In this document: positions 1 to 63,442 of the stretch, piece after piece | How positions within the stretch are numbered: the stretch's first letter is position 1 | Layout: the number at the start of each line of letters is the position of its first letter | Source of the DNA: Paucibacter sp. B2R-40 | GTDB lineage: Bacteria > Pseudomonadota > Gammaproteobacteria > Burkholderiales > Burkholderiaceae_C | DNA: 63,442 nucleotides | Reading direction: 5' to 3' | Assembly (NCBI RefSeq): GCF_025717555.1 | Contig: NZ_JAJIRP010000017.1 | Span: 733 to 64,174 of the forward strand | Position numbers and translations under genes: made by a program | The notes under the pieces: generated by a model | Database searches by the model: none | The model's input: only the letters and a program-made list of their open reading frames with translations | What the model was told of the DNA's origin: nothing

Positions 1-816
1 CTGAGCACCGACGACCTCAATGCGCTGACGGCCACACAGTTCAAGGCCATCAGTTCGGGCCAGATTGCCGCGCTGACGACCGAGCAGGTCAAGTCGCTTT
101 CGACCGATGACTTCGCGGCCATCGGCACCGGCGGCCTGAAGGGTCTGACCGGCACCCAAGCCGCTGCCCTGACGACCGACCAAATCGTGGCACTGACCAC
201 GGCGCAAGCCGCCTCGCTGGGCAGCGCCCAAGTGACAGGCCTGCTGACCGATCAGATCGCAGCCTTGGTGTCCGATGACCTGCGCGCCCTCAACACCGGT
301 GCCCTGCGTGGGCTGAGCACCGAGCAAATCGGTGCCTTCACCTCCGACCAAATCGGTAATTTGACGACGGTGCAAGTTAACGCTTTGACCGCCACGCAGA
401 TCCAGAACCTGAGCACGGACGACCTCAATGCGCTGACGGCCACACAGTTCAAGGCCATCAGTTCGGGCCAGATTGCCGCGCTGACGACCGAGCAGGTCAA
501 GTCCTTGTCGACCGATGACTTCGCCGCCATCGGCACCGGCGGCCTGAAAGGGCTGACCGGCGCTCAAGCCGCCGCCCTCACGACCGATCAGATCGTGGCG
601 ATGACCACGGCGCAAGCCGGCTCGCTGGGGAGCGCTCAAGTGTCGGGTCTGCTGACAGATCAGATCGCCGCCTTGGCCACCGATGACTTGAGAGCCTTCA
701 ATACTTCGGCCTTGAGGAATCTGAGCACCGAACAATTCGGCGCTTTGACGACCGATCAAATCAATGTGCTCTCGACCTCACAACTGCAGTCACTCACGAC
801 CGGGCACTTGTCGACC
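1..816 (+). repeat. 408-bp higher-order tandem repeat (17 octads per unit)
   Basis: Bases 1-408 and 409-816 are two copies of a unit 408 bp long, which is exactly 17 octads of 24 bp. The first roughly 180 bp of the two copies differ at only a few positions; the last third has diverged. The repeat is inside the coding sequence and keeps the frame. More copies may lie upstream of the window. Confidence 0.85.
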
Positions 817-1830
817 TTCGGAACGGATGAAATTGCGTCGCTGGGTTCAAGGCAGATCGCTGCTTTCAGCTCGGTACAAGTGGGCAGCTTGAGCACTGAG
901 CAATTCAGCGCCTTCGACTCGCAGGACATCAAAGCTTTTGTGACATCTCAGATGGCTGGGTTCACGACAGAGCAACTGCACAGCATCACCTCTGATCAAG
1001 TCAAGGGCTTTGACACCGAGGATCTTGCCAAGTTGAACATGAACCAGGTCGTTTCCTTCACGACCGAAGCCTTGAGCGCGATGACCGCCACCCAGCTTGA
1101 CGGGCTCTACCTCGCAACGCCCATCATGTTGGATTTGAATGGCAATGGCATCCAGACCCTGTCCGCGGCGGATGGTGTCAATTTCGATCTGAACGGTACC
1201 GGAAAGACTCACAAATATGGATGGGCAAGCGGCGGCGACGGCTTGTTGGCGATAGACCGCAATGGCGACGGTGTGATCAATAACGGCTCTGAATTGTTCG
1301 GCACCGGGACGATACTGGCCTCGGGCAAACACGCAGCCAATGGCTATTTGGCCATGGCCGCGGAGGACAGCAACCACGACGGCAAACTCGATGCGCATGA
1401 CGTCAATTTCAATAAGCTCAGGGTCTGGGTTGACGGAAACCACGACGGCAAGACGGACGCTGGCGAGCTGAAGACGCTCGCGGATCTGGGCATTACCGAA
1501 CTGGATCTGCATGCCAAGTCAGGTACAGCCGTTGACAACGGCAACTTGGTGGGCTTGGTTTCTGGCTATAAAACGAGTGACGGGGCAACGCATCAAATGG
1601 CTGATGTCTGGTTTGCCAAAGACGTCAAGCCAGGTGAAAAGTCCGGCGAATCTTCACCCGCCTTGAATGATTTGCTGGCGGCCCCGAGCGAAAACCTGCT
1701 GGTTCACGAGGCAATCAACCAGACAGGCGCGTCAATGGGTGGCAAGCAGAGCGAGCTGCACCACGCCTTGCTGGAACGCAAGCTGATCGAAGATGAAGAG
1801 CACAACCGCTTGAACGGACCGTTGATCTAA
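1..1830 (+). CDS. Octad-repeat calcium-binding surface/secreted protein, 5' end outside window
   Basis: The frame is open from base 1, so this is the C-terminal 609 residues of a larger protein. From base 16 to 1095 there are exactly 45 consecutive 8-residue units (pattern I/V/L/F-x-x-L-S/T-S/T-x-Q/D) without one insertion or deletion. A compact C-terminal module follows (about bases 1110-1560). It holds three EF-hand-like acidic loops: DRNGDGVINNGSE, DSNHDGKLDAHD and DGNHDGKTDAGE. Such modules occur in large calcium-binding proteins exported by type I systems, but that link is inferred here. There is no C-terminal membrane anchor or LPXTG motif. The tail is charged and ends with LNGPLI. A second copy of the gene lies immediately downstream, and a LapB-type secretion system lies on the other strand. 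Function is unknown; adhesin or matrix protein is my best guess. Confidence 0.85.
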   Translation: MSTDDLNALTATQFKAISSGQIAALTTEQVKSLSTDDFAAIGTGGLKGLTGTQAAALTTDQIVALTTAQAASLGSAQVTGLLTDQIAALVSDDLRALNTGALRGLSTEQIGAFTSDQIGNLTTVQVNALTATQIQNLSTDDLNALTATQFKAISSGQIAALTTEQVKSLSTDDFAAIGTGGLKGLTGAQAAALTTDQIVAMTTAQAGSLGSAQVSGLLTDQIAALATDDLRAFNTSALRNLSTEQFGALTTDQINVLSTSQLQSLTTGHLSTFGTDEIASLGSRQIAAFSSVQVGSLSTEQFSAFDSQDIKAFVTSQMAGFTTEQLHSITSDQVKGFDTEDLAKLNMNQVVSFTTEALSAMTATQLDGLYLATPIMLDLNGNGIQTLSAADGVNFDLNGTGKTHKYGWASGGDGLLAIDRNGDGVINNGSELFGTGTILASGKHAANGYLAMAAEDSNHDGKLDAHDVNFNKLRVWVDGNHDGKTDAGELKTLADLGITELDLHAKSGTAVDNGNLVGLVSGYKTSDGATHQMADVWFAKDVKPGEKSGESSPALNDLLAAPSENLLVHEAINQTGASMGGKQSELHHALLERKLIEDEEHNRLNGPLI

Positions 1831-1833
1831 GCA

Positions 1834-1872
1834 AAGAGGGCGCCTGCGAGCGCCCTCTTCTCCTCATTTTTT
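1834..1872 (+). terminator. Rho-independent terminator after first octad-repeat gene
   Basis: A perfect 10-bp stem (AAGAGGGCGC at 1834-1843 with GCGCCCTCTT at 1850-1859) has a 6-base loop and is followed by a T-rich stretch to about 1872. It starts 3 bp after the stop codon. Confidence 0.85.
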
Positions 1873-2163
1873 CAAAAAAATAATGGTGCTGCGGTCAAGC
1901 CCTTAACCAGGTAAGCGGGTTGAAGCGCCAAGCGACAGCTGTCGGTGCTTCTTGAAGCAAATGCCACGACAACACGATTCTTGTCGGTCGTTTAAAGGTT
2001 GCGAACAATTCTTGAGTGAATCGCAGTAAATCTATATGAGCTGGACTTCTGAAACTTCAAACACTGCTACGGCAAATATGGCGGCATGTCTGCCCCAAAT
2101 TTGACGATTCATTCTCAGCCGAAGTTTCGGCGTTAAGCAAACAACTCACTGAGCGAGCTAAAA
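1873..2163 (+). other. Intergenic region upstream of second octad-repeat gene
   Basis: Together with the terminator before it, this is a 333-bp stretch without a gene. It is AT-richer than its surroundings and must hold the promoter of the second gene. A weak sigma70-like candidate is TTCTTG near 2008 and CTATAT near 2032 with a 17-bp spacer. A short inverted repeat, CCGAA/TTCGG, lies near 2120. No strong Shine-Dalgarno sequence precedes the ATG at 2164; only a GAGCGAG stretch is present. No other structure seen. Confidence 0.4.
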
Positions 2164-4092
2164 ATGGCTTCATTCATCTCAAGTCTAAACACAGCACAGA
2201 TAACCTTGCTGTCCTCAACCACCTTGGCAGGGTTAAGCTCCTCAGACTGGGCTGCGTTCTCAAGCGCACAAATACAGGCGCTGACGACCCAACAGGCCGC
2301 ATCGCTTGGCCCAACTTCGGTGAACCTCATCAACACCGCACAGTTCTCGGTGTTCGAGACCCAGGACCTGTCGTCCCTTTCAACGCGTGCGATCGTCGCC
2401 TTGAAGACAGATCAACTCGCCGCCCTGGGCTCCGCGCAGATCGGTGCCTTGAGCAGCAACCAGGTGATCAGCCTGACCACGGGCCAGGTGGCCGGTCTGG
2501 GCAGTGATGATTTGAACGCCTTGACCAGCAGCCAGATCGGCGTGCTGACCGCTGCCCAAGTGGGCGCGATCGCCACCGCGTAGATCGCCAACATGACCAG
2601 CGAAGATGTGGTGGCGCTGGGCACACCGGGCATCCGGGCGGTTTCTGCGGCCCAACTGGGCGCGCTGAGCTCGGCCAATGTGCAGGCCCTGACCGCGGCC
2701 CAGGCCGGCGCGCTGAGTGCGACCCAGGTGACGGGTCTGGGCACGGCGCAGATGGCGGTGCTGGAGACGGCCGACCTTACGGCTTTTTCTACCTCTGCAC
2801 TGGGAGCCTTAAGTTCCGGACAATTCTCTGCAATGACCTCACTGCAGATTGGCGCGATGACCAATGTTCAGTTTGGTGTGATCAGCAGTTCGCAAGTTGT
2901 GGGTATCGACACTGCTGACTTTGGTGGCATCGGCACCGAGGATTTCCGTGCACTGAGCATCTCAACCTTGCGGGCGCTCAGCAGTGATCAGATCCAAGCC
3001 ATGAGCGCAAGCCAAGTGGGTGCTTTGAGTACCCAGCAGTTTGGCGCCTTGACGACGGTTCAGATGAAGGGACTTCAGACTGATGACATTGTGATTCTCA
3101 GCACAGGCCAGGTAGCGGCCATGACTACGGCGCAGTTGGGCGCGATATCGACGGCAAACTTCGTGCATCTGGGTTCGGCCGACATCACAGCCTTCACGAC
3201 TTCACAAATTGCAGGTTTGACAACGGATCAACTGACCGCACTGACGACTGAACAGGTCGCGGGTTTTGAAGTGGCGGATATCGCTAAGCTGAATATGACT
3301 CAGTCCACTGCTTTGGTGGCCAACACCGCTGCGATGGGCGTGATGTCAGGTACGCAGCTTGACGCGCTGTTCCTGACTACTCCGATCATGTTGGATTTGA
3401 ACGGCAATGGCATCCAGACCTTGTCCGCGGCCGAAGGTGTCAATTTCGACCTGAATGCCACCGGCATAGCGCACAAGTACGGTTGGGCAAGCGGCGGCGA
3501 CGGCATGCTGGCGATGGACCGCAATGGCGATGGCGTGATCAATAGCGGCGCCGAGTTGTTCGGCTCCGGTACGCAACTGGGCCTGGGTAAACACGCGGCC
3601 AACGGCTACTTGGCGATGGCCGCCGAGGACAGCAACCATGACGGCAAGCTTGACGCGCATGACGCCAACTTCAACAAGCTCAGGGTCTGGGTTGACGCCA
3701 ACCATGACGGCAAGACGGACGCTGGCGAGTTGAAGACGCTCGCGGATCTGGGCATTACCGAGTTGGATCTGCAGGCCAAGTCGAGTACGGCTGTTGACCA
3801 CGGCAACCTGATCGGCTTGGTCTCAGGCTACAAGACGAGTGATGGGGCAACACATCAAATGGCCGACGTCTGGTTCGCCAAGGACGTCAAGCCAGGTGAA
3901 AAATCCGGTGAGCCTACACCTGCCTTGAATGACTTGCTGGCGGCTCCAAGCGAGCACTTGCTGGTTCAGAACGAGGCCAGCAAGACGGACACATCGGTGG
4001 TTGGAAAGCCGAGCGAGTTGCATCACGCCTTGCTCGAGCGCAAGCTGATCGAAGATGAGGAGAACAATCGGGCCAACGGTCCGCTGCTCTAA
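2164..4092 (+). pseudogene. Second octad-repeat calcium-binding protein, interrupted by an in-frame amber codon at 2581
   Basis: This is the paralogue of the gene upstream, with its N-terminus visible. After M-A-S-F, octads begin at base 2176 and 47 units can be counted up to about 3303, then a degenerate unit and the same EF-hand-like module (about 3367-3830) and charged tail. No signal peptide is visible, as expected for a type I substrate. The frame is continuous except for TAG at 2581-2583, the eighth codon of octad 17, where nearly every unit has Gln or an acidic residue. A single C-to-T change of CAG explains it. As written, translation gives a 139-residue repeat-only fragment. A second piece of 499 residues could start at ATG 2593 but has no ribosome binding site. 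Alternatives are a sequencing error, amber suppression or true inactivation. The C-terminal module is very similar to that of the first gene, so the duplication is recent. Confidence 0.8.
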
Positions 4093-4182
4093 GCTGGTGT
4101 CGAGCAGCCAAAGCGGTGGTGAACCACTTTGGCTGCAAGACGGCCGAACGGCGAGAATCTGTCCCCGGACCTGGCCAAAAAG

Positions 4183-4217
4183 AAAGCCAGCCTGTTTAAC
4201 ACCAGGCTGGCTTTTTA
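4183..4217. terminator. Bidirectional terminator between convergent genes
   Basis: A perfect 12-bp stem (AAAGCCAGCCTG at 4183-4194 with CAGGCTGGCTTT at 4203-4214) is followed by TTTTTATT. The other strand also reads into a T-rich stretch. It separates the octad-repeat pair from the minus-strand glycan cluster. An additional hairpin without T-run (GCAGCCAAAG 4104-4113 with CTTTGGCTGC 4127-4136) lies just before it. Confidence 0.85.
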
Positions 4218-4253
4218 TTGCTCGAAATTTGGGAGTCAGTGCCTGAGGGGGCC

Positions 4254-5108
4254 TCAGCTGAAAAAATCAGTGATGACGGTCCTGATATCGCGACGCTTGA
4301 TCAGCTCATAGCCTTGCAAGGCATAGGCAGCGCGCTTGGCGTCGTCCTCGACCAGGGCTTGGCATGCGGCTTGAATGTCAGCCGTCTTGACGAAGTTGAG
4401 TCCGCCTGCACGCAAATCGGGTTCTATTTCCAGCTCGTCGTTGTAATCACAGACGACCGCCTTTCGGTTGGCCATCAAGTAGGACACCCGGACAATCTCG
4501 AAAATATTGCCGCGTGAGAAATTGACCACAACTTTGGCCCGGGCAATGAATTCGTCACGTTGCTTGCCCCAGACATTGCACAGGGTCATCACTGACAAGC
4601 CGGTCAAATCTGGCCGTAGCCCGGCGATATTGTGCAAAGCATCAAAGCGGTCCGGCGTGATGTTGCCGTAGTAGAGCACGTCGATGTCTTGCTCTACTTC
4701 GCGCGGCAGCTTCTCCAGGTTGGGGGCATAGGCGGTCTTGGCGTAGTAAGCCGGAAACTTGGGGTTCAGCAAATTCCATGCATCCACATTCGCTTGGCTG
4801 TAGTCCCAAATTTGGAACTTGTTCGCCACATGATGGGCGCCGGTGCCGAACAAGGACTTGCCGGCGTAGCGCTCCATATTGAAGAAGATGGTGTTTTCAG
4901 GGAAGGTGTCGATCAGGCCGAGTTGCAAAGGAATTTGGAAGCCGAAGACGATATTCAAGGCCTCGGGATCGAAATGATTGACGCGCCGATCAACGCTGTG
5001 CCCCAGCGCCGCAAAGCCCCAGTGATAGGACTCCACCACCTCGTTATAGGCATCCAAGATACCGATCTTGGGGTAGAAGGGGTTGTATTGAACCAGGCAA
5101 ATTTTCAT
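4254..5108 (-). CDS. Putative glycosyltransferase, CgeB/GT-B-like
   Basis: This 284-residue protein has no signal peptide or membrane segment and should act in the cytoplasm. The C-terminal half (GNITPDRF, later NFSRGNIFEIVRVSYLMANR and the DYNDELE stretch) resembles the nucleotide-sugar domain of CgeB-like GT-B enzymes, in which a Glu in the E-x-x-R region contacts the donor. The N-terminal half has no motif I recognise. It is the last gene of the minus-strand glycan block, 50 bp after the AlgX-like gene, and ends at the bidirectional terminator. A role as the enzyme adding one sugar of the glycan is inferred from family and location. It could also be an inactive or regulatory relative. Confidence 0.6.
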   Translation of the reverse strand: MKICLVQYNPFYPKIGILDAYNEVVESYHWGFAALGHSVDRRVNHFDPEALNIVFGFQIPLQLGLIDTFPENTIFFNMERYAGKSLFGTGAHHVANKFQIWDYSQANVDAWNLLNPKFPAYYAKTAYAPNLEKLPREVEQDIDVLYYGNITPDRFDALHNIAGLRPDLTGLSVMTLCNVWGKQRDEFIARAKVVVNFSRGNIFEIVRVSYLMANRKAVVCDYNDELEIEPDLRAGGLNFVKTADIQAACQALVEDDAKRAAYALQGYELIKRRDIRTVITDFFS

Positions 5109-5158
5109 GAATTGAAATCCTTGGGATCTGCGCCATCTCAGGCCGGGTTGGTCCAGGC

Positions 5159-6100
5159 TTAGGCCGGAGCAAGGTCTTGCGGATGCGGCCGAATCAGGTA
5201 GCGTTCGGCGCTTTGTACCAGGACCAATTGCGCGTTGACGTTTTTGCAGTATTGGAAATCCACCATCGTGTTCCAGACGAAGTGGACTTGGCCAAAATAG
5301 GCCGCCAGCAGGTCGGAGAAGCCCACGTCAAAGGAGTAGCTGTCCCCGAAAATCACCACCGAGGTCTGATATGGCGCATGCTCGTTTTGGAGCACATAGT
5401 GATTGCCGACATGGGCGCCTGTGGTGGCCATCAAGCGGTTGTCATAGACCACGCGGGCACGCCGAGCGATGCTGATGACGCTCTCGAAACAGGGCTCGTC
5501 GGTGTATTTCAACAGCAGGTCATGGCGCCACCAGCTGCGCGCCAGGGGCACATGCTCGAAGTCAAAGGCCAGTTCGGGGCAGACCGCCCGCATCAGCTCG
5601 CAAAAGCCGAACCAGGCGCCACTGGCACACCAATGGCTGTTGCCCCGCCAACACAACTCGGCGCGCCACGATTCGGACTGCAGGCGTTCCACCGGATAGA
5701 CCAAGCCCGAAGGTATTTGCTCAAGCAACTGCAGCGCCGGCCGGGTCTGTGCCACCGTTTGGCTGCCCTGAGGCCAGCGTGCATGAGGAAGGATGGCCTG
5801 TTTCTCGGGCACGATCAAATGGGCGAAACGGGCATTGATGGATGCGCTGGCGGCTTGGCGACGCTCAACCGTCTGTTGCCAGGCCTGCAGCGTTTCTGCG
5901 CTCAGCAGTACCTGACCCAAATACTGTTGCTCCCACGCGTTATTGCCATTGGCAATGAATTGCCAGCCATCCAGCCCCGCAATGGCCACCTGATCCAGCG
6001 ACAGTGTCTCAAATGCTTGGTCGTAATGCCGGGCCAGTCGGGCTCGATTGATGTGCGCGAGCTCACGCTCGACGGCCAAGAATTCGCTCAATCTACTCAT
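5159..6100 (-). CDS. AlgX/AlgJ-like SGNH-fold protein, possible O-acyltransferase
   Basis: The 313-residue protein resembles the SGNH domain of alginate O-acetylation proteins AlgX/AlgJ. It has an early FIANGNNAWEQQYLG segment, a VPEK motif, a GNSHW motif near residue 173 and a GDSYS nucleophile motif near residue 253, in the usual order. In AlgX-type enzymes the second motif is D-x-H-W; here the Asp is Asn, so the catalytic triad is altered or the enzyme is weak. Unlike AlgX, no signal peptide is visible, which suggests a cytoplasmic site of action. It lies 3 bp after the GT2 gene in one transcript. It may acylate a glycan hydroxyl or bind glycan; this is inference. Confidence 0.65.
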   Translation of the reverse strand: MSRLSEFLAVERELAHINRARLARHYDQAFETLSLDQVAIAGLDGWQFIANGNNAWEQQYLGQVLLSAETLQAWQQTVERRQAASASINARFAHLIVPEKQAILPHARWPQGSQTVAQTRPALQLLEQIPSGLVYPVERLQSESWRAELCWRGNSHWCASGAWFGFCELMRAVCPELAFDFEHVPLARSWWRHDLLLKYTDEPCFESVISIARRARVVYDNRLMATTGAHVGNHYVLQNEHAPYQTSVVIFGDSYSFDVGFSDLLAAYFGQVHFVWNTMVDFQYCKNVNAQLVLVQSAERYLIRPHPQDLAPA

Positions 6101-6103
6101 GGC

Positions 6104-7117
6104 CTAACCGATCGCCAAACAGGCTGCGGCGGGCATTTCTTGCCGAGCTGAAGCGCCGCTGTACACCTGCCAAATCGGCATGAATTGCTCTTCCGCGCCG
6201 GCCTGCCCCGCCGCCAAGGCCGGCATCAACGCGCAAAGTTCGGCCATATCCGACTCATGGCCGTAGCGCTGCGCAATGATGGGGCAAAGACTTGCCAAGT
6301 TTGCTGCAGCCTGAGTGGCTTGCAGTTTGCCAAGCCTTCGTCCAGCCAGCGTCAAAGCGATATAGGCCAGATGCGCCAGCTTCATGGGCCGTCCCATCGG
6401 GTTGGCTGAGTGCTGTTCGGCGCTGGTACGGAAATAGCCGAGATGTTCGTTGATAAAGCCCAGTTTCGAGCTCAAGGAGGCCTTTAAAAAAGCGCCCAAA
6501 TCTTCCAAACCGGTGAAGCAAATTCCGTCCATGCTGGGGTCATCCAACTCTGACGCCATGGCCGATGAAAAGGTGGCATTGGAAAATTCTCCCAACCAAT
6601 TGCTGCTGACTCCGGCCGTCTGCGCGAACAAAAGTTCACTGCCCAGAACCAACATGCGTTGGGCATGTTGGGCAATTGCCGGGGGCACCGGTAGGTCACG
6701 CATGGGCTGGCCCGACTCCAGCGCCGTCCAGCGCCGACTCACCACGCAGTTCAAAGCGCCCTGCCCATGGGCGTGCAAATGACGTTCGTAGAAGCTTGGG
6801 TAGGGGATATCGTCATCCAGCAGCAAATGGAACAACTCGGTCGGACCACCGCTTTGATCTCGAAACAAGCGCAGGAGCTGGCGGAAGTTGTTGTAGGCCC
6901 CGCTGCGCGGGCCGGCCACCACCTCGATATTGAGATCCGCCACCGCACTCTTGATCGGCTCGGAGTTCAGCAGGTTCACAAAAGCCTGATCGGGACTGTC
7001 ATCCGAAAAGATGACCTTGGCGGGCTTGACGGTCTGATGCCGTAACGCTGTCAAGAGCTCGACCAAGTACTTGGGCTTGTAGGCAGGGACAAGCGTCGTA
7101 ATTTGCATAGTTGACAT
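6104..7117 (-). CDS. Family 2-type (GT-A) glycosyltransferase
   Basis: The N-terminus MQITTLVPAYKPKYLVELL is the typical start of a GT-A fold family 2 transferase. SDDSPDQ near residue 40 and LLLDDDIPYP near residue 100 match the donor-binding and metal-binding D-x-D positions. The protein is soluble, about 337 residues. I chose ATG 7117, which follows the stop of the aminotransferase gene by one base (TGA-A-ATG); ATG 7108 is a possible alternative. Position between the amino-sugar genes and the AlgX-like gene suggests it transfers the amino sugar made by the neighbours, or a second sugar onto it. Confidence 0.8.
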   Translation of the reverse strand: MSTMQITTLVPAYKPKYLVELLTALRHQTVKPAKVIFSDDSPDQAFVNLLNSEPIKSAVADLNIEVVAGPRSGAYNNFRQLLRLFRDQSGGPTELFHLLLDDDIPYPSFYERHLHAHGQGALNCVVSRRWTALESGQPMRDLPVPPAIAQHAQRMLVLGSELLFAQTAGVSSNWLGEFSNATFSSAMASELDDPSMDGICFTGLEDLGAFLKASLSSKLGFINEHLGYFRTSAEQHSANPMGRPMKLAHLAYIALTLAGRRLGKLQATQAAANLASLCPIIAQRYGHESDMAELCALMPALAAGQAGAEEQFMPIWQVYSGASARQEMPAAACLAIG

Positions 7118-7118
7118 T

Positions 7119-8228
7119 TCAACGCAAGGCAGTTTTGACGACATCAGCAATGCGGCTGACCTCTTGCTCAGTCATATAGGGAGCGATAGGCAGGCTCAAC
7201 AATTGCCCCTGTAGGCGCTCGGCAATGGGCAAGTCCGGCCAGGTTTGGTGGGCATAGGCCTGCTGGGCGTGGCAGGCGATCGGGTAATGCACCATGTGCC
7301 CGATTTCAGCTCGACTCAAAGCGGCTTGCAAATCAGCGCGCCTGTCGGTGCGCACAACCATCAAATGCCAAACCGATTCCGCACCTGCGACAGCTTTGGG
7401 TAGAAGCACAGGCGCGTCTTGCAGCGCTTCGAAATAAGCTGCGGCGAGGCGGCGGCGTGCGGCGTTTTCAGCATCCAGGGCGGGCAGCTTGGCACGCAAA
7501 ACGGCCGCCTGAATTTCATCCAAGCGCGAATTCACGCCGGCCACCTCGTGGTGATACTTGATGCTGGAGCCGTAATTGCGCAGCATGCGCAGGCGCGCCG
7601 CCAGCGCATCGTCATTGGTGGTGATGGCGCCGCCATCTCCCAGCGCGCCAAGATTCTTGCCAGGATAGAAACTGAATCCTGCTGCGTCACCCAAACCGCC
7701 GGTGCGCCGGCCCAGGTATCTGGCGCCATGCGCTTGTGCGGCATCCTCGATCACCTTCAGGCCATGTCGGCGGGCGATCTCCAGAATCGGCGCCATGTCG
7801 GCCGGCTGACCGTATAAATGCACCGGCATGATGGCCTTGGTACGTGCCGTGATCGCTGCTTCAATGCAGGCAGGATCAAGGTTATGCGTCGCCTCATCGG
7901 GTTCGACCGGCACCGGCTGGGCGCCGGCTTGGCTGACCGCCAACCAGGTCGCGATGAAGGTGTTCGAAGGCACAATCACTTCGTCGCCATCACCGATACC
8001 GTAGGCGCGCAGGATCAGATGCAAAGCGTCCAGACCGTCGGCGACACCAATGCAATGCTTGACCTCGCAATAGGCGGCGAACTCTTGCTCGAAGCAGCTG
8101 ACCTCGTTTCCCAAGATGTACCAACCGGAGTCAAGTACGCGCGAGATCGCGGCGCGAATGCTCGCGTCATGTGCGGCATTGACCCGCTTCAGGTCCAGGA
8201 AAGGAATCGCTTGTTGCGTCGTCACCAT
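7119..8228 (-). CDS. fdtB: Sugar 3-aminotransferase, DegT/DnrJ/EryC1 family (FdtB/QdtB type)
   Basis: This PLP enzyme (about 369 residues) shows the DegT family pattern: IPFLDLKR at the start, [19 protein letters not shown] and the PLP lysine in [16 protein letters not shown]. Directly upstream is an FdtA-like 3,4-ketoisomerase. In characterised pathways this pair converts dTDP-4-keto-6-deoxyglucose to dTDP-3-amino-3,6-dideoxy-galactose (Fuc3N) or -glucose (Qui3N). The exact stereochemistry cannot be read from sequence. The start at ATG 8228 is 5 bp after the fdtA stop; an in-frame GTG at 8246 is possible. The enzyme supplies the free amine that the GNAT gene of the cluster could acylate. Confidence 0.88.
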
Positions 8229-8233
8229 ATCGC

Positions 8234-8644
8234 TCACTTGACCCACCTCGCGCGCATGAACTCCGCGTAGTCTCGGTGGTAGTCGTCTTCAGCGAACTTG
8301 GTCGAAGCCAGCACCATGCAGACGGCGCCGGATGAGAAGTTGTCCAACTCACGCCACATCATGGGGCAGACATACAGCCCTTGATAGGAACGGTTGAGGT
8401 GAACCCGCTTCTTGTCCTTGCCATCATCCAATATCACGTCAAAGCTGCCCGACATGGCGACGATGAACTGGTGCAATTGTTTGTGGGCATGCCCACCCCG
8501 CTCGGAACCGCCGGGTACGTCGTACAGGTAATAGACACGCTGGATGTCGAAGGGGACATGAACCCCACCCTCGATAAACGTTAGGTTTCCGCGTGGATCG
8601 TGAATTTTTGGTAGATCAAGGATCTGGCAGCGATCAATGGACAT
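8234..8644 (-). CDS. fdtA: dTDP-4-oxo-6-deoxyhexose 3,4-ketoisomerase (FdtA/QdtA type)
   Basis: The protein of about 136 residues is a small cupin with the family hallmarks [28 protein letters not shown] and [12 protein letters not shown]. The histidines of GGHAHK are the catalytic region. It moves the keto group from C4 to C3 of a dTDP-6-deoxyhexose, giving the substrate for the 3-aminotransferase downstream. I chose ATG 8644 because known family members start about nine residues before the LPKI/DPRGN segment; an ATG at 8680 is possible. FdtA versus QdtA (epimer) specificity is not resolved. The RmlA/RmlB enzymes that make the precursor are not in the window. Confidence 0.88.
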
Positions 8645-8728
8645 GGACACACCCTGTAGCTTGTGCTGAGGATTGTGCATCCAGCCACGAGCGTGTCGGC
8701 GCGAAAAAGGGCCAGGAAAAAGGTCAGA

Positions 8729-10069
8729 TCAACGCCGCATCTTCTTGAAGCGGGCGGAGTAGATCTCCTGATCCAACAACTCGACCTTGGCCGGAACCTT
8801 GAACGCCGCCAGCTTGGCCAAACAGGCCTTGCGTACGCGCAGCCTAAGCTCTGCCAGCGGCTCGGCTTCATGCAATGCCACCTTGGCCACAACGATCTGG
8901 CCGAGCAAGGCGTGCTTTTCACCGACGACGACGACATCGTCCACATTGTTCAAAGCAAGGATGACGTCCTCGACCTCGGCCGGATAGACTTTTTGCCCGC
9001 CGACATTGATCAGGTCGGTGACGCGCCCCAGTATGCGGAAATAGTCGCCATCAACTTCAACCCGGTCCTGTGTATTGAACCATCCCTCGGCGTCGAAGCC
9101 TGAAGGTGCGTTCAAGTAACCCAGCATTCGATAGTCCGAGCGGATCCAGAGAATGCCGTCCCGGACCTCCGTTTCGAAACCCGACCCGCCAATACGCACC
9201 CACAGCGAGCCGTCCGGGCGCGACTGTGAGCGCAGCACACCGACCTCGGAGAGCCCATAGGTCTGCTGCAACTCAACGCCCGCAAACTTGGCCCGGATGC
9301 GGTCCAGCGTTGACTGCGGCATGGTCTCGGTGCCATAGGTGATGCGCTTGAGGGAGCTCAAGTCATAACGCTGCGCCAGATCGGTGGCGGCCAGCAGGGT
9401 CAGGAAGGACGGCGTGGTCGGCAGCAATTCGACCTTGTGATCTTGTATCGCTTCACAAATTGTGGCGATGGCGCGATTCTCGGCAGTCACCACCGTACCC
9501 AAGCTGGCCGTGATCGCCAAAATTGTGTTGATGCCGCCGAAGTGATCCAGCATCAAGAACGGAATCGCCACCACCGGTGCTCGGGCGACGCGAAACTTGT
9601 CCATGACCCGCTCAAAATCATGCAGCATGCCCTTGGGCTTGCCGGTGGAGCCGGAGGAAAACAAGACCAAACCCGAACGGCCGGTGGCGCGAAACTCGTC
9701 CAACAAACTATTGGAAACCGACACCTCATGGGGCTTGATCGTCCAACTCAGCCCATCTTGCGCAAATTCAATCGCGTGGTCACAACCCGAAATCGCCAGA
9801 GCTTCAGTCTCCTCGATGACAGACCCCCGCGTCATCGGCACCACCATCGCCTTCAACGACGCCAAAGCCAAAATGACGCAAAAGACGTCCGGCGCATAGT
9901 CGGCCAACACCACCACGGTCTGCCCGGCTCGCACGCCCTGAGCGCTCAACTGTTGGGTGTACTTGGCAATGTCAGCCGAGACTTGCCCGTAGTTGCAAAC
10001 CTGCCCCTTGTGGATAAAGGCGGCCAGGCTCGGCTCGGCATTGGCAAAACGGTCGAGCAGCCACTGCAT
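8729..10069 (-). CDS. AMP-dependent acyl ligase (acyl-CoA/acyl-ACP synthetase family)
   Basis: The 446-residue protein carries the ANL-superfamily motifs: phosphate-binding FSSGSTGKPKG near residue 136, TYGLSEVG, and the DYFRILGRVTDLINVGGQKV hinge. The C-terminal lysine region is short (PAKVELLDQEIYSARFKKM). Such enzymes adenylate a carboxylic acid and pass it to CoA or a phosphopantetheine arm. Its start is 3 bp after the stop of a discrete ACP, so that ACP is a likely acceptor. It would activate a free acid, perhaps a hydroxy acid or amino acid, for the N-acyl group of the sugar. The substrate is not predictable here. Confidence 0.85.
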   Translation of the reverse strand: MQWLLDRFANAEPSLAAFIHKGQVCNYGQVSADIAKYTQQLSAQGVRAGQTVVVLADYAPDVFCVILALASLKAMVVPMTRGSVIEETEALAISGCDHAIEFAQDGLSWTIKPHEVSVSNSLLDEFRATGRSGLVLFSSGSTGKPKGMLHDFERVMDKFRVARAPVVAIPFLMLDHFGGINTILAITASLGTVVTAENRAIATICEAIQDHKVELLPTTPSFLTLLAATDLAQRYDLSSLKRITYGTETMPQSTLDRIRAKFAGVELQQTYGLSEVGVLRSQSRPDGSLWVRIGGSGFETEVRDGILWIRSDYRMLGYLNAPSGFDAEGWFNTQDRVEVDGDYFRILGRVTDLINVGGQKVYPAEVEDVILALNNVDDVVVVGEKHALLGQIVVAKVALHEAEPLAELRLRVRKACLAKLAAFKVPAKVELLDQEIYSARFKKMRR

Positions 10070-10071
10070 GG

Positions 10072-10308
10072 TCAGGCCGCGAGTTGTTCGTTCAGCACGA
10101 GGGCAATCAATTTGTAGGACGTGGCGTTGGCGGCGTCCTCATCCGGAATCGAGACGCCAAAACTCTCTTCCAAGGCCAAGATCAGGTTCATCTGGCGCAA
10201 AGAATCCCAGCCAGGAACGTTGTCCATGCTGGAGTCCATATCTAGCGTGACGGCATCAACTTCCAAGACTGAGGCCATGACGTTTTTCAACAAAACTTGA
10301 TCAAGCAT
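10072..10308 (-). CDS. Discrete acyl carrier protein (second ACP of cluster)
   Basis: This 78-residue protein has the ACP phosphopantetheine site in VPGWDSLRQMNLILALEE; the serine of DSL should carry the 4'-phosphopantetheine arm. Such W-D-S-L carriers often accompany FkbH-like proteins. The ATG at 10308 overlaps the FkbH stop by 8 bp, so translation is probably coupled. Likely partners are the FkbH-like protein upstream and the AMP ligase downstream. A role as a general fatty-acid ACP is unlikely, given the context and its difference from the D-S-L-D-x-V type. Confidence 0.9.
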   Translation of the reverse strand: MLDQVLLKNVMASVLEVDAVTLDMDSSMDNVPGWDSLRQMNLILALEESFGVSIPDEDAANATSYKLIALVLNEQLAA

Positions 10309-12091
10309 TGCGTAACTCCACCCATTCACTGTCGGCCAGTTGCGCACCGGCCAAATCTATCTCATAGGAGCGACTACCGTCACTCGCCTGTGCCAGCTGG
10401 GTCAAACCCAGGCGGTCATAGAAGTCTGCCACTTGGGCATTCTTGGCGGTCGGATGATAAGCGGCCCGCAGACGGCGTTTTCCCCGCGCCAGTGCGTCCG
10501 CGCAGACCGCGCGCCAGACCGCGAACTCGATGCCCCGCCCGATCACCCGGCAACTCATCAAAAAACTGTGCACGACGACATCCTCGCCTTCGTCCTCGGT
10601 GATCAGAACACCCGTCAGGCCATGATCGGCCAGGCGGTCGCTGACCGCCAAGGAGTACACGGTCACGTCGGCGCGCTGCATCAGCCCAAGTACTTCGCCG
10701 GCCAGCAATCGGCGGGTGCTCAAATTGAACTGATTGGACTTGCCCATCAGCTCGGTAATCCGCGCCACTTGATCCAGGCAATCACGCTTCAGATCGACCT
10801 TCAACTCGAGTGAGCGCAGATAGTCTTGCTGAGTGCCGAAACCGGCTTGCAATTCATTCGCTTGCGCCAATGCCCGGTACTGCTGTGTCTTGGCTCGGCT
10901 CTGTGCATTGACGCCGCCGGCGATGAACAGCGGAGCGATCTCGCGGCGAACCAGGGCCGGGTAGTCTTGCAAGGCCTTGGGCACTTGAAACACGCGCACT
11001 TGGGGCAATTGTTCCCGCACGGCCTCGATTTCGAAGGCCGAGTCATCGACAAAAACAAAGCTCTCCAGACCGAGATTCAACTGCTCGGCCAAGGCACGCA
11101 GATTGCTCGGTTTGTCCATCCAGTTGACTTTCTTGACCAAGACCTGCGCATCGCGCAAGACCATGTCAGGATGGGAGTTCAAGACCTCATCAACATCCGC
11201 GGGGTTGTTCTTGCTGTTCAGGCACAGCAGAACGCCTTGTTGCTCAAGCGCTTTGAATTGCTGTTGAACGGTCCAAAATACGTTGCCGGGGAAGCTGTAG
11301 CGGTCCAACTTGAGGCCGGCCATGCCATCTTCGCCGACGATGCCGCCCCACAAGGTGTTGTCACAGTCGAGCACCAAAACCTTGTAGAAATGGCTGCCAA
11401 AGCTGCGCGTGGCTTGCGCGACTTTGCCGGCCAGCAGATCGATGAAGCCCGCGCTATAGGGTGCCTTGCCACGAAAATAGAAACGCGCATCGAAGGCATG
11501 CCGCGCGCCAAACTCAGCCAGGGCTCCGGCGGTCTCGATCAGCTTGACTTGGGCATGCTGAGCGGCCAAGGTAGCCAAGCCTTGATTGAAGGCATAGAGT
11601 GCCAACTGCTGCGGGCTGTCGGCCGACGCCTGCGGATCGAGCAAATGCGCGCCGAAGAGCAAGACCTGACCGATCGACTGAGTGCCCTGCAAGGCCAAGC
11701 CCAGACGGTTCAAATAGTCGGCCTGCGCGGGGGCCCAAGCCCCCTCCTCCAAGCCGCCCAGTTGCGCCTCCCACGAAGCTTGCAGATTGTCAAAGAACGG
11801 CAAAATCAACAGCAAGTCCACGCCGGCGTGAACTTGTACGTCGCCGAGAAGATCGTCGTAACTACCCTTGGCCACCTGCAGCCGTACACCAGCCAAATAA
11901 GCATGCCGACGCAAGTAGGTGGCCAGCAAATCAACGGTGATGTTGGCCGCAATTCCCAGCTTCAGGCTACGAAATTCAGCATCGCTTTGGTCGAGCAACT
12001 TGAGCGCCGCCATCACCTCAAACTGCGCGGCATCGGCGCGCTGCAGCACGGCCAGGGCGGATTGCTCCTCGGCCCTCACGATTGTCACCAT
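10301..12091 (-). CDS. FkbH-like HAD-superfamily protein (HAD-IIIC) with N-terminal extension and GNAT-like C-terminus
   Basis: I place the start at ATG 12091 (M-V-T-I-V), overlapping the upstream stop by 7 bp, giving 596 residues. The core motif LVLDCDNTLWGGIVGEDG is diagnostic of FkbH-type HAD proteins, followed by LCLNSKNNP and FVDDSAFE. The N-terminal region of about 210 residues resembles the SGNH/GSCFA-like domain of long FkbH proteins, and the C-terminal 140 residues resemble a GNAT fold. Characterised FkbH proteins dephosphorylate 1,3-bisphosphoglycerate on the enzyme and load a glyceryl group onto an ACP. The ACP gene directly follows, so glyceryl-ACP formation is the best prediction, giving a glyceryl or derived acyl group. 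Long homologues also occur in glycan clusters with unknown products. Confidence 0.85.
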   Translation of the reverse strand: MVTIVRAEEQSALAVLQRADAAQFEVMAALKLLDQSDAEFRSLKLGIAANITVDLLATYLRRHAYLAGVRLQVAKGSYDDLLGDVQVHAGVDLLLILPFFDNLQASWEAQLGGLEEGAWAPAQADYLNRLGLALQGTQSIGQVLLFGAHLLDPQASADSPQQLALYAFNQGLATLAAQHAQVKLIETAGALAEFGARHAFDARFYFRGKAPYSAGFIDLLAGKVAQATRSFGSHFYKVLVLDCDNTLWGGIVGEDGMAGLKLDRYSFPGNVFWTVQQQFKALEQQGVLLCLNSKNNPADVDEVLNSHPDMVLRDAQVLVKKVNWMDKPSNLRALAEQLNLGLESFVFVDDSAFEIEAVREQLPQVRVFQVPKALQDYPALVRREIAPLFIAGGVNAQSRAKTQQYRALAQANELQAGFGTQQDYLRSLELKVDLKRDCLDQVARITELMGKSNQFNLSTRRLLAGEVLGLMQRADVTVYSLAVSDRLADHGLTGVLITEDEGEDVVVHSFLMSCRVIGRGIEFAVWRAVCADALARGKRRLRAAYHPTAKNAQVADFYDRLGLTQLAQASDGSRSYEIDLAGAQLADSEWVELRNA

Positions 12092-13281
12092 GCCATGGAC
12101 CCGCCGCCATTGACGCGCAGGTTCTGCCCGGTGATGTAGGCCGCCTGCTCCGAAGCCAAGAAGGCCACCGCTGCGGCCGCATCTTCGGGCTCGGCCAGGC
12201 GGCGCAAGGGCGTTTGCCGCGCCACCATCAACTGCTGCTTCTCCGAAACCCCGGAAATAAAGCCGGTGTTGGTCATGCCAGGTGACACCAAATTGGCGGT
12301 GATGCCAAGCGGGCCCAACTCCGCAGCCAAATAGCGCGTCAAGGTGGAGAGGGCTCCTTTGGCGATCGCGTAAGCGGTCCAACCGGCTACCGGCACACCG
12401 TCCCAGGACTGTGAGCCCAGGGAAATGACGCGCCCTCCGCCGGCCGCCTGCATCGAGGGCTTGCAAGCCTGAACCATCAGCAAAGCGCTCTTCAGCTGCA
12501 CGTCGAGATGTTGCTGCACTTCATCCCAAGCCAGCTCTTCAATTTGACGCGCCACGATGCGCGGCGAGGCCGCGTTGACCAAGACCGTGACACCGCCGAA
12601 ATGATCAATGGCCGCCTTCACCAACTTGGCCGCGCCCGTCTGCGTTGACACATCGGCTTGCACCGCCACCGCTGCGGCGCCACCGTCCTTCAACTTGGCC
12701 ACCAACTTGAGGGCCTTGTCTTGACTGGCGCTGTAATTGACCACGACAGCGAAGCCTTCGGCCGCCAGCTTTTCACAGATAGCCCGGCCGATGCCGCCAG
12801 CACCTCCGGTCACGATGGCAACCTTGAGTCTTGCCACGGCGGCAGCCAGCTTGGGGCGCGGCGGCTCCAACAACTTGACCTTGCCGCCGCCACTGAGCAC
12901 CACCTGTCCATGCTGATTGCAGATGCGGGTGTCGAGCTCCAACAGGCGCTCGCGTGGGTGTTTCTTGAGCACCGTGCATGTCACGGTCAGGGTGTCACCC
13001 AGACGCACCGGCAAATTGAATTCCATGGACTGCGACACCCATAGAGCACCGGGTCCGGGCAGCTTGGTTCCGATCACGGTGGAGATGAAGGATGCACCCA
13101 GCATGCCGTGGACGACGATCTCCTTGAAAGAAGTCTCGCTGGCGTATTCCGGGTCTACGTGCAGAGGATTGTCGTCGCCGGTCAACTCGACAAAGCGGCG
13201 GATATCGGCTTCGGTGATCGGTTTGACCAGCGACTGCTGATCGCCCACATTGACCGCTTCGAAGTCTGCAAAAATGCTCAT
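12085..13281 (-). CDS. MaoC-like dehydratase/hydratase fused to SDR 3-ketoacyl reductase
   Basis: Residues 1-130 form a MaoC hot-dog domain: the catalytic stretch TGDDNPLHVDPEYA, then VVHGML. Residues about 150-398 are a short-chain dehydrogenase with the TGGAGGIG cofactor motif, NAA in place of NAG, a serine in SLGSQSW, and Y-x-x-x-K in WTAYAIAKGAL. Together they would reduce a 3-keto group and remove or add water on an ACP-bound chain, as two steps of a fatty-acid cycle. The start overlaps the KAS III stop (ATGA). Domain fusion of these two activities supports channelled processing of the product of the adjacent KAS III. A separate FabG-like protein is encoded three genes upstream, so one may set a different stereocentre. 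Confidence 0.88.
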   Translation of the reverse strand: MSIFADFEAVNVGDQQSLVKPITEADIRRFVELTGDDNPLHVDPEYASETSFKEIVVHGMLGASFISTVIGTKLPGPGALWVSQSMEFNLPVRLGDTLTVTCTVLKKHPRERLLELDTRICNQHGQVVLSGGGKVKLLEPPRPKLAAAVARLKVAIVTGGAGGIGRAICEKLAAEGFAVVVNYSASQDKALKLVAKLKDGGAAAVAVQADVSTQTGAAKLVKAAIDHFGGVTVLVNAASPRIVARQIEELAWDEVQQHLDVQLKSALLMVQACKPSMQAAGGGRVISLGSQSWDGVPVAGWTAYAIAKGALSTLTRYLAAELGPLGITANLVSPGMTNTGFISGVSEKQQLMVARQTPLRRLAEPEDAAAAVAFLASEQAAYITGQNLRVNGGGSMAW

Positions 13282-14315
13282 CGTGCAGCCCCCAGCGACC
13301 AGCGCCAGACACTGGCCGCAAAATTGAAACCGGCACCGACGCCCGCCAAGGCCACCATGTCGCCGTTCTTGATATGGCCACCACGGACAGCCTCGCTCAA
13401 GGCAATCGCCAGCGACGCAGAGCCGCTATTGCCGATTTGCGCGACATTGGTATAGGTCTTTTCCATGCTCAATCCCATCTTGCGCACCAAATACTCGATC
13501 AAGCGCAGATTGGCTTGGTGAAAGACCATGAAATCCAGTGCCTTCACATCCACTTCGGCCTTGGCACAAGCGCGTCGTATGGTCGGTGGTAAATGGGTAA
13601 TGGCCTGCTTCCAGGTGGCGATGCCGTTCATTTCCATCAAATCCACGGCAGCCTCAAACGGTCGGCCGTTGTTGGCGAAAGAGGCACCTCCGCCGCGCAA
13701 ACGCACGGCCTCGTAGTTCGAGGCATCGGTGTGAAAGGCCGAGGCCTGAATACCCTCGCCGGCAAGGGCCGGGCCGAGCACGGCGGCGCCGGCGCCGTCG
13801 CTCAGATAGATCGCGGTGTTGGCGTCCTTGCGGTCGATATAGCGGCTGCACATCTCCACCCCGATGACCAGCGCGTAGCCGACGCTGGGGTCAACCCGCA
13901 TCCGGTCACTGGCGCTGGTCAAGCCCGCCACGAAACCCGAACAGTTGGCTTGCAGGTCGAAAATTTGTGCTTGCGCGGCACCGAGTTGCTGAGCCACCTT
14001 GGCCGACAGGGGCGGAAACTGGTAGTCGCCCGAGAAGGTGCAACAGATAATCATGCCGAGTTGAGTCGGCGTTATGCCCGCCATTTCCAAGGCCTGCGTA
14101 GCTGCGGCCACCGAATAGCCCCAGGCGGTGTCTTCGGTGGCGGCGATATAGCGGCGCTCAATGCCGGTCTTCTCGATGATCCAGTCCGGCGTCACGTCCA
14201 GATGCTGGCACAGCGTCTCGTTATCCTCAAACTGAGCGGGCAGATGGTGGCCTACGCCGATGATGGAAACCGCAGGAAGATGAGAATTCAAAACTGTCAT
14301 TGGAGGCTGTGTCAA
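13278..14315 (-). CDS. 3-oxoacyl-ACP synthase III family protein (FabH-like)
   Basis: The 345-residue protein has the KAS III catalytic triad: Cys in LQANCSGFVAG, His in FMVFHQANLR and Asn in IGNSGSAS. The PDWIIEKTGIERRYIA start is typical. KAS III enzymes condense a short acyl starter with malonyl-ACP. Here the enzyme sits between a metallo-hydrolase gene and the MaoC-SDR fusion, with 4-bp overlaps, so it is part of a dedicated short-chain acyl synthesis set rather than housekeeping FabH. Comparable KAS III genes are known in flagellin-glycan islands of Pseudomonas. Acyltransferase activity without decarboxylative condensation is also known in the family and cannot be excluded. Confidence 0.9.
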   Translation of the reverse strand: MTQPPMTVLNSHLPAVSIIGVGHHLPAQFEDNETLCQHLDVTPDWIIEKTGIERRYIAATEDTAWGYSVAAATQALEMAGITPTQLGMIICCTFSGDYQFPPLSAKVAQQLGAAQAQIFDLQANCSGFVAGLTSASDRMRVDPSVGYALVIGVEMCSRYIDRKDANTAIYLSDGAGAAVLGPALAGEGIQASAFHTDASNYEAVRLRGGGASFANNGRPFEAAVDLMEMNGIATWKQAITHLPPTIRRACAKAEVDVKALDFMVFHQANLRLIEYLVRKMGLSMEKTYTNVAQIGNSGSASLAIALSEAVRGGHIKNGDMVALAGVGAGFNFAASVWRWSLGAAR

Positions 14316-15007
14316 GCAGGATGGGTGGCGGACATAAAGGCTCGCAGCTCTTCGTTGTGCGCATGAATTTCATCGATGGTGGCGCTGCCGCCATGGCCGG
14401 GCAGCACCAAGACGTCGCCGGCGATCCAAGCGAACAGATCCCGCAGCGAGCGACGCAGTTGTTCATGGTCCTCGCCCGGCAATTTGGATAGCGCGGTGCG
14501 GCGCGCATAGAGCGAGTCCCCTGAGAACATCAGGCCGTCGACCAGAATGGCCGCGCTGCCCGGCGTATGGCCCGGCAGCGGATGAAAACTGAAGTGCCGC
14601 CCAATCAGCGCAAGCGCGGCATCCCCGTCTTGCACCAGACTGAACTCTGGCAAGGCGATGCGGGCCTTGAGCTTGAAGGCGGCCATCAAGAAGTTGGACA
14701 GCTTGGCTTGTTTGAGGTCGGCTGCGCTCAAGTAAACCGGCAGACCATAGGCTTGTTGCAGCCAGGCGGTGCCGCCGACATGGTCAAAATGCCCATGCGT
14801 GCAAAGCACCGCAACCGGCCGCCAGCCGCTGGCCGCGATGGCCGCTTCGAGGCCGGCGCGGTCCAAACCCGGATCAACGATTACACAGTCAAGGCCCTGG
14901 CCAGGCGGTACATGGGCACTGGCGAGCAAATAGGTGTTGGAATGAAAGTCCGCATTGGTGATGCGCAGCAAGGCACCATTCAACAAGGTTTCAAGCGCAG
15001 CGGCCAT
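14312..15007 (-). CDS. Metallo-beta-lactamase-fold hydrolase (glyoxalase II-like)
   Basis: The zinc site reads THGHFDHVGG near residue 80, with LPGHTPGSAAIL near 150, SGDSLY and LPGHGG near the end. All metal ligands expected for a binuclear MBL hydrolase are present. I chose ATG 15007, one base after the ketoreductase stop (TGA-C-ATG), giving 231 residues. In glyoxalase II relatives the substrate is a thioester, so a thioesterase role that releases or proofreads acyl-ACP in this cluster is plausible. Lactone or ester hydrolysis is also possible. Confidence 0.85.
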   Translation of the reverse strand: MAAALETLLNGALLRITNADFHSNTYLLASAHVPPGQGLDCVIVDPGLDRAGLEAAIAASGWRPVAVLCTHGHFDHVGGTAWLQQAYGLPVYLSAADLKQAKLSNFLMAAFKLKARIALPEFSLVQDGDAALALIGRHFSFHPLPGHTPGSAAILVDGLMFSGDSLYARRTALSKLPGEDHEQLRRSLRDLFAWIAGDVLVLPGHGGSATIDEIHAHNEELRAFMSATHPA

Positions 15008-15008
15008 G

Positions 15009-15719
15009 TCAGTTGACTCCGCCGAGATAAACCGTTTGGGCGGTGATATAGGCACTGCGTTCGGATGCGAAAAAGTCCACGACATTGAAGATGTCGTCCG
15101 GCGATGCATAGCGCGGCAGTGGCAGGCCGGCCACCACTTGGTCGATCTTGTCTTTGGGCAGCTGTGCCAGCATATCCGTGTCTATGGCCGTGATGGCCAG
15201 CGTGTTGCAGGTCACGTTGAAGGCGGCGAACTCGCGTGCCATGACATTCGCCAAGGTCGAGATCGCGGCCTTGCTGGCAGCGTAGACCGAGTCACCCATG
15301 GGCTCTAGGCTGCTGGCCATGGAACCGATATTGATGATGCGGCCCCATTTGGGCTTGCGCATCAGCTTGGCCGCCTCGCGTGAGACCAAGAAGGTACCGA
15401 GCACATTGACCTCCAACATGGTCTTGGCCGCAGCAGCCGGCATGATCATCGCGTATTGCGAAACCAGTTGAGCGGCGTTGTTGATGACGATATCAAGCTG
15501 GCCGAATTCCTGGCGTATGCGCGCAAAACCCTGCGCCACAGAGTCAGGATCGGCGATGTCCACAGCCATCCCGGTGTAGCCGGGCAGCAATTCTTCGTCC
15601 GCGTGCCGATTGAAGCCGATCACCCTTGCCTGGCCGGCCAGAAAATGCTCGGTCAACAAGCGACCCACGCCACGCCGGGCGCCGGTGATCAACACAATCT
15701 TGCCGGCATAGCTCATCAT
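15009..15719 (-). CDS. Short-chain dehydrogenase, FabG-like ketoreductase
   Basis: The 236-residue protein is a classical SDR: TGARRGVG cofactor motif at residue 12, NNAAQL, catalytic Ser in IGSMASS, Y-x-x-x-K in SVYAASKAA. C-terminal D-M-L and Y-I-T-A-Q segments resemble FabG. It starts right after the first ACP (TGA-ATG), which suggests reduction of a 3-oxoacyl group held on that ACP. A sugar-nucleotide oxidoreductase is the main alternative. It is not closely similar to the SDR half of the MaoC fusion. Confidence 0.85.
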   Translation of the reverse strand: MMSYAGKIVLITGARRGVGRLLTEHFLAGQARVIGFNRHADEELLPGYTGMAVDIADPDSVAQGFARIRQEFGQLDIVINNAAQLVSQYAMIMPAAAAKTMLEVNVLGTFLVSREAAKLMRKPKWGRIINIGSMASSLEPMGDSVYAASKAAISTLANVMAREFAAFNVTCNTLAITAIDTDMLAQLPKDKIDQVVAGLPLPRYASPDDIFNVVDFFASERSAYITAQTVYLGGVN

Positions 15720-16022
15720 TCAGGCCAGCAATTCGAGGATGTAAGCCTGCAGTGCCGACACATCGCTGAAGGGGACCGGGTCGCGGCTCATGGCCTTGTC
15801 GTCGGTCAAACTGATGGCGCGGCCGAATTTGTCGCTGACCAAGGTCTCCAGGTCGACGATGACCGAGACCAGGGAGAGTGAGTCCAACTCGGAGCCCTCG
15901 CCGAACAGGCTGGTTGCGGCGCCAATCTCGATCTGCTCATCGGCCGCGCGTTCCTCGTTCAAGGCACGCAGAGCTTGGTAAATCAGATCCAAAACCTGTG
16001 TTGCGGTGTCATTCGTTGCCAT
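15720..16022 (-). CDS. Acyl carrier protein (first ACP of cluster)
   Basis: This is a 100-residue carrier protein. The phosphopantetheine site is in GEGSELDSLSLVSVIVDLE, with the serine after E-L-D as attachment point. ATG 16022 is preferred to ATG 16040 because a GGAG lies 8 bp upstream of it. It is longer and more acidic at its N-terminus than housekeeping AcpP. Adjacent genes are a GNAT transferase upstream and a ketoreductase downstream, so it probably holds the acyl group that is finally moved to the amino sugar. Confidence 0.88.
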   Translation of the reverse strand: MATNDTATQVLDLIYQALRALNEERAADEQIEIGAATSLFGEGSELDSLSLVSVIVDLETLVSDKFGRAISLTDDKAMSRDPVPFSDVSALQAYILELLA

Positions 16023-16053
16023 CTGCGTCACTCCATTCATTGATTCTAAAAAT

Positions 16054-16644
16054 TCAGCTCGGGCTGTTGGATCTGCTGCGACCCGCCATGATCAAGGCAT
16101 TCATGCGCGGCAGCGCGGCGGCCCGGTATTCGGCCTCCAGCATGCCGAAGCACAAGGCGTCCTGGAAATGTCCATTGATGAAGTAATGGCGGCGCAAACG
16201 GCCCTCTTCTTTCATGCCCAGAAACTTTTGCCATTTGACCATCAGCAAATTGTCGGACGCGATCGTACCGAAGACGCGTTCCAACTGGAGTTGCTCAAAA
16301 ACCAATTGATAGATCAGCTTCATCGCCTCAACAGCTGCCGGTATGCCGCGCACCGCATCCGGCTCGCCGATCAGAAATCGACCTGGCTCGGCGTGCCGGT
16401 TCACGGTGTCTATCGCGCTGATAGCGACCATGCCAACCGGCCGGCCGTCTTTCAGGCAAATCAGGAAGTTGTACTCTGTTGCGGGCCGAGCGCCAATCCA
16501 AGCCGCTTGTTGCTCCACCGTGGCCGCGCCCCGATTCAGATTGGTGGCTCGCTCGCTTTGACGCCAAGCGAATGTCAGCGCTGCGTGGGAAGGCGTGAGC
16601 GGAATGAGGTCGACGAATTCGCCTTGCAAAGTCACTGCTGGCAT
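16054..16644 (-). CDS. GNAT-family N-acyltransferase
   Basis: The 196-residue protein matches the RimJ/RimL-like branch of GNAT: LQGEFVDLIPLTPSHAA at the start, VGMVAISAIDTVNRHAEPG as the beta-strand pair, and a C-terminal GMKEEGRLRRHYFING segment. The R/Q-x-x-G-x-A loop is weakly kept, which fits use of a donor other than acetyl-CoA. By position beside an ACP it may transfer the custom acyl group to the 3-amino group of the dTDP sugar, as GNAT enzymes do in other amino-sugar pathways. Protein N-acylation is an alternative. Confidence 0.8.
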   Translation of the reverse strand: MPAVTLQGEFVDLIPLTPSHAALTFAWRQSERATNLNRGAATVEQQAAWIGARPATEYNFLICLKDGRPVGMVAISAIDTVNRHAEPGRFLIGEPDAVRGIPAAVEAMKLIYQLVFEQLQLERVFGTIASDNLLMVKWQKFLGMKEEGRLRRHYFINGHFQDALCFGMLEAEYRAAALPRMNALIMAGRSRSNSPS

Positions 16645-16647
16645 GGC

Positions 16648-17580
16648 TCAGACCTTGGGGCTCAGTACCATCGCCAAGGCGCTGGGAACCGGCAAGCCGG
16701 GCTTGGCGGGGGCGTAGGCATTGGCAAAAAAACAATGCTCCATGTGCAGCCCGGCCGCTTCAACCTGCGCCCAAACCTCTTGGGGCTGTCGATAGAGAAA
16801 AATGTGATCGGCATGCGCAGCATTGAGCGCAGCCGTGACAAAAAGCTTGCCGTCGCTGGTACAGAGTTGCTTGAGCCCCTTCAGCAAAGCAACGGGGTCC
16901 TCGAGGTGCTCAAGCACTTCGACGCAAAGCACCGCGCGAAACCGCTGTTCACTGGGCTGCTCGATGATGTTCTGTTGACGGGTCTGATACCGCGCGGCAA
17001 AGCCGAAACTCCCCACATGGGCAGCGGTGAACTCCAATGAGAGCGGGCTGATATCAAAACCGACGCCTCGCAAGTCACTCCGGTGCTGCAGAGCCAGACG
17101 CGAATAGATGCCTGTGCCTACGCCAACTTCGGCGAACTCTGTCACCTGTTGGGCCTGCATCCAAGGCAGGAAATAGCTCTTGAAATATTCGATTTGCTGG
17201 TAATGATGGGGCCACAGATAGTGCGAGAGCAAGAGCCCGGGCAAGTATTGGCGCCGCATATAGTCATCGTTGTAATAGACCTCCGCTGCGGCCTCGGCAT
17301 AGGTTTTGGCTGGATAACACAGCTCTTGCTCGAAACGCTTTTGGCGCCGCATCGAGTCCATGACAAAGGCGGCGTAGCCCTTCACCGCATCGAGCAGCGC
17401 GGCATCACTGGGGTAAAAATTCCCGAGCATGGCCGAAAAGTCCGCACCCCAAGTCGACCCGAATTCTGCGGAGGCACGGTGCACGCTCTCCCGGGCAAAG
17501 CGAGCGGAACCTTCCATCAGGCTCAGGAGCTTGGCGATCGGCGCTGTTTCGGGGCGGGTGCTGTTAGCAATCGTGGGCAT
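16648..17580 (-). CDS. SAM-dependent class I methyltransferase
   Basis: The 310-residue protein has motif I EVGVGTGIYSRLAL near residue 150 and the post-motif VLCVEVLEHLEDPVALLKGL near 225, both typical of class I methyltransferases. The N-terminal 140 residues are helical and unlike common small-molecule methyltransferases. It is the first gene of the glycan module, 3 bp before the GNAT gene. Methyltransferases are frequent in flagellin and surface-glycan islands, where they methylate a hydroxyl of the sugar or of its acyl group. The acceptor is unknown. Confidence 0.82.
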   Translation of the reverse strand: MPTIANSTRPETAPIAKLLSLMEGSARFARESVHRASAEFGSTWGADFSAMLGNFYPSDAALLDAVKGYAAFVMDSMRRQKRFEQELCYPAKTYAEAAAEVYYNDDYMRRQYLPGLLLSHYLWPHHYQQIEYFKSYFLPWMQAQQVTEFAEVGVGTGIYSRLALQHRSDLRGVGFDISPLSLEFTAAHVGSFGFAARYQTRQQNIIEQPSEQRFRAVLCVEVLEHLEDPVALLKGLKQLCTSDGKLFVTAALNAAHADHIFLYRQPQEVWAQVEAAGLHMEHCFFANAYAPAKPGLPVPSALAMVLSPKV

Positions 17581-17614
17581 GCGCTTGTCTCAAAAATGTT
17601 GGTGAACCGCGGTT

Positions 17615-17698
17615 GAAGTAGACCGCAATGGGGCTCAGCACAAACGGCCGAGCACAGGCCGCGCGACAGTCTACTTCTTCGCTAGCCCGGAGAAGTAG
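17615..17698 (-). promoter_or_regulatory. Mutually exclusive hairpins between tolC-like gene and glycan module
   Basis: On the transcribed strand three segments can pair in two ways. CTACTTCT (17698-17691) can pair with AGAAGTAG (17678-17671), or the latter can pair with CTACTTC (17621-17615, within GTCTACTTC 17623-17615). The two stems share the middle segment, as in attenuators. No clear T-run follows, so this may be a processing or stability element, or chance. The 122-bp gap is one of the larger ones in the block. Confidence 0.35.
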
Positions 17699-17702
17699 TT
17701 CG

Positions 17703-19088
17703 TCAGCGCAGCGGTGTCATAACGCCACGCCCCATCGACCACATCAGTGCCACCAGTTGCTGCGCGTCGAATAAGGCATTCACATGGGCGACTCGCATCG
17801 AATAGTAGTCACCCTCGGCAGCCATCACATCGAACAACGAGCGGCGGCCCAGTTGCTGCCATTGCTGCAGCGTGGAGGCCCGCACTCTGTCGCTATTGCG
17901 CAGAATTTCCACCACACGCCGCGCCCGGTCCAAGGCAGAGGTGGCGGTCTCAAAGGTCTCCAATAGGCGGTATTGTTTGACTTCAACTGTTTCATCACGC
18001 TGCAAGTTGGCCGCTTGATAGCGGTTCTTGGCGGCCTCCAAAGTGGCATCGGCCCCGGGTTGTAGCAAAGGAATATTGACCGTCACGCCGCCAATCCAGT
18101 CGTTTGAACGGCCCACCCCGGCCACCGTCGATCCGTTCACTAGAAGACTGACGCTGGGACGTTGGCCGGCCAACACCGACTCGGCATAACTGCGCTGGGC
18201 ACGGGCTTGCGCCGAAGCCTGCGCCACATCCGGGGCTTGCAAGATGTCGGCTTGCATCTCGACCAAGTCGGGCAGTTGCGCCAACACCGAGCTCAGGCTG
18301 GCACTGACGGGCAGTTGATCACCAACCAGGCGGCGCATCCTGATCTCGGTCTGACGCATCGCAGACAAGGTCTGCTCATATTGCAGATCGGCCTGCTGCA
18401 GACTCTTTTGCGCCTGCACCAGCTCGCTGGCCCTGCCTTTGTCGGCCTTGGTGATGACCTCCAGCGAGTCCACCAGACAGGCCATCTTGCGTACATATTG
18501 GCTGTAGACCTGCGCTTGCAAGGTGTAGCGCCCACGGTCCAAGGCCAAGCTGACGGTCTGCAAGGCCAATTGTTCCTCGGCGCTGCTTTGACCATACTTG
18601 GCCGCACTGGCCAGTTGCGTGCGCCATTCCGTCAACTTGGTGATGCGCCCGGCGTCATACAGAGGTGCAGTGACACTGAGGGTGGCACTGCTTTGCGAGC
18701 CCGTGAGCGTGTTGGCTCCGGGCACTGCATGGCCTATGTAGCCGGCTCTGCCGAGCAAGTTCACCTGGGGGATGCGAGAGGCCTTGGTTTCGGCCACATC
18801 TGCCTCGGCGGCTTGGCTCAATAATTTCAAGGCGCCAATCGAGCGGCTGCGCTGCAAGGCCAAGCCGACCAGTTCCTGCAATTGAGCGCGGGGGTCCGTG
18901 GCACTGGTTTCGACCATGGTGGCGTCGCGCCCTGCCCGTGACGGGCCTGCTTCGTCCTCGCCGCAACGACTCTGACTCTGACTCTGACTCTGACTTTGAC
19001 TTTGACTCTTGGCCTGAGCTGGCGCAGGCGCGGCCCTAGCGCATAGGCTCAGAGCCATTAGCAAAGACAGCACAAGTGGTTTGGACAT
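17703..19088 (-). CDS. TolC-family outer membrane efflux protein of type I secretion system
   Basis: The 461-residue protein starts with a signal peptide (SLLMALSLCARAAPAPA) followed by an unusual Ser-Gln run and an acidic linker. The rest shows the TolC/LapE pattern: long coiled-coil helices with repeated A-A-x-A-D-V-A-x-T-x, YDAGRITKLTEWR, and a second half with the matching NIPLLQPG strand and SLFDVMAAEGDYYSMRVAHV near the end. It forms the outer-membrane trimeric tunnel through which a type I substrate leaves the cell. It lies downstream of the adaptor and ABC genes in the same direction, with a 122-bp gap, so the three form a complete exporter. Confidence 0.9.
   Translation of the reverse strand: MSKPLVLSLLMALSLCARAAPAPAQAKSQSQSQSQSQSQSRCGEDEAGPSRAGRDATMVETSATDPRAQLQELVGLALQRSRSIGALKLLSQAAEADVAETKASRIPQVNLLGRAGYIGHAVPGANTLTGSQSSATLSVTAPLYDAGRITKLTEWRTQLASAAKYGQSSAEEQLALQTVSLALDRGRYTLQAQVYSQYVRKMACLVDSLEVITKADKGRASELVQAQKSLQQADLQYEQTLSAMRQTEIRMRRLVGDQLPVSASLSSVLAQLPDLVEMQADILQAPDVAQASAQARAQRSYAESVLAGQRPSVSLLVNGSTVAGVGRSNDWIGGVTVNIPLLQPGADATLEAAKNRYQAANLQRDETVEVKQYRLLETFETATSALDRARRVVEILRNSDRVRASTLQQWQQLGRRSLFDVMAAEGDYYSMRVAHVNALFDAQQLVALMWSMGRGVMTPLR
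18968..19009 (-). repeat. 6-bp microsatellite, 7 units, in tolC-like gene
   Basis: Seven hexamers (GACTCT or GACTTT as read on the plus strand) encode a Ser-Gln run just after the signal peptide of the TolC-like protein. Copy changes keep the frame, so they would alter linker length but not switch the gene off. Confidence 0.9.
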
Positions 19089-19210
19089 GATGAAAAAGTC
19101 ACGACAAAGAGGGTGATCCCCGATACCGCTACTACATCACGTTTGGACTCGCACCGAAGTCTCGATTAGGGGCCCTTGCCGCCCCTTTATGAGGGCGTGG
19201 ACGAATTTTG

Positions 19211-20434
19211 CTAGCGCTCGCGCAAGGCTTCTTGCGACTTCATCATTGGGCGCACCAGGTAGCTCAAGACGCTGCGCTCACCGGTTCTGATCTCGACCGT
19301 TGCGGTCATGCCGGGAATCACAGGCAGGGTCTTGCCTTTGAAACGCAGATTGTTGCGCTCGGCGGCAACAGTGGCGCGGTAGTAGCCGCCTTCAGCGCTC
19401 TTTTCGGTCTCGCCCATGGCATCGGGGCTGATGTACTCGATGCGGCCGGTGAGGCCGCCGTAGACGTTGTAGTCATAGCCCGAGAGTTTGACCTGGGCAA
19501 GCTGGCCGACACGCACGAAGCCAATATCGCGAGGCTTGACACGCGCCTCGATCAGCACTCGCGGGCCTATGGGCGAAATCTCCATGATGGGCGCCCCGGC
19601 AGTGACAATTCCACCCACCGTGCTGACGCGAATATTCTTGACCACACCGTGCACAGGTGACTTGAACGTCGTGCGGCTCATCGCATCCTCCCGCACCACC
19701 ATCTGCTCATCGAGCTGGGAAAGCTCGTTTTGTACCCGCACCAACTCACCGCTGGCCTCTTGCCTGAAGCGGCTGATGCGTTCAGCACGTTGCTGCTGAA
19801 GCTCATTGACTTGACGGCTCAGGCGCATCACCTCGACGTCGGACATCAGCCCTTTGGCGGCCATGTCCTGCGCCATCTTCTGTTCGCGCGCCAGCAAGCC
19901 GCTGCTGCGTGCAATGCTGCTGACTGCCTCGTCCATCACGCGTCGCCGGGCTTCATAGGCCTCCATTTCGGCCTCGGCGATGCGCGGCACGGCCAGCACC
20001 TCGCGTGGAAACACGAGCGGTTTGGCGCTGGCCTCAGCGCTCAGCCGGGCCGCTTGAGCCTTCAGCGCAATGCGTTTGGCCTGGCCCTCGTTTTGCTGCG
20101 CCTCGACCCTGGTCGGGTCAAGTCGCGCCAACTCCTGACCTAGCGCGACTTCCTCGCCCTCGCGAACAAATAACTCGCGCAGGATGCCACTTTCCAGACT
20201 GGCGATGACTTGCTCGCGCCCGTCGGGCACGATGCGTCCATCACTGCGGGTGACTTCGTCCACGGTGGCCAGTGCTGACCATGTGAGAGCGACCACGACG
20301 GCGATCAACATCAGGTAGATCGCCCACATGGCATGGGGCAATGGTTCCTCGATCTGAGCATGATTCAAGCCGGTGACGAACATGCCCTCTTCACGGCTCA
20401 GGGCCATGCCGCCGGCCTTGCTTTTGATACTCAT
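19211..20434 (-). CDS. HlyD/LapC-family membrane fusion protein of type I secretion system
   Basis: The 407-residue adaptor has a short cytoplasmic head, one membrane segment (about residues 36-58, MWAIYLMLIAVVVALTW), a lipoyl half-motif DGREQVIASLESGILRELFV, a coiled coil (about 110-270) and a second lipoyl half (FKSPVHGVVKNIRVSTVGGIV). The C-terminus VIPGMTATVEIRTGERSVLSYL is the family signature. It bridges the inner-membrane ABC protein and the TolC-like tunnel. The start is 3 bp after the ABC gene stop. It matches the LapC branch used for large adhesins. Confidence 0.93.
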   Translation of the reverse strand: MSIKSKAGGMALSREEGMFVTGLNHAQIEEPLPHAMWAIYLMLIAVVVALTWSALATVDEVTRSDGRIVPDGREQVIASLESGILRELFVREGEEVALGQELARLDPTRVEAQQNEGQAKRIALKAQAARLSAEASAKPLVFPREVLAVPRIAEAEMEAYEARRRVMDEAVSSIARSSGLLAREQKMAQDMAAKGLMSDVEVMRLSRQVNELQQQRAERISRFRQEASGELVRVQNELSQLDEQMVVREDAMSRTTFKSPVHGVVKNIRVSTVGGIVTAGAPIMEISPIGPRVLIEARVKPRDIGFVRVGQLAQVKLSGYDYNVYGGLTGRIEYISPDAMGETEKSAEGGYYRATVAAERNNLRFKGKTLPVIPGMTATVEIRTGERSVLSYLVRPMMKSQEALRER

Positions 20435-20437
20435 GGC

Positions 20438-22807
20438 TTATACCGAGGCTGAGCGTTGCACCGGCTGGGCCGATGGGTGCATATGCAAATTGGCGCCAGC
20501 TCCGTTGGCCGCGGCTTCTGCAGTTGCCGCGCTGGGCCGCACGCCCGACAAGGCGGCCAAGACCTGGTCACGCGGACCATCCAGCACCACGCGGCCGTTG
20601 TCCACCACCACGATGCGGGCCACCAACTCCAGCACCGCCGGTCGGTGGGTCACGACCACCAGGGTGCAGGTACCGGCGGCATCGCGCAATTGGCGCAAGA
20701 AAGCCATTTCGGACTGTGCATCCATGGAGCTCGTTGGTTCATCCATCAGCAATATTTGCGGCTTGGTGACCAAGCTGCGAGCCAGCGCCACCAGTTGACG
20801 CTGGCCACCCGACAGCAGCCCGCCCATTTCGCCCACGGGCAGGTCCCAGCCCTTGGGGTGGCCGGCGACCACGCGGTCCAAGCCTGTCAGCCGGGCGACC
20901 TCGACCAGTCGCCCCGCGTCCAAATGGGCGCGACCCATCAAGACGTTGTCCCGCAGCGTGCCATGGAAGAGCCGCGGCTCTTGGGACACAAAGCCCACCT
21001 TGGCGCGGAACTCGGCCGGGTCAACCTGGCGCAAATCAATACCATCCACATCCACCATGCCTTCGGTGGGCTGATACAGGCCGGCCAGCAGGCGCAAAAT
21101 TGTCGACTTGCCGCTGCCGATACGGCCCAGCACGGCGACTCGCTCGCCTGCCTGCAGGCGCAGATTGACGGCTTTCAAGATCTTTGGCGCTTCGCCCTGA
21201 CCCACCATGGGGTAGGAGAACCCCACATCGTGAAGCCCGAGCTTGCCACTGACCTGGGTCAAAGGTACATAGTTGCGACTGCCGTCGCGCTCGGTCGGCG
21301 AGTTCATCATCCGGTCCAGCGACAGCATCGCAGCGCGTGCGCCTTGATAGCGCGTCGCCAAACTCACGAGACTGCCCAGCGGCATGATGGCGCGCCCTGC
21401 AAACATCACGGCGCCGATCAATGCGCCGGCCGTAATCAAGCCATCTTGGATCAGATAAACGCCCCAGACCAGCATGATCAAATTGATGGACTGCTGCAGC
21501 GTCATGGTGATGTTGCTGCTCCAACTCGACATATTTCGCGCCCGCAGCGAGGACTCGGCGGCGATAGAGGTGCTGGTTTCATAGCGGCGCAAAAACCTGC
21601 CTTCGGCACCCGAAGTCTTGAGATCCTCCAGGCCCTCAATGGCTTCGACCAGCGTGCCTTGCAGATCGGCTGTCTCGGCCATATTGGTCCGCATGGCCTT
21701 GCGCAAATGGCCTTGAATCGCATAGGTCAAAGCAAGAATCAAGGGAATCGTGAGCACCAGCACCCAGCCCAGCGGGCCGCCGATCACAAAGGTCATGCCG
21801 ACGAACAGCACAATGAAGGGCAAATCGGTCAAGGCCGACATCGTCGCCGAGGTGAAAAACTCGCGCACGACCTCAATCTGAGCCAAGTAATGCGCATAGG
21901 AGCCGGCCGACTCGGGCTTGTGCTCCATGCGCACGCCCAGGGTCTGGCGGAACAACTTGGCACCGATGATCATGTCGGCCTTGCGGCCAGCCAGATCAAT
22001 CAAATGACTGCGCAACTGGCGCGCGAACATATCGAATATCAAGGCCACGCCCGCGCCCACCGCCAGCGTCCAAAGTGTCACCAGCGCTTGATTCGGAATC
22101 ACCTTGTCGTAGATCACCGAAGTAACCAAGCCCGAAACCAGCATCAAGACGTTGCTCAGCAGCGCTGCCAACATGGCCGAGCGGTAGTAGGGAATGAAGC
22201 GCTTCAAAGTGCCCCAGAGCCAATGCTCGCCGGCCACCTTCAGCAGCGGCTCATCGCGGGTGTTGCGGGTGTGAGCTTGGGACTGCTCTTGCGGCGACGA
22301 GACCAGCACAAAGCCACTGTACTCGGGCTCCAGTTCCGAAGTGAAGGCGGTACAACTGGCCGCTTCCGGCCCTGGGAACACCACTTCATAGCGGCCGCCG
22401 GTCGCTTCTGTGCCGTCGTCCAGGCGCTTGACCAACACGCAGGCGTCGCCCTCGTTGAGCAACAGCACCGCCGGCATCAGCAAGGGATTGATGTCGTCGA
22501 TCGATTTGCGCAGCAGGCCGGCGTTATAGCCCGCCTCACGCATCACTCGCAAGGCCTGATCAGGCGCCAGCGGCCCTTCAACCGGAGCGCCGGCGCGCAG
22601 TGACTCGGCCGAGCGTGGCCGGCCATGATGACGGGTCACCCAAGCGAGCGCGCTCAGCAGTGGGTCACCAATGGGCTGCTCCGCCAAACCTTGCAGCGGA
22701 TCGGGCATCACAGGCTCGCTGGCAACCGAGCTATCGGCGGCCAGGCGCAAGCCCTTAGCCGCCTTGGAGACGCTGCCATCAAAGAAGGAATCGTGACGCT
22801 GCGACAC
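20438..22807 (-). CDS. LapB-type type I secretion ABC transporter with degenerate C39-like domain
   Basis: The 789-residue protein has an N-terminal domain (about 40-180) resembling a C39 peptidase but lacking the catalytic Cys (DPLLSALAWVTRHHGRP), so it is a docking domain, not a protease. An ABC transmembrane domain (about 200-480) follows. The ATPase domain has Walker A GRIGSGKST, signature LLSGGQRQ, Walker B ILLMDEPTSS and an H-loop VVTHRP. These features are typical of LapB/LssB exporters of large RTX-type adhesins that carry an uncleaved C-terminal signal. Its substrate is not encoded inside the operon; the octad-repeat proteins at the end of the block are the nearest candidates. No LapD/LapG genes are present. 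Confidence 0.93.
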   Translation of the reverse strand: MSQRHDSFFDGSVSKAAKGLRLAADSSVASEPVMPDPLQGLAEQPIGDPLLSALAWVTRHHGRPRSAESLRAGAPVEGPLAPDQALRVMREAGYNAGLLRKSIDDINPLLMPAVLLLNEGDACVLVKRLDDGTEATGGRYEVVFPGPEAASCTAFTSELEPEYSGFVLVSSPQEQSQAHTRNTRDEPLLKVAGEHWLWGTLKRFIPYYRSAMLAALLSNVLMLVSGLVTSVIYDKVIPNQALVTLWTLAVGAGVALIFDMFARQLRSHLIDLAGRKADMIIGAKLFRQTLGVRMEHKPESAGSYAHYLAQIEVVREFFTSATMSALTDLPFIVLFVGMTFVIGGPLGWVLVLTIPLILALTYAIQGHLRKAMRTNMAETADLQGTLVEAIEGLEDLKTSGAEGRFLRRYETSTSIAAESSLRARNMSSWSSNITMTLQQSINLIMLVWGVYLIQDGLITAGALIGAVMFAGRAIMPLGSLVSLATRYQGARAAMLSLDRMMNSPTERDGSRNYVPLTQVSGKLGLHDVGFSYPMVGQGEAPKILKAVNLRLQAGERVAVLGRIGSGKSTILRLLAGLYQPTEGMVDVDGIDLRQVDPAEFRAKVGFVSQEPRLFHGTLRDNVLMGRAHLDAGRLVEVARLTGLDRVVAGHPKGWDLPVGEMGGLLSGGQRQLVALARSLVTKPQILLMDEPTSSMDAQSEMAFLRQLRDAAGTCTLVVVTHRPAVLELVARIVVVDNGRVVLDGPRDQVLAALSGVRPSAATAEAAANGAGANLHMHPSAQPVQRSASV

Positions 22808-22873
22808 ACTAAGCCTTGGTCTGAAAGGTGTAAAAGGTGTGAGAGCTGAAAAAACCGACCGAATTCAGCTTCC

Positions 22874-24757
22874 TCATGCGCCTGCTTGATCGCCCCGTCG
22901 TTGCGCCAAGGCCATGCGCTCGAATTCATGCTCAAGATCGCGCACAACAGCGGGAATGTCAAACAGTGCCGAGCTGCGCCCCTGCTCGCGCAGATAACGT
23001 TTATAGGATTCAATTCTTGCCGGGTTTTGCCCCAACTGCACCGCCCTGCCCTCGTATTCGGCCAAGCTGAAAGTAATTAAGTCAGGTAAACCAACGGCGC
23101 TCAGCAAACTGCCCGCCATGCGCGAGATATAGCTGCGGCCCGAGCGGGTCAGGATAGGCGTGCCCATCCACAAACAGTCACTCGCGGTGGTGCCGGCGTT
23201 ATAGGGGAAGGTATCCAAGAAGAGGTCCGCCAAGGCAAAGCGCGCCAGGTAGTCCGGCGGCGCCGCGCGCGGGGCAAAGATAAGCCGCTCTTCAAGCACG
23301 TTATGCTCGGCCGCCACACGCAGCATATTGGCCTTGGCCCATTCGTTATCAGCCAATAGCCACATCACGCTGCCGGGCACTTGCTCCAGGATGCGCATCC
23401 AACTGCTGAACACCTCTTCATTGAATTTGTGGTTATTGTTGAACGAGCAATAGACGAAGGCGTTCTCGGGCAGCCCGTACTGCTCGCGGCAAGGTGCCGG
23501 GCCCACTTCGCGCTGGCGGTCGCTGACTTGGTAGCAATTGGGCAGGTAGATCGGACGCTCGGTGCAATAAGGCAGGTACTCGGGCGGCATCACGAAGCGG
23601 TCGGCAATGATCCAGTCCACGCCCGGCAAAGCGGATGTGCCGGGCAGGCCCAGATAGCTGACCTGGATCGGCGCCGGGCGATAGGCCAGAATGTTTGGCC
23701 GAGCGCCGCTGGTCAAGCCCTGCAAGTCGACCAGGATGTCAATGCCTGCTTCGGCGATCAAGCGCGCGGCCGTCAGGTCATCCACACCTGCGAGGCGCAC
23801 ATGGTGGTCCATCGCCTTCAAGATGCGTGCACGCTGCGCGGTTCCGTCCTCTCGGCTCCAGCAAAAGGCATACACCTCAAAGCGGTCACGGTCATGTAAT
23901 TCGAACAATTCGGGCGTCAACAGTCCGACCGCATGCATGCACAAGTCGCCGGACAAATAGCCAATCTTGATGCGCCCTTTGCGAGGCTGGCGTGCCGTGG
24001 CCAGTTCGTGCAAAGGCCTGTCTTTGTAAACCAGCACTTTCTCATGCACAAATCGCTGCGCCGCCATCAGCTGAAGGGCGGGATCATCACTGGCGCTCAA
24101 CATGGCCAGCAGCGATGTGCCCACCAGCAATTGGTTGTGTGTCACGTCGCCGACGGCTTGGTAAACCGGCCAATCGCACTGTTTCTGACGGATGTGCACA
24201 TAGTGCTGAATGACATCGCCCTGGCGGGCCTTGAGCGTCAGGCTTTGTCGCATCAAGGCCTGCGATTCTGCCAAGCGGCGCTGCGTCTCCAGCAGCCGAG
24301 CCGAATTGTTCAGGGCATGCAAAACCAGCTCCAACACCGCAGGGTTGGCGCGGTCCAAAGACGGGTCTTCGAACACCGTTCTCCACTCGCCGAGGGCTTC
24401 TTCGATTCGACCCAAATGTTCCAACTGATGGCCCAAATTCAAGCGGGCCTGGGTAAAGGTAGGGCTCAAAGCCAAGGCCGTCGCGTAAATTTGCTCGGCT
24501 TCGGCGTGTCTGTTCCTCGACCCCAGCAGCGTGCCTAAGTTGTAGCAAGCCACATGCAAGAGGACAGATTTGGTATGGGTCGTCCAATTTTGATAAAGCA
24601 CGATCGCGGCATCGACCAAACCCTCCCGCTGCAGCTTGTCGGCCTTTTCCATCAACACGCTGAGCTCCATCGCACCGGAGCGCGCCAGATCTAGCATTTG
24701 CTCAAGCTCCGGGTTGCTGGCGAGCGAGTCTTTAGTAGCAGGAGTGGTTTTATCCAT
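22874..24757 (-). CDS. GT41-family O-GlcNAc transferase-like protein with TPR repeats
   Basis: The 627-residue protein has TPR-like repeats at about residues 30-200 (YNLGTLLGSRNRHAEAEQIY, ARLNLGHQLEHLGRIEEAL). The C-terminal catalytic region shares the OGT/SPINDLY pattern: GYLSGDLCMHAVG with the catalytic-region His, ILVDLQGLTSGARP, YLGLPGTS, YCSFNNNHKFN with the UDP-contacting Lys, and FLDTFPYNAGTTASDCLWMG. Family members attach a sugar from a nucleotide donor to Ser/Thr, or to Asn in HMW1C, in the cytoplasm. It is the first gene of the block, 66 bp before the ABC transporter, so a secreted protein is a plausible acceptor. The octad repeats downstream are Ser/Thr-rich. Donor sugar and acceptor are inferred, not known. 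Confidence 0.9.
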   Translation of the reverse strand: MDKTTPATKDSLASNPELEQMLDLARSGAMELSVLMEKADKLQREGLVDAAIVLYQNWTTHTKSVLLHVACYNLGTLLGSRNRHAEAEQIYATALALSPTFTQARLNLGHQLEHLGRIEEALGEWRTVFEDPSLDRANPAVLELVLHALNNSARLLETQRRLAESQALMRQSLTLKARQGDVIQHYVHIRQKQCDWPVYQAVGDVTHNQLLVGTSLLAMLSASDDPALQLMAAQRFVHEKVLVYKDRPLHELATARQPRKGRIKIGYLSGDLCMHAVGLLTPELFELHDRDRFEVYAFCWSREDGTAQRARILKAMDHHVRLAGVDDLTAARLIAEAGIDILVDLQGLTSGARPNILAYRPAPIQVSYLGLPGTSALPGVDWIIADRFVMPPEYLPYCTERPIYLPNCYQVSDRQREVGPAPCREQYGLPENAFVYCSFNNNHKFNEEVFSSWMRILEQVPGSVMWLLADNEWAKANMLRVAAEHNVLEERLIFAPRAAPPDYLARFALADLFLDTFPYNAGTTASDCLWMGTPILTRSGRSYISRMAGSLLSAVGLPDLITFSLAEYEGRAVQLGQNPARIESYKRYLREQGRSSALFDIPAVVRDLEHEFERMALAQRRGDQAGA

Positions 24758-25025
24758 GGCGATAGGTCCGCAAATACGGCTCGTGAAGGCTTAAGCGATG
24801 TTAGACGGCGACCCCAGTTTGGGCGCGCCGATTAGGACTGGAAATTGAGCGCAGTTCCCATCCAAGGCGAGCGCAATCGCTTGGTAGATACCCTTGACAG
24901 AGGCGAACAAGGCTGTCATGGCGGCCCTATTTGTGGCTTTAGTTTGCGGCCGCGCTGACGAAAATTCAGGCAAGCCCTCTGGAGGGGGAAACGGCCGATC
25001 CCGGTCGCTACAAATAGAGCTAAAA

Positions 25026-25532
25026 ATGCTGAATGCAATTCTGACTCGATGGGCCAGGACTCGCGGAGCGTCCTCGCCTTCAAGGTCTGCGGGCTCATCG
25101 CGGTTCTCCACCCTGGGCCGTAGCACCCAAAGCCCACCTGGCCGGCAATCTGGCCAATCGGCTGACTCCATATGGCAATCGCTGCTGCGTTTGATGCCCA
25201 GCGAGGCTGATCCTTGGGGCGCAACTTTGCCCTGTCAAAGTGTCTTGCTGCACAACGTGCCGAACGCACGCGCTGCTTTCGAGGCCTGCTTGAATGGTTT
25301 GCACAGCAGCGATATTGAAGAGTTGCAGCGCAGCATTCAACGCAGCCGCAGCCTGCGAGATTTGTGGCATCTGCGGACTTGGCTCTATACCGAAGTGGCG
25401 CGAGCCTTTTCTCAGGCCGAGGCGGAATTACGGCTGAGTCGGCTGAACGCGCATTTCCAATTTGGCGCCAGTTTTGGCTTCAGCGGCCAGACGCAAAGTG
25501 CTCCCGTCCAATCTCGCCTGGCCAAGCACTGA
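25026..25532 (+). CDS. Hypothetical protein
   Basis: I do not recognise this 168-residue protein. The C-terminal part (SLRDLWHLRTWLYTEVARAF, then SQAEAELRLSRLNAHF) is helical and looks like real coding sequence. The first 60 residues are Arg/Ser/Gly-rich and low in complexity. The ATG at 25026 is preceded by A-rich sequence; the frame is open further upstream (to a TTG near 24894), so the start is uncertain. Its TGA overlaps the ATG of the next gene (TGATG), which supports a two-gene operon. No signal peptide or membrane segment. Confidence 0.55.
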   Translation: MLNAILTRWARTRGASSPSRSAGSSRFSTLGRSTQSPPGRQSGQSADSIWQSLLRLMPSEADPWGATLPCQSVLLHNVPNARAAFEACLNGLHSSDIEELQRSIQRSRSLRDLWHLRTWLYTEVARAFSQAEAELRLSRLNAHFQFGASFGFSGQTQSAPVQSRLAKH

Positions 25533-25903
25533 TGAATTTGCATTTGACCTTGCGCGATATTCCGCGCTTTCCACCACCGTGGTCCTATGCCTGCGCGGGT
25601 CGCCCCGATGAGCGGCGTGGTCGCATCGCGCTGCGCCGGGCCTTTGTCGAACTCAAGCTGAGCTTCTTGCGCGCTGCGGCCGACGTGCCCGGAGAAATAG
25701 GCAGCCATTTGCAAACGCTGGTTCGCCAGGCCAGCGAGCCGATCGAATTGTGGTTGCTGCACACCAGCCTGCTCGCAGCCATGCCCTGTGAGCTCGACCA
25801 TGAACTGGGCCGAGCACAGCAGCACCGACATTCATTGTCGACCGCCTTGGCAGTCAACTGCCCTGACAGCAAGCCCCTTGACAGCCCAAGCGCTCGCCGC
25901 TGA
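25532..25903 (+). CDS. Hypothetical protein
   Basis: This protein of about 123 residues starts M-N-L-H-L-T-L-R-D-I-P-R-F and continues with ELKLSFLRAAADVPG and IELWLLHTSLLAAMP, probably helical. No family recognised. It is translationally coupled to the gene before it through TGATG. The last 20 residues are rich in Ser and Pro and the true end may be less conserved. The opposite strand is also open here but lacks a plausible start or motif. Confidence 0.55.
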   Translation: MNLHLTLRDIPRFPPPWSYACAGRPDERRGRIALRRAFVELKLSFLRAAADVPGEIGSHLQTLVRQASEPIELWLLHTSLLAAMPCELDHELGRAQQHRHSLSTALAVNCPDSKPLDSPSARR

Positions 25904-25976
25904 GGGCGCGCAAGTCAGCGGGTTCTAGCCTCATTTTGTGACACTTGCTGCGGGCAAGGCAGAATGCGGCTCAAGT

Positions 25977-26984
25977 ATGAATATCATCATCCTCGACGAC
26001 TACCAAGACGCGGTGCGCAAACTTCGTTGCGCGGCCAAGCTGGAGCACCTCAATGCCAAGGTCTTCACCAATACGGTCAAGGGCATTGGCCAGTTATCGG
26101 TACGCCTGCGTGATGCCGAAGTGCTGGTGTTGATACGCGAGCGAACGCAGTTCAACCGGCAACTGCTGGAGAAGCTGCCCAAGCTCAAGCTGATCGCTCA
26201 GACCGGCCGTGTCGGGGCCCATATCGACGTTGAGGCCTGCACCAAGCTTGGCATTGCGGTCAGTGAGGGCGTCGGCGCGCCGACCGCTCCGGCCGAGTTG
26301 ACCTGGGCCTTGATCATGGCGGCGATGCGTCGGCTGCCCCAGTACATCGGCAATTTGAAGCATGGCGTCTGGCAGCAATCGGGCTTGAAAGCGGCCTCGA
26401 TGCCGCCGAATTTTGGTCTGGGTATGGTCTTGCGTGGCAAGACCCTGGGGATTTGGGGTTACGGCAATATCGGTCAGATCGTCGCCGGCTATGGGCGCGC
26501 TTTCGGTATGCAGGTACAGGTTTGGGGCAGCGAGGCTGCGCGTTTGCGCGCCGAAGCGGACGGGTATGTCGCGGTGACCAGTCGCGCGGCCTTGTTCGAG
26601 ACCAGTGATGTGCTGACGGTGCATCTGCGGCTGAGCGAGCAAACCCGGGGTTTGATTGGCCCCGAGGATCTGGCGCGTATGCAGCCAACGGCCTTGTTCG
26701 TCAACACATCAAGAGCGGAGTTGCTGACCGAAGGCGCGTTGGTCTCGGCCTTGAATCGTGGCCGGCCCGGCATGGCCGCGATCGATGTGTTCGAGAGTGA
26801 GCCGATTTTGCAGGGCCATCCCTTGCTGCGCCTGGAAAACGCTGTTTGCACGCCGCATATTGGCTATGTTGAACAAGACAGCTACGAGCTCTACTTGAAC
26901 GCGGCCTTCGACAATGTGTTGAATTTCATCAAGTCCGAGCCGACGAACATCGTCAACCCGGAGGCCTTGCGGGTCTTGCGATGA
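25977..26984 (+). CDS. D-2-hydroxyacid dehydrogenase (NAD-dependent)
   Basis: The 335-residue protein has the Rossmann motif LGIWGYGNIGQIVAGYGRAF near residue 150 and the catalytic Arg (FVNTSRAELL), Glu (IDVFESEP) and His (CTPHIGYVE) in order. It would interconvert a 2-oxo acid and a D-2-hydroxy acid, as in the PGDH/glyoxylate reductase family. I chose ATG 25977 (MNIIILDDYQD), 13 codons inside the longest frame, because the family begins there. The stop overlaps the next gene (ATGA), a chromate transporter subunit, with no obvious metabolic link. Confidence 0.88.
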   Translation: MNIIILDDYQDAVRKLRCAAKLEHLNAKVFTNTVKGIGQLSVRLRDAEVLVLIRERTQFNRQLLEKLPKLKLIAQTGRVGAHIDVEACTKLGIAVSEGVGAPTAPAELTWALIMAAMRRLPQYIGNLKHGVWQQSGLKAASMPPNFGLGMVLRGKTLGIWGYGNIGQIVAGYGRAFGMQVQVWGSEAARLRAEADGYVAVTSRAALFETSDVLTVHLRLSEQTRGLIGPEDLARMQPTALFVNTSRAELLTEGALVSALNRGRPGMAAIDVFESEPILQGHPLLRLENAVCTPHIGYVEQDSYELYLNAAFDNVLNFIKSEPTNIVNPEALRVLR

Positions 26985-27562
26985 ATGCACGCGCCGCACC
27001 GGCATCACTCAGCGAGCTGTTTTGGGCCTTCAATAGGCTCGCTTTGCAAGGCTTTGGCGGCGTGCTGGCGGTCACCCAAAGAGAGCTCGTGGAGCGACTG
27101 GGCTGGCTCAGCCGCGAAGAGTTTTTGGATGCCTTCGCGATTGCGCAGGTTTTGCCCGGGCCAAATATCGTCAACCTGGCTTTGATGTTGGGGGACCGTT
27201 TCTTTGGCAGCCGCGGCGCCTTTGCAGCGCTGGCCGGCATGCTCTTGTTCCCATCCTTGATTGTCATCGGTATGGCGGCCTTGTACGGTCAGTTTGCCGT
27301 GCTGCCCATCGTCAGCAATGCCTTGCGTGGGATGGGCGCCGTCGCGGCCGGCTTGATCATGGCTACCGGCCTGAAGCTGCTGCCTTCGCTGAAGAAGAGC
27401 CCTTTGGGCCGTACAGCGGCCATGATTTTGACGCTCGCGACCGTTGCGGCGGCCGTCTATTGGCGGCTGCCCCTGCCGCAGTTGCTGCTCAGCCTGGGCA
27501 GCATAGGGGTAGCACTTGCCTGGTGGGGTTTGCGGCGCCAAGCCCGGAGTTCGCAAGCATGA
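26981..27562 (+). CDS. Chromate transporter, N-terminal-type half (short-chain CHR)
   Basis: The 193-residue membrane protein shows the CHR family start LFWAFNRLALQGFGGVLAVTQ and the FALAQVLPGPNIVNLA-like segment (AIAQVLPGPNIVNLALMLGD). About six hydrophobic segments. Together with the next gene it gives the two halves of a ChrA-type transporter as separate proteins, as in known short-chain CHR pairs that work together. Start and stop overlap neighbours by 4 bp. Physiological substrate could be chromate/sulfate or another oxyanion. Confidence 0.85.
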   Translation: MNARAAPASLSELFWAFNRLALQGFGGVLAVTQRELVERLGWLSREEFLDAFAIAQVLPGPNIVNLALMLGDRFFGSRGAFAALAGMLLFPSLIVIGMAALYGQFAVLPIVSNALRGMGAVAAGLIMATGLKLLPSLKKSPLGRTAAMILTLATVAAAVYWRLPLPQLLLSLGSIGVALAWWGLRRQARSSQA

Positions 27563-28104
27563 GTGGCGCGCCGCCCGATCTCTGGGCCTTGTTCTTGCAT
27601 TTCTTGACCCTGTCTTTGTTGTCGATTGGCGGCGCGATCACCACGGCGCCTGAAATGCACCGTTACTTGGTCGGAGAGCAGCATTGGCTCAGCGACACGC
27701 AGTTCACCACCTCGATTGCTCTTGCGCAGGCCGCCCCTGGCCCAAACGTCTTGTTCGTGGCGGTGTTGGGCTGGAACGTGGCTGGCCTGTCGGGCGCCGT
27801 GGCCGCAATGGCTGGCATCCTGCTGCCTTCCACGACCTTGGTGCTGGCGGCCACCCGCTGGGCGCGCAATAACCGCGACAGCATTGGCGTACGCGCCTTC
27901 ACCGCAGGCATGGCGCCGATCACCTTGGGTTTGCTGCTGGCGACCGGCTGGCTCTTGGCTCAGCCTTTCTTGACGGCGCCCGAGCATAGAGCCGGCACTC
28001 TGGCACTGATCGCCACCACCTTGGTCTTGACCCTCAGAACCAAGCTGAGCCTGGTCTGGCTGGTACTGGGCGGCGGCGTGCTGGGGGCGCTGGGCTGGGT
28101 CTAG
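27559..28104 (+). CDS. Chromate transporter, C-terminal-type half (short-chain CHR)
   Basis: The 181-residue protein begins with [20 protein letters not shown] and contains [20 protein letters not shown], the second CHR domain signature. It overlaps the first half by 4 bp (ATGA), so the two are co-translated. Its TAG stop shares the CTAG tetranucleotide with the stop of upp on the opposite strand, so the two genes overlap by 4 bp tail to tail. Confidence 0.85.
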
Positions 28105-28733
28105 CCCTCTTTTGTTCCAAATATTTTGTCGCCTGCATCCCCCAAGCCCGGGATGATGTAGCCCTGCTCATTCAGATGGCTGTCGATCGCAGCTGTCCAG
28201 CAGCGCACATCGGGGTGCGCTGCGGTCAGCGCAGCAACGCCTTCGGGGGCCGCCACCAGCACCAAGGCGCGAATATCCTTGCAGCCGCGTTTTTTGAGCA
28301 GGTCGATGGTCGCGATCATCGAGCCGCCGGTCGCCAGCATCGGGTCCACGATCAGCGCCGTGCGCTCCTCCAACTGGCCGACAAAACGCTCGAAATAATG
28401 CACCGGTTGCAGGGTCTCATGGTCGCGAGCGAGGCCGACGACGCTGATCTTGGCGTTGGGGATCATGTCCAGCACACCGTCCATCATGCCTAAGCCAGCG
28501 CGCAGGATGGGCACCACGGTGACTTTGCGGCCCGCGATTTGGTCGACCTCGGTCGGGCCGCTCCAGCATTCAATCGTGGTTTTCTCGAGCGGGAAGTCAG
28601 CCGTCGCCTCGTAGGCGAGCAAGCGCCCGACTTCGCCGGTCAACTCACGAAACTTCTTGGTCGAGATATCGGCCTCGCGCATCAGGCCGATCTTGTGTTT
28701 GACCAGGGGGTGTTGAACTTCGATGACGGTCAT
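28101..28733 (-). CDS. upp: Uracil phosphoribosyltransferase
   Basis: The 210-residue protein matches Upp along its length: [15 protein letters not shown] at the start, [12 protein letters not shown], the PRPP loop [13 protein letters not shown] and the uracil-binding IPGLGDAGD at the end. It makes UMP from uracil and PRPP in pyrimidine salvage. Start at ATG 28733 (MTVIEVQHP) by family length; the frame is open 26 codons further. rlmB lies upstream on the same strand, 32 bp away. Confidence 0.97.
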
Positions 28734-28765
28734 GGTTTTGACTCTTGGTTTGTGATGGGATGCGC

Positions 28766-29512
28766 TCAGGCAGGCTTGACGGTTCGCTGACGCAAGGCCT
28801 CGAACAGACACACGCCTGCCGCCACCGACACGTTCAAGCTCTCTACCGAACCTTGCATCGGGATGCGCACCAACTCGTCACAGGTCTTGGCGGTCAGCTG
28901 ACGCAGACCGTCTCCTTCGGCGCCCAGCACAAAAGCGATCGGGCGATTCAGGTCCAAGTCATAGATCGACTTCTCGGCCTGATCCGAGGTGCCGACGACC
29001 CAAATGTCGTACTCTTTCAGCTCCTTCAGTGAGCGCGCCAGATTGGTCACCATCAAATACGGCACGGTCTCGGCCGCACCGCTGGCCACCTTGGCCACCG
29101 TGGCGTTGAGGCCGACTGCGTGGTCTTTGGGTGCCAGCACCGCGTGCGCACCGGCGCCATCGGCCACCCGCAGGCAGGCACCAAGATTGTGTGGGTCAGT
29201 GACGCCGTCCAAGACCAGCACCAAGGGCATGCCCTCGATGGTCTCGATCACATCGTCCAGGAACTGTGGCATCGCCAGCGCCTGCACCTTGGCCACCACG
29301 CCCTGGTGGCGGGTGGTACCGGCAATCTTGGCCAGGCGTTCGTCATCGCTTTCGATCAGCTTGGCGCCACCGTCGCGGGCGCGGTCGACAAAAGCACGCA
29401 TGCGCTGGTCGCGCCGCGTGGTGTCGTAGTGGATTTCGCTGATCGAAGTGGGGTGCGTTTTCAGGCGCACCGTGACGGCATGGAAGCCGAAAAGAATTTT
29501 GTTGGAGCTCAT
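28766..29512 (-). CDS. rlmB: 23S rRNA 2'-O-methyltransferase, TrmH/SpoU family (RlmB type)
   Basis: The 248-residue protein has the RlmB layout: a small substrate-binding domain starting [13 protein letters not shown], then the SPOUT knot domain with [20 protein letters not shown] (motif 1), [10 protein letters not shown] (motif 2) and [17 protein letters not shown] (motif 3). All knot motifs that bind SAM are intact. RlmB methylates G2251 in 23S rRNA. ATG 29512 overlaps the stop of the DUF1624 gene upstream (ATGA). Confidence 0.93.
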
Positions 29513-30312
29513 CCTCGCATCGTAGCGGCAAGGCTGAGCATTCCGATCAAAAACGGCTGGTGCAGCATATAGAAAGTCAGTGACCAACGCCCCAGCAAGG
29601 CCAGCGGTGACAGGATTCTGGGCAATTCAGCACTCAATATGTCGGCGCGACTCGCCAACAGCCAGCGCCCCAGCGCAAAGCCCCACAACATGACCCCCAG
29701 CCAAGGCAAGATCGGCACATAGTCTTCCGCGATGGGCTTGTGGGTGACGAGGCCCAACCAATTGCTCCAGCGCGAGTCAAAGAAGGGATGCGAGCAAACC
29801 TGGGGTGCCAGCCAAGCGGCCAGCCCGAGCGGCCAACAAGCCCAGACCGGCAAGCGGGGCGCGGCAAAGCGCAGGAGCAAGAGCATCACGGCCATGCCGT
29901 GCAGCACGCCAAAGCTGATGAAGCTGCGCGGGTACATCAGGTAGGAGCCGATAGACACCGCCACCGCACAAGCCGCCACCTGAACCCAGCGCCGCCAAAA
30001 ACGCGGCCAGCTCAGGCCTTGCTGCAGCGCCAAGGCCTGCCCAATGCCAGCGCAGAGCAAGAACAGGCTGACGATCAACGTTCGTTGAACGGTCCAAACG
30101 GGGTCGCGGTAGAAGTCTTGGCTGATCCAGCCAAAATGGTTCAAATCAAAGGCGAAATGAAAGCCGGCCATCCAGACGATGGCGGCGCCACGCAACGCGT
30201 CAAGCCGGAGGTAGCGCAGATTTCCAGCGACTGATGGTGGCAATGAAGATGGAGACGAATGCACGAGCGGAAGAGTTCTAGGTGGCGAGCAAGTGCAAAG
30301 TCTAAGCGGCAC
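29509..30312 (-). CDS. DUF1624 (HGSNAT-like) integral membrane protein
   Basis: The 267-residue protein has about seven membrane segments. The start LRLDALRGAAIVWMAGFHFAFDLN is the DUF1624 signature, in which the Asp/Arg and the His lie near the first helix; LGRWSLTFYMLHQPFLIG closes the domain. The family resembles heparan-alpha-glucosaminide N-acetyltransferase and is thought to acylate sugars at the membrane, but the substrate is unknown. The start is uncertain: GTG 30312 or a GTG at 30264. It overlaps rlmB. Confidence 0.82.
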   Translation of the reverse strand: MPLRLCTCSPPRTLPLVHSSPSSLPPSVAGNLRYLRLDALRGAAIVWMAGFHFAFDLNHFGWISQDFYRDPVWTVQRTLIVSLFLLCAGIGQALALQQGLSWPRFWRRWVQVAACAVAVSIGSYLMYPRSFISFGVLHGMAVMLLLLRFAAPRLPVWACWPLGLAAWLAPQVCSHPFFDSRWSNWLGLVTHKPIAEDYVPILPWLGVMLWGFALGRWLLASRADILSAELPRILSPLALLGRWSLTFYMLHQPFLIGMLSLAATMRG

Positions 30313-30402
30313 GGGTCGCCGAGCTCAGCAAGAATTTCGCAGTTATGCATTCAAGCCAGGGCCGCAGACCCTGTGTTACCGTCAGCAGTGCACTAACTCT
30401 GA

Positions 30403-33114
30403 ATGGGCAAACAGGCGCAAAGCATGAGCCAAAGCCAAGTTTCAACGCAAGCCAGCCAGATGGAAGCATTCAGATATGCGCGGCTTCGGCACTGGCTGGC
30501 CTATTGGCCGGCCATATTGACTGCCTTGGGCGCTATCTGCTTGTCATTTGTGTTGCTGTGGGCGCGCGAGTCACAAAATTTGGCCAGTGAGCAGGCCCAG
30601 ATCAATCATGAATTGAGTGCCATTCGCACCCGGCTGGAAGCAGTAGCTCAGGCCACCTTCAGCCCCACGGTCGGCCTTGAGGCCATGATCCAACTGGACG
30701 GTGGCATCTCCAGCGCTCGTTTCGATGCTCTCAGCCGGCGCGTCGTCAATTTGCTGCCTCAAGTGCGCAGCATCGTCGCTGCGCCCGATGACATAGCTCG
30801 TTATGTCTTCCCACTCGAGGGCAACGAGGCGGTTCAGAACTTGCGCTATGTCGACATCCCGGCCCAGTACGCCCAAGTTCAGCGAGCCCGCGCGCTGGGC
30901 CAGCCTGTGCTTGTCGGCCCGGTCAAATTGGTGCAAGGCGGGCAAGGCATCATCCAGCGCACGCCGGTGTTCTTGCCGGCAACGTCCGCTCCGGCAATTG
31001 GCTCCGCCGGCAAGGCCCAAACCGGTGGTCGCTATTGGGGCGTGATCTCGGTCGTGGCCGATATGGAACTGTTCATGCGAGCGGCTGGCTTGACTGACCA
31101 TCCGAGCATGCGGCTGGCCGTCTTTCAATTGCAGGCAGATCGGCAAACGATTCACGCGCCGATCTGGGGCGATCCGGCTCTAGCGACACTGGCGACAGCC
31201 GTGCATCAATCGGTTCAATTGCCTGGCGCCACTTGGTCTATCGCTGCGGCGCCTGGCGCCGCACAGGCTTGGCGCAGCAATGCCTATGGCGCCGAGTTCT
31301 TTGCCAGCCTGATGGGCAGCGCCGCATTGGGCGGCCTGGCCGCCCTGGCGGTATACCGACGTCGCCTGTTGCTGCACAAAAATCGCCTGCTGGCGCAGCA
31401 AATCGAACAAAGCCTGCGCACACAAGCCGATTTGGAAGCCGCTCAGTCGCGCTTCAAAAGCCTGACCGAGCTGTCGGCGGACTGGGTTTGGGAGCAGGAC
31501 GAGAACTTTCTTTTCACCTTCACCTCGCGCTCCACAGAGGAAGCAACTCAAGTCAGCGGCCCTCAGTTGCTCGGGTTCAAGCGCTGGGAGTCGCCGGCCC
31601 TGGCGCCCGGCACCGACTGGGCCGCGCATATTGCCTCGGTTGAACGCCATCAGCCGTTTCGGAACTTCGAATATGCCCAGTACGCGGAGGACGGCTCGCT
31701 GCGCTATGTGAGCATCTCGGGCCGGGCGTTTTTCGATGCACAGGGGCATTTCAAAGGCTACCGTGGCACCGGGCGCAATATCACCGAAAGCAAAATGGCG
31801 GAGCGTGATTTGCGTGAATCCAAGGCCGCGCTAACGCTGGCACTCGACCGTCTGCAAGCCGTGCTGGACGCCGCACAGGAGTTCTCCATCATTGCCACCG
31901 ATTTGGCAGGCCGGGTCAGTTTGTTCAACCGTGGCGCAGAGCAGATGCTGGGCTACGCGCAAGCCGAGATGGTGGGGCAATCACCGGCGTTTTTGCATCT
32001 CGCCAGCGAGGTCGAGGCGCGCAGCGCCGAACTCAGCGAAAGCTATGGGCGGCCGATCAAGGGTTTTGACGTCTTTGTCGAAGTCCCGCGCGCCAGCGGC
32101 AGCGAAACGCGCGTATGGACCTATGTGAGGCGCGATGGCAGTCATCTGGAAGTGTCCTTGACGGTGAGCCTGGTGCGTTCTCAAAGTGGCGAGCCGAGCG
32201 GCTATCTGGGCATCGCACGCGACATCACCGCGCAAAGGCTGGCCCAGCGCCAATTGGCCGATCTGAATGCGGATTTGGAGTCCCGGGTGGAAAGCCGCAC
32301 GGCCGAGCTCAAGCAAGCCCAGTCCGTGCTCAGTCAAGCAAAAGAGGAATTGCTGCGCTCGGAAAAGATGGCGGCTTTAGGCTCCTTGGTCGCCGGCATT
32401 GCGCACGAGCTGAACACACCGTTGGGCAATTGTTTGACCACGGCGTCCACGCTGGAAGAATTGACGCTGCAAATACGGCGCAGCTTCGAAGGCGGGCAGA
32501 TGCGCCGCTCGGTGCTTGAGGCCTATTTGAACGATGCCCACACGGCCAGCAGCATCATGCTGCGCAGCATGGCCACGGCCAATGAATTGGTCGCGCATTT
32601 CAAGCAAATTTCTGTGGATCAGACCTCGGCGCAACGGCGCAGCTTCGCCTTGCAATCGGTCATAGACGATGTGTTGAGCCTGCTGCGCAACCAATTGCGC
32701 AAGGCCAGCATCGAAGTCAGGGTCGAGGTAACCATGGCGCAGGACCTCGACAGTTTCCCCGGTCCGCTGGGTCAGGTCTTGACCAATCTGATCCTCAACG
32801 CCAGCCTGCATGCATTCGAGGCCAAGCCAGCGGATGCGCGCATCTCCATCCATGCAAGGGCGGAGGATGAACGCTTTTTCAGCTTGACCGTAGAAGACAA
32901 CGGCTGCGGCATGAAGGCCGAAGTGCGCCGGCGCGCCTTCGACCCCTTTTTCACCACCAAGATGGGCGCAGGCGGCACCGGCTTGGGCCTGAACATCGTC
33001 TACAACATCGTCACCGGCATTCTGGGCGGTCAGATCGAGCTGCACAGCGAGCCAGGAATGGGCAGCCACTTTGTGATGCGGCTGCCTTTTGTGGCGCCGC
33101 TTGTGGTGCCCTGA
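30403..33114 (+). CDS. Hybrid-free sensor histidine kinase: CHASE, two PAS, HisKA, HATPase
   Basis: The 903-residue protein has a membrane segment (about 35-55), a periplasmic CHASE domain (about 90-280, LRYVDIPAQYAQVQRARALG), a second membrane segment (about 300-320), a first PAS (about 360-470, ADWVWEQDENFLFTF), a second PAS (about 490-620), a coiled coil ending in SRTAELKQAQ, an H-box with GIAHELNTPLGN (His is the phosphate acceptor) and an ATPase with NLILNASLHAFE, DNGCGM, FFTTK and GTGLGLNIVYN. All catalytic motifs are intact. No response regulator lies next to it, so it is an orphan. It converges with purL with an 11-bp gap. Confidence 0.93.
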   Translation: MGKQAQSMSQSQVSTQASQMEAFRYARLRHWLAYWPAILTALGAICLSFVLLWARESQNLASEQAQINHELSAIRTRLEAVAQATFSPTVGLEAMIQLDGGISSARFDALSRRVVNLLPQVRSIVAAPDDIARYVFPLEGNEAVQNLRYVDIPAQYAQVQRARALGQPVLVGPVKLVQGGQGIIQRTPVFLPATSAPAIGSAGKAQTGGRYWGVISVVADMELFMRAAGLTDHPSMRLAVFQLQADRQTIHAPIWGDPALATLATAVHQSVQLPGATWSIAAAPGAAQAWRSNAYGAEFFASLMGSAALGGLAALAVYRRRLLLHKNRLLAQQIEQSLRTQADLEAAQSRFKSLTELSADWVWEQDENFLFTFTSRSTEEATQVSGPQLLGFKRWESPALAPGTDWAAHIASVERHQPFRNFEYAQYAEDGSLRYVSISGRAFFDAQGHFKGYRGTGRNITESKMAERDLRESKAALTLALDRLQAVLDAAQEFSIIATDLAGRVSLFNRGAEQMLGYAQAEMVGQSPAFLHLASEVEARSAELSESYGRPIKGFDVFVEVPRASGSETRVWTYVRRDGSHLEVSLTVSLVRSQSGEPSGYLGIARDITAQRLAQRQLADLNADLESRVESRTAELKQAQSVLSQAKEELLRSEKMAALGSLVAGIAHELNTPLGNCLTTASTLEELTLQIRRSFEGGQMRRSVLEAYLNDAHTASSIMLRSMATANELVAHFKQISVDQTSAQRRSFALQSVIDDVLSLLRNQLRKASIEVRVEVTMAQDLDSFPGPLGQVLTNLILNASLHAFEAKPADARISIHARAEDERFFSLTVEDNGCGMKAEVRRRAFDPFFTTKMGAGGTGLGLNIVYNIVTGILGGQIELHSEPGMGSHFVMRLPFVAPLVVP

Positions 33115-33125
33115 CCCTGCAGCCT

Positions 33126-36100
33126 TTAGCCGACCCAGCGGCGCGCATTGCGGAACATGCGCATCCAGGGGCTCAGCTCATTGACGTCGCCGGAAGTCCA
33201 GCTCATCTGCACATTGCGGAACACCCGCTCCGGGTGCGGCATCAAGACGGTGAATCGTCCGTCGGCGGTAGTTACCGAAGTAAGCCCGTCCGGGCTGCCA
33301 TTGGGGTTGAGCGGATAGGTCTCGGTGGGCTGGCCATGGTGGTCCACATAGCGCATGGCGCGTGCGACCTTGTTTGTGTCGCCTCGCTGCGAGAAGTCGG
33401 CAAAACCTTCGCCATGCGCCACGGCGATCGGCAGGCGCGAGCCTTCCATGCCCTTGAAGAACAGGCTGGGGCTGTCCAGAACCTCAACCATGGCCAAGCG
33501 GGCCTCGAACTGCTCGCTCTTGTTGCGCGTGAACTTGGGCCAATCTTGCGCGCCGGGGATGATGGGCGACAAGGCCGCCATCATCTGGCAGCCATTGCAA
33601 ACGCCCAGTGCAAAGCTGTCCCCGCGGGCAAAGAAGGCCTTGAACTGCTCGGCCAAAATCGGATTGAACATGACCGAGCGGGCCCAGCCTTCGCCGGCGC
33701 CCAAGGTGTCACCGTAGCTGAAGCCGCCGCAGGCAACAAAGCCCTTAAACTGCTCCAAGGTTACGGCGCCAGACTGCAGATCACTCATGTGAACGTCGTA
33801 GGTGTCAAAGCCGGCCTTGGCCATCGCATAACTCATCTCGACATGCGAATTGACGCCCTGCTCCCGCAAGATGGCCATTTTGGGCTTGGTGCCGATGTTG
33901 ATGAATGGCGCTGCCACGTCGTCTTGCGGATCAAAGCTCAGATGCACGTGGCGGCCGGGGTCGCCAGCCACACCGGTCTGACCATGTTCGCTGTCGGCGC
34001 AAGCCGGGTTGTCGCGCAGCTGGGCAATCCGCCAGGAGACTTGATCCCATTCCTTGTGCAATGTTTCGAGCGGCGCGCTGAAGACCTTTTTGGCGTCGCG
34101 CCAAACTTCCATGCAGGCATTGCCATTGGGCTTGCCGATCACATGGCTGAGCTTGGACAGGCCATGTGCGCGCAAGACCTGCAAAGCTGAGTCACGGTCC
34201 GCTGTGCGCACCTGCAAGACGACGCCCAACTCCTCATTGAAAAGGGCCTTGAGCGTCAATTCCTCGCGGCGAGCACCGACCTGCCCCGCCCAGTTCTTGG
34301 CGTCGCCGGTATCGGCGCGGCTGTCGCTGACGCCGTCACCCTCGGTGATCAGCATGTCCACGTTCAGGCTGACGCCGACATGGCCGGCGAATGCCATCTC
34401 GCAGGCGATCGCCCACAGGCCGCCGTCGCCACGGTCGTGATAGGCCAGCAATTTATCGGCAGCACGCAACTCATTGACAGCGCTGACCAAACTCTTCAAC
34501 TGCGCAGCGTCATCGAGATCGGGCACTGGACCGCCGAACTGATTCAGCGCCTGCGCCAGGATCGAGCCGCCCATGCGGTGCTGTCCGTCGCCCAGATCGA
34601 CCAGAATCAGGCTGGTGTCACCAGCATCGGTGCGCAATTGCGGGGTCAGCGTGCCGCGCACATCGGCGATGGTCGCAAACGATGAAATGATCAAGGACAC
34701 CGGCGCGGTGACCTGCTGGACTGCACCGTTAGCACCCGTCCAGCGCGTGCGCATCGACAGCGAATCCTTGCCGACCGGGATCGAGATGCCCAACTCCGGG
34801 CACAGCTCCATGCCAACCGCCTTGACGGTGTCGAACAGCGCGGCGTCTTCGCCGGGCTCGCCGCAAGCAGCCATCCAGTTGGCCGACAGCTTGACGCGCG
34901 GCAACTCAATCGGCGCGGCGAGCAGATTGGTGATGCTCTCGGCCACCGCCATGCGGCCCGATGCGGCGGCATTGATCGCCGCCAACGGTGTGCGCTCGCC
35001 CATCGCGAACGCTTCGCCGGCAAAGCCCTTGAAGTCGGCCAGCGTGACGGCGCAATCCGCCACCGGCACCTGCCAAGGGCCGACCATCTGGTCGCGTGAA
35101 TTCAGGCCACCGACGGTGCGGTCACCGATGGTGATCAAGAAACGTTTTGATGCAACGGTCGGGTGACGCAGCACGTCCAGAGCCACCGTCGCCAGATCCA
35201 CGCCGGTCAGCGCCAACACGCCGCAGTCGCGCTCGACGCGGGTGACATCGCGGTGCACCTTGGGCGGCTTGCCCAAGAGCACTTCCATCGGCATATCGAT
35301 GGCGCGCTCGCCACCCTCGCCGTCTTCCAGAATCAGCTCGCGCGCCTCGGTCGTCACGCCAACCACGCCAAACGGGCAGCGCTCGCGCTCGCACATGCTG
35401 CGGAACAGCTCCAGGCTGCCGGGCGCAATCGCCAGCACATAGCGTTCCTGGCTCTCGTTGCACCAGATTTCCTTCGGCGCCAGGCCGGATTCTTCCAACG
35501 GAACTTTGCTCAAGTCGAAGCGTGCGCCACGGGCCGCGTCGTTGACCAGTTCCGGAAAGGCGTTCGAGATACCGCCGGCGCCGACGTCGTGGATCGCCAG
35601 AATCGGGTTCTTTTCGGCCAGACCCCAGCAATGGTTGATGACCTCTTGCACACGCCGCTCGATCTCGGGGTTACCGCGCTGGACCGAATCGAAGTCCAGG
35701 TCGGCCATGTTGGTACCGGCCGCCATCGAGCTGGCCGCGCTGCCGCCCATGCCGATGCGCATGCCGGGGCCGCCGAGCTGAATCAACAGCGAGCCGGCCG
35801 GGAATTCGATCTTGTGGGTCTGGTCGCTGCGAATCGCGCCCAGGCCACCGGCAATCATGATGGGCTTGTGATAGCCGCGCTGCACGCCGTCGACTTCCTG
35901 CTCATAGACGCGGAAGTAGCCAGCCAGAGCCGGGCGGCCGAACTCGTTATTGAAGGCGGCGCCACCGAGCGGCCCTTCGATCATGATTTGCAAGGCGCTG
36001 GCGATATGCGCCGGCTTGCCGACATTGGCCTGCTCCCAGGGCTCATTCAAGCCCGGAAGGCGCAAATTCGAGACCGAGAAGCCGGTCAGGCCGGCCTTGG

Positions 36101-37121
36101 GCTTGGCGCCGCGGCCGGTCGCACCTTCGTCGCGGATTTCGCCACCGGCGCCGGTCGAGGCGCCCGGGAACGGCGAAATGGCGGTCGGGTGGTTGTGCGT
36201 CTCGACCTTCATCAAGACATGGGCGGTTTCTTCACGCGCTTGGTACTGCGGCGCGCGCGCGTCACCGGCCGGCATCCAGCGCTCGATCACATGGCCTTCC
36301 ATGATGGACGAGTTGTCGGAATAAGCAACGACAGTGTGCTGCGGGCTCAGCTTCTCGGTATTGCGGATCATGCCGAACAGGCTGAGAGGCTGATCGACGC
36401 CGTCAACGGTGAACTTGGCGTTGAAAATCTTGTGGCGGCAATGCTCGGAATTGGCCTGCGCAAACATCATCAGCTCGACATCGCTGGGGTTGCGCCCCAA
36501 AGTCTTGAAGGCCGCTTCCAGATAGTCGATCTCGTCCACCGACAGCGCCAGGCCAAAAGTGGTGTTGGCCGACTCCAATGCCGCCCTGCCCTGGCCCAGC
36601 ACGTCCACATGTTCGAGTGGCTGCGCTTGGCGTTCATCAAACAGATGCGCCGCGTCTTCGCGGGCCAAGAGCACGCTCTCGGTCATGCGGTCGTGCAGCA
36701 ATTCGGCGCAGGCCTGCAACTCGGCCGCCGTCAGCGTTTTGACGCCGCCGAGCAATCCGGATTTCAGAGTGATGCGGAACTCGGTCACGCGCTCGACCCG
36801 GTGCAGTTGCAAGCCGCAGTTGTGCGCGATATCGGTGGCCTTGGAGGCCCAGGGACTGACGGTACCCAGGCGAGGTGCCACCAGCACCAACTGACCCTCA
36901 TTGCCCCCCACATAAGCATCGCCATAGTTCAACAGCGCGGCCAGCTTGACTTGATCGTCGGCACTCAGCGCAGCATCACTCCAAACCCAATGCACATGGC
37001 GGGCATACACAGCGTTGATGCGCTCGTTGACGTTTTGCAGCTGCGGCAACAAGGCCTGGGCACGGAATGCTGAGAGTGCGTTGCCGCCTTCAAAAGAAAG
37101 CAGTTGCTTGGAGGTGGCCAT
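33126..37121 (-). CDS. purL: Phosphoribosylformylglycinamidine synthase, large single-chain type
   Basis: The 1331-residue enzyme carries out the ATP- and glutamine-dependent conversion of FGAR to FGAM in purine synthesis. The N-terminal domain, the two AIR-synthase-type domains (HNHP near residue 300, [17 protein letters not shown] in the middle, [11 protein letters not shown] later) and the C-terminal class I glutaminase domain (nucleophile Cys in [19 protein letters not shown] with His and Glu) are all present. Length matches proteobacterial PurL. The 11-bp gap to the convergent histidine kinase contains no clear terminator. Confidence 0.98.
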
Positions 37122-37448
37122 GGAGTCCCGGAGCGTCGGCGCGCTGCGCGCGGCGTCGGCCGCTTACAGCGCTGGATTTGCGAATTGCTGGCGCGAACCG
37201 ACAAGGTCCCGCCAAGAAAGCCGGCATTTTACCGATCTACAGAGCTCGACCGACGATGCGCCCAAAACTACCGTTCAGTCAATTGCCCGTCCGATCGTGA
37301 CAAAGCGCACAGCATGACCAGGGCCGCAGCAACATCTCGAAACAGTTTGCCGACACAACGCGAGGTGGACTGCCTACAGTCGCCCCATGGCAAGAGCCAT
37401 GCCTCAAAGCAGTTTCCTGTCCTTCCCCGCAGTAAAAAGGTCCCCCTC
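37122..37448. other. Intergenic region between divergent purL and DUF5666 lipoprotein gene
   Basis: This 327-bp region must hold the promoters of both divergent genes. I see no convincing sigma70 pair and no riboswitch-like fold. The frame of the lipoprotein gene is open through it, but the lipoprotein signal at 37449 sets the start. An AAAAAGG near 37434 is the likely ribosome binding site. Confidence 0.5.
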
Positions 37449-39392
37449 ATGAACAAGCACTCAATCGCAAGTTGGCAGCAAGGCCTAGGCCTAGGGCTTT
37501 GCATCCTCAGCGCCGCAGCCCTGATAGCCTGTGGTGGTGGTGGTGGCGGTGGCGCCGCCACCCCGGACGTCACGCCGGCCGCGCCGCCCCCAACGGCACC
37601 CAATTCGTCCACGCTGACCCTGATTGAAGGCACGATTACCGGCTTCGGCAGCGTGGTGATCGACGGCGTTCGCTACTCGGATGCGGGCACCAAGGTCGAA
37701 ATCGGCGACAACCCGGAACTGAAGAAATTGGCCACCCTGGGTGACTTGCGCACTGGCATGCGGGTGCAGGGCGAGATCAACAAGGACGGCGTGCTGCAAA
37801 ACCTGCTGGTCAACTTCGCTTTGGTCGGCACCGTGTCGGCCATCGACCTTGATGGCGGCAGCATCACGGTCTTCGGCCAAACCATCAAGATCACCAGTGG
37901 TGGGCAATTGCCGACCGTGTTGGACGGGTTCAACAGCCTGAGTCAATTGCAGGTCGGCGACTTGCTCAAGGTGGCCGGCTCGGTCGCGGCCGACGGCGGC
38001 ATCACGGCCACCCGCATCGAGCGCAAGCTCAAGGAAGGTGGTGAGCTCTATCGCTTGAGTGGCCCTGTACAGACTTTGGACGCGAGCGCCAAGCGCTTTG
38101 CGCTCGGCGGCAATAGCAGTGTGACCGTTGATTACGCCAAGGCCAAGGTTCTGCCTGACGGTGCGGTGATCGAAAACGGCAAGCTGGTCAGCGTGGTCGC
38201 CACCGCCGCCCCGGTAACAAGCGGCGGCCAGACGGTGCTGACGGCCAGTGCGGTCGAGGTCAAGTCGCGTCAAACGCCCGATGCCAAGGAACTCAGCATT
38301 GGCGGGCAGATCAATGATTTCAAGAGCCTGGCTTCGCTGCGCATCGGCGATGTGCTGGTGGACGCCAGCAGTGCGGAGTTGAAGGAAGGCACCGTGCTCG
38401 CCGACCTCGTCAACGGTGCCCAGGCCTATGCCAAGGGCAGTTTGACGGCCGGCGTTTTGAAGGCTGCGAGCCTGAAGGTCTTCAAGCCCGAAACCGCCTT
38501 GAAGGCCATGCTGATCGGCCAGGTAACGGACTTTGTGTCGATCGCCAACTTCAAGCTGCGCGGCACCGATGTGGACGCCTCACAGGCGACCTTTAGCAAG
38601 GGCAAGGCGGCCGACTTGGCCACCGGCGCCTGGGTCAGCATCAGTGGCCAGTTGACGGCCAGCGGCGTGCTGGCCAAAACGGTCGAGATCCAGCCTCCAC
38701 CGGCCGACAAGCCCGCAAGGCTGGAAGGCGCCATCAGCGGCGTTGATTTGGCAAGCAAACGTTTCAGCCTGCTGGGCACCACGGTGCAATGGAGCGACAC
38801 CACCAAGCTCAACCCCAGCAATAGTTCGCTGGCCAACCTGGCCAATGGCGTGGTGCTGGTGGCCGAGGGAAGCTACTCAGACGCAAGTGGTGTGTTCACG
38901 GCGACCAGTATCAAGGTCAACAGCAGCACCGGCGTGGTCAAGACGGTGGGCTTCTCGGGCATTGCTTTTGATGTGACGGACACCGGCTTCAAGGTCGGCA
39001 GCAATAGCGTCGTGTTGGGTCAAAACATCAAGTTCGAGCCGACGGGCACCACCGTGGCCGACCTGAAGAACGGCGCCAAGATCAGCGTGCAAGCGACACT
39101 GACCAATGTGGACGGCAAGGCCACGCTGACCGCGACCAAGATTGAGGTGCAAAAGCCCGAGAAGGACAGCGAGGGTGTCGAGTATGTCTACCTGAGCGGA
39201 TTGATCGCGGACTTCGTCAGCAGCGCCGACTTCAAGATCGGCAGCCAGAAAGTCAATGCCAGCGGCAGCGGCGTGGAATTCATTGACGGCGATGCCGCCA
39301 AGTTGGCAAGCGGCCTGAAGGTCGAGATCAAGGGTAGCGTCGGCAAGGACGGCACTTTGATCGCCAAACGCGTTCATTTCATGCCAGGCTGA
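37449..39392 (+). CDS. Lipoprotein with repeated DUF5666 beta domains
   Basis: The 647-residue protein has a lipoprotein signal: Lys near the start, hydrophobic core and lipobox L-I-A-C at about residue 28-31, followed by a Gly7 run and a Pro/Thr linker. The rest is a string of about eight repeats of 65-75 residues, each with G-x-I-x-G/x-F-x-S and D-L-x-x-G-x-x-V-x-V-x-G, which is the DUF5666 pattern. These small OB-like beta domains are of unknown function. The lipid anchor and lack of a retention Asp suggest outer-membrane attachment. ATG 37449 is chosen for the signal. Confidence 0.85.
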   Translation: MNKHSIASWQQGLGLGLCILSAAALIACGGGGGGGAATPDVTPAAPPPTAPNSSTLTLIEGTITGFGSVVIDGVRYSDAGTKVEIGDNPELKKLATLGDLRTGMRVQGEINKDGVLQNLLVNFALVGTVSAIDLDGGSITVFGQTIKITSGGQLPTVLDGFNSLSQLQVGDLLKVAGSVAADGGITATRIERKLKEGGELYRLSGPVQTLDASAKRFALGGNSSVTVDYAKAKVLPDGAVIENGKLVSVVATAAPVTSGGQTVLTASAVEVKSRQTPDAKELSIGGQINDFKSLASLRIGDVLVDASSAELKEGTVLADLVNGAQAYAKGSLTAGVLKAASLKVFKPETALKAMLIGQVTDFVSIANFKLRGTDVDASQATFSKGKAADLATGAWVSISGQLTASGVLAKTVEIQPPPADKPARLEGAISGVDLASKRFSLLGTTVQWSDTTKLNPSNSSLANLANGVVLVAEGSYSDASGVFTATSIKVNSSTGVVKTVGFSGIAFDVTDTGFKVGSNSVVLGQNIKFEPTGTTVADLKNGAKISVQATLTNVDGKATLTATKIEVQKPEKDSEGVEYVYLSGLIADFVSSADFKIGSQKVNASGSGVEFIDGDAAKLASGLKVEIKGSVGKDGTLIAKRVHFMPG

Positions 39393-39410
39393 TCGGCTAG
39401 GCTCTGAACA

Positions 39411-39442
39411 AAAAGGGCCATGCCGCGAGGCATGGCCCTTTT
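39411..39442. terminator. Bidirectional terminator between convergent genes
   Basis: A perfect 14-bp stem (AAAAGGGCCATGCC 39411-39424 with GGCATGGCCCTTTT 39429-39442) with a GCGA tetraloop has A/T runs on both sides. It serves both the lipoprotein gene and the amidohydrolase gene. Confidence 0.93.
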
Positions 39443-39462
39443 CTATTTCAAGGCGGGCAGCT

Positions 39463-40782
39463 TTACAGGCCGGCCTTCATCTGCCCCACGATATGTTCGA
39501 TGCGGTCCAACAGGGCGGTTTGATCAAGCGTGGTCAAGACCCGACCCTTGAGCACTTGGCGGCCCCCAACCCAGACATCGGACACATGCTCGCGCCCGGC
39601 TACGTAAACCAGTTGCGCCTCGGGGTTGTAGACCGGCCGGCACTCCAAGGCGTCCAGCGACACCGCCACCACGTCGGCCAGCTTGCCCACTTCGAGCGAG
39701 CCCAGATCGGCAGCGCGGCCCATCGCCTTGGCTGCCCTGATCGTCGCCATCTCCAGCGCGGTGCGGGCCGACACGGTGGTCGAGTTGCAGGTCGAGCCCT
39801 TGGCCAACAAGGCGGCAGCGCGAATCTCGCCGAACATGTCCTGGCGGTTGTTCGAGGCCGCACCATCGGTGCCCAGAATCACGTTGACGCCGGCGGCCTC
39901 CAGGGCCGTGACCGGGCACACACCCGAGGCCAGCTTCATATTCGAGTTCGGGTTGTGAACCAGATGCACTTTTTGCGCGGCCAGCATGGCGATCTCGGCC
40001 TCGTTCAGATGCACCATGTGCACGGCCATCATCTTCTCGTTCAAGACGCCCAGCTTGTTCAGGCGCTCGAGCGGGCGCATGCCATGCTGCTGCACGCTGG
40101 AATCGACCTCGAACTGGGTTTCGTGGATATGGCAATGCATCTGCATGTCATATTTCTCGGACAACTCGCGCAAGGCGACAAAGGTCTCGTCCGACACCGT
40201 GTAGGGCGCGTGCGGGGCCGAGGTCCAGTCCAGCGAAGCCTCGCCCTTGAACTGCTCATAAGCGGCCAGACCGTTGGCAATGTATTCGGCCGCGTTGGCC
40301 GCATAGCCGGTCGGGAAGTCGATCACATTGATGGAAACACCGGCGCGGATGCCGCTGTCCAGCGCCGCCCGCGCCATCGCGGCGGGGAAGAAATACATAT
40401 CGTTCAGATAGGTGACGCCGCCGCGCAGCGCCTCGGCAGCAGACAGCATCGAACCCTGGTAGGTCCAGTCGTCGCTGACCCATTTTTTCTCCAGCGGCCA
40501 GATATGGTTTTGCAACCAATCCATCAAGGGCACATCATCGGCGACGCCGCGCAGCAGCGACATTGCCGAATGGGTGTGGCCGTTGATCAGCCCGGGGATC
40601 AGCACATGCTGACCCAGTTCGACCCGCTCGGCATCCGGGTACTGCGCCTCGGCCTGGTCCCAAGGCAGGATAGCGGCAATGCGCTCGCCGCTGATAACCA
40701 AGGCGTGGTCGTTCAATACCCCACTGCCGGGTGCCATGCTCAGCAGCCAACGGGCCTTCAAAATGGTGGTCTTGGTGGTCAT
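39463..40782 (-). CDS. mtaD: Amidohydrolase of the MTA/SAH deaminase (TRZ/ATZ) family
   Basis: The 439-residue enzyme has metal ligands in NGHTHSAM (H-x-H), MQMHCHIHETQFE, and the Asp in ILGTDGAASNNRQDMF; HNPNSNMKLASG completes the active site. The closest families deaminate 5'-methylthioadenosine/S-adenosylhomocysteine or similar purines; the exact substrate needs biochemical proof, so the symbol is tentative. ATG 40782 is chosen because GGAG lies 8 bp upstream; ATG 40794 is further. A nucleoside salvage operon lies upstream on the same strand, 56 bp away. Confidence 0.85.
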   Translation of the reverse strand: MTTKTTILKARWLLSMAPGSGVLNDHALVISGERIAAILPWDQAEAQYPDAERVELGQHVLIPGLINGHTHSAMSLLRGVADDVPLMDWLQNHIWPLEKKWVSDDWTYQGSMLSAAEALRGGVTYLNDMYFFPAAMARAALDSGIRAGVSINVIDFPTGYAANAAEYIANGLAAYEQFKGEASLDWTSAPHAPYTVSDETFVALRELSEKYDMQMHCHIHETQFEVDSSVQQHGMRPLERLNKLGVLNEKMMAVHMVHLNEAEIAMLAAQKVHLVHNPNSNMKLASGVCPVTALEAAGVNVILGTDGAASNNRQDMFGEIRAAALLAKGSTCNSTTVSARTALEMATIRAAKAMGRAADLGSLEVGKLADVVAVSLDALECRPVYNPEAQLVYVAGREHVSDVWVGGRQVLKGRVLTTLDQTALLDRIEHIVGQMKAGL

Positions 40783-40838
40783 CGAATTCTCCAAATGGGG
40801 TGGCCCTTGCGGCCCTGACTTTAGCTGTGACTATAGTT

Positions 40839-41816
40839 TTACGGCGTGTCGAATGCTTGGTCGAACAGTGCCAGCACGCGCTCGGCCTGTACCCCGATGC
40901 AAACCTGCTGCGCAGGGCAGCCGCTCCAAGGCGTCTGTGCGCCGCTGGGTTTGCGGAAATCCTGGATCGTTTGGCCGCGCGCGATGCCCTCGGTCACCAC
41001 ACGCACCGGCCCGCCGCGCAGCGTGAAGGCCTCGGGCTCGATCGCATAAACAATGGCACTGGCGTCATGTGCGTAGACGCCCTTGATGCCGTCGACTGAA
41101 TTGTAGAAATCCTGATAGTGGCGCGTGGCTTGCCAGAGGAAATCCCCTACCAGACCCCCTCGCCCTTGCAGGCTGGACAAATAGTCCTCGCTCATGACCG
41201 TCTCGTGCGTAACGTCCAAGCCCACGATGACGACCGGCCAGTCGGCACTGAAAACCAGGTCCGCCGCCTCGGGGTCATTGATGATATTGGCCTCGGCCAC
41301 CGGTGTCACATTGCCGCAGCGCGCTTGTGTGCCAAAGGCCCCACCCATCACAATCACGCGGTGCACCTTGGCCGCAATGCCGGGATCGTGGCGCAAGGCC
41401 AGCGCCAGATTGGTCAGTGGACCGACGGCTATCAAGGTGATGGCGCCGGGCTCAGCATTGACCATATCGCAAATCAGCTGGAAAGCGGGCCGTGCATCCA
41501 GCGGGCTAACTTCGACATTGATCATGCCGGCCATGCCGCCCAGACCATCGTCGCCATGTACATGGACCGAAAATTCACGTTCAGCATCCACATGCAAGGG
41601 TCCCGCCGCACCCTTGGCGACCGGCACAGCTTGCTCAAACAGCGCAGCCAACAGCTGACCGTTGCGGCTGGTCACCTCGACCGAGGCGTTACCAAACACG
41701 GTCGTAATGGCTCGCAAATCCAGCGCCGGATGGCGCGCCAGCAGATAAAGCGCCATCGCATCATCGATGCCTGGGTCGGTGTCGAAGATCACCGGCATGG
41801 GGGAGGATGTTTTCAT
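40839..41816 (-). CDS. Inosine-uridine-preferring nucleoside hydrolase
   Basis: The 325-residue protein has the family calcium site VIFDTDPGIDDAMALYLL near its N-terminus, VGPLTNLALAL, the MGGAFG segment, and the catalytic His in YAHDASAIVYAI. It hydrolyses ribonucleosides to base and ribose. The downstream position after a ribokinase fits: the ribose released is phosphorylated by the partner. ATG 41816 is chosen from alignment of the DTDPG motif near the N-terminus; the frame is open far upstream. Confidence 0.92.
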   Translation of the reverse strand: MKTSSPMPVIFDTDPGIDDAMALYLLARHPALDLRAITTVFGNASVEVTSRNGQLLAALFEQAVPVAKGAAGPLHVDAEREFSVHVHGDDGLGGMAGMINVEVSPLDARPAFQLICDMVNAEPGAITLIAVGPLTNLALALRHDPGIAAKVHRVIVMGGAFGTQARCGNVTPVAEANIINDPEAADLVFSADWPVVIVGLDVTHETVMSEDYLSSLQGRGGLVGDFLWQATRHYQDFYNSVDGIKGVYAHDASAIVYAIEPEAFTLRGGPVRVVTEGIARGQTIQDFRKPSGAQTPWSGCPAQQVCIGVQAERVLALFDQAFDTP

Positions 41817-41835
41817 TGAAGAGCCCTGCAAAAAC

Positions 41836-42780
41836 TCAAAGGAAAATTTCGTTGCGCAGCGGCATGGCCGATTGCACGCCGCTGCGACTGACGGCAATCG
41901 AGGCGGCCGCTTGGCCCAAACGCACTGCGTCGGCTGCCGACATGCCCTCGGCCAAGCCAGTGACCAGCCCACCCACAAAAGTATCTCCGGCACCGACCGT
42001 GTCAATTGCCTTGACGGCTTGCGCAGGAAAATGCTCGATCGCTCCGGCGGTACAAAGCAAGGCACCGTCGGCACCCAAGGTTAACAAGACTTGCTTGACG
42101 CCGAATTTCAGCAATTGCTGCGCTGCAAGCGTGGCTTGCACAAGCACATCGCCCGGCTCAGAAATGCTCAGTCCGGCAAGCTGATTGGCTTCGGTTTCAT
42201 TCAGCACCAACCAATCGGTCATGCTCAGCAAAGTGGCAGGCAATGCCTGTGCAGGCGCGGCGTTCAGTACCGTGACTGAATTGGCTCTGCGAGCCAACTC
42301 GAACGCGGTTTCAATCGCGGCAAGCGGCACTTCCAATTGCGCCACAACCACGGCCGCTCTTTGCACGGTCGCCGCCGCTGCGCACACATCGGCAGCGCTC
42401 AAGTCGGCGTTGCTGCCTGGCACATAGACGATGGAATTTTCGCCGTTGTCGCTGCCCACCATGATCACGGCGATACCTGGCAAGGCTGCAGCATCGCGCA
42501 CCACGGCCGCGCAAGCCACACCCTCGGATTCCAAGGCTTGCAGCAAATCGGACCCATATTGGCGCATGCCCAATCGAGCCACAAAATCCACCGCCGCGCC
42601 CAAGCGCGCCGCCGCCACGGCTTGATTGCCGCCCTTGCCGCCCGGTGCCATCACAAAGGCTTCGCCGGCCAAGGTCTCGCCCGGCGCTGGTAGGCGCGAA
42701 GCATGCGCCACCATATCCATATTGATGCTACCGACCACGACCACGCGGCCGGCTTCGTCTTTTGTCATAAGTTCTGTCAT
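41836..42780 (-). CDS. rbsK: Ribokinase, PfkB family
   Basis: The 314-residue kinase shows VVVGSINMDMVAHASRLPAPGET at the start, the PfkB signature APGGKGGNQAVAAARLG and the anion hole/catalytic Asp motif DTVGAGDTFVGG near residue 250. It phosphorylates ribose to ribose-5-phosphate. ATGA overlap with the LacI repressor gene upstream and a 19-bp gap to the nucleoside hydrolase gene indicate one operon. A deoxyribokinase or other pentose kinase is possible, but context favours ribose. Confidence 0.92.
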   Translation of the reverse strand: MTELMTKDEAGRVVVVGSINMDMVAHASRLPAPGETLAGEAFVMAPGGKGGNQAVAAARLGAAVDFVARLGMRQYGSDLLQALESEGVACAAVVRDAAALPGIAVIMVGSDNGENSIVYVPGSNADLSAADVCAAAATVQRAAVVVAQLEVPLAAIETAFELARRANSVTVLNAAPAQALPATLLSMTDWLVLNETEANQLAGLSISEPGDVLVQATLAAQQLLKFGVKQVLLTLGADGALLCTAGAIEHFPAQAVKAIDTVGAGDTFVGGLVTGLAEGMSAADAVRLGQAAASIAVSRSGVQSAMPLRNEIFL

Positions 42781-43811
42781 CCCTGAAAACTTGCCGGCGG
42801 TGGCGCCGTACTCTCGCGCACCACCAGACGCGGTGTCAGCAGCACATTCTTCAATTCCGCAGTGCGATTCTCGATTCTCTCGATCAGCACCCGCCCCGCT
42901 TCCGCGCCTAAGCGTTTGACGCCGCAGCCGACGGTGGTCAAAGCCGGAAACACATAACGGCTCAGTTCGATGTCATCAAAGCCAACGACAGAGAGCTGTT
43001 GCGGCAGCTTCAAACCCATCTCTGCGCCGGCTCTCAGTGCGCCAATCGCCATCATGTCATTGCTGGCAAAAATGGCCGTGACCGGATGTGAACTTGCCGC
43101 ACCTGCTTGGGTTCGCAAGATGCGCCGGGCCGCCTCATAGCCGCCGGGGCTGCTGAAATCGCTTGTCGTGACCAAGGTCTCGTCAACTTCAATACCTGCT
43201 TCACGCAGGGCGTGCCGCCACCCTTCAATTCGTTCGCGAGCGACCTCGAATTCGGCCGGCCCGCTGATGCATGCAATGCGCCGGTGGCCGAGATCGATCA
43301 AGTGCTTGACCGCGTTGTAAGCACCTTGTTGGTTGTCCACACTGACCCGGTCGGCACGGGCGCCGGCGACCAGTCGGTCAACCGTCAGCGAGGGAACGCT
43401 GGCCAGTTTGAAGATGCGCGCTAGCGCCTCGTCATCACCGGCCGAGGACAGCAGCAGGCCGTCAACGCGTTTCTCCAGCAAGGTGCGCATGTATTGCTGC
43501 TGGCGCTTGGGATCGTTGTCCGAGTTGCACAGAAAAACCGAGTAGCCGGCCAAGCGGCAACATTCCTCGACGCCGCAGACCAGTTCGGCAAAAAACGGGT
43601 TTTGCACATTGGGCACCAAGACGCCGATGATCTTGGTCTCGCTCTTGCGCAGGGAGCGGGCCACGGCGCTGGGGAGATAACCAATCTCTTCCACCGCTGC
43701 CAAGACACGCCGGCGCGCATCGATGCTGACGGGTCGGGTGTCATTCAAAACATGGGACACCGTGGTGAAGGACACACCGGCCAAGGCGGCTACGTCTTTG
43801 ATAGTGCTCAA
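42777..43811 (-). CDS. LacI-family transcriptional repressor of nucleoside/ribose genes
   Basis: The protein of about 344 residues has the LacI helix-turn-helix and hinge at its start (STIKDVAALAGVSFTTVSHV, then YLPSAVARSLR) followed by a periplasmic-binding-protein-like sensor domain. I favour a TTG start at 43811 because the family begins there and a perfect operator palindrome lies 38 bp upstream; an in-frame ATG at 43883 would place the operator inside the gene. It is first in an operon with rbsK and a nucleoside hydrolase, so ribose or a nucleoside is the likely inducer and the gene is probably self-regulated. Confidence 0.88.
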   Translation of the reverse strand: MSTIKDVAALAGVSFTTVSHVLNDTRPVSIDARRRVLAAVEEIGYLPSAVARSLRKSETKIIGVLVPNVQNPFFAELVCGVEECCRLAGYSVFLCNSDNDPKRQQQYMRTLLEKRVDGLLLSSAGDDEALARIFKLASVPSLTVDRLVAGARADRVSVDNQQGAYNAVKHLIDLGHRRIACISGPAEFEVARERIEGWRHALREAGIEVDETLVTTSDFSSPGGYEAARRILRTQAGAASSHPVTAIFASNDMMAIGALRAGAEMGLKLPQQLSVVGFDDIELSRYVFPALTTVGCGVKRLGAEAGRVLIERIENRTAELKNVLLTPRLVVRESTAPPPASFQG

Positions 43812-43848
43812 GATTGAAAACTCGGGATGGGTTCGTTTTGAATGAAAA

Positions 43849-43860
43849 GCAAACGTTTGC
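43849..43860. promoter_or_regulatory. LacI-family operator palindrome
   Basis: GCAAACGTTTGC is a perfect 12-bp palindrome with the central CG typical of LacI/PurR-family operators. It lies 38 bp upstream of the repressor start, consistent with autoregulation of the repressor-rbsK-nucleoside hydrolase operon. Confidence 0.85.
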
Positions 43861-43972
43861 CAATTTGCGCAAGCATAGCCCAAGCTAAGTGGGCTTTGGC
43901 CAAACTACAGAAGAAAATCGCCAATCGCACGAGACTTTCAATCGCTGAGCTGCCCAGAGTGCTTGTTGGTCG

Positions 43973-44008
43973 AAAAAAAACCTCGCGTCCTTGGAGGACG
44001 CGAGGTTT
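43973..44008 (-). terminator. Terminator of citrate synthase gene
   Basis: A perfect 13-bp stem (arms 43978-43990 and 43996-44008) is followed, on the minus strand, by a run of eight T. It lies 47 bp after the gltA stop. Confidence 0.93.
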
Positions 44009-44054
44009 GCATGGCCAGTACTGGCCAGCCCAGAGGCTGGCCCTGGTTTGCCGC

Positions 44055-45365
44055 TCAGCGCTTGTCGATGCTTTGCACGTCGCGTGCTGTAGCGCCGACG
44101 AAAAGCTGGCGCGGGCGACCAATCTTGTACTCTGGGTCGCCGATCATTTCGTTCAGCTGCGCGATCCAGCCAACCGTGCGGGCCAGAGCGAAGATCGCCG
44201 TGAACAAGCTGACCGGGATACCGATAGCGCGCTGCACGATGCCGGAGTAGAAGTCGACGTTCGGATACAGCTTGCGCGACACGAAATAGTCGTCTTCCAG
44301 AGCGATTTTCTCCAAGGCCATGGCAAGCTTGAACAGCGGATCGTCATGCAGACCCAGGGCCGTCAAGACCTCGTGGCAGGTTTCACGCATCAGCTTGGCG
44401 CGCGGGTCATAGTTCTTGTAGACCCGGTGACCGAAGCCCATCAGCTTGACGCCGGAGTTCTTGTCCTTGACCTGCTTGATGAATTCACCGATCTTCTCGA
44501 CGCCACCATTGCGCTGGATTTCTTCCAGCATGGTCAGTGCCGCTTCGTTGGCTCCGCCGTGAGCCGGGCCCCACAAGCAGGCCACGCCGGCGGCGATGGC
44601 CGCAAACGGGTTGGTGCCGCTGGAGCCGCACAGGCGCACGGTCGAGGTCGACGCGTTTTGCTCATGGTCAGCGTGCAAGATGAAGATGCGCTCCATGGCA
44701 CGCACCAGCACTTCGTTCGGCTCGTACTTCTCACAAGGTGTCGCGAACATCATGTGCATGAAATTGGCGGTGTAGCCCAAATCATTGCGCGGATAGATGA
44801 AGGGCTGGCCGATCGAGTACTTGTAAGCCATCGCGACCAGGGTCGGCATCTTGGCAATCAGGCGGATCGCGGCGATTTCGCGGTGCTCCGGATTGTTGAT
44901 GTCGGTACTGTCGTGATAGAAGGCCGACATCGCCCCGACCAGTCCAGTCATCACCGCCATCGGGTGCGCGTCACGGCGGAAGCCACGCAGGAAGAACTGC
45001 ATCTGCTCATTGACCATGGTGTGATGCGTCACACGGTGATCAAAGTCGGCTTTTTGAGCCGCGTTTGGCAGCTCACCGTACAGCAGCAAGTGGCAGGTTT
45101 CCAGGAAATCGCAGTTGGTGGCCAACTGCTCGATCGGATAGCCGCGGTACAGCAGTTCGCCCTTGTCACCGTCGATGTAGGTGATGGTGGAATTGCAAGA
45201 TGCGGTCGACAAGAAGCCGGGGTCGTAGGTGAACTTACCCGTTTGCGCATAGAGCTTGCGGATATCGATCACATCCGGGCCGACCGAGCCTTTGTAGATC
45301 GGCAGATCCATTGGGGGGCTGCCGTCGGAGAACGACAGGGTGGCTTTGACGTCTGACGGGGTCAT
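44055..45365 (-). CDS. gltA: Citrate synthase
   Basis: The 436-residue enzyme is a type II (hexameric) citrate synthase: [20 protein letters not shown] at the N-terminus, catalytic His in [11 protein letters not shown], His in [10 protein letters not shown] and Asp in NVDFYSGIV, with [14 protein letters not shown] binding oxaloacetate. It condenses oxaloacetate and acetyl-CoA in the TCA cycle. The gene follows sdhE by 41 bp and is the last of the sdhCDAB-sdhE-gltA run; it has its own strong terminator. Confidence 0.98.
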
Positions 45366-45406
45366 GAGCTTGTCCTTTTGACTTCTGAAAACACTTAAAA
45401 ACTCTT

Positions 45407-45718
45407 TTAAGCAGTGGTGGTTCTAAGCATGCCCAGAACCTCTTGAACTTCGGGCCTATCTAAATCGCCCTCGACTTCCTTGGCTTCCTTGCGGCGCAGC
45501 AACAGGTCCAGCAAATCGTTATCGGCCAGATCCATCAACAACAGCAGGCCGGTCTGCTGGCCCTGGGTCAAGCTGTCAGCGTATCGATTGAAAAAACGCT
45601 CGATAAACAAGTCGTTCTCCAGCAGACCGCGCCGGCAGCGCCAACGCAGTTTGGAGAGCGCCCGCTCGTCAATCAACTCGTTCTCGGGCTGGCTCATCAT
45701 TTCAACAGCAACACTCAT
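45407..45718 (-). CDS. sdhE: Succinate dehydrogenase flavinylation factor
   Basis: The 103-residue protein has the SdhE signature [15 protein letters not shown], the R-G-x-x-E motif required for covalent attachment of FAD to SdhA. Length is typical. It lies 30 bp after sdhB, among its clients. Start M1 is chosen; ATG seven codons in is also possible. Confidence 0.95.
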
Positions 45719-45748
45719 TGCAGACTTTGACCTTTGGGCACAGCGAGA

Positions 45749-46453
45749 TCAGACCGCGCGCCGAACCATCATTTCCTTGATCTTGCCGATGGCCTTGGTC
45801 GGGTTCAAACCCTTGGGGCAGACATCGACGCAATTCATGATGGTGTGGCAGCGGAACAAACGGTACGGGTCTTCGAGGTTGTCCAACCGCTCGGCGGTCG
45901 CTTCATCGCGGCTATCGGCAATGAAACGATAGGCCTGCAGCAGGCCAGCCGGGCCGACAAACTTGTCGGGGTTCCACCAGAAGCTCGGGCAGGAAGTCGA
46001 GCAACTGGCGCACAAGATGCACTCGTACAGGCCGTTGAGCTCATCGCGCTCTTCGGGGTACTGCAGCCGCTCCTTGTCGGGCAGCGGCGTGTCGTTGATC
46101 AGATACGGCTTGATCGAGTTGTACTGCTTGAAGAACTGCGTCATGTCGACGATCAGGTCGCGCACCACCGGCAGGCCCGGCAGCGGCTTCAAGACAATCA
46201 CGCCAGGCAGCGTGCGCATATTGGTCAGACAGGCCAAGCCGTTCTTGCCGTTGATATTCATCGCGTCCGAACCGCACACGCCTTCGCGGCAGCTGCGGCG
46301 GAAGCTCAGAGTCGGGTCCAACGCCTTCAACTTGCCCAGGGCATCCAGCAACATGCGCTCGGTGCCGTCAAGTTCGACCTCCAAGGTCTGCATATAAGGC
46401 TTGGCATCCTTGTCCGGGTCGTAGCGGTAAATCTGAAAGGTACGCTTGGTCAT
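45749..46453 (-). CDS. sdhB: Succinate dehydrogenase iron-sulfur subunit
   Basis: The 234-residue subunit has all cysteine clusters: [12 protein letters not shown] with a later Cys for the 2Fe-2S centre, [12 protein letters not shown] for 4Fe-4S and [14 protein letters not shown] for 3Fe-4S/4Fe-4S. It passes electrons from SdhA to quinone. 19-bp gap to sdhA. Confidence 0.98.
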
Positions 46454-46472
46454 TTTTTGTCCTTGGCTGTTC

Positions 46473-48272
46473 TTAGAAGGTGCGAACCTTGGGCGGAATC
46501 GATTCCACCGTCAGCGGCTTCAGGTTCACTGGCTTGTAATCCAGGCGATTGCCTTCCGAGTACCACAGCGTGTGCTTCATCCACTCGGCGTCATTGCGGC
46601 CGTTTGGATGCTCAGGTGTATCCGCATAGTCGTCAACAGTGTGCGCGCCACGGCTTTCGCGGCGTGCAGCTGCCGAGATCATGGTGGCCTTGGCCACTTC
46701 CATCAGGTTCTCGACTTCCAGCGCTTCGATGCGCGCGGTGTTGAAGACCTTGGACTTATCCTTCAGCGTGATGGACTTGGCACGCTCGGCGATCTCGATG
46801 ATCTTGCCCACGCCTTCGTCCAGCGTCGCTTGAGTGCGGAACACACCGGCATACAGCTGCATCGCGTTGCGCAGGTCATTGGCAACGTCCTGCGCATATT
46901 CGCCGGAAGTGCTGTCGTCCAATCTAGCCACACGAGCGGCCGAGTCGGCACCTGCGTCCGCAGGCAGCGGCTTGTGCGTCTTGCCCTTTAGGCCCGACTC
47001 GACGATATGGTTGCCGGCCGCACGGCCAAACACCAGCAGGTCGAGCAGGGAGTTGGTGCCCAGACGATTGGCGCCATGTACGCTGACGCAGGCGCATTCG
47101 CCCACCGCGTACAGGCCGTTCACGACTGCGTTCGGGTTGCCATCCTTGGGTACCACGACCTGACCATAGATATTGGTCGGGATGCCGCCCATCTGGTAAT
47201 GGATGGTCGGCACGACCGGAATCGATTCCTTGGTGATGTCGACGTTGGCAAAGTTATGGCCGATCTCGAACACCGAAGGCAGGCGCTTCATGATGGTGTC
47301 GCCGCCCAAATGGGTCATATCGAGCTCGATGTAATCCTTGTTCGGACCGCAGCCGCGACCTTCCTTGATTTCCTGGTCCATGCAGCGCGAGACAAAGTCA
47401 CGTGGCGCCAAGTCCTTCAGCGTCGGCGCATAGCGCTCCATGAAACGCTCACCATTGCAATTGCGCAAAATCGCGCCTTCGCCACGGCAGCCTTCGGTCA
47501 GCAGCACGCCCGCGCCGGCCACGCCGGTCGGGTGGAATTGCCAGAACTCCATGTCTTCCAGTGGAATGCCGGCGCGCGCCGCCATGCCCAGACCGTCACC
47601 GGTGTTGATGAAGGCATTGGTCGAGGCCGCGAAGATGCGCCCTGCTCCGCCGGTGGCCAGCAGCACGGTCTTGGCTTCCATGATGTGCATCTCACCAGTT
47701 TCCATCTCCAGCGCGGTCACGCCGACCACGTCGCCGGCCTCGTCCTTGATCAGGTCCAGCGCCATCCACTCGACGAAGAACTGGGTCTTGGCCTTGACGT
47801 TTTGCTGATACAGCGTATGCAGCATCGCGTGGCCAGTACGGTCGGCGGCGGCGCAGGCGCGCTGCACCGGCTTTTCACCGTAGTTGGCGGTGTGGCCGCC
47901 GAACGGACGCTGGTAAATCGTGCCGTCCGCATTGCGGTCAAAGGGCATGCCGAAATGCTCAAGCTCGTAGACGACCTTGGGTGCTTCGCGGCACATGAAT
48001 TCGATCGCGTCTTGGTCACCCAGCCAGTCCGAACCCTTGACGGTGTCGAAGAAGTGATAGTGCCAGTTATCCTCTGACATATTGCCCAAGGAGGCGCTGA
48101 CGCCGCCCTGTGCGGCGACCGTGTGCGAGCGGGTCGGGAAGACCTTGGACAGCACCGCTACATTCAGACCTGCCAGTGACAGTTGCAAGGACGCACGCAT
48201 GCCCGAGCCACCGGCTCCGACGATGACCACATCGAACTTGCGTTTAGGAATCGACTTATTTGCCACCGTCAT
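46473..48272 (-). CDS. sdhA: Succinate dehydrogenase flavoprotein subunit
   Basis: The 599-residue subunit has the FAD motif [15 protein letters not shown], the covalent FAD His in [16 protein letters not shown], active-site [11 protein letters not shown] and the substrate-binding HPTG and R-x-G-x-N-S-L-L-D region. ATG 48272 (M-T-V-A-N-K) overlaps the sdhD stop by one base (TGATG). It oxidises succinate to fumarate. Confidence 0.98.
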
Positions 48273-48631
48273 CACAGTCTCCAAATCACTTGGATCGCCC
48301 AACCGGCGCATCCCACCAACCAAACCAAGGAACACACCTGCAAGAACAGGCGCACGCCGACCGGCTTCACATAGTCCATCCAGATATCACGCACGCCGAC
48401 CCAGGCGTGAAACGCCAAGGACAGAATCGTCACGAAGGTCAGCGTCTTCATCCACTGCTGCGAAAAGATTGCCGCCCAATGGTCATAGCCGAGCTCTCCC
48501 GGCATCAAAAACTGCACCAGCACGACAATGGTGAACAGCGCCATCAAAACCGCCGTTATGCGTTGGGCCAACCAATCACGCAATCCGTAATGCGCACCGA
48601 CGACGATGCGTTTGGAGCCAAAAGTACTCAT
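48272..48631 (-). CDS. sdhD: Succinate dehydrogenase membrane anchor subunit
   Basis: The 119-residue protein has three membrane helices. SKRIVVGAHYGLRDWLAQRI at the start and AFHAWVGVRDIWMDYV with the His/Asp positions near the haem and quinone site are typical of the betaproteobacterial SdhD. Confidence 0.93.
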   Translation of the reverse strand: MSTFGSKRIVVGAHYGLRDWLAQRITAVLMALFTIVVLVQFLMPGELGYDHWAAIFSQQWMKTLTFVTILSLAFHAWVGVRDIWMDYVKPVGVRLFLQVCSLVWLVGCAGWAIQVIWRL

Positions 48632-48652
48632 TCTTGTGTTCTCCGAATCAAT

Positions 48653-49093
48653 TCAATACAAGCCGAACAGCTTGGCGCCCAACAAAACCGTCAACAGCAC
48701 ACTGCTGACCAATGTGAAAACCGCCGAGTTGTGGCCCTGCTCTTTGCTGACGCTGTGGGTCGCGTCCATCCAAAGGTGGCGGACACCGGCGATGAAGTGG
48801 TGCAAATAGCCCCACAGCAGGCCCAAGACCACCAGCTTGATGAACCAGGCCGGCACAAAGCCGATGCCGGCCACGAAGGCGTTGGTGAAGCTGTCATAGG
48901 AGATTTCTGAAGTCAGACTGTTGTCAAACATCCAGATCACGAAGGGCAAAAGCAAAAACATCAACAAGCCGCTGACCCGGTGCAGGATCGACACGATGCC
49001 CGCCGGCGGCAGGCGATACGAGACGATCTGCGTCACATGAATATTGGTGAATACCGGCCGCTTGGGCCTTGATCCGTTGGTGGTGTCTGTCAT
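48653..49093 (-). CDS. sdhC: Succinate dehydrogenase cytochrome b556 subunit
   Basis: The 146-residue protein has three membrane helices, the quinone-site SILHRVSG motif and the haem ligand in HHFIAGVRHLWMD. It is the first gene of the sdhCDAB run. The region upstream (49094-49190) carries its promoter; I see no strong consensus. Confidence 0.95.
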   Translation of the reverse strand: MTDTTNGSRPKRPVFTNIHVTQIVSYRLPPAGIVSILHRVSGLLMFLLLPFVIWMFDNSLTSEISYDSFTNAFVAGIGFVPAWFIKLVVLGLLWGYLHHFIAGVRHLWMDATHSVSKEQGHNSAVFTLVSSVLLTVLLGAKLFGLY

Positions 49094-49190
49094 ACCCAGC
49101 CTTTTGTTGTAATCAAATGAAACTCGCGCAGTTTATTGCAATGCAGCACGAAGCCTTGGCAGGACGTACCCGCCACGCAACGCGCAAGGT

Positions 49191-49979
49191 CTAGTTAAGC
49201 TCATTGCGATAGAAGTGTGAGGCGGTGCTATACAAGCCGCGGCGCAACTCTACAGCCTTATCGCCATAGGTAAAGGACAGTCGCTCAACGCTGAGCAATG
49301 GCGCACCGACCGGCACTTGCAGCAAGGCAGCCGACTCGGCATCGGCAGCGACCGCCCGGATTTTTTCTTCCGCGCGAATCATATGCACGCCGAACTCTGT
49401 TTCGAACAAACCGTAAAACGGCCCACGATGCAAATTCAATCGTTCGGCTGAGAGCCCCTTGAACAAATCACCTGGCAGCCAGATGTCATCCAGCACCACC
49501 GGGGCTCCCTTGCTGCTCAAGAGCCGGCGTACTTCCACCATCGGGTCGCCGGTGCGCATCTGCAATGCCCGGGCTATCGCGGCCGGCGCACGCTGCCGGC
49601 GGCAGTCCAGCAGTTGCCGCTCAAGCGCCTCCGAGCCTTGATCGGGCATCAGGCGCAGAAAACGATACTGCACTTTCTGCTCGGCATGGGTTGCGACAAA
49701 AGTGCCACGGCCCTGACGACGCACCAGCATGTTTTCGGCGGCCATCTCGTCCACCGCCTTGCGAACCGTGCCTTGGCTGACGCCAAAGCGCTTGGCCAGA
49801 TCAAGCTCGCTGGGGATCAACTCGCCGGCCTTCCATTCACCCGACTGCAGCTTGGCAATGATCAAAGCCTTGATCTGAGCATACAAGGGGCTGAACGACG
49901 GTGAAGTTGCTGCTTCGGGGCGACCGACTTCGGGAGCATTTAACAGGGTGGTTGCGGGTGCAGCGGGCATGGGCGACAT
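49191..49979 (-). CDS. GntR-family (HutC/UTRA-type) transcriptional regulator
   Basis: The 262-residue protein has a GntR winged helix (about residues 30-100, SELDLAKRFGVSQGTVRKAV, NMLVRRQGRGTFV) and a UTRA effector domain (to the end). It is divergent from mdh and lies just upstream of the sdh genes. An 18-bp palindrome in the gntR-mdh gap is its likely operator, giving control of itself, of mdh and perhaps of other TCA genes. The effector could be a TCA intermediate; this is inference. Confidence 0.9.
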   Translation of the reverse strand: MSPMPAAPATTLLNAPEVGRPEAATSPSFSPLYAQIKALIIAKLQSGEWKAGELIPSELDLAKRFGVSQGTVRKAVDEMAAENMLVRRQGRGTFVATHAEQKVQYRFLRLMPDQGSEALERQLLDCRRQRAPAAIARALQMRTGDPMVEVRRLLSSKGAPVVLDDIWLPGDLFKGLSAERLNLHRGPFYGLFETEFGVHMIRAEEKIRAVAADAESAALLQVPVGAPLLSVERLSFTYGDKAVELRRGLYSTASHFYRNELN

Positions 49980-50030
49980 TGCAGCACAAGCGAAACGCGC
50001 CGTCCAGTGCTCGCATCAAGATGACGAATG

Positions 50031-50048
50031 ATGTCTTATATAAGACAT
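50031..50048. promoter_or_regulatory. 18-bp palindromic operator between gntR and mdh
   Basis: ATGTCTTATATAAGACAT is a perfect 18-bp palindrome with an A/T centre, typical of GntR-family operators. It lies 52 bp upstream of the gntR start and 175 bp upstream of mdh. A further half-site AAGAC follows directly. Confidence 0.85.
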
Positions 50049-50223
50049 AAGACGAAAATTTTCTTTGAAAATTTGACGATAATCGCACGCACAGCAAACG
50101 CAGCCGTAGCGGCCAAACTAGGGGATAGCCCTGAGTCTGGCCTACACTTGCTGCGCGCCCCTGGGCACCGCTCAAGGGCAGACCGAATTTGTCCCCTTAT
50201 TCAACACTCTCGGAGCATCACAC

Positions 50224-51210
50224 ATGAGCAAGAAACCCGTTCGCGTTGCCGTCACCGGCGCTGCTGGCCAAATTGGCTACGCCCTGCTGTTCCGCATTGC
50301 CTCCGGCGAAATGCTGGGCAAAGACCAGCCCGTCATCCTGCAATTGCTGGAAGTGCCGGTCGAAGGCCCGCAAAAAGCGCTCAAGGGCGTGATGATGGAG
50401 TTGGAAGACTGCGCTTTCCCGCTGCTGGTGGGCATGGAAGCGCACAGCGACCCAATGACCGCCTTCAAGGACACGGACTACGCCCTGCTGGTCGGCTCAA
50501 TGCCCCGCAAGGCCGGCATGGAGCGCGCCGAGTTGCTGGCCATCAACGGCCAGATCTTCACCGCACAAGGCAAGGCACTGAATGCTGTGGCTTCGCGCAA
50601 CGTCAAGGTCTTGGTTGTCGGCAACCCCGCCAACACCAATGCCTATATCGCCATGAAGTCGGCGCCGGATCTGCCAGCCAAGAACTTCACCGCCATGCTG
50701 CGCCTGGACCACAACCGCGCTGCTTCGCAAATCGCGGCCAAGACAGGCAAGCCAGTGGCGTCCATCGAGAAGCTGGCCGTGTGGGGCAACCACTCGCCGA
50801 CCATGTACGCTGACTACCGCTTTGCCACCATTGACGGCGCTTCGGTAGCCGCCATGATCAACGACCAAGTCTGGAACAAAGACACCTTCTTGCCGACCGT
50901 TGGCAAGCGCGGCGCAGCCATCATCGAAGCGCGCGGCCTGTCCTCGGCCGCCTCGGCTGCCAATGCTGCCATCGACCACATGCGCGACTGGGCCTTGGGC
51001 ACCAATGGCAAGTGGGTCACGATGGGCATCCCGTCGAATGGTGAGTACGGCATCCCCAAGGAAATCATGTTTGGCTACCCCGTGACTTGTGAAGGCGGCG
51101 AATACAAAATCGTCGAAGGCCTGGAGATCGATGCTTTCTCGCAAGAGTGCATCAACAAGACCCTGGCCGAATTGCAAGGCGAGCAAGACGGCGTCAAGCA
51201 CTTGCTGTGA
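50224..51210 (+). CDS. mdh: Malate dehydrogenase
   Basis: The 328-residue NAD enzyme has [21 protein letters not shown] at the start, the mobile-loop [32 protein letters not shown], and the catalytic His in [12 protein letters not shown]. This is the cytosolic-type fold common in betaproteobacteria. It oxidises malate to oxaloacetate. A strong terminator follows. Confidence 0.97.
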
Positions 51211-51262
51211 TGCCCGGGCCTTAACCTGAGGTTGAGGCCTGCAAGAAAAAATCGGTAAGCTC

Positions 51263-51297
51263 AGGGTTGGCATGAAGACATGCCAACCCTTTTTTTC
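51263..51297 (+). terminator. Terminator of mdh
   Basis: A perfect 12-bp stem (AGGGTTGGCATG 51263-51274 with CATGCCAACCCT 51279-51290) with an AAGA loop is followed by six further T. Confidence 0.93.
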
Positions 51298-51335
51298 TGA
51301 ATGAGCCATTCCGCTATCCTTTTGTTAGCCAATTC

Positions 51336-52346
51336 GTGAGCCACGTCGTGAGTCAAGCCCTGCACCCCAAATTGGCGCTGTTCGAGGACGGCGAAGTCGC
51401 CACGGCACTGCCGGTGGTCGATCATTACTGCGGCGTTGAAGTCCGCATGCGAAAAAGCCTGGAAATGCAGGCGCAAATGGGCCCGGTGTTCGACATCACG
51501 CTGGACTGCGAGGACGGTGCGCCGATCGGCGGCGAGGCCGAGCATGTAGCCCTGGTGGCCGAGATGCTCAACAGTGCCAACAACGCCCATGGCCGCGTCG
51601 GTGCACGTGTCCATCCCTTGGGCACCGCAAGCTTCGAGGCCGATGTCGATGGCCTGATCGCGAAAGCCGGTGAGAGCCTCGCCTATCTGATGTTGCCCAA
51701 GCCGCGCAGCGCTGCCGAGGTGGAAGCGGCTTGTCTGTTCATCGACGCCAGCTTGCAGCGCCATGGCATTGCCAAGCCTTTGCCTGTTCATGTCTTGATC
51801 GAGACCCATGGCGCACTGCGCGATGTGCAGCAGATTGCCGCTCACCCACGCATCGAGTCACTGTCTTTTGGCTTGATGGATTTCGTCTCTGCGCATCGCG
51901 GCGCCATACCGCGCCATGCGCTGAGTGCAGAAGGCCAGTTCAGCCATCCCTTGGTGATGCGCGCCAAGCTTGAGATTGCCGCAGCCGCGCATGCCTTCGC
52001 CAAGACGCCGTCGCACTGCGTCGTGACCGAGTTCAAACATGCGGCCGCTATCGAGGCCTCGGCGGCTCGGGCGGCGCGCGAATTCGGCTACACCCGCATG
52101 TGGAGCATTCACCCCAGCCAGATTCAACCCATCATCGACGCCTTCGCGCCCAGTGTGGCCGAAATCGATGAAGCGATTGACATCATTCACGCCGCCATGG
52201 ATGCGGACTGGGCGCCCATTCAGCACCGGGACACCTTGCATGACCGTGCCAGCTATCGCTATTTCTGGCAGGTCTTGGAGCGCGCCCACAGAACCGGACA
52301 GGCCCTGCCGATTGAGGTCGAATTGGCATTTTTCGGCGCGCCTTGA
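51336..52346 (+). CDS. HpcH/HpaI aldolase, CitE-like acyl-CoA lyase
   Basis: The 336-residue protein has TLDCEDGAPIGGE for metal binding, ARVHPLGT, VLIETHGAL with the metal Glu, FGLMDFVSAHRGAI and MWSIHPSQIQPI. This matches CitE-like lyases: L-malyl-CoA, citramalyl-CoA or citryl-CoA lyases. Position after mdh suggests a four-carbon acid substrate, such as malyl-CoA, but the sequence does not settle it. Translation starts at GTG 51336 or a GTG four codons on; no ATG is near. Confidence 0.85.
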   Translation: MSHVVSQALHPKLALFEDGEVATALPVVDHYCGVEVRMRKSLEMQAQMGPVFDITLDCEDGAPIGGEAEHVALVAEMLNSANNAHGRVGARVHPLGTASFEADVDGLIAKAGESLAYLMLPKPRSAAEVEAACLFIDASLQRHGIAKPLPVHVLIETHGALRDVQQIAAHPRIESLSFGLMDFVSAHRGAIPRHALSAEGQFSHPLVMRAKLEIAAAAHAFAKTPSHCVVTEFKHAAAIEASAARAAREFGYTRMWSIHPSQIQPIIDAFAPSVAEIDEAIDIIHAAMDADWAPIQHRDTLHDRASYRYFWQVLERAHRTGQALPIEVELAFFGAP

Positions 52347-52461
52347 CTGCACTTGCTTACACAGTTGCATCAAGGATGAGGCAAATACACAGCGTCTTCA
52401 GGCTGAAAACCTGCGCTCTGGCGCGACAATCTATTGATCTAGTACTCGGAAGCCTTTTTCC

Positions 52462-53028
52462 ATGCAAAACCTAAGTCCCCTGCTCAAATCCAGCCTTGCT
52501 ATTTGCACCTTGGCGCTCGCGAGCGCCAATGCTTGGTCGGCCGTTGCCGATAACAGCAAGGTCAAGAGCCGCCCGGTCAGCAAGGCCGCCCCGGCCGCGA
52601 AAGTGGTTGCGCCTGAGCCGGTGGACAACACACCACTGAACGAAGAGCAAATTGCTGTTGCGCCCTATGTGCACGCAGGTGACGCCAATTGCGAATTCAA
52701 GAACAAGGTCACCATCACGCCCGATGCGGACAATCCAGGCCGATTCCGGCTTCAATTTGGCAAGATGGTCTTCAATATGGCGCCCGAACCCACGACCACC
52801 GGCGCGGTGCGCTTGGAAGACAAGAAGGCCGGGGTCGTGTGGCTGCAGATCCCCACCAAATCCATGTTGATGAACACCAAGGTTGGTCAGCGCATGGTGG
52901 ACTTTTGCATGCATTCGGCACAGGTTTCCGAAGCTCAGTCGGCCGCCCTGTCGAACGCGCAAGACGAGAGCAATGGCAAGTCAGCTGGCGCCAGCGCACT
53001 CGCACCTGGGGTCGCAGACAAGCGTTGA
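52462..53028 (+). CDS. Hypothetical periplasmic protein
   Basis: The 188-residue protein has a signal peptide (LKSSLAICTLALASANAWSA), a Pro/Lys-rich linker and a folded part with NCEFKNKVTITPDADNPG and VDFCMHSAQVSEAQ, giving two cysteines that could pair. No family with known function recognised. It stands alone between the CitE-like gene and the toxin-antitoxin pair. Confidence 0.75.
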   Translation: MQNLSPLLKSSLAICTLALASANAWSAVADNSKVKSRPVSKAAPAAKVVAPEPVDNTPLNEEQIAVAPYVHAGDANCEFKNKVTITPDADNPGRFRLQFGKMVFNMAPEPTTTGAVRLEDKKAGVVWLQIPTKSMLMNTKVGQRMVDFCMHSAQVSEAQSAALSNAQDESNGKSAGASALAPGVADKR

Positions 53029-53132
53029 AGTCGGTTGACGGGCAAGCTCAGCGTTGCGCAAGCCCGGGTTGCGCCGAACGTGGGAGTAGTGGCTGACGTA
53101 GAGATGAAAGTTTCCCGGCAGTACGCTGTATT

Positions 53133-53157
53133 AAGTACGTATAATCAATGCATACTT
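53133..53157. promoter_or_regulatory. Putative VapB operator overlapping a -10 box
   Basis: AAGTACGTAT and ATGCATACTT form an imperfect inverted repeat (8 of 10 bases per arm) with a 5-bp centre. TATAAT lies within it at 53140-53145, so binding would block the promoter of the toxin-antitoxin pair, which starts 20 bp later. Confidence 0.6.
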
Positions 53158-53176
53158 TCCCCTCAGGAGGTTCTGC

Positions 53177-53422
53177 ATGGAAGCTACCGTAGCCGAACGC
53201 GGCCAAATCACCCTGCCCAAGGCCGTGCGTGATGCATTGGGCTTGAGCAAGGGCTCGACACTCAAGGTTGAGCTTGACGGTGCCCGCATCATCCTGCGCA
53301 AGAACGTCGATGACGCCATCTCTCGGGCGCGTGGACGCTTCAAGCTGCCCGAGGGCACCAGCTCCGACGACGTGATGCGCGATCTGCGCGGCCGCGCTCC
53401 CGGCGATCCGATCTCGGAATGA
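53177..53422 (+). CDS. vapB: AbrB/MazE-type antitoxin
   Basis: The 81-residue protein has an AbrB swapped-hairpin DNA-binding domain (ATVAERGQITLPKAVRDALG, GSTLKVELDGARIILR) and a C-terminal tail (FKLPEGTSSDDVMRDLRG) that should wrap the toxin. A strong ribosome binding site (CAGGAGG) lies 8 bp upstream of the ATG. 18-bp gap to the PIN toxin gene. It probably represses its own promoter together with the toxin. Confidence 0.9.
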   Translation: MEATVAERGQITLPKAVRDALGLSKGSTLKVELDGARIILRKNVDDAISRARGRFKLPEGTSSDDVMRDLRGRAPGDPISE

Positions 53423-53440
53423 CGCGCACAAAGCTCAACC

Positions 53441-53863
53441 ATGATCGCCGTTGACACCTCCGTTTTGATCGATCTGCTGGGCGACGATGCCCGCGCCGAC
53501 GCAGCCGAAGCTTGCCTTCGACTGGCACTGAGCTCCGGTCCGGTGGTGGTGTGTGACGTGGTGGTGAGCGAAGTCACTGCCGGCCTCGGACATGGCTCCG
53601 AAGTGATGGATGTGCTGGAGGAAATGGGCCTACGCTTTTTGGCTCTGGACCAACGCGCCGCCATCCGCGCCGGCGAGATGCAACGCAAGTATAAGCAGCG
53701 GGCGCTCGCGGGGCCAAGCTCTGCCGCGTCTCAGCGCACGATTCCTGATTTCTTGGTGGGCGCACATGCCATGCTGCAGTGCGACGCCCTGCTCACCCGC
53801 GACGAAGGTTTTTTTCGCGACTATTTCAAGGGGCTGAAGGTCATCACGCCGACCCTGCCCTGA
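53441..53863 (+). CDS. vapC: PIN-domain toxin, VapC family
   Basis: The 140-residue PIN nuclease has the acidic residues expected for metal binding: MIAVDTSVLIDLL (first Asp), VVSEVTAGLG (Glu), TIPDFLVGAHA (Asp) and LLTRDEGFFRDYF (Asp). Such toxins cleave RNA, often tRNA. The pair sits between TCA-cycle genes as an insert; no flanking repeats or transposase genes are seen. Confidence 0.9.
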   Translation: MIAVDTSVLIDLLGDDARADAAEACLRLALSSGPVVVCDVVVSEVTAGLGHGSEVMDVLEEMGLRFLALDQRAAIRAGEMQRKYKQRALAGPSSAASQRTIPDFLVGAHAMLQCDALLTRDEGFFRDYFKGLKVITPTLP

Positions 53864-53914
53864 TTTTTTCCTGTCCCTTATCCAACCTCATAGCAAGCTC
53901 TGGAGAGAACGACC

Positions 53915-56500
53915 ATGCTGCAAGCCTACCGCCAACATGTTGCCGAACGCGCCGCCCTCGGCATCCCGCCGCTGGCCCTCGACGCCAAGCAGACCGCCGA
54001 ACTGATCGAGTTGATCAAGACCCCGCCTGCTGGCGAGGGCGAGTTCTTGATGGATCTGCTGACGCACCGCATTCCGCCCGGTGTCGATGATGCCGCCAAG
54101 GTCAAGGCCAGCTTCCTGGCGGCCGTGGCGCACGGTGACTTCGCCGTTAGCTTGATCTCCAAGACTCGCGCGACCGAATTGCTCGGCACCATGGTCGGCG
54201 GCTATAACGTCAAACCTTTGATCGATCTGCTGGACGACGCGGAAGTAGCCGCCACGGCCGCAGCCGCGCTGAAGAAGACGCTGCTGATGTTCGACTTCTT
54301 CCATGACGTCGCTGAAAAAGCCAAAGCCGGCAATGTGCAGGCCAAGGACGTGATGCAGAGTTGGGCCAATGCCGAGTGGTTCACCACCCGCCCTGAAGTG
54401 GCGAAGAAAATCACCGTGACCGTCTTCAAGGTCACCGGCGAGACCAATACCGACGATCTGTCCCCTGCCCCGGACGCTTGGAGCCGCCCGGACATCCCGC
54501 TGCACTATCTGGCGATGTTGAAAAATGCCCGCCCCGGCATCACGCCGGAAGAAGACGGCAAACGCGGCCCGATGAAGTTCATTGAGGACCTCAAGTCCAA
54601 GGGCCATCTGGTTGCCTATGTCGGCGATGTGGTCGGCACCGGATCGAGCCGCAAGTCGGCCACCAACAGCGTCATCTGGGCCACCGGCGAAGACATTCCT
54701 TTTGTACCTAACAAGCGATTTGGCGGCGTCACGCTGGGCGGCAAGATCGCGCCGATCTTCTTCAATACGCAAGAAGATTCGGGCGCGCTGCCGATCGAGG
54801 TCGATGTGTCGGCCTTCAATATGGGCGATGTGATCGACATCTACCCCTATGAGGGCAAGATCGAGAAGGACGGCAAGTTGGCCGCTTCCTTCAAGCTCAA
54901 GAGCGATGTTTTGTTCGATGAAGTGCGTGCCGGCGGCCGCATCAACTTGATCATCGGCCGCTCACTGACCGCCAAGGCACGTGACTTCCTGGGTCTGCCT
55001 GCCGCCACCACCTTCCGTCTGCCGACTGCCCCGATCGCAACCAAAGCCGGCTTCACGCTGGCACAAAAGATGGTCGGCCGCGCCGTTGGCCTGCCCGAAG
55101 GTCAAGGCGTGCGTCCAGGCACGTACTGCGAGCCACGCATGACGACGGTTGGCAGCCAGGACACCACCGGCCCGATGACCCGTGACGAGTTGAAGGATCT
55201 GGCTTGCCTGGGCTTCAGCGCCGATCTGGTGATGCAGTCCTTCTGCCACACCGCGGCCTATCCGAAGCCAGTCGACGTCAAGACCCACCGCGAACTGCCT
55301 GCCTTCATCAGCAGCCGTGGCGGAGTGGCCCTGCGTCCGGGTGACGGCGTGATCCACAGCTGGTTGAACCGTCTACTGCTGCCCGACACCGTCGGCACCG
55401 GCGGCGACAGCCACACCCGTTTCCCGATCGGCATTTCCTTCCCCGCCGGCTCCGGTCTGGTCGCCTTCGGCGCCGCTACCGGCGTGATGCCGCTGGACAT
55501 GCCCGAATCGGTACTGGTGCGCTTCAAGGGCCAGATGCAGCCCGGCATCACGCTGCGCGACCTGGTGCACGCCATCCCCTTGTATGCGATCAAGGCCGGT
55601 TTGCTGACCGTCGCCAAGGCCGGCAAGATCAATGAGTTCTCAGGTCGTATCCTCGAGATCGAAGGTCTGCCAGATCTGAAGGTCGAGCAAGCATTCGAGT
55701 TGAGTGACGCCTCCGCCGAGCGCAGCGCTGCAGGCTGCACCGTGCACCTGAACCCCGCCCCGATCAAGGAATATCTAACCAGCAATATCGTGCTGATGAA
55801 GAACATGATCGCCGACGGCTATCAGGACAAGCGCACGCTGGAGCGCCGCATCGCTGCGGTCGAGGCCTGGTTGGCCAATCCTCAGTTGATGGCAGCCGAC
55901 AAGGACGCCGAATACGCCCATGTGATCGAGATCGACCTGGCCGACATCAAGGAACCTATCCTGTGCTGCCCGAACGACCCGGACGATGCCAAGTTCTTGA
56001 GCGAAGTGGCGGGCACCAAGATCGACGAGGTCTTCATCGGTTCTTGCATGACCAATATTGGTCACTTCCGTGCCGCCTCCAAGCTGCTCGAAGGCCGCCG
56101 CGATATCCCCGTCAAGCTGTGGGTCGCCCCGCCGACCAAGATGGATGCGTCCGAGTTGACCAAGGAAGGCCATTACGGCACCTTTGGCGCGGCCGGCGCG
56201 CGCATGGAAATGCCGGGCTGCAGCCTGTGCATGGGCAACCAAGCGCAAGTGCGTGAAGGTGCCACGGTGGTCTCCACCAGCACCCGCAACTTCCCGAACC
56301 GCCTGGGCAAGAACTCCAATGTCTACCTGGCTTCGGCCGAGTTGTCGGCGATCGCGTCCAAGCTGGGTCGTATCCCCACCGTGGCCGAGTACCACGCCGA
56401 CATGGGCGTCATCAACAAGGACAGCAGCCAGATTTACAAGTATCTGAACTTTGACCAAATCGAGGAATACTCGGAAACGGCCAAGGGCGTGCAGGGTTGA
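53915..56500 (+). CDS. acnB: Aconitate hydratase B
   Basis: The 861-residue enzyme has the AcnB-specific N-terminal HEAT-like domain ([19 protein letters not shown]), [12 protein letters not shown] in the swivel domain, and 4Fe-4S cysteines in [11 protein letters not shown] and CSLCMGNQA. It interconverts citrate and isocitrate. The start has GGAGAG 7 bp upstream. Length is normal. Confidence 0.98.
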
Positions 56501-56513
56501 TAGTCTGACTTTG

Positions 56514-56592
56514 AGAGTTGATCGTTGCTTCGATCAACTCTGCTTGGCTCAAGTAAAGAGGCCCGCCGGAAAACCGGCGGGCCTCTTGTTTT
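56514..56592 (+). terminator. Two hairpins after acnB, the second a terminator
   Basis: A first hairpin pairs 56514-56524 with 56531-56541. A second has a perfect 14-bp stem (AAGAGGCCCGCCGG 56556-56569 with CCGGCGGGCCTCTT 56574-56587), an AAAA loop and a trailing GTTTTC. Convergent with the caspase-like gene. Confidence 0.85.
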
Positions 56593-56604
56593 CTTGGCTA
56601 CGCT

Positions 56605-57996
56605 TTACTTTAAGCCGGACTTCAGCGAGGGCGGCGGCGTAAAGCCAAGCTCACGCGCGCGAGACTCATAACGCGCGGCCAGGTCGGGTTGATCTTGCTT
56701 TCGATAGTGCAGCGCCAAGTCATAGCTGGCAATACCGTTGCCCAGCCAAGACGCATATTGCAACCAACCTTCATAACGCCCCATTTCCTGGCCAGTTGAG
56801 CCGTCTTTGTAGATGACGCCGACTCGTTTAGCTGCATCTTTGTCGCCTCTGGCCGCGCGCGCAATATCACGCGTGACGGCCTGATCCATGGCGGCAGAAG
56901 CCTGGAAAGAACTTCGGTAGAGCTTGATGTCATTGCGCTGCAAAATCTTGGCGGAATCTTGGGCGCCTTCAAGTGCAACTTCAACCGATTGCCTGCGCCG
57001 TCCCTGCGGATGCTGCTCCAGATAGCGCGCGCAAAGTTTCACGATTTCTGGCGGCCAAACGCTGGCTTGAATCTGTTCCCACAAGCCGTCTTCGTCGATT
57101 TGCTGTGCGGTCAATTCTTTACCCGCACTGGTGTTCAAGCGTCGCTGAAGGGGCACCGTAATCCGTGTGTTGTCCGCAATGAACGGGTCTTGCGCGACCA
57201 AGCGAATTTCTTTGACTGGGTGGTTCAGCATGGTGTCGCGCACATCGCGCCTGACCATCCTGAACAGATCGACAAAACTGGTGTCATCGCTGGCGGCGTT
57301 CAGCACCTTGACCAAGGACGCGGTGTAGAAGGTATTTTCGGTGGCCAGCGACGAAGAGATGGCCGGCTTACCGGCTGCCGTGGAGAACGCAATCAAGCAC
57401 CCTACCGGTGCTTCCACCTGATTCAAACCGTCTTTGTCCCGCAGTGCGCTGCGGATGGACACTCGACAGGAGTCGATCACTGCAAAGGTCGCACCTGCAG
57501 TGCGCGGCGACAGAGGACCGACCACATCCAAATTCAACTCCAGACTGCCACTCTGGACTTCACCCAATTTGCCCGGATTCACACCGGCCGAAATCAACAA
57601 ATTGCGCGCTTCGTCTTGAACACCATGCCCGGTGAAGTAGAAAAAGATGGTGGCGTCAGCAGGCGCTGCCGCCACTGTCTTGGAAAAATCGTCAATCGCA
57701 TGACGCGACCGCGCAAGATCAAGGTTCAAAGCATCAATCACCTTGAAGCCCTTGGACTCTAGCGCCGCTTTCAAGTCACGCAGATTCTTGGGCACCGGCG
57801 GCAGATCTTGGTCCGCAGGATAGTCGTTATTGCCCAGCAAGAAGGCCAATCGAACTTCTTCGCCGGGGAATCCTGGAATTACGGCGGACTGGTAGCTTGC
57901 GGCGCTCGCCGGCAACCAAGTCATCAGCGGCGCGACCCCGATAACCGTGCTTTGCGCCAAAGCCTTGCGACGCGAGGGGCTGAACTTGGATGGCAT
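56605..57996 (-). CDS. Exported caspase-fold (peptidase C14) protein with Tat-type signal
   Basis: The 463-residue protein starts with a twin-arginine signal (SPSRRKALAQ, then a hydrophobic stretch ending in ASAAS). Residues about 45-270 are a caspase fold: RLAFLLGNNDYP, catalytic His in FFYFTGHGVQDEA and catalytic Cys in AVIDSCR. The C-terminal half has Sel1-like helical segments (YEGWLQYASWLGNGIASYDLALHYR). ATG 57996 is chosen because GGAG lies 7 bp upstream; GTG 57999 is possible. It follows the giant adhesin gene in the same direction with a gap of 114 bp. It could process the adhesin or act as a separate defence or stress protease. Confidence 0.85.
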   Translation of the reverse strand: MPSKFSPSRRKALAQSTVIGVAPLMTWLPASAASYQSAVIPGFPGEEVRLAFLLGNNDYPADQDLPPVPKNLRDLKAALESKGFKVIDALNLDLARSRHAIDDFSKTVAAAPADATIFFYFTGHGVQDEARNLLISAGVNPGKLGEVQSGSLELNLDVVGPLSPRTAGATFAVIDSCRVSIRSALRDKDGLNQVEAPVGCLIAFSTAAGKPAISSSLATENTFYTASLVKVLNAASDDTSFVDLFRMVRRDVRDTMLNHPVKEIRLVAQDPFIADNTRITVPLQRRLNTSAGKELTAQQIDEDGLWEQIQASVWPPEIVKLCARYLEQHPQGRRRQSVEVALEGAQDSAKILQRNDIKLYRSSFQASAAMDQAVTRDIARAARGDKDAAKRVGVIYKDGSTGQEMGRYEGWLQYASWLGNGIASYDLALHYRKQDQPDLAARYESRARELGFTPPPSLKSGLK

Positions 57997-58110
57997 CACA
58001 GATCTCCAAAAAATTGGGGGCTAGAACTGCCGCCCCTTCAAGGACCAGGTCGGCTCACGATTATCCTTGCCTGGCTCAAAAACGGCGCAAAACAGGGCTA
58101 TCCAGAACGG

Positions 58111-61100
58111 TCAGATTTTGCATTTCAGCTTGCTTTCTGCTCCTTCTGAACCGGCCATCGCACAAGATTTGGGTTCAGCCGCGCCCGTACTGCCCGCAGT
58201 TGCAGGACTGCCGGGACCTACCTCTGAAATCACTCCGCCTCGCAGGCGGGCGGCAACGTTCTCCGTTCGCACCGCTTCTTCGAATCGGTCCCGCCTGGCG
58301 GCCTCGGAGACCGAGGCAATCGACGAGAGTGCCCCCTCAACCTGCGGCGAACTTGGCGCATAGCCGTTGTAGTAGATGGGGATCTCGAGTTGCGAGCCAG
58401 CACCGTCGTAGAAAAAGAGGTAGCCCGCCACGCCTGTTTCTGGACCGGCCAAAAAGATCGCAGCTCGCTTGCCAAGCAGGTTCTGTGTGCGAGTGGCGTC
58501 CAGCGTCGCGCTGGGTCGCACACTTGCGAAACCGGCTTGACTTTGACCTTGGCCCTGGATCACTTCCGTACCTACTTTGATCTGGATATCGGCGCCAGGA
58601 TGGGCACCGAAGGGTGAGGATTGCGTGCCATCAAAAGCATTCGGCCCCATATCAAACAACAAGGCCGGCATTTGAGTCCTCGTACCCAGGGTGTTGCTAT
58701 AGCTCATGCGTGCAGTGATGACTGCAGCGTCCAAGGTGGCCAAGCGATCGGCGGCAATAAAGGCAGCATCGGCGTTAATGCCCTCACCACTGATGTTGAC
58801 CGTACCGCCCCTGAGGCGCAACAGCGACCTGGGCAAACTCTCTTCTGCAGTTCCGCTTGATCCTGCCTTCGCGCCGGTCAAATTGGCCGACAGTCCACCG
58901 GCAAAATCATTGCCCGCTTCCAACAAACTGGCCGACCCGCCCTGATCGGCCAGCAAGTTCATACGCCCTTCACTGGCCACCTTGATGGAGCCACCACTTT
59001 GCACGATCACATCGGCCAAAATCTTGATCGGCCGGCCCACCGCGTCGACCAAGATGATTTCCTTGGCGATACCAATGTCGCTGCGGTACTTGGCGAACAT
59101 GTCATCATCGGCTTTCGAAGCCTTCATGGCCTTTAAGCTCAGCGCACCCTTGCTGAGCGCAATATTGCCGGACAGGGTAAACACTGGCAGGCTGATCTTG
59201 CCGTCCACGGCCTGCGGGCTGGCGATGGCAATCGAGCCGCCACTGACGCTGACAATTGACGCAGCCAATGGCGCCAGGCTCAGCCGGCCGGCTTCGTTGC
59301 TGAGGTCTACCGTCCCGGAGCGGGTCACACCAACCGCAGCAACACTGGACAACTCGAAGCCGTCGGCGTCCACATAGTTGACGGCCCCGTCGCTGGCGGC
59401 GCCCTGGGTGGCCGCAAATTTTGCGATGTTATTGCCAGGATTGGTCAGGGTGTAGGCGGCCGCGCCCTGCAACTCAAGCCCGCTGGCCGTCAAGTTGCTG
59501 CCCGCCGCTTGAGTGACAGTCCCGGCTGCGGTCAGCAAGGTGATGTTCTTGCCTGCGCCCGGCGCCGCAAGACCGCTCACACCTGCAAACATGCTGCCAT
59601 CCGAACTCACATTGCCGATGACATAGCCATTGGCGTTTTGAAGCAGCACATCGCCGTTTTCAGCTCGCGCTGCGACATTGCCCGACACCGAGTTGCTCTG
59701 ATTCAGTGCGATATTGCTCGCCGCCCTCAATCCAAGATCAGTGACGCTGATCTTGCCCGCACTCTGCGTCACAGCGCCCGCTGCCGAGTCCAGCCGCAGT
59801 GTTTTCCCGGGCAAGTTGAGCAGCTGCGCGAGCGTCAAATCGCCTGACAGGTTGCGCAAGCTGACATCCCCGCTGCGGCTGACTCCGACGCTGTTGACCG
59901 TGTCGACCGCCAGCGCATCGGCATCCAGGTACTGGACGGCGCCATCGCCAGCCCCGCCGCTGGCCATGGCCAGCTTGGCCACGTTATTGCTGACCTCGGT
60001 CAAGATAAAACTGCCCGAGCCCTTCAACTCCAAGCCTGCCGCAGTGATGGGCTTGCCAGCAGCTTGCGTCACCGCGCCGTTTGACTGCAGCGTCAAATTC
60101 GCCGCGCCGGTGTTGATCGCTTCGTTCAGGCTCAAAGCACCGCTCAGATTCGACAAGTCAACATTGCCGCTGCGGGCGATGCCCACGCTGGCATTGACTT
60201 TGTCCACTTGCAGAGCGGTGGCGTTGACAAAAGTCACCACGCCGTCGATCCCAGTTCCCGCATCGAGCTTTGAATACGCACTCGCACCTGGGCCTGAGCT
60301 AGGCCCAGCAAATCCGCCTCCGAGGGCTATTTTTTCCACATGGTTGGTCGGCTCTTGAAGCACAAATGCAGCCGCGCCCAGCAACTCCAATCCACTTGCC
60401 TGGATGGACTTGCCGGCGGCCTGGCTGACCAACCCTGACGAGCGCAGACTCAAATTGGAGTCGCTGACATTGACATTTTCTTTCAACAATATGTCGCCGC
60501 TCAGCGCATTTAAGCTGACCCTACCGGTTCGCACGATGCCCACGCTGGTGGCAACGCCATCAACAGTCAAGTCGCCGACAGTTAGCAGGCTGATCGCTCC
60601 ATCGGTCGGGCTAGCACTGGTTGCGGCTATTTTGGGCAACTGATTGCCGATATTCTCCAGGGTGACACTGCCAGGGCCCTGCAACTCCAAACCCGCCGCA
60701 GCGATGGCTGCGCTTTGGGTTACCGCTCCATTGCTGTTGCTGCTCAGGTAGCCGCCAACCTGGGTCGCACCAAAGCTTGTCCCTGCGCCGCTTTGTGTAT
60801 TCAAGGAAGTCCCGGCCGTGCCTGAGATCGTCAAGTCCGATCCGGCCCTTGCGGTACCGGCGCCGCCAGCAGTCAAATTGAGTCGCAACGAATTGACGTC
60901 CCTCACCGCCACATCATGGGCTGCGGTGATGGCAAGTACACCGACAAAATCATTTGTGGCGTTGGGCAAGATGACGGACCCACTGGACGAAGCCATGTTC
61001 GCGGATGTCGCCACTACCAGCGGCCCCGACTGGGTAACATTGCCGCCGGCCTGACTGCTGAGTGCCGCGCCGACAGTCATTGGGCCAAACTGGCTTGACC

Positions 61101-63442
61101 CGCCACTTTGGGTCGTCAAGCCAGCCCCGGTGCTACCGGAAATACTCAAGTCGCCAGCGCTAGAAGTTGCATTGCCGGCCCGGCCCGTACTCAGTGCGAG
61201 CGTCAAGCTATTGGCATCTAACAAGCTGACATCTTGTGCCGCCGTCGCACTCAGGATGCCGACAAAATCATTGCCGCTCTGCGTCAATGTGATGGAGCCC
61301 GATTTAGACACAAGCTCGGAGGCCGCTCCCGTGGTGATATTGGCGGTCTGAGTGATAGAACCCTGCGCTGTGGCGGTCAAGCCACGACCAACGGTCGTAT
61401 CACCAATGCTGATGGCCGCGCCGCTGTTGAGCTGCAAGCCTGCTGCAGTGTTCGCCTTCACGGTCAAGGGGCCCGCCACCGCAGTGGCGACAGCCGATCC
61501 ACCCGCACTCAAGCTCAGGTCCAAGGCGTTGGCGCTGACCAACGCGACAGTCTTACCCGCAGCGTCTGCAGTGGCCGTGACTGCAGACTGGAAGTCGTTG
61601 CCCGTTTTATCAAGCGTGATTGAACCCTCAGCCGAGCTGAGAACGCTGACCCCATGCACACTCAAGGCTGCTGACTGCGTCAAATCTGCGCCTGCCGCAG
61701 CCGTCAGTCCGGCGCCGACCGTGGTAGCGCCAAAACTGATGCCCTTGGCGCTGCTGGTGCTCAAGTTTCCTGTCGTGCTGCCTGCCAGCATCAGGTCGCC
61801 GCTGCCTGCAGTCACCGTGCCGGTTCCCGTCGCGCTTATGCGCACATTTAAGGCGTTACTATCGCGCAAGCCGATGTTTGCGCCACTGACGGTCAGCAAG
61901 CCGCCGAAGTCGTTATTGGCCTCCACCAGCGTCACATCATTGGCTCCGGCAGTTATGACACCACTGCCGCTGACTCGAAGCGCAGTCCCGGAGACTTGAC
62001 TGACGGCTGCTGCGCTGTGCAGATTCAGGTCACCGATGACTGTGGTTGCGCCGAAACGAATCGCGCCAGCTGTTGTTGCACCCGAAAAGCCAGCCGCCGT
62101 GCCACTGACTTGCAATTCGCCGCCGCTTGTTGCGGTACTGCTGCCACTGCTGTTCAGAACCACCGTCAAGGCGTTCGCATCAGTGATCTGCACAAGGCCG
62201 CCTTCCAGTGTGACCAGACCTTGAAAGTCATTGTTCGCCTGCGTCAGCGTGATGCTTCTCGCGCCAGCGTTGACGCTGCTGCTGCCGCTGACGGTCAGGC
62301 CGCCAGACTGTGAAATGGCCCCGCCATTGCTGAGGGCCGTCAAGGAACTCACTGTCCCGCTGCCCAAGTTCAAGTCCCCGGTGCTGACGGCTGTCAACGC
62401 ACCAGTACTCAAGTTGCCCAAGATAAGCGCATTGGTGTCCCTGATTTGGGCAGTGGAGCCGGTCAGCGAGACCGCCCCCTGGAAATCATTGCTCGTCTGC
62501 ACCAAGGTGACGGTCCCCGCACCGGCATTGAAGTTGCTGACGCCGCTGACGTTCAAGCCACCAGTTTGTGTGATCGCGCCCCCATTGCTCAATGCCGTCA
62601 AGGAACTCACTGTGCCGCTGCCCAAGTTCAAGACCCCCGTGGCATTGGCGCTCAACGCGCCCGTGTTCAAGCTGCCCAATGTCAGCGCATTGGCATCGGT
62701 GAGTTGAGTCGTGGAGCCGATCAGCGACACCTCGCCTTGGAAATCGTTGCTCGCCTGTGTAAGCGCAATGGCGTTTATGCCGGCATTGATGCTGCTGGAG
62801 CCGGCCACCGTCAACGCGGTAGAGGCGACCTGAGCCACGGCCCCGGCACTGGTGACGCTCAGATTGCCGCTCAGTGTGGTGGTGCCAAACGTGGTCGCGC
62901 CGGCGCCCGTCGTGCTGGTCGTCAAAGTCGCGCCGGTGCCGCTGACGAGCAGAGTTCCTGCGGCTTGCAGGGTGCTGTTACCGGAGGAAATCAGCGCCGC
63001 ACTCAAGGCGCCGCCGTCACGCAGGCTGATGTCTTTGGCCGTTACCGTGGCGACACCGCCAAAGTTATTGCCGCTCTCGGCCAGCGTCACATCGACGCCG
63101 CTTGCAGTGATGCTGCTTGAGCCGCTCACCGTCAGCGCGGTGGCGGCGGCCTGAGTGACTGCGCCGACACTGGTGACGTTCAAATTGCCGCTGACAGTGG
63201 TGGCCCCGAAACTGGTGGTCCCGGACGCTGCGCTCGTCGTCAAGTCAACGCTGCTGCCACTGACCACCAGATTGCCAGCGGCTTGCAGCGTGCTGTTGCC
63301 GGTCGCGGTCAAGGCAGCGCTCAAGGCACCGATATCGCGCAGACTGATAGCCGCGCCAGTGATTGTTGCCGCGCCGCCGAAGTTATTGGCGCTGTCGGTC
63401 AGCGTGACATTGCTGCCGGTGGCCGTGATGGTGCTGGTGCCG
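58111..63442 (-). CDS. Giant beta-strand-repeat adhesin (filamentous-haemagglutinin-like), N-terminus outside window
   Basis: At least 1776 residues are visible; the frame is open to the window end. The main part is a long series of repeats rich in Gly, Ser, Thr, Ala, Val and Asn. Typical segments are ALTVSGSSSI, ITLTQASNDFQGxVSL, SLRDxxALSAAL and L-G-S-G-T-V-S-S-L-T-A. This is the pattern of parallel beta-helix adhesins secreted by two-partner or autotransporter routes. The last 350 residues leave the repeat and hold the segments YSNTLGTRTQMPALLFDMGP and GPETGVAGYLFFYDGAGSQ, then a helical tail with two cysteines near the end. There is no C-terminal beta-barrel, so a separate TpsB partner is likely but not in the window. 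Confidence 0.85.
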   Translation of the reverse strand, partial: GTSTITATGSNVTLTDSANNFGGAATITGAAISLRDIGALSAALTATGNSTLQAAGNLVVSGSSVDLTTSAASGTTSFGATTVSGNLNVTSVGAVTQAAATALTVSGSSSITASGVDVTLAESGNNFGGVATVTAKDISLRDGGALSAALISSGNSTLQAAGTLLVSGTGATLTTSTTGAGATTFGTTTLSGNLSVTSAGAVAQVASTALTVAGSSSINAGINAIALTQASNDFQGEVSLIGSTTQLTDANALTLGSLNTGALSANATGVLNLGSGTVSSLTALSNGGAITQTGGLNVSGVSNFNAGAGTVTLVQTSNDFQGAVSLTGSTAQIRDTNALILGNLSTGALTAVSTGDLNLGSGTVSSLTALSNGGAISQSGGLTVSGSSSVNAGARSITLTQANNDFQGLVTLEGGLVQITDANALTVVLNSSGSSTATSGGELQVSGTAAGFSGATTAGAIRFGATTVIGDLNLHSAAAVSQVSGTALRVSGSGVITAGANDVTLVEANNDFGGLLTVSGANIGLRDSNALNVRISATGTGTVTAGSGDLMLAGSTTGNLSTSSAKGISFGATTVGAGLTAAAGADLTQSAALSVHGVSVLSSAEGSITLDKTGNDFQSAVTATADAAGKTVALVSANALDLSLSAGGSAVATAVAGPLTVKANTAAGLQLNSGAAISIGDTTVGRGLTATAQGSITQTANITTGAASELVSKSGSITLTQSGNDFVGILSATAAQDVSLLDANSLTLALSTGRAGNATSSAGDLSISGSTGAGLTTQSGGSSQFGPMTVGAALSSQAGGNVTQSGPLVVATSANMASSSGSVILPNATNDFVGVLAITAAHDVAVRDVNSLRLNLTAGGAGTARAGSDLTISGTAGTSLNTQSGAGTSFGATQVGGYLSSNSNGAVTQSAAIAAAGLELQGPGSVTLENIGNQLPKIAATSASPTDGAISLLTVGDLTVDGVATSVGIVRTGRVSLNALSGDILLKENVNVSDSNLSLRSSGLVSQAAGKSIQASGLELLGAAAFVLQEPTNHVEKIALGGGFAGPSSGPGASAYSKLDAGTGIDGVVTFVNATALQVDKVNASVGIARSGNVDLSNLSGALSLNEAINTGAANLTLQSNGAVTQAAGKPITAAGLELKGSGSFILTEVSNNVAKLAMASGGAGDGAVQYLDADALAVDTVNSVGVSRSGDVSLRNLSGDLTLAQLLNLPGKTLRLDSAAGAVTQSAGKISVTDLGLRAASNIALNQSNSVSGNVAARAENGDVLLQNANGYVIGNVSSDGSMFAGVSGLAAPGAGKNITLLTAAGTVTQAAGSNLTASGLELQGAAAYTLTNPGNNIAKFAATQGAASDGAVNYVDADGFELSSVAAVGVTRSGTVDLSNEAGRLSLAPLAASIVSVSGGSIAIASPQAVDGKISLPVFTLSGNIALSKGALSLKAMKASKADDDMFAKYRSDIGIAKEIILVDAVGRPIKILADVIVQSGGSIKVASEGRMNLLADQGGSASLLEAGNDFAGGLSANLTGAKAGSSGTAEESLPRSLLRLRGGTVNISGEGINADAAFIAADRLATLDAAVITARMSYSNTLGTRTQMPALLFDMGPNAFDGTQSSPFGAHPGADIQIKVGTEVIQGQGQSQAGFASVRPSATLDATRTQNLLGKRAAIFLAGPETGVAGYLFFYDGAGSQLEIPIYYNGYAPSSPQVEGALSSIASVSEAARRDRFEEAVRTENVAARLRGGVISEVGPGSPATAGSTGAAEPKSCAMAGSEGAESKLKCKI

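Follow-up and report, generated by a model that had tools for sequence, protein, structure and literature searches.

Serine-rich repeat adhesins of Gram-positive bacteria are Ser/Thr-rich surface proteins that are glycosylated inside the cell, with strain-specific glycosylation, and that leave through a dedicated exporter, the accessory Sec system. In the two-partner HMW1-HMW1B-HMW1C system, a GT41-superfamily N-glycosyltransferase acts on a secreted adhesin. FlmG of Caulobacter is a soluble O-glycosyltransferase combining TPR and GT-B parts, with an exported substrate and an exotic sugar donor; the substrate is flagellin, which leaves via the flagellar exporter, and no type I exporter is involved (PMC7591256).

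Here, a window of 63,442 nucleotides (the whole stretch of DNA analysed, from Paucibacter sp. B2R-40) contains a locus that may be read, by analogy, as the type I secretion counterpart of the serine-rich-repeat adhesin systems. Both place Ser/Thr-rich repeats, a glycosyltransferase and an exporter in one locus. In contrast to those systems, this locus has an OGT-type GT41 and a type I exporter rather than SecA2/SecY2 and its glycosyltransferases; the repeats are octads of predicted short helices, and the host is Gram-negative. The GT41 superfamily is shared with HMW1, but here the enzyme is OGT-type, Ser/Thr sites are expected and export would be type I. FlmG offers a similar combination of enzyme architecture, exported substrate and unusual sugar, with a different substrate and exporter. 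The exporter belongs to the same family as that of LapA-LapBC-LapE (TIGR03375, TIGR01843), here with glycosylation genes added. The repeats and C-terminus of LapA differ from those of the octad proteins.

Gene content of the locus

In this bacterium and many relatives, a GT41 gene, exporter genes and sugar genes lie near octad-repeat genes, and because of this proximity the octad-repeat proteins are the likely cargo. In the window, 19 same-strand genes run from 24757 to 4254, with overlaps or gaps of 0-122 bp, and end against Ser/Thr-rich octad-repeat genes. An earlier note on this DNA had described this run. All of its genes are present, and domain profile matches agree with the claimed roles: a GT41, a LapB/LapC/TolC-type exporter and acyl-amino-sugar genes. 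The features are as follows.

1..1830, + strand: 3' part of an ALTTAQ octad-repeat gene, encoding 609 aa (PF20080, 290.4 bits, 11 stretches)
1120..1620, + strand: calcium-binding, FrpC-type self-processing module in octad gene 1 (profile match to 6sjw, 7.9e-53; Foldseek match to 6sjx, 7.7e-9)
1621..1830, + strand: acidic C-terminal tail finishing in PLI, a proposed signal for the exporter
2164..2583, + strand: octad gene 2, first part, ending at in-frame TAG 2581-2583 (PF20080, 116.5 bits)
2593..4092, + strand: remainder of octad gene 2 in the same frame, with repeats, self-processing module and PLL tail (PF20080, 163.9 bits)
4254..5108, - strand: putative glycosyltransferase (Glyco_trans_1_2, weak; PF13524, 20.8 bits, below the cut-off of 25; same-place homologues in G062 and G077)
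5159..6100, - strand: unknown-family protein, conserved with the full sugar cluster (71-72% in G062 and G077)
6104..7150, - strand: family 2-like glycosyltransferase (PF00535, 21.9 bits, below the cut-off of 23.3)
7119..8246, - strand: FdtB/QdtB-type sugar 3-aminotransferase, DegT (PF01041, 412 bits; PDB 2oga, 6.9e-123; QdtB 3frk, 8.3e-118)
8234..8680, - strand: FdtA/QdtA-type dTDP-sugar 3,4-ketoisomerase (PF05523, 195 bits; PDB 5tpu, 1.1e-35; 2pa7, 2.3e-31)
8729..10069, - strand: AMP-forming acyl ligase (PF00501, 104.5 bits)
10072..10347, - strand: acyl carrier protein 2 (PF00550, 32.5 bits)
10301..12091, - strand: FkbH-like HAD protein (PF00702 below cut-off; PDB 3slr, 3.9e-33)
12085..13281, - strand: MaoC-SDR fusion (PF01575, PF13561)
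13278..14315, - strand: FabH-like 3-oxoacyl-ACP synthase III (PF08541, PF08545)
14312..15109, - strand: metallo-beta-lactamase-fold (MBL) hydrolase (PF00753, 83.4 bits)
15009..15719, - strand: short-chain dehydrogenase, FabG-like (PF00106, 136 bits)
15720..16040, - strand: ACP-like protein 1, assigned from its position and sequence
16054..16644, - strand: GNAT N-acyltransferase, candidate for sugar N-acylation (PF13302, 49.8 bits)
16648..17580, - strand: SAM methyltransferase (PF08242, 50.8 bits)
17703..19088, - strand: TolC-type outer-membrane channel (PF02321, OEP, 85.7 bits, cut-off 22)
19211..20434, - strand: LapC/HlyD-type adaptor (TIGR01843, 322 bits, cut-off 208.65)
20438..22807, - strand: LapB/LssB-type type I secretion ABC transporter (TIGR03375, 790.6 bits, cut-off 693.1)
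22874..24757, - strand: OGT-type GT41 with TPR-like N-terminus (PF13844; XcOGT 2jlb, 9.2e-81; human OGT, 1.1e-79)

Window LapB is the only transporter above the TIGR03375 cut-off in this genome. The TolC-type channel reaches the generic OEP domain and misses the TIGR01844 cut-off (60.1 versus 225.15). Among the sugar and acyl genes, the 5159..6100 protein has no Pfam or NCBIfam match at 0.001, and homologues of the 6104..7150 glycosyltransferase lie within loci or adjoining arrays in further genomes. Of the ACPs, only ACP2 matches a Pfam family (0 matches for ACP-like protein 1). The 10301..12091 product, which we take to be FkbH-like, probably starts at the ATG at 12091 rather than at 12466, from which the frame is open. 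One RmlB was found in this genome at 1e-80. The sugar genes differ from genome to genome; the proposed glycan coat is therefore likely to be strain-specific.

Octad proteins and the expected linkage

The octads claimed in the earlier note are real and belong to an existing Pfam family, PF20080 (ALTTAQ), a name used by no paper found in the literature searched. The curated cut-off of 26.4 bits is exceeded by all three window frames and, in gene 1 (290 bits), the match is far above chance. The gene boundaries needed revision. Gene 1 represents the 3' end of a longer gene, with a run of Ns and further repeats lying just before position 1; gene 2 is divided by the TAG into two parts of one reading frame and is not a single intact gene. 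Besides this broken gene, split array frames occur in G013 and G056. Elsewhere in this genome, contig C48 ends inside another ALTTAQ array, and an array on contig C23 stands alone.

Structure prediction gives one 4-6-residue helix per octad (pLDDT about 91, first 300 residues), and 9zem HeliScrew4 is a relative. The array is predicted to form a screw of short helices. In ALTTAQ proteins, Ser/Thr occupies octad position 2 in 52% of cases and position 3 in 77%. N-X-S/T sites are depleted: 201 are observed, versus a mean of 338.5 (301-390) in 100 whole-protein shuffles, a control that ignores octad periodicity, which may itself lower site counts. Without module and tail, cut where the module pattern was found, the values are 178 versus 289 (244-327).

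The Glyco_transf_41 domain of the window enzyme matches in two stretches (143.6 and 126.4 bits, cut-off 25). Its nearest solved structures are XcOGT and human OGT, and none of its 35 structure matches is a chain named HMW1C. The comparison with HMW1C drawn in the earlier note does not hold, given these OGT matches and the N-X-S/T depletion. Together, the same two observations lead us to expect linkage to Ser/Thr (O-) rather than Asn.

The C-terminal module matches that of FrpC/ApxIVA RTX proteins, with fold and calcium loops kept. The calcium loops noticed before belong to this one domain. Unlike in FrpC, the scissile Asp-Pro is replaced by Thr-Pro in the window proteins. Ser/Thr-Pro stands at the module start in all 32 frames showing the module pattern (46 ALTTAQ frames scanned), and a further set of modules comprised three with S/T-Pro and one with Asp-Pro (G067 C33). 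RTX nonapeptide repeats (PF00353) are absent from the scanned ALTTAQ proteins of this genome; they occur in 104 of 120 module relatives among the matches listed (225 found; counted by eye). One database protein, P0019, carries both ALTTAQ and RTX nonapeptide repeats.

The acidic-PLI tail pattern is conserved in 23 of 33 module-bearing proteins. Tails in G484, G012, L037 and L039 are unrelated to it; the exporters there differ or were not found. The N-terminal cleavage motif of LapG is [TPAS]AAG. The likeness to LapA stops at the exporter family: across 29 ALTTAQ frames, the first 150 residues contained no LapG-like motif, and for some of these frames the true start may lie elsewhere. A LapG-family gene is present elsewhere in this genome.

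Conserved linkage and competing readings

The co-occurrence search proposed in the earlier note covered 120 family genomes. Window-type GT41s score at least 860 bits, the next-best GT41s at most 488, and ALTTAQ arrays were scored as PF20080 at 1e-9. Window-type GT41 is found in 19 genomes; arrays are present in 19/19 of these versus 7/101 others (Fisher 1.1e-16, overstated because the genomes are related), and an LssB match lies beside the GT41 in all 19. In 16 of the 19, the array lies 7.7-29.7 kb downstream of the GT41 in GT41-LapB-LapC, convergently in 15. The simplest locus seen, in G013, has GT41-LapB-LapC-TolC-FdtA-FdtB facing the array. Outside the orthologue set, diverged GT41s (33-36%) share a contig with an array in G012 (4.2 kb), G046 (18 kb) and G067 (5.5 kb). 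Some findings count against the association: LssB also occurs without ALTTAQ in 36 of 59 genomes. Arrays are present with no GT41 at 1e-120 in G024, G055 and G101, the last having a contig-end GT41 fragment that adjoins LapB-LapC-TolC. In G028 the arrays stand alone on other contigs, and in the distant family f47 one of ten fetched array neighbourhoods has a GT41.

Compact loci occur in other lineages. L039 has ALTTAQ-LapB-LapC-TolC-GT41 and G729 has ALTTAQ-LapB-LapC-GT41 on one strand. In G484 a GT41 lies 84 bp past the array gene, in L037 it immediately follows it, and in G223 a 3767-aa four-GT41 protein lies 1.2 kb from an array, divergently.

Taken together, co-occurrence and locus architecture strongly support the earlier proposal that octad proteins are substrates of both GT41 and exporter. 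On these comparative grounds, it is probable that the GT41 O-glycosylates octad Ser/Thr in the cytoplasm, after which LapB-LapC-TolC exports the protein in one step. An unlikely alternative is that the exporter secretes the ALTTAQ proteins while the GT41 and sugar genes modify flagellin, lipopolysaccharide or capsule in a shared surface-structure island. The acyl-sugar genes, as we take it, resemble flagellin and O-antigen decoration clusters, which speaks for such a target, as does the lack of ALTTAQ in 14 of the 37 genomes that have a GT41 at 1e-120. A TPR-bearing soluble O-glycosyltransferase for flagellins is, moreover, already described in FlmG (PMC7591256). Window-type GT41, however, was never seen without ALTTAQ, and in G484 and L037 the enzyme follows the array gene directly.

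The earlier note had named another type I substrate nearby as evidence against its reading, and this was found in a mild form: on C48, a 4551-aa RTX frame with an ABC/OEP/HlyD set lies beside ALTTAQ arrays. Its transporter scores 414.5 bits, below the LssB cut-off. Inside the G119 locus, likewise, an RTX protein is accompanied by an ABC transporter of its own, and in G030 two large proteins without known family lie between GT41 and array. ALTTAQ proteins might accordingly leave through such an exporter, with LapB serving an unseen substrate. This is very improbable: LapB lies between GT41 and array in 16/16 linked family genomes, whereas RTX sets were noticed in two, without a systematic search; the tails of the two RTX proteins are unlike the ALTTAQ tail; and in L039 and G729 exporter genes directly follow the array gene. 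Patchy family distribution and variable sugar genes would also fit a surface island whose genes are horizontally transferred together but do not depend on one another biochemically. We give this little credence, as the combination recurs with GT41s of 33-51% identity and different gene orders, which chance co-transfer would hardly preserve.

A proposed glycosylation-secretion route

If the octad proteins are glycosylated and exported by the locus, the route would involve: gripping of the unfolded repeat chain by the TPR part of the GT41; transfer of a first sugar by its catalytic part to the Ser/Thr residues that occupy octad positions 2 and 3; and export. FdtA and FdtB would produce a dTDP-3-amino-3,6-dideoxyhexose. 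The ACP, FabH, MaoC-SDR, ligase and GNAT genes may assemble an unusual acyl group and attach it to this sugar, and the GT41 or the GT2-like enzyme could transfer the acyl-amino-sugar to the protein or to the first sugar. LapB would then recognise the acidic-PLI tail, and the chain would be threaded C-terminus first via LapC and TolC. No record of a glycosylated chain crossing a type I channel was found in the literature searched. Outside the cell, calcium would fold the self-processing-type module and the octads would form a long, wound rod made of short helices, giving a glycosylated filamentous surface protein carried or shed by the cell.

We lean, by a narrow balance, towards a broader reading: that this is a founding example of dedicated glycoprotein type I secretion, in which, in the cytoplasm, an OGT-type GT41 coats the Ser/Thr of a giant octad screw with an acyl-amino-sugar that differs between strains, LapB exports the glycopolymer, and PF20080 is the substrate class across several lineages. 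If so, PF20080 would gain a role as substrate of a coupled glycosylation-secretion route, and type I exporters could transport heavily glycosylated chains. The G013 locus is small enough for study in a laboratory host. The targets of bacterial OGT-type GT41s would become open to direct test, as would the way in which strain-variable, protein-borne glycan coats, comparable to those of serine-rich-repeat adhesins, are built in Gram-negative bacteria.

The locus and its octad arrays

Nineteen genes lie on one strand of the window, from 24757 down to 4254, overlapping or spaced by 0-122 bp, and are convergent with a pair of octad-repeat genes that occupies 1-4092. First in the run are an OGT-type GT41 glycosyltransferase, an ABC transporter of LapB/LssB type, an adaptor of LapC type and a TolC-type channel. 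It continues through a methyltransferase, GNAT, ACP-like protein, SDR, MBL, FabH, MaoC-SDR, FkbH-like protein, ACP, AMP ligase, FdtA and FdtB to three further proteins, two of which are weak glycosyltransferase matches. This gene content bears out the earlier note, which described a 19-gene GT41, exporter and acyl-sugar block ending against octad genes. Elsewhere in the window, a long DUF5649-repeat protein (58111-63441, minus strand) extends past the edge and is adjoined by a caspase-domain (Peptidase_C14) protein (56605-57999, minus strand).

The octads match Pfam PF20080, the "ALTTAQ repeat". Tiling of 5714 octads from 27 linked frames gives the consensus L-[TS]-[TS]-x-Q-[LVI]-x-A; Ser/Thr occupies 52% of second and 77% of third positions, and Cys is nearly absent. 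AlphaFold2, run on an alignment of window protein 1 with four further sequences, places one helix of 4-6 residues in each octad, with pLDDT of ~91 across the first 300 residues. Among solved sequences, the closest is the octad protein 9zem, "HeliScrew4" (1.3e-13, sequence search), on which the open-access literature yielded no publication. With Foldseek, no solved structure matched the repeats convincingly; mesothelin came up at a low TM-score.

The source genome comprises 5.61 Mb in 50 contigs, and the window covers positions 733-64174 of contig C9. Octad gene 1 is truncated by the window edge, with a run of Ns and further repeats upstream, and contig C48 likewise ends within an ALTTAQ array. 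C48 and the window's contig, C9, may therefore be adjacent; their ends share no overlap. Octad gene 2 is interrupted by an in-frame TAG (2581-2583), and arrays are also split between frames in two relatives (G013, G056), so ALTTAQ arrays may often be broken or misassembled. C48 encodes a 2070-aa ALTTAQ protein and another, partial one. These arrays are neighboured by an RTX frame of 4551 aa that includes a PA14 domain. Its start is 0.9 kb away from the ALTTAQ gene of C48, and its own ABC, OEP and HlyD genes come after it:

L041 5350-10621, L041 10885-19901 and L042 1-4639, minus strand: RTX frame and ABC/OEP/HlyD set on C48

A solitary 2060-aa ALTTAQ protein is encoded on contig C23 (L043 10035-16217, plus strand), adjoining molybdenum-cofactor genes; within the 20 kb examined around it, neither an exporter gene nor a GT41 gene was seen.

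Association of the arrays with GT41 and exporter

The co-occurrence check proposed in the earlier note was run on 120 genomes drawn from the window organism's family. Close relatives of the window GT41 (22874-24757, minus strand), hereafter window-type, occur in 19 of the 120 and are set apart by a score gap (at least 860 bits, versus at most 488 for other GT41s). PF20080 was detected at 1e-9 in 26 genomes, after prefiltering with an octad profile built from the C48 protein: in 19/19 with the window-type GT41 and 7/101 without (Fisher 1.1e-16). For any GT41 (1e-120), the array is present in 23/37 genomes with the enzyme versus 3/83 without (3.8e-12); for LssB (1e-190), in 23/59 versus 3/61 (3.7e-6). 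As these genomes are kin, the Fisher values serve as a guide only. Given the stronger contrast for GT41, the array is better predicted by the glycosyltransferase than by the exporter family, and LssB, found in 59/120 genomes, was rejected as too widespread to mark the system. Counting against a strict association, G024 and G055 carry arrays with no GT41 detected, LssB is found without arrays, and solitary arrays occur at C23, in G028 and in most of a distant family, f47.

The array lies on the GT41 contig in 16 of the 19 genomes, convergent in 15 and same-strand in G056. Its nearest edge is 7.7-29.7 kb downstream of GT41, positions being those of the best-scoring repeats among the matches listed and the 5-60 kb stretches examined; that all 16 are downstream was partly set by choice, as mainly this side was examined in G034, G030, G011, G005, G052, G116 and G028. 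In the three exceptions, the stretch runs into a contig end (G052, G116) or the arrays are on other contigs (G028, C10 and C102).

Genes in relatives were labelled by BLAST to window proteins at 40% coverage, and low-identity TolC or FdtB labels may be paralogues. Those between TolC and the array vary. The window's acyl-sugar set is nearly whole in G062 and G077, and different sets occupy other genomes: G013 has FdtA and FdtB, and G075 and G036 have other frames besides. In both genomes checked (G036, G013), FdtA forms a fusion with a hexapeptide acyltransferase. A GT2-like homologue of the window gene at 6104-7150 either belongs to the locus or flanks the array in G062, G077, G119, G007, G111, G075 and G013, and one also adjoins a separate G028 array. 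G030 has two large proteins of no known family between GT41 and array. In G056, GT41 and LapB share a single 1403-aa open frame (L056 8066-12277, minus strand), with the C-terminal part of GT41 in another frame; this may be a fusion or a frameshift or error.

Beyond the window-type GT41s, an array shares its contig with a GT41 of 33-36% identity in G012, G046 and G067. In G101, a contig-end GT41 fragment adjoins LapB-LapC-TolC, and the array is on a different contig. Among 369 genomes of the class, just two others pass 1e-140 for GT41: G729 (825 bits), where ALTTAQ-LapB-LapC-GT41 share a strand, and G699 (482 bits), where ALTTAQ was not found at 1e-6. Across 398 genomes of the phylum, PF20080 (1e-9) occurs in eight, source genome included. 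Of the other seven, G484 has GT41 84 bp past the array gene, and G223 encodes a protein of 3767 aa that combines four GT41 units with many TPRs and is divergent from an ALTTAQ array 1.2 kb away:

L084 251-11554, minus strand: four-GT41 protein of G223

A Polynucleobacter MAG (L039) has the order ALTTAQ-LapB-LapC-TolC-GT41, and a Geomesophilobacter record (L037) has ALTTAQ-GT41, with LapB absent from the flank. For the remaining five phylum genomes with PF20080 (G159, G183, G207, G235 and G247), no GT41 was seen in the stretches examined, some of them bounded by contig edges. In f47, GT41 is present in 1/10 neighbourhoods examined; the G183 C28 stretch stops just before its array match.

Glycosyltransferase, predicted sugar and C-terminal module

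The closest solved structures to the window GT41 are XcOGT (9.2e-81) and human OGT (1.1e-79), and in the nearest named relatives found, two Paucibacter strains, GT41 is 94-95% identical. H274 and K443, which correspond to the OGT catalytic and UDP-binding residues, are invariant in 17/17 alignment rows. The HMW1C-type likeness suggested in the earlier note does not hold: no HMW1C-named chain is among 35 structure matches, and N-X-S/T sites fall below the shuffled mean. In shuffles that ignore the octad period, 201 sites were observed in whole proteins versus a mean of 338.5 (301-390; 100 shuffles), and 178 versus 289 (244-327) with module and tail removed where the module pattern was found. 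HMW1C-type N-glycosylation was rejected on both grounds.

FkbH-type proteins can load glyceryl groups onto ACPs. FdtB matches 2oga and QdtB (3frk), FdtA matches 5tpu and 2pa7, and the source genome has one RmlB at 1e-80; a dTDP-3-amino-3,6-dideoxyhexose is therefore a fair prediction for the sugar.

The C-terminal domain of the window protein resembles the FrpC self-processing module (profile, 7.9e-53; Foldseek, 7.7e-9), and the calcium loops are retained when checked against the loop positions given in PMC7078468. The module-start pattern is present in 32/46 ALTTAQ frames, with Ser or Thr preceding its Pro in 32/32; a further ALTTAQ protein beyond these frames, on G067 C33, has Asp at this position. 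Because Thr replaces the scissile Asp in the window proteins, clip-and-link self-processing was judged unlikely. Ser/Thr-Pro was rejected as an ALTTAQ-specific trait, as it seems common among the 120 module relatives listed (S 62, D 28, A 25, T 22, others fewer, by a looser pattern with some matches outside the module). Given this frequency, many relatives of the module may lack self-processing. The tail beyond the module ends in acidic-x-PLI in 23/33 proteins, and six more close with other hydrophobic residues; those of G484, G012, L037 and L039 are unrelated to this type. LapA-like retention via LapG was rejected, the cleavage motif not being found within the N-terminal 150 residues of 29 ALTTAQ frames, some of which may lack the true start.

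Octad proteins as candidate joint substrates

No description of GT41, type I exporter and ALTTAQ in combination was found among the records listed from the open-access literature, and one may exist elsewhere. By layout, the closest enzyme analogue is FlmG (PMC7591256). The closest working analogue is the Gram-positive serine-rich-repeat protein with its accessory Sec system.

The simplest account of the gene content and its distribution is that the octad proteins would be joint substrates of GT41 and exporter, as the earlier note proposed; "adhesin" as their label is a guess. Against this account stand the kinship of the genomes, the solitary arrays, arrays with no GT41 detected, LssB in array-free genomes, the RTX frame and accompanying exporter genes on C48, the two large G030 proteins and the interruption of octad gene 2. 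The OGT-type GT41 would attach sugar to the octad proteins by O-linkage, and the glycosylated chain would be exported unfolded, then fold outside with calcium.
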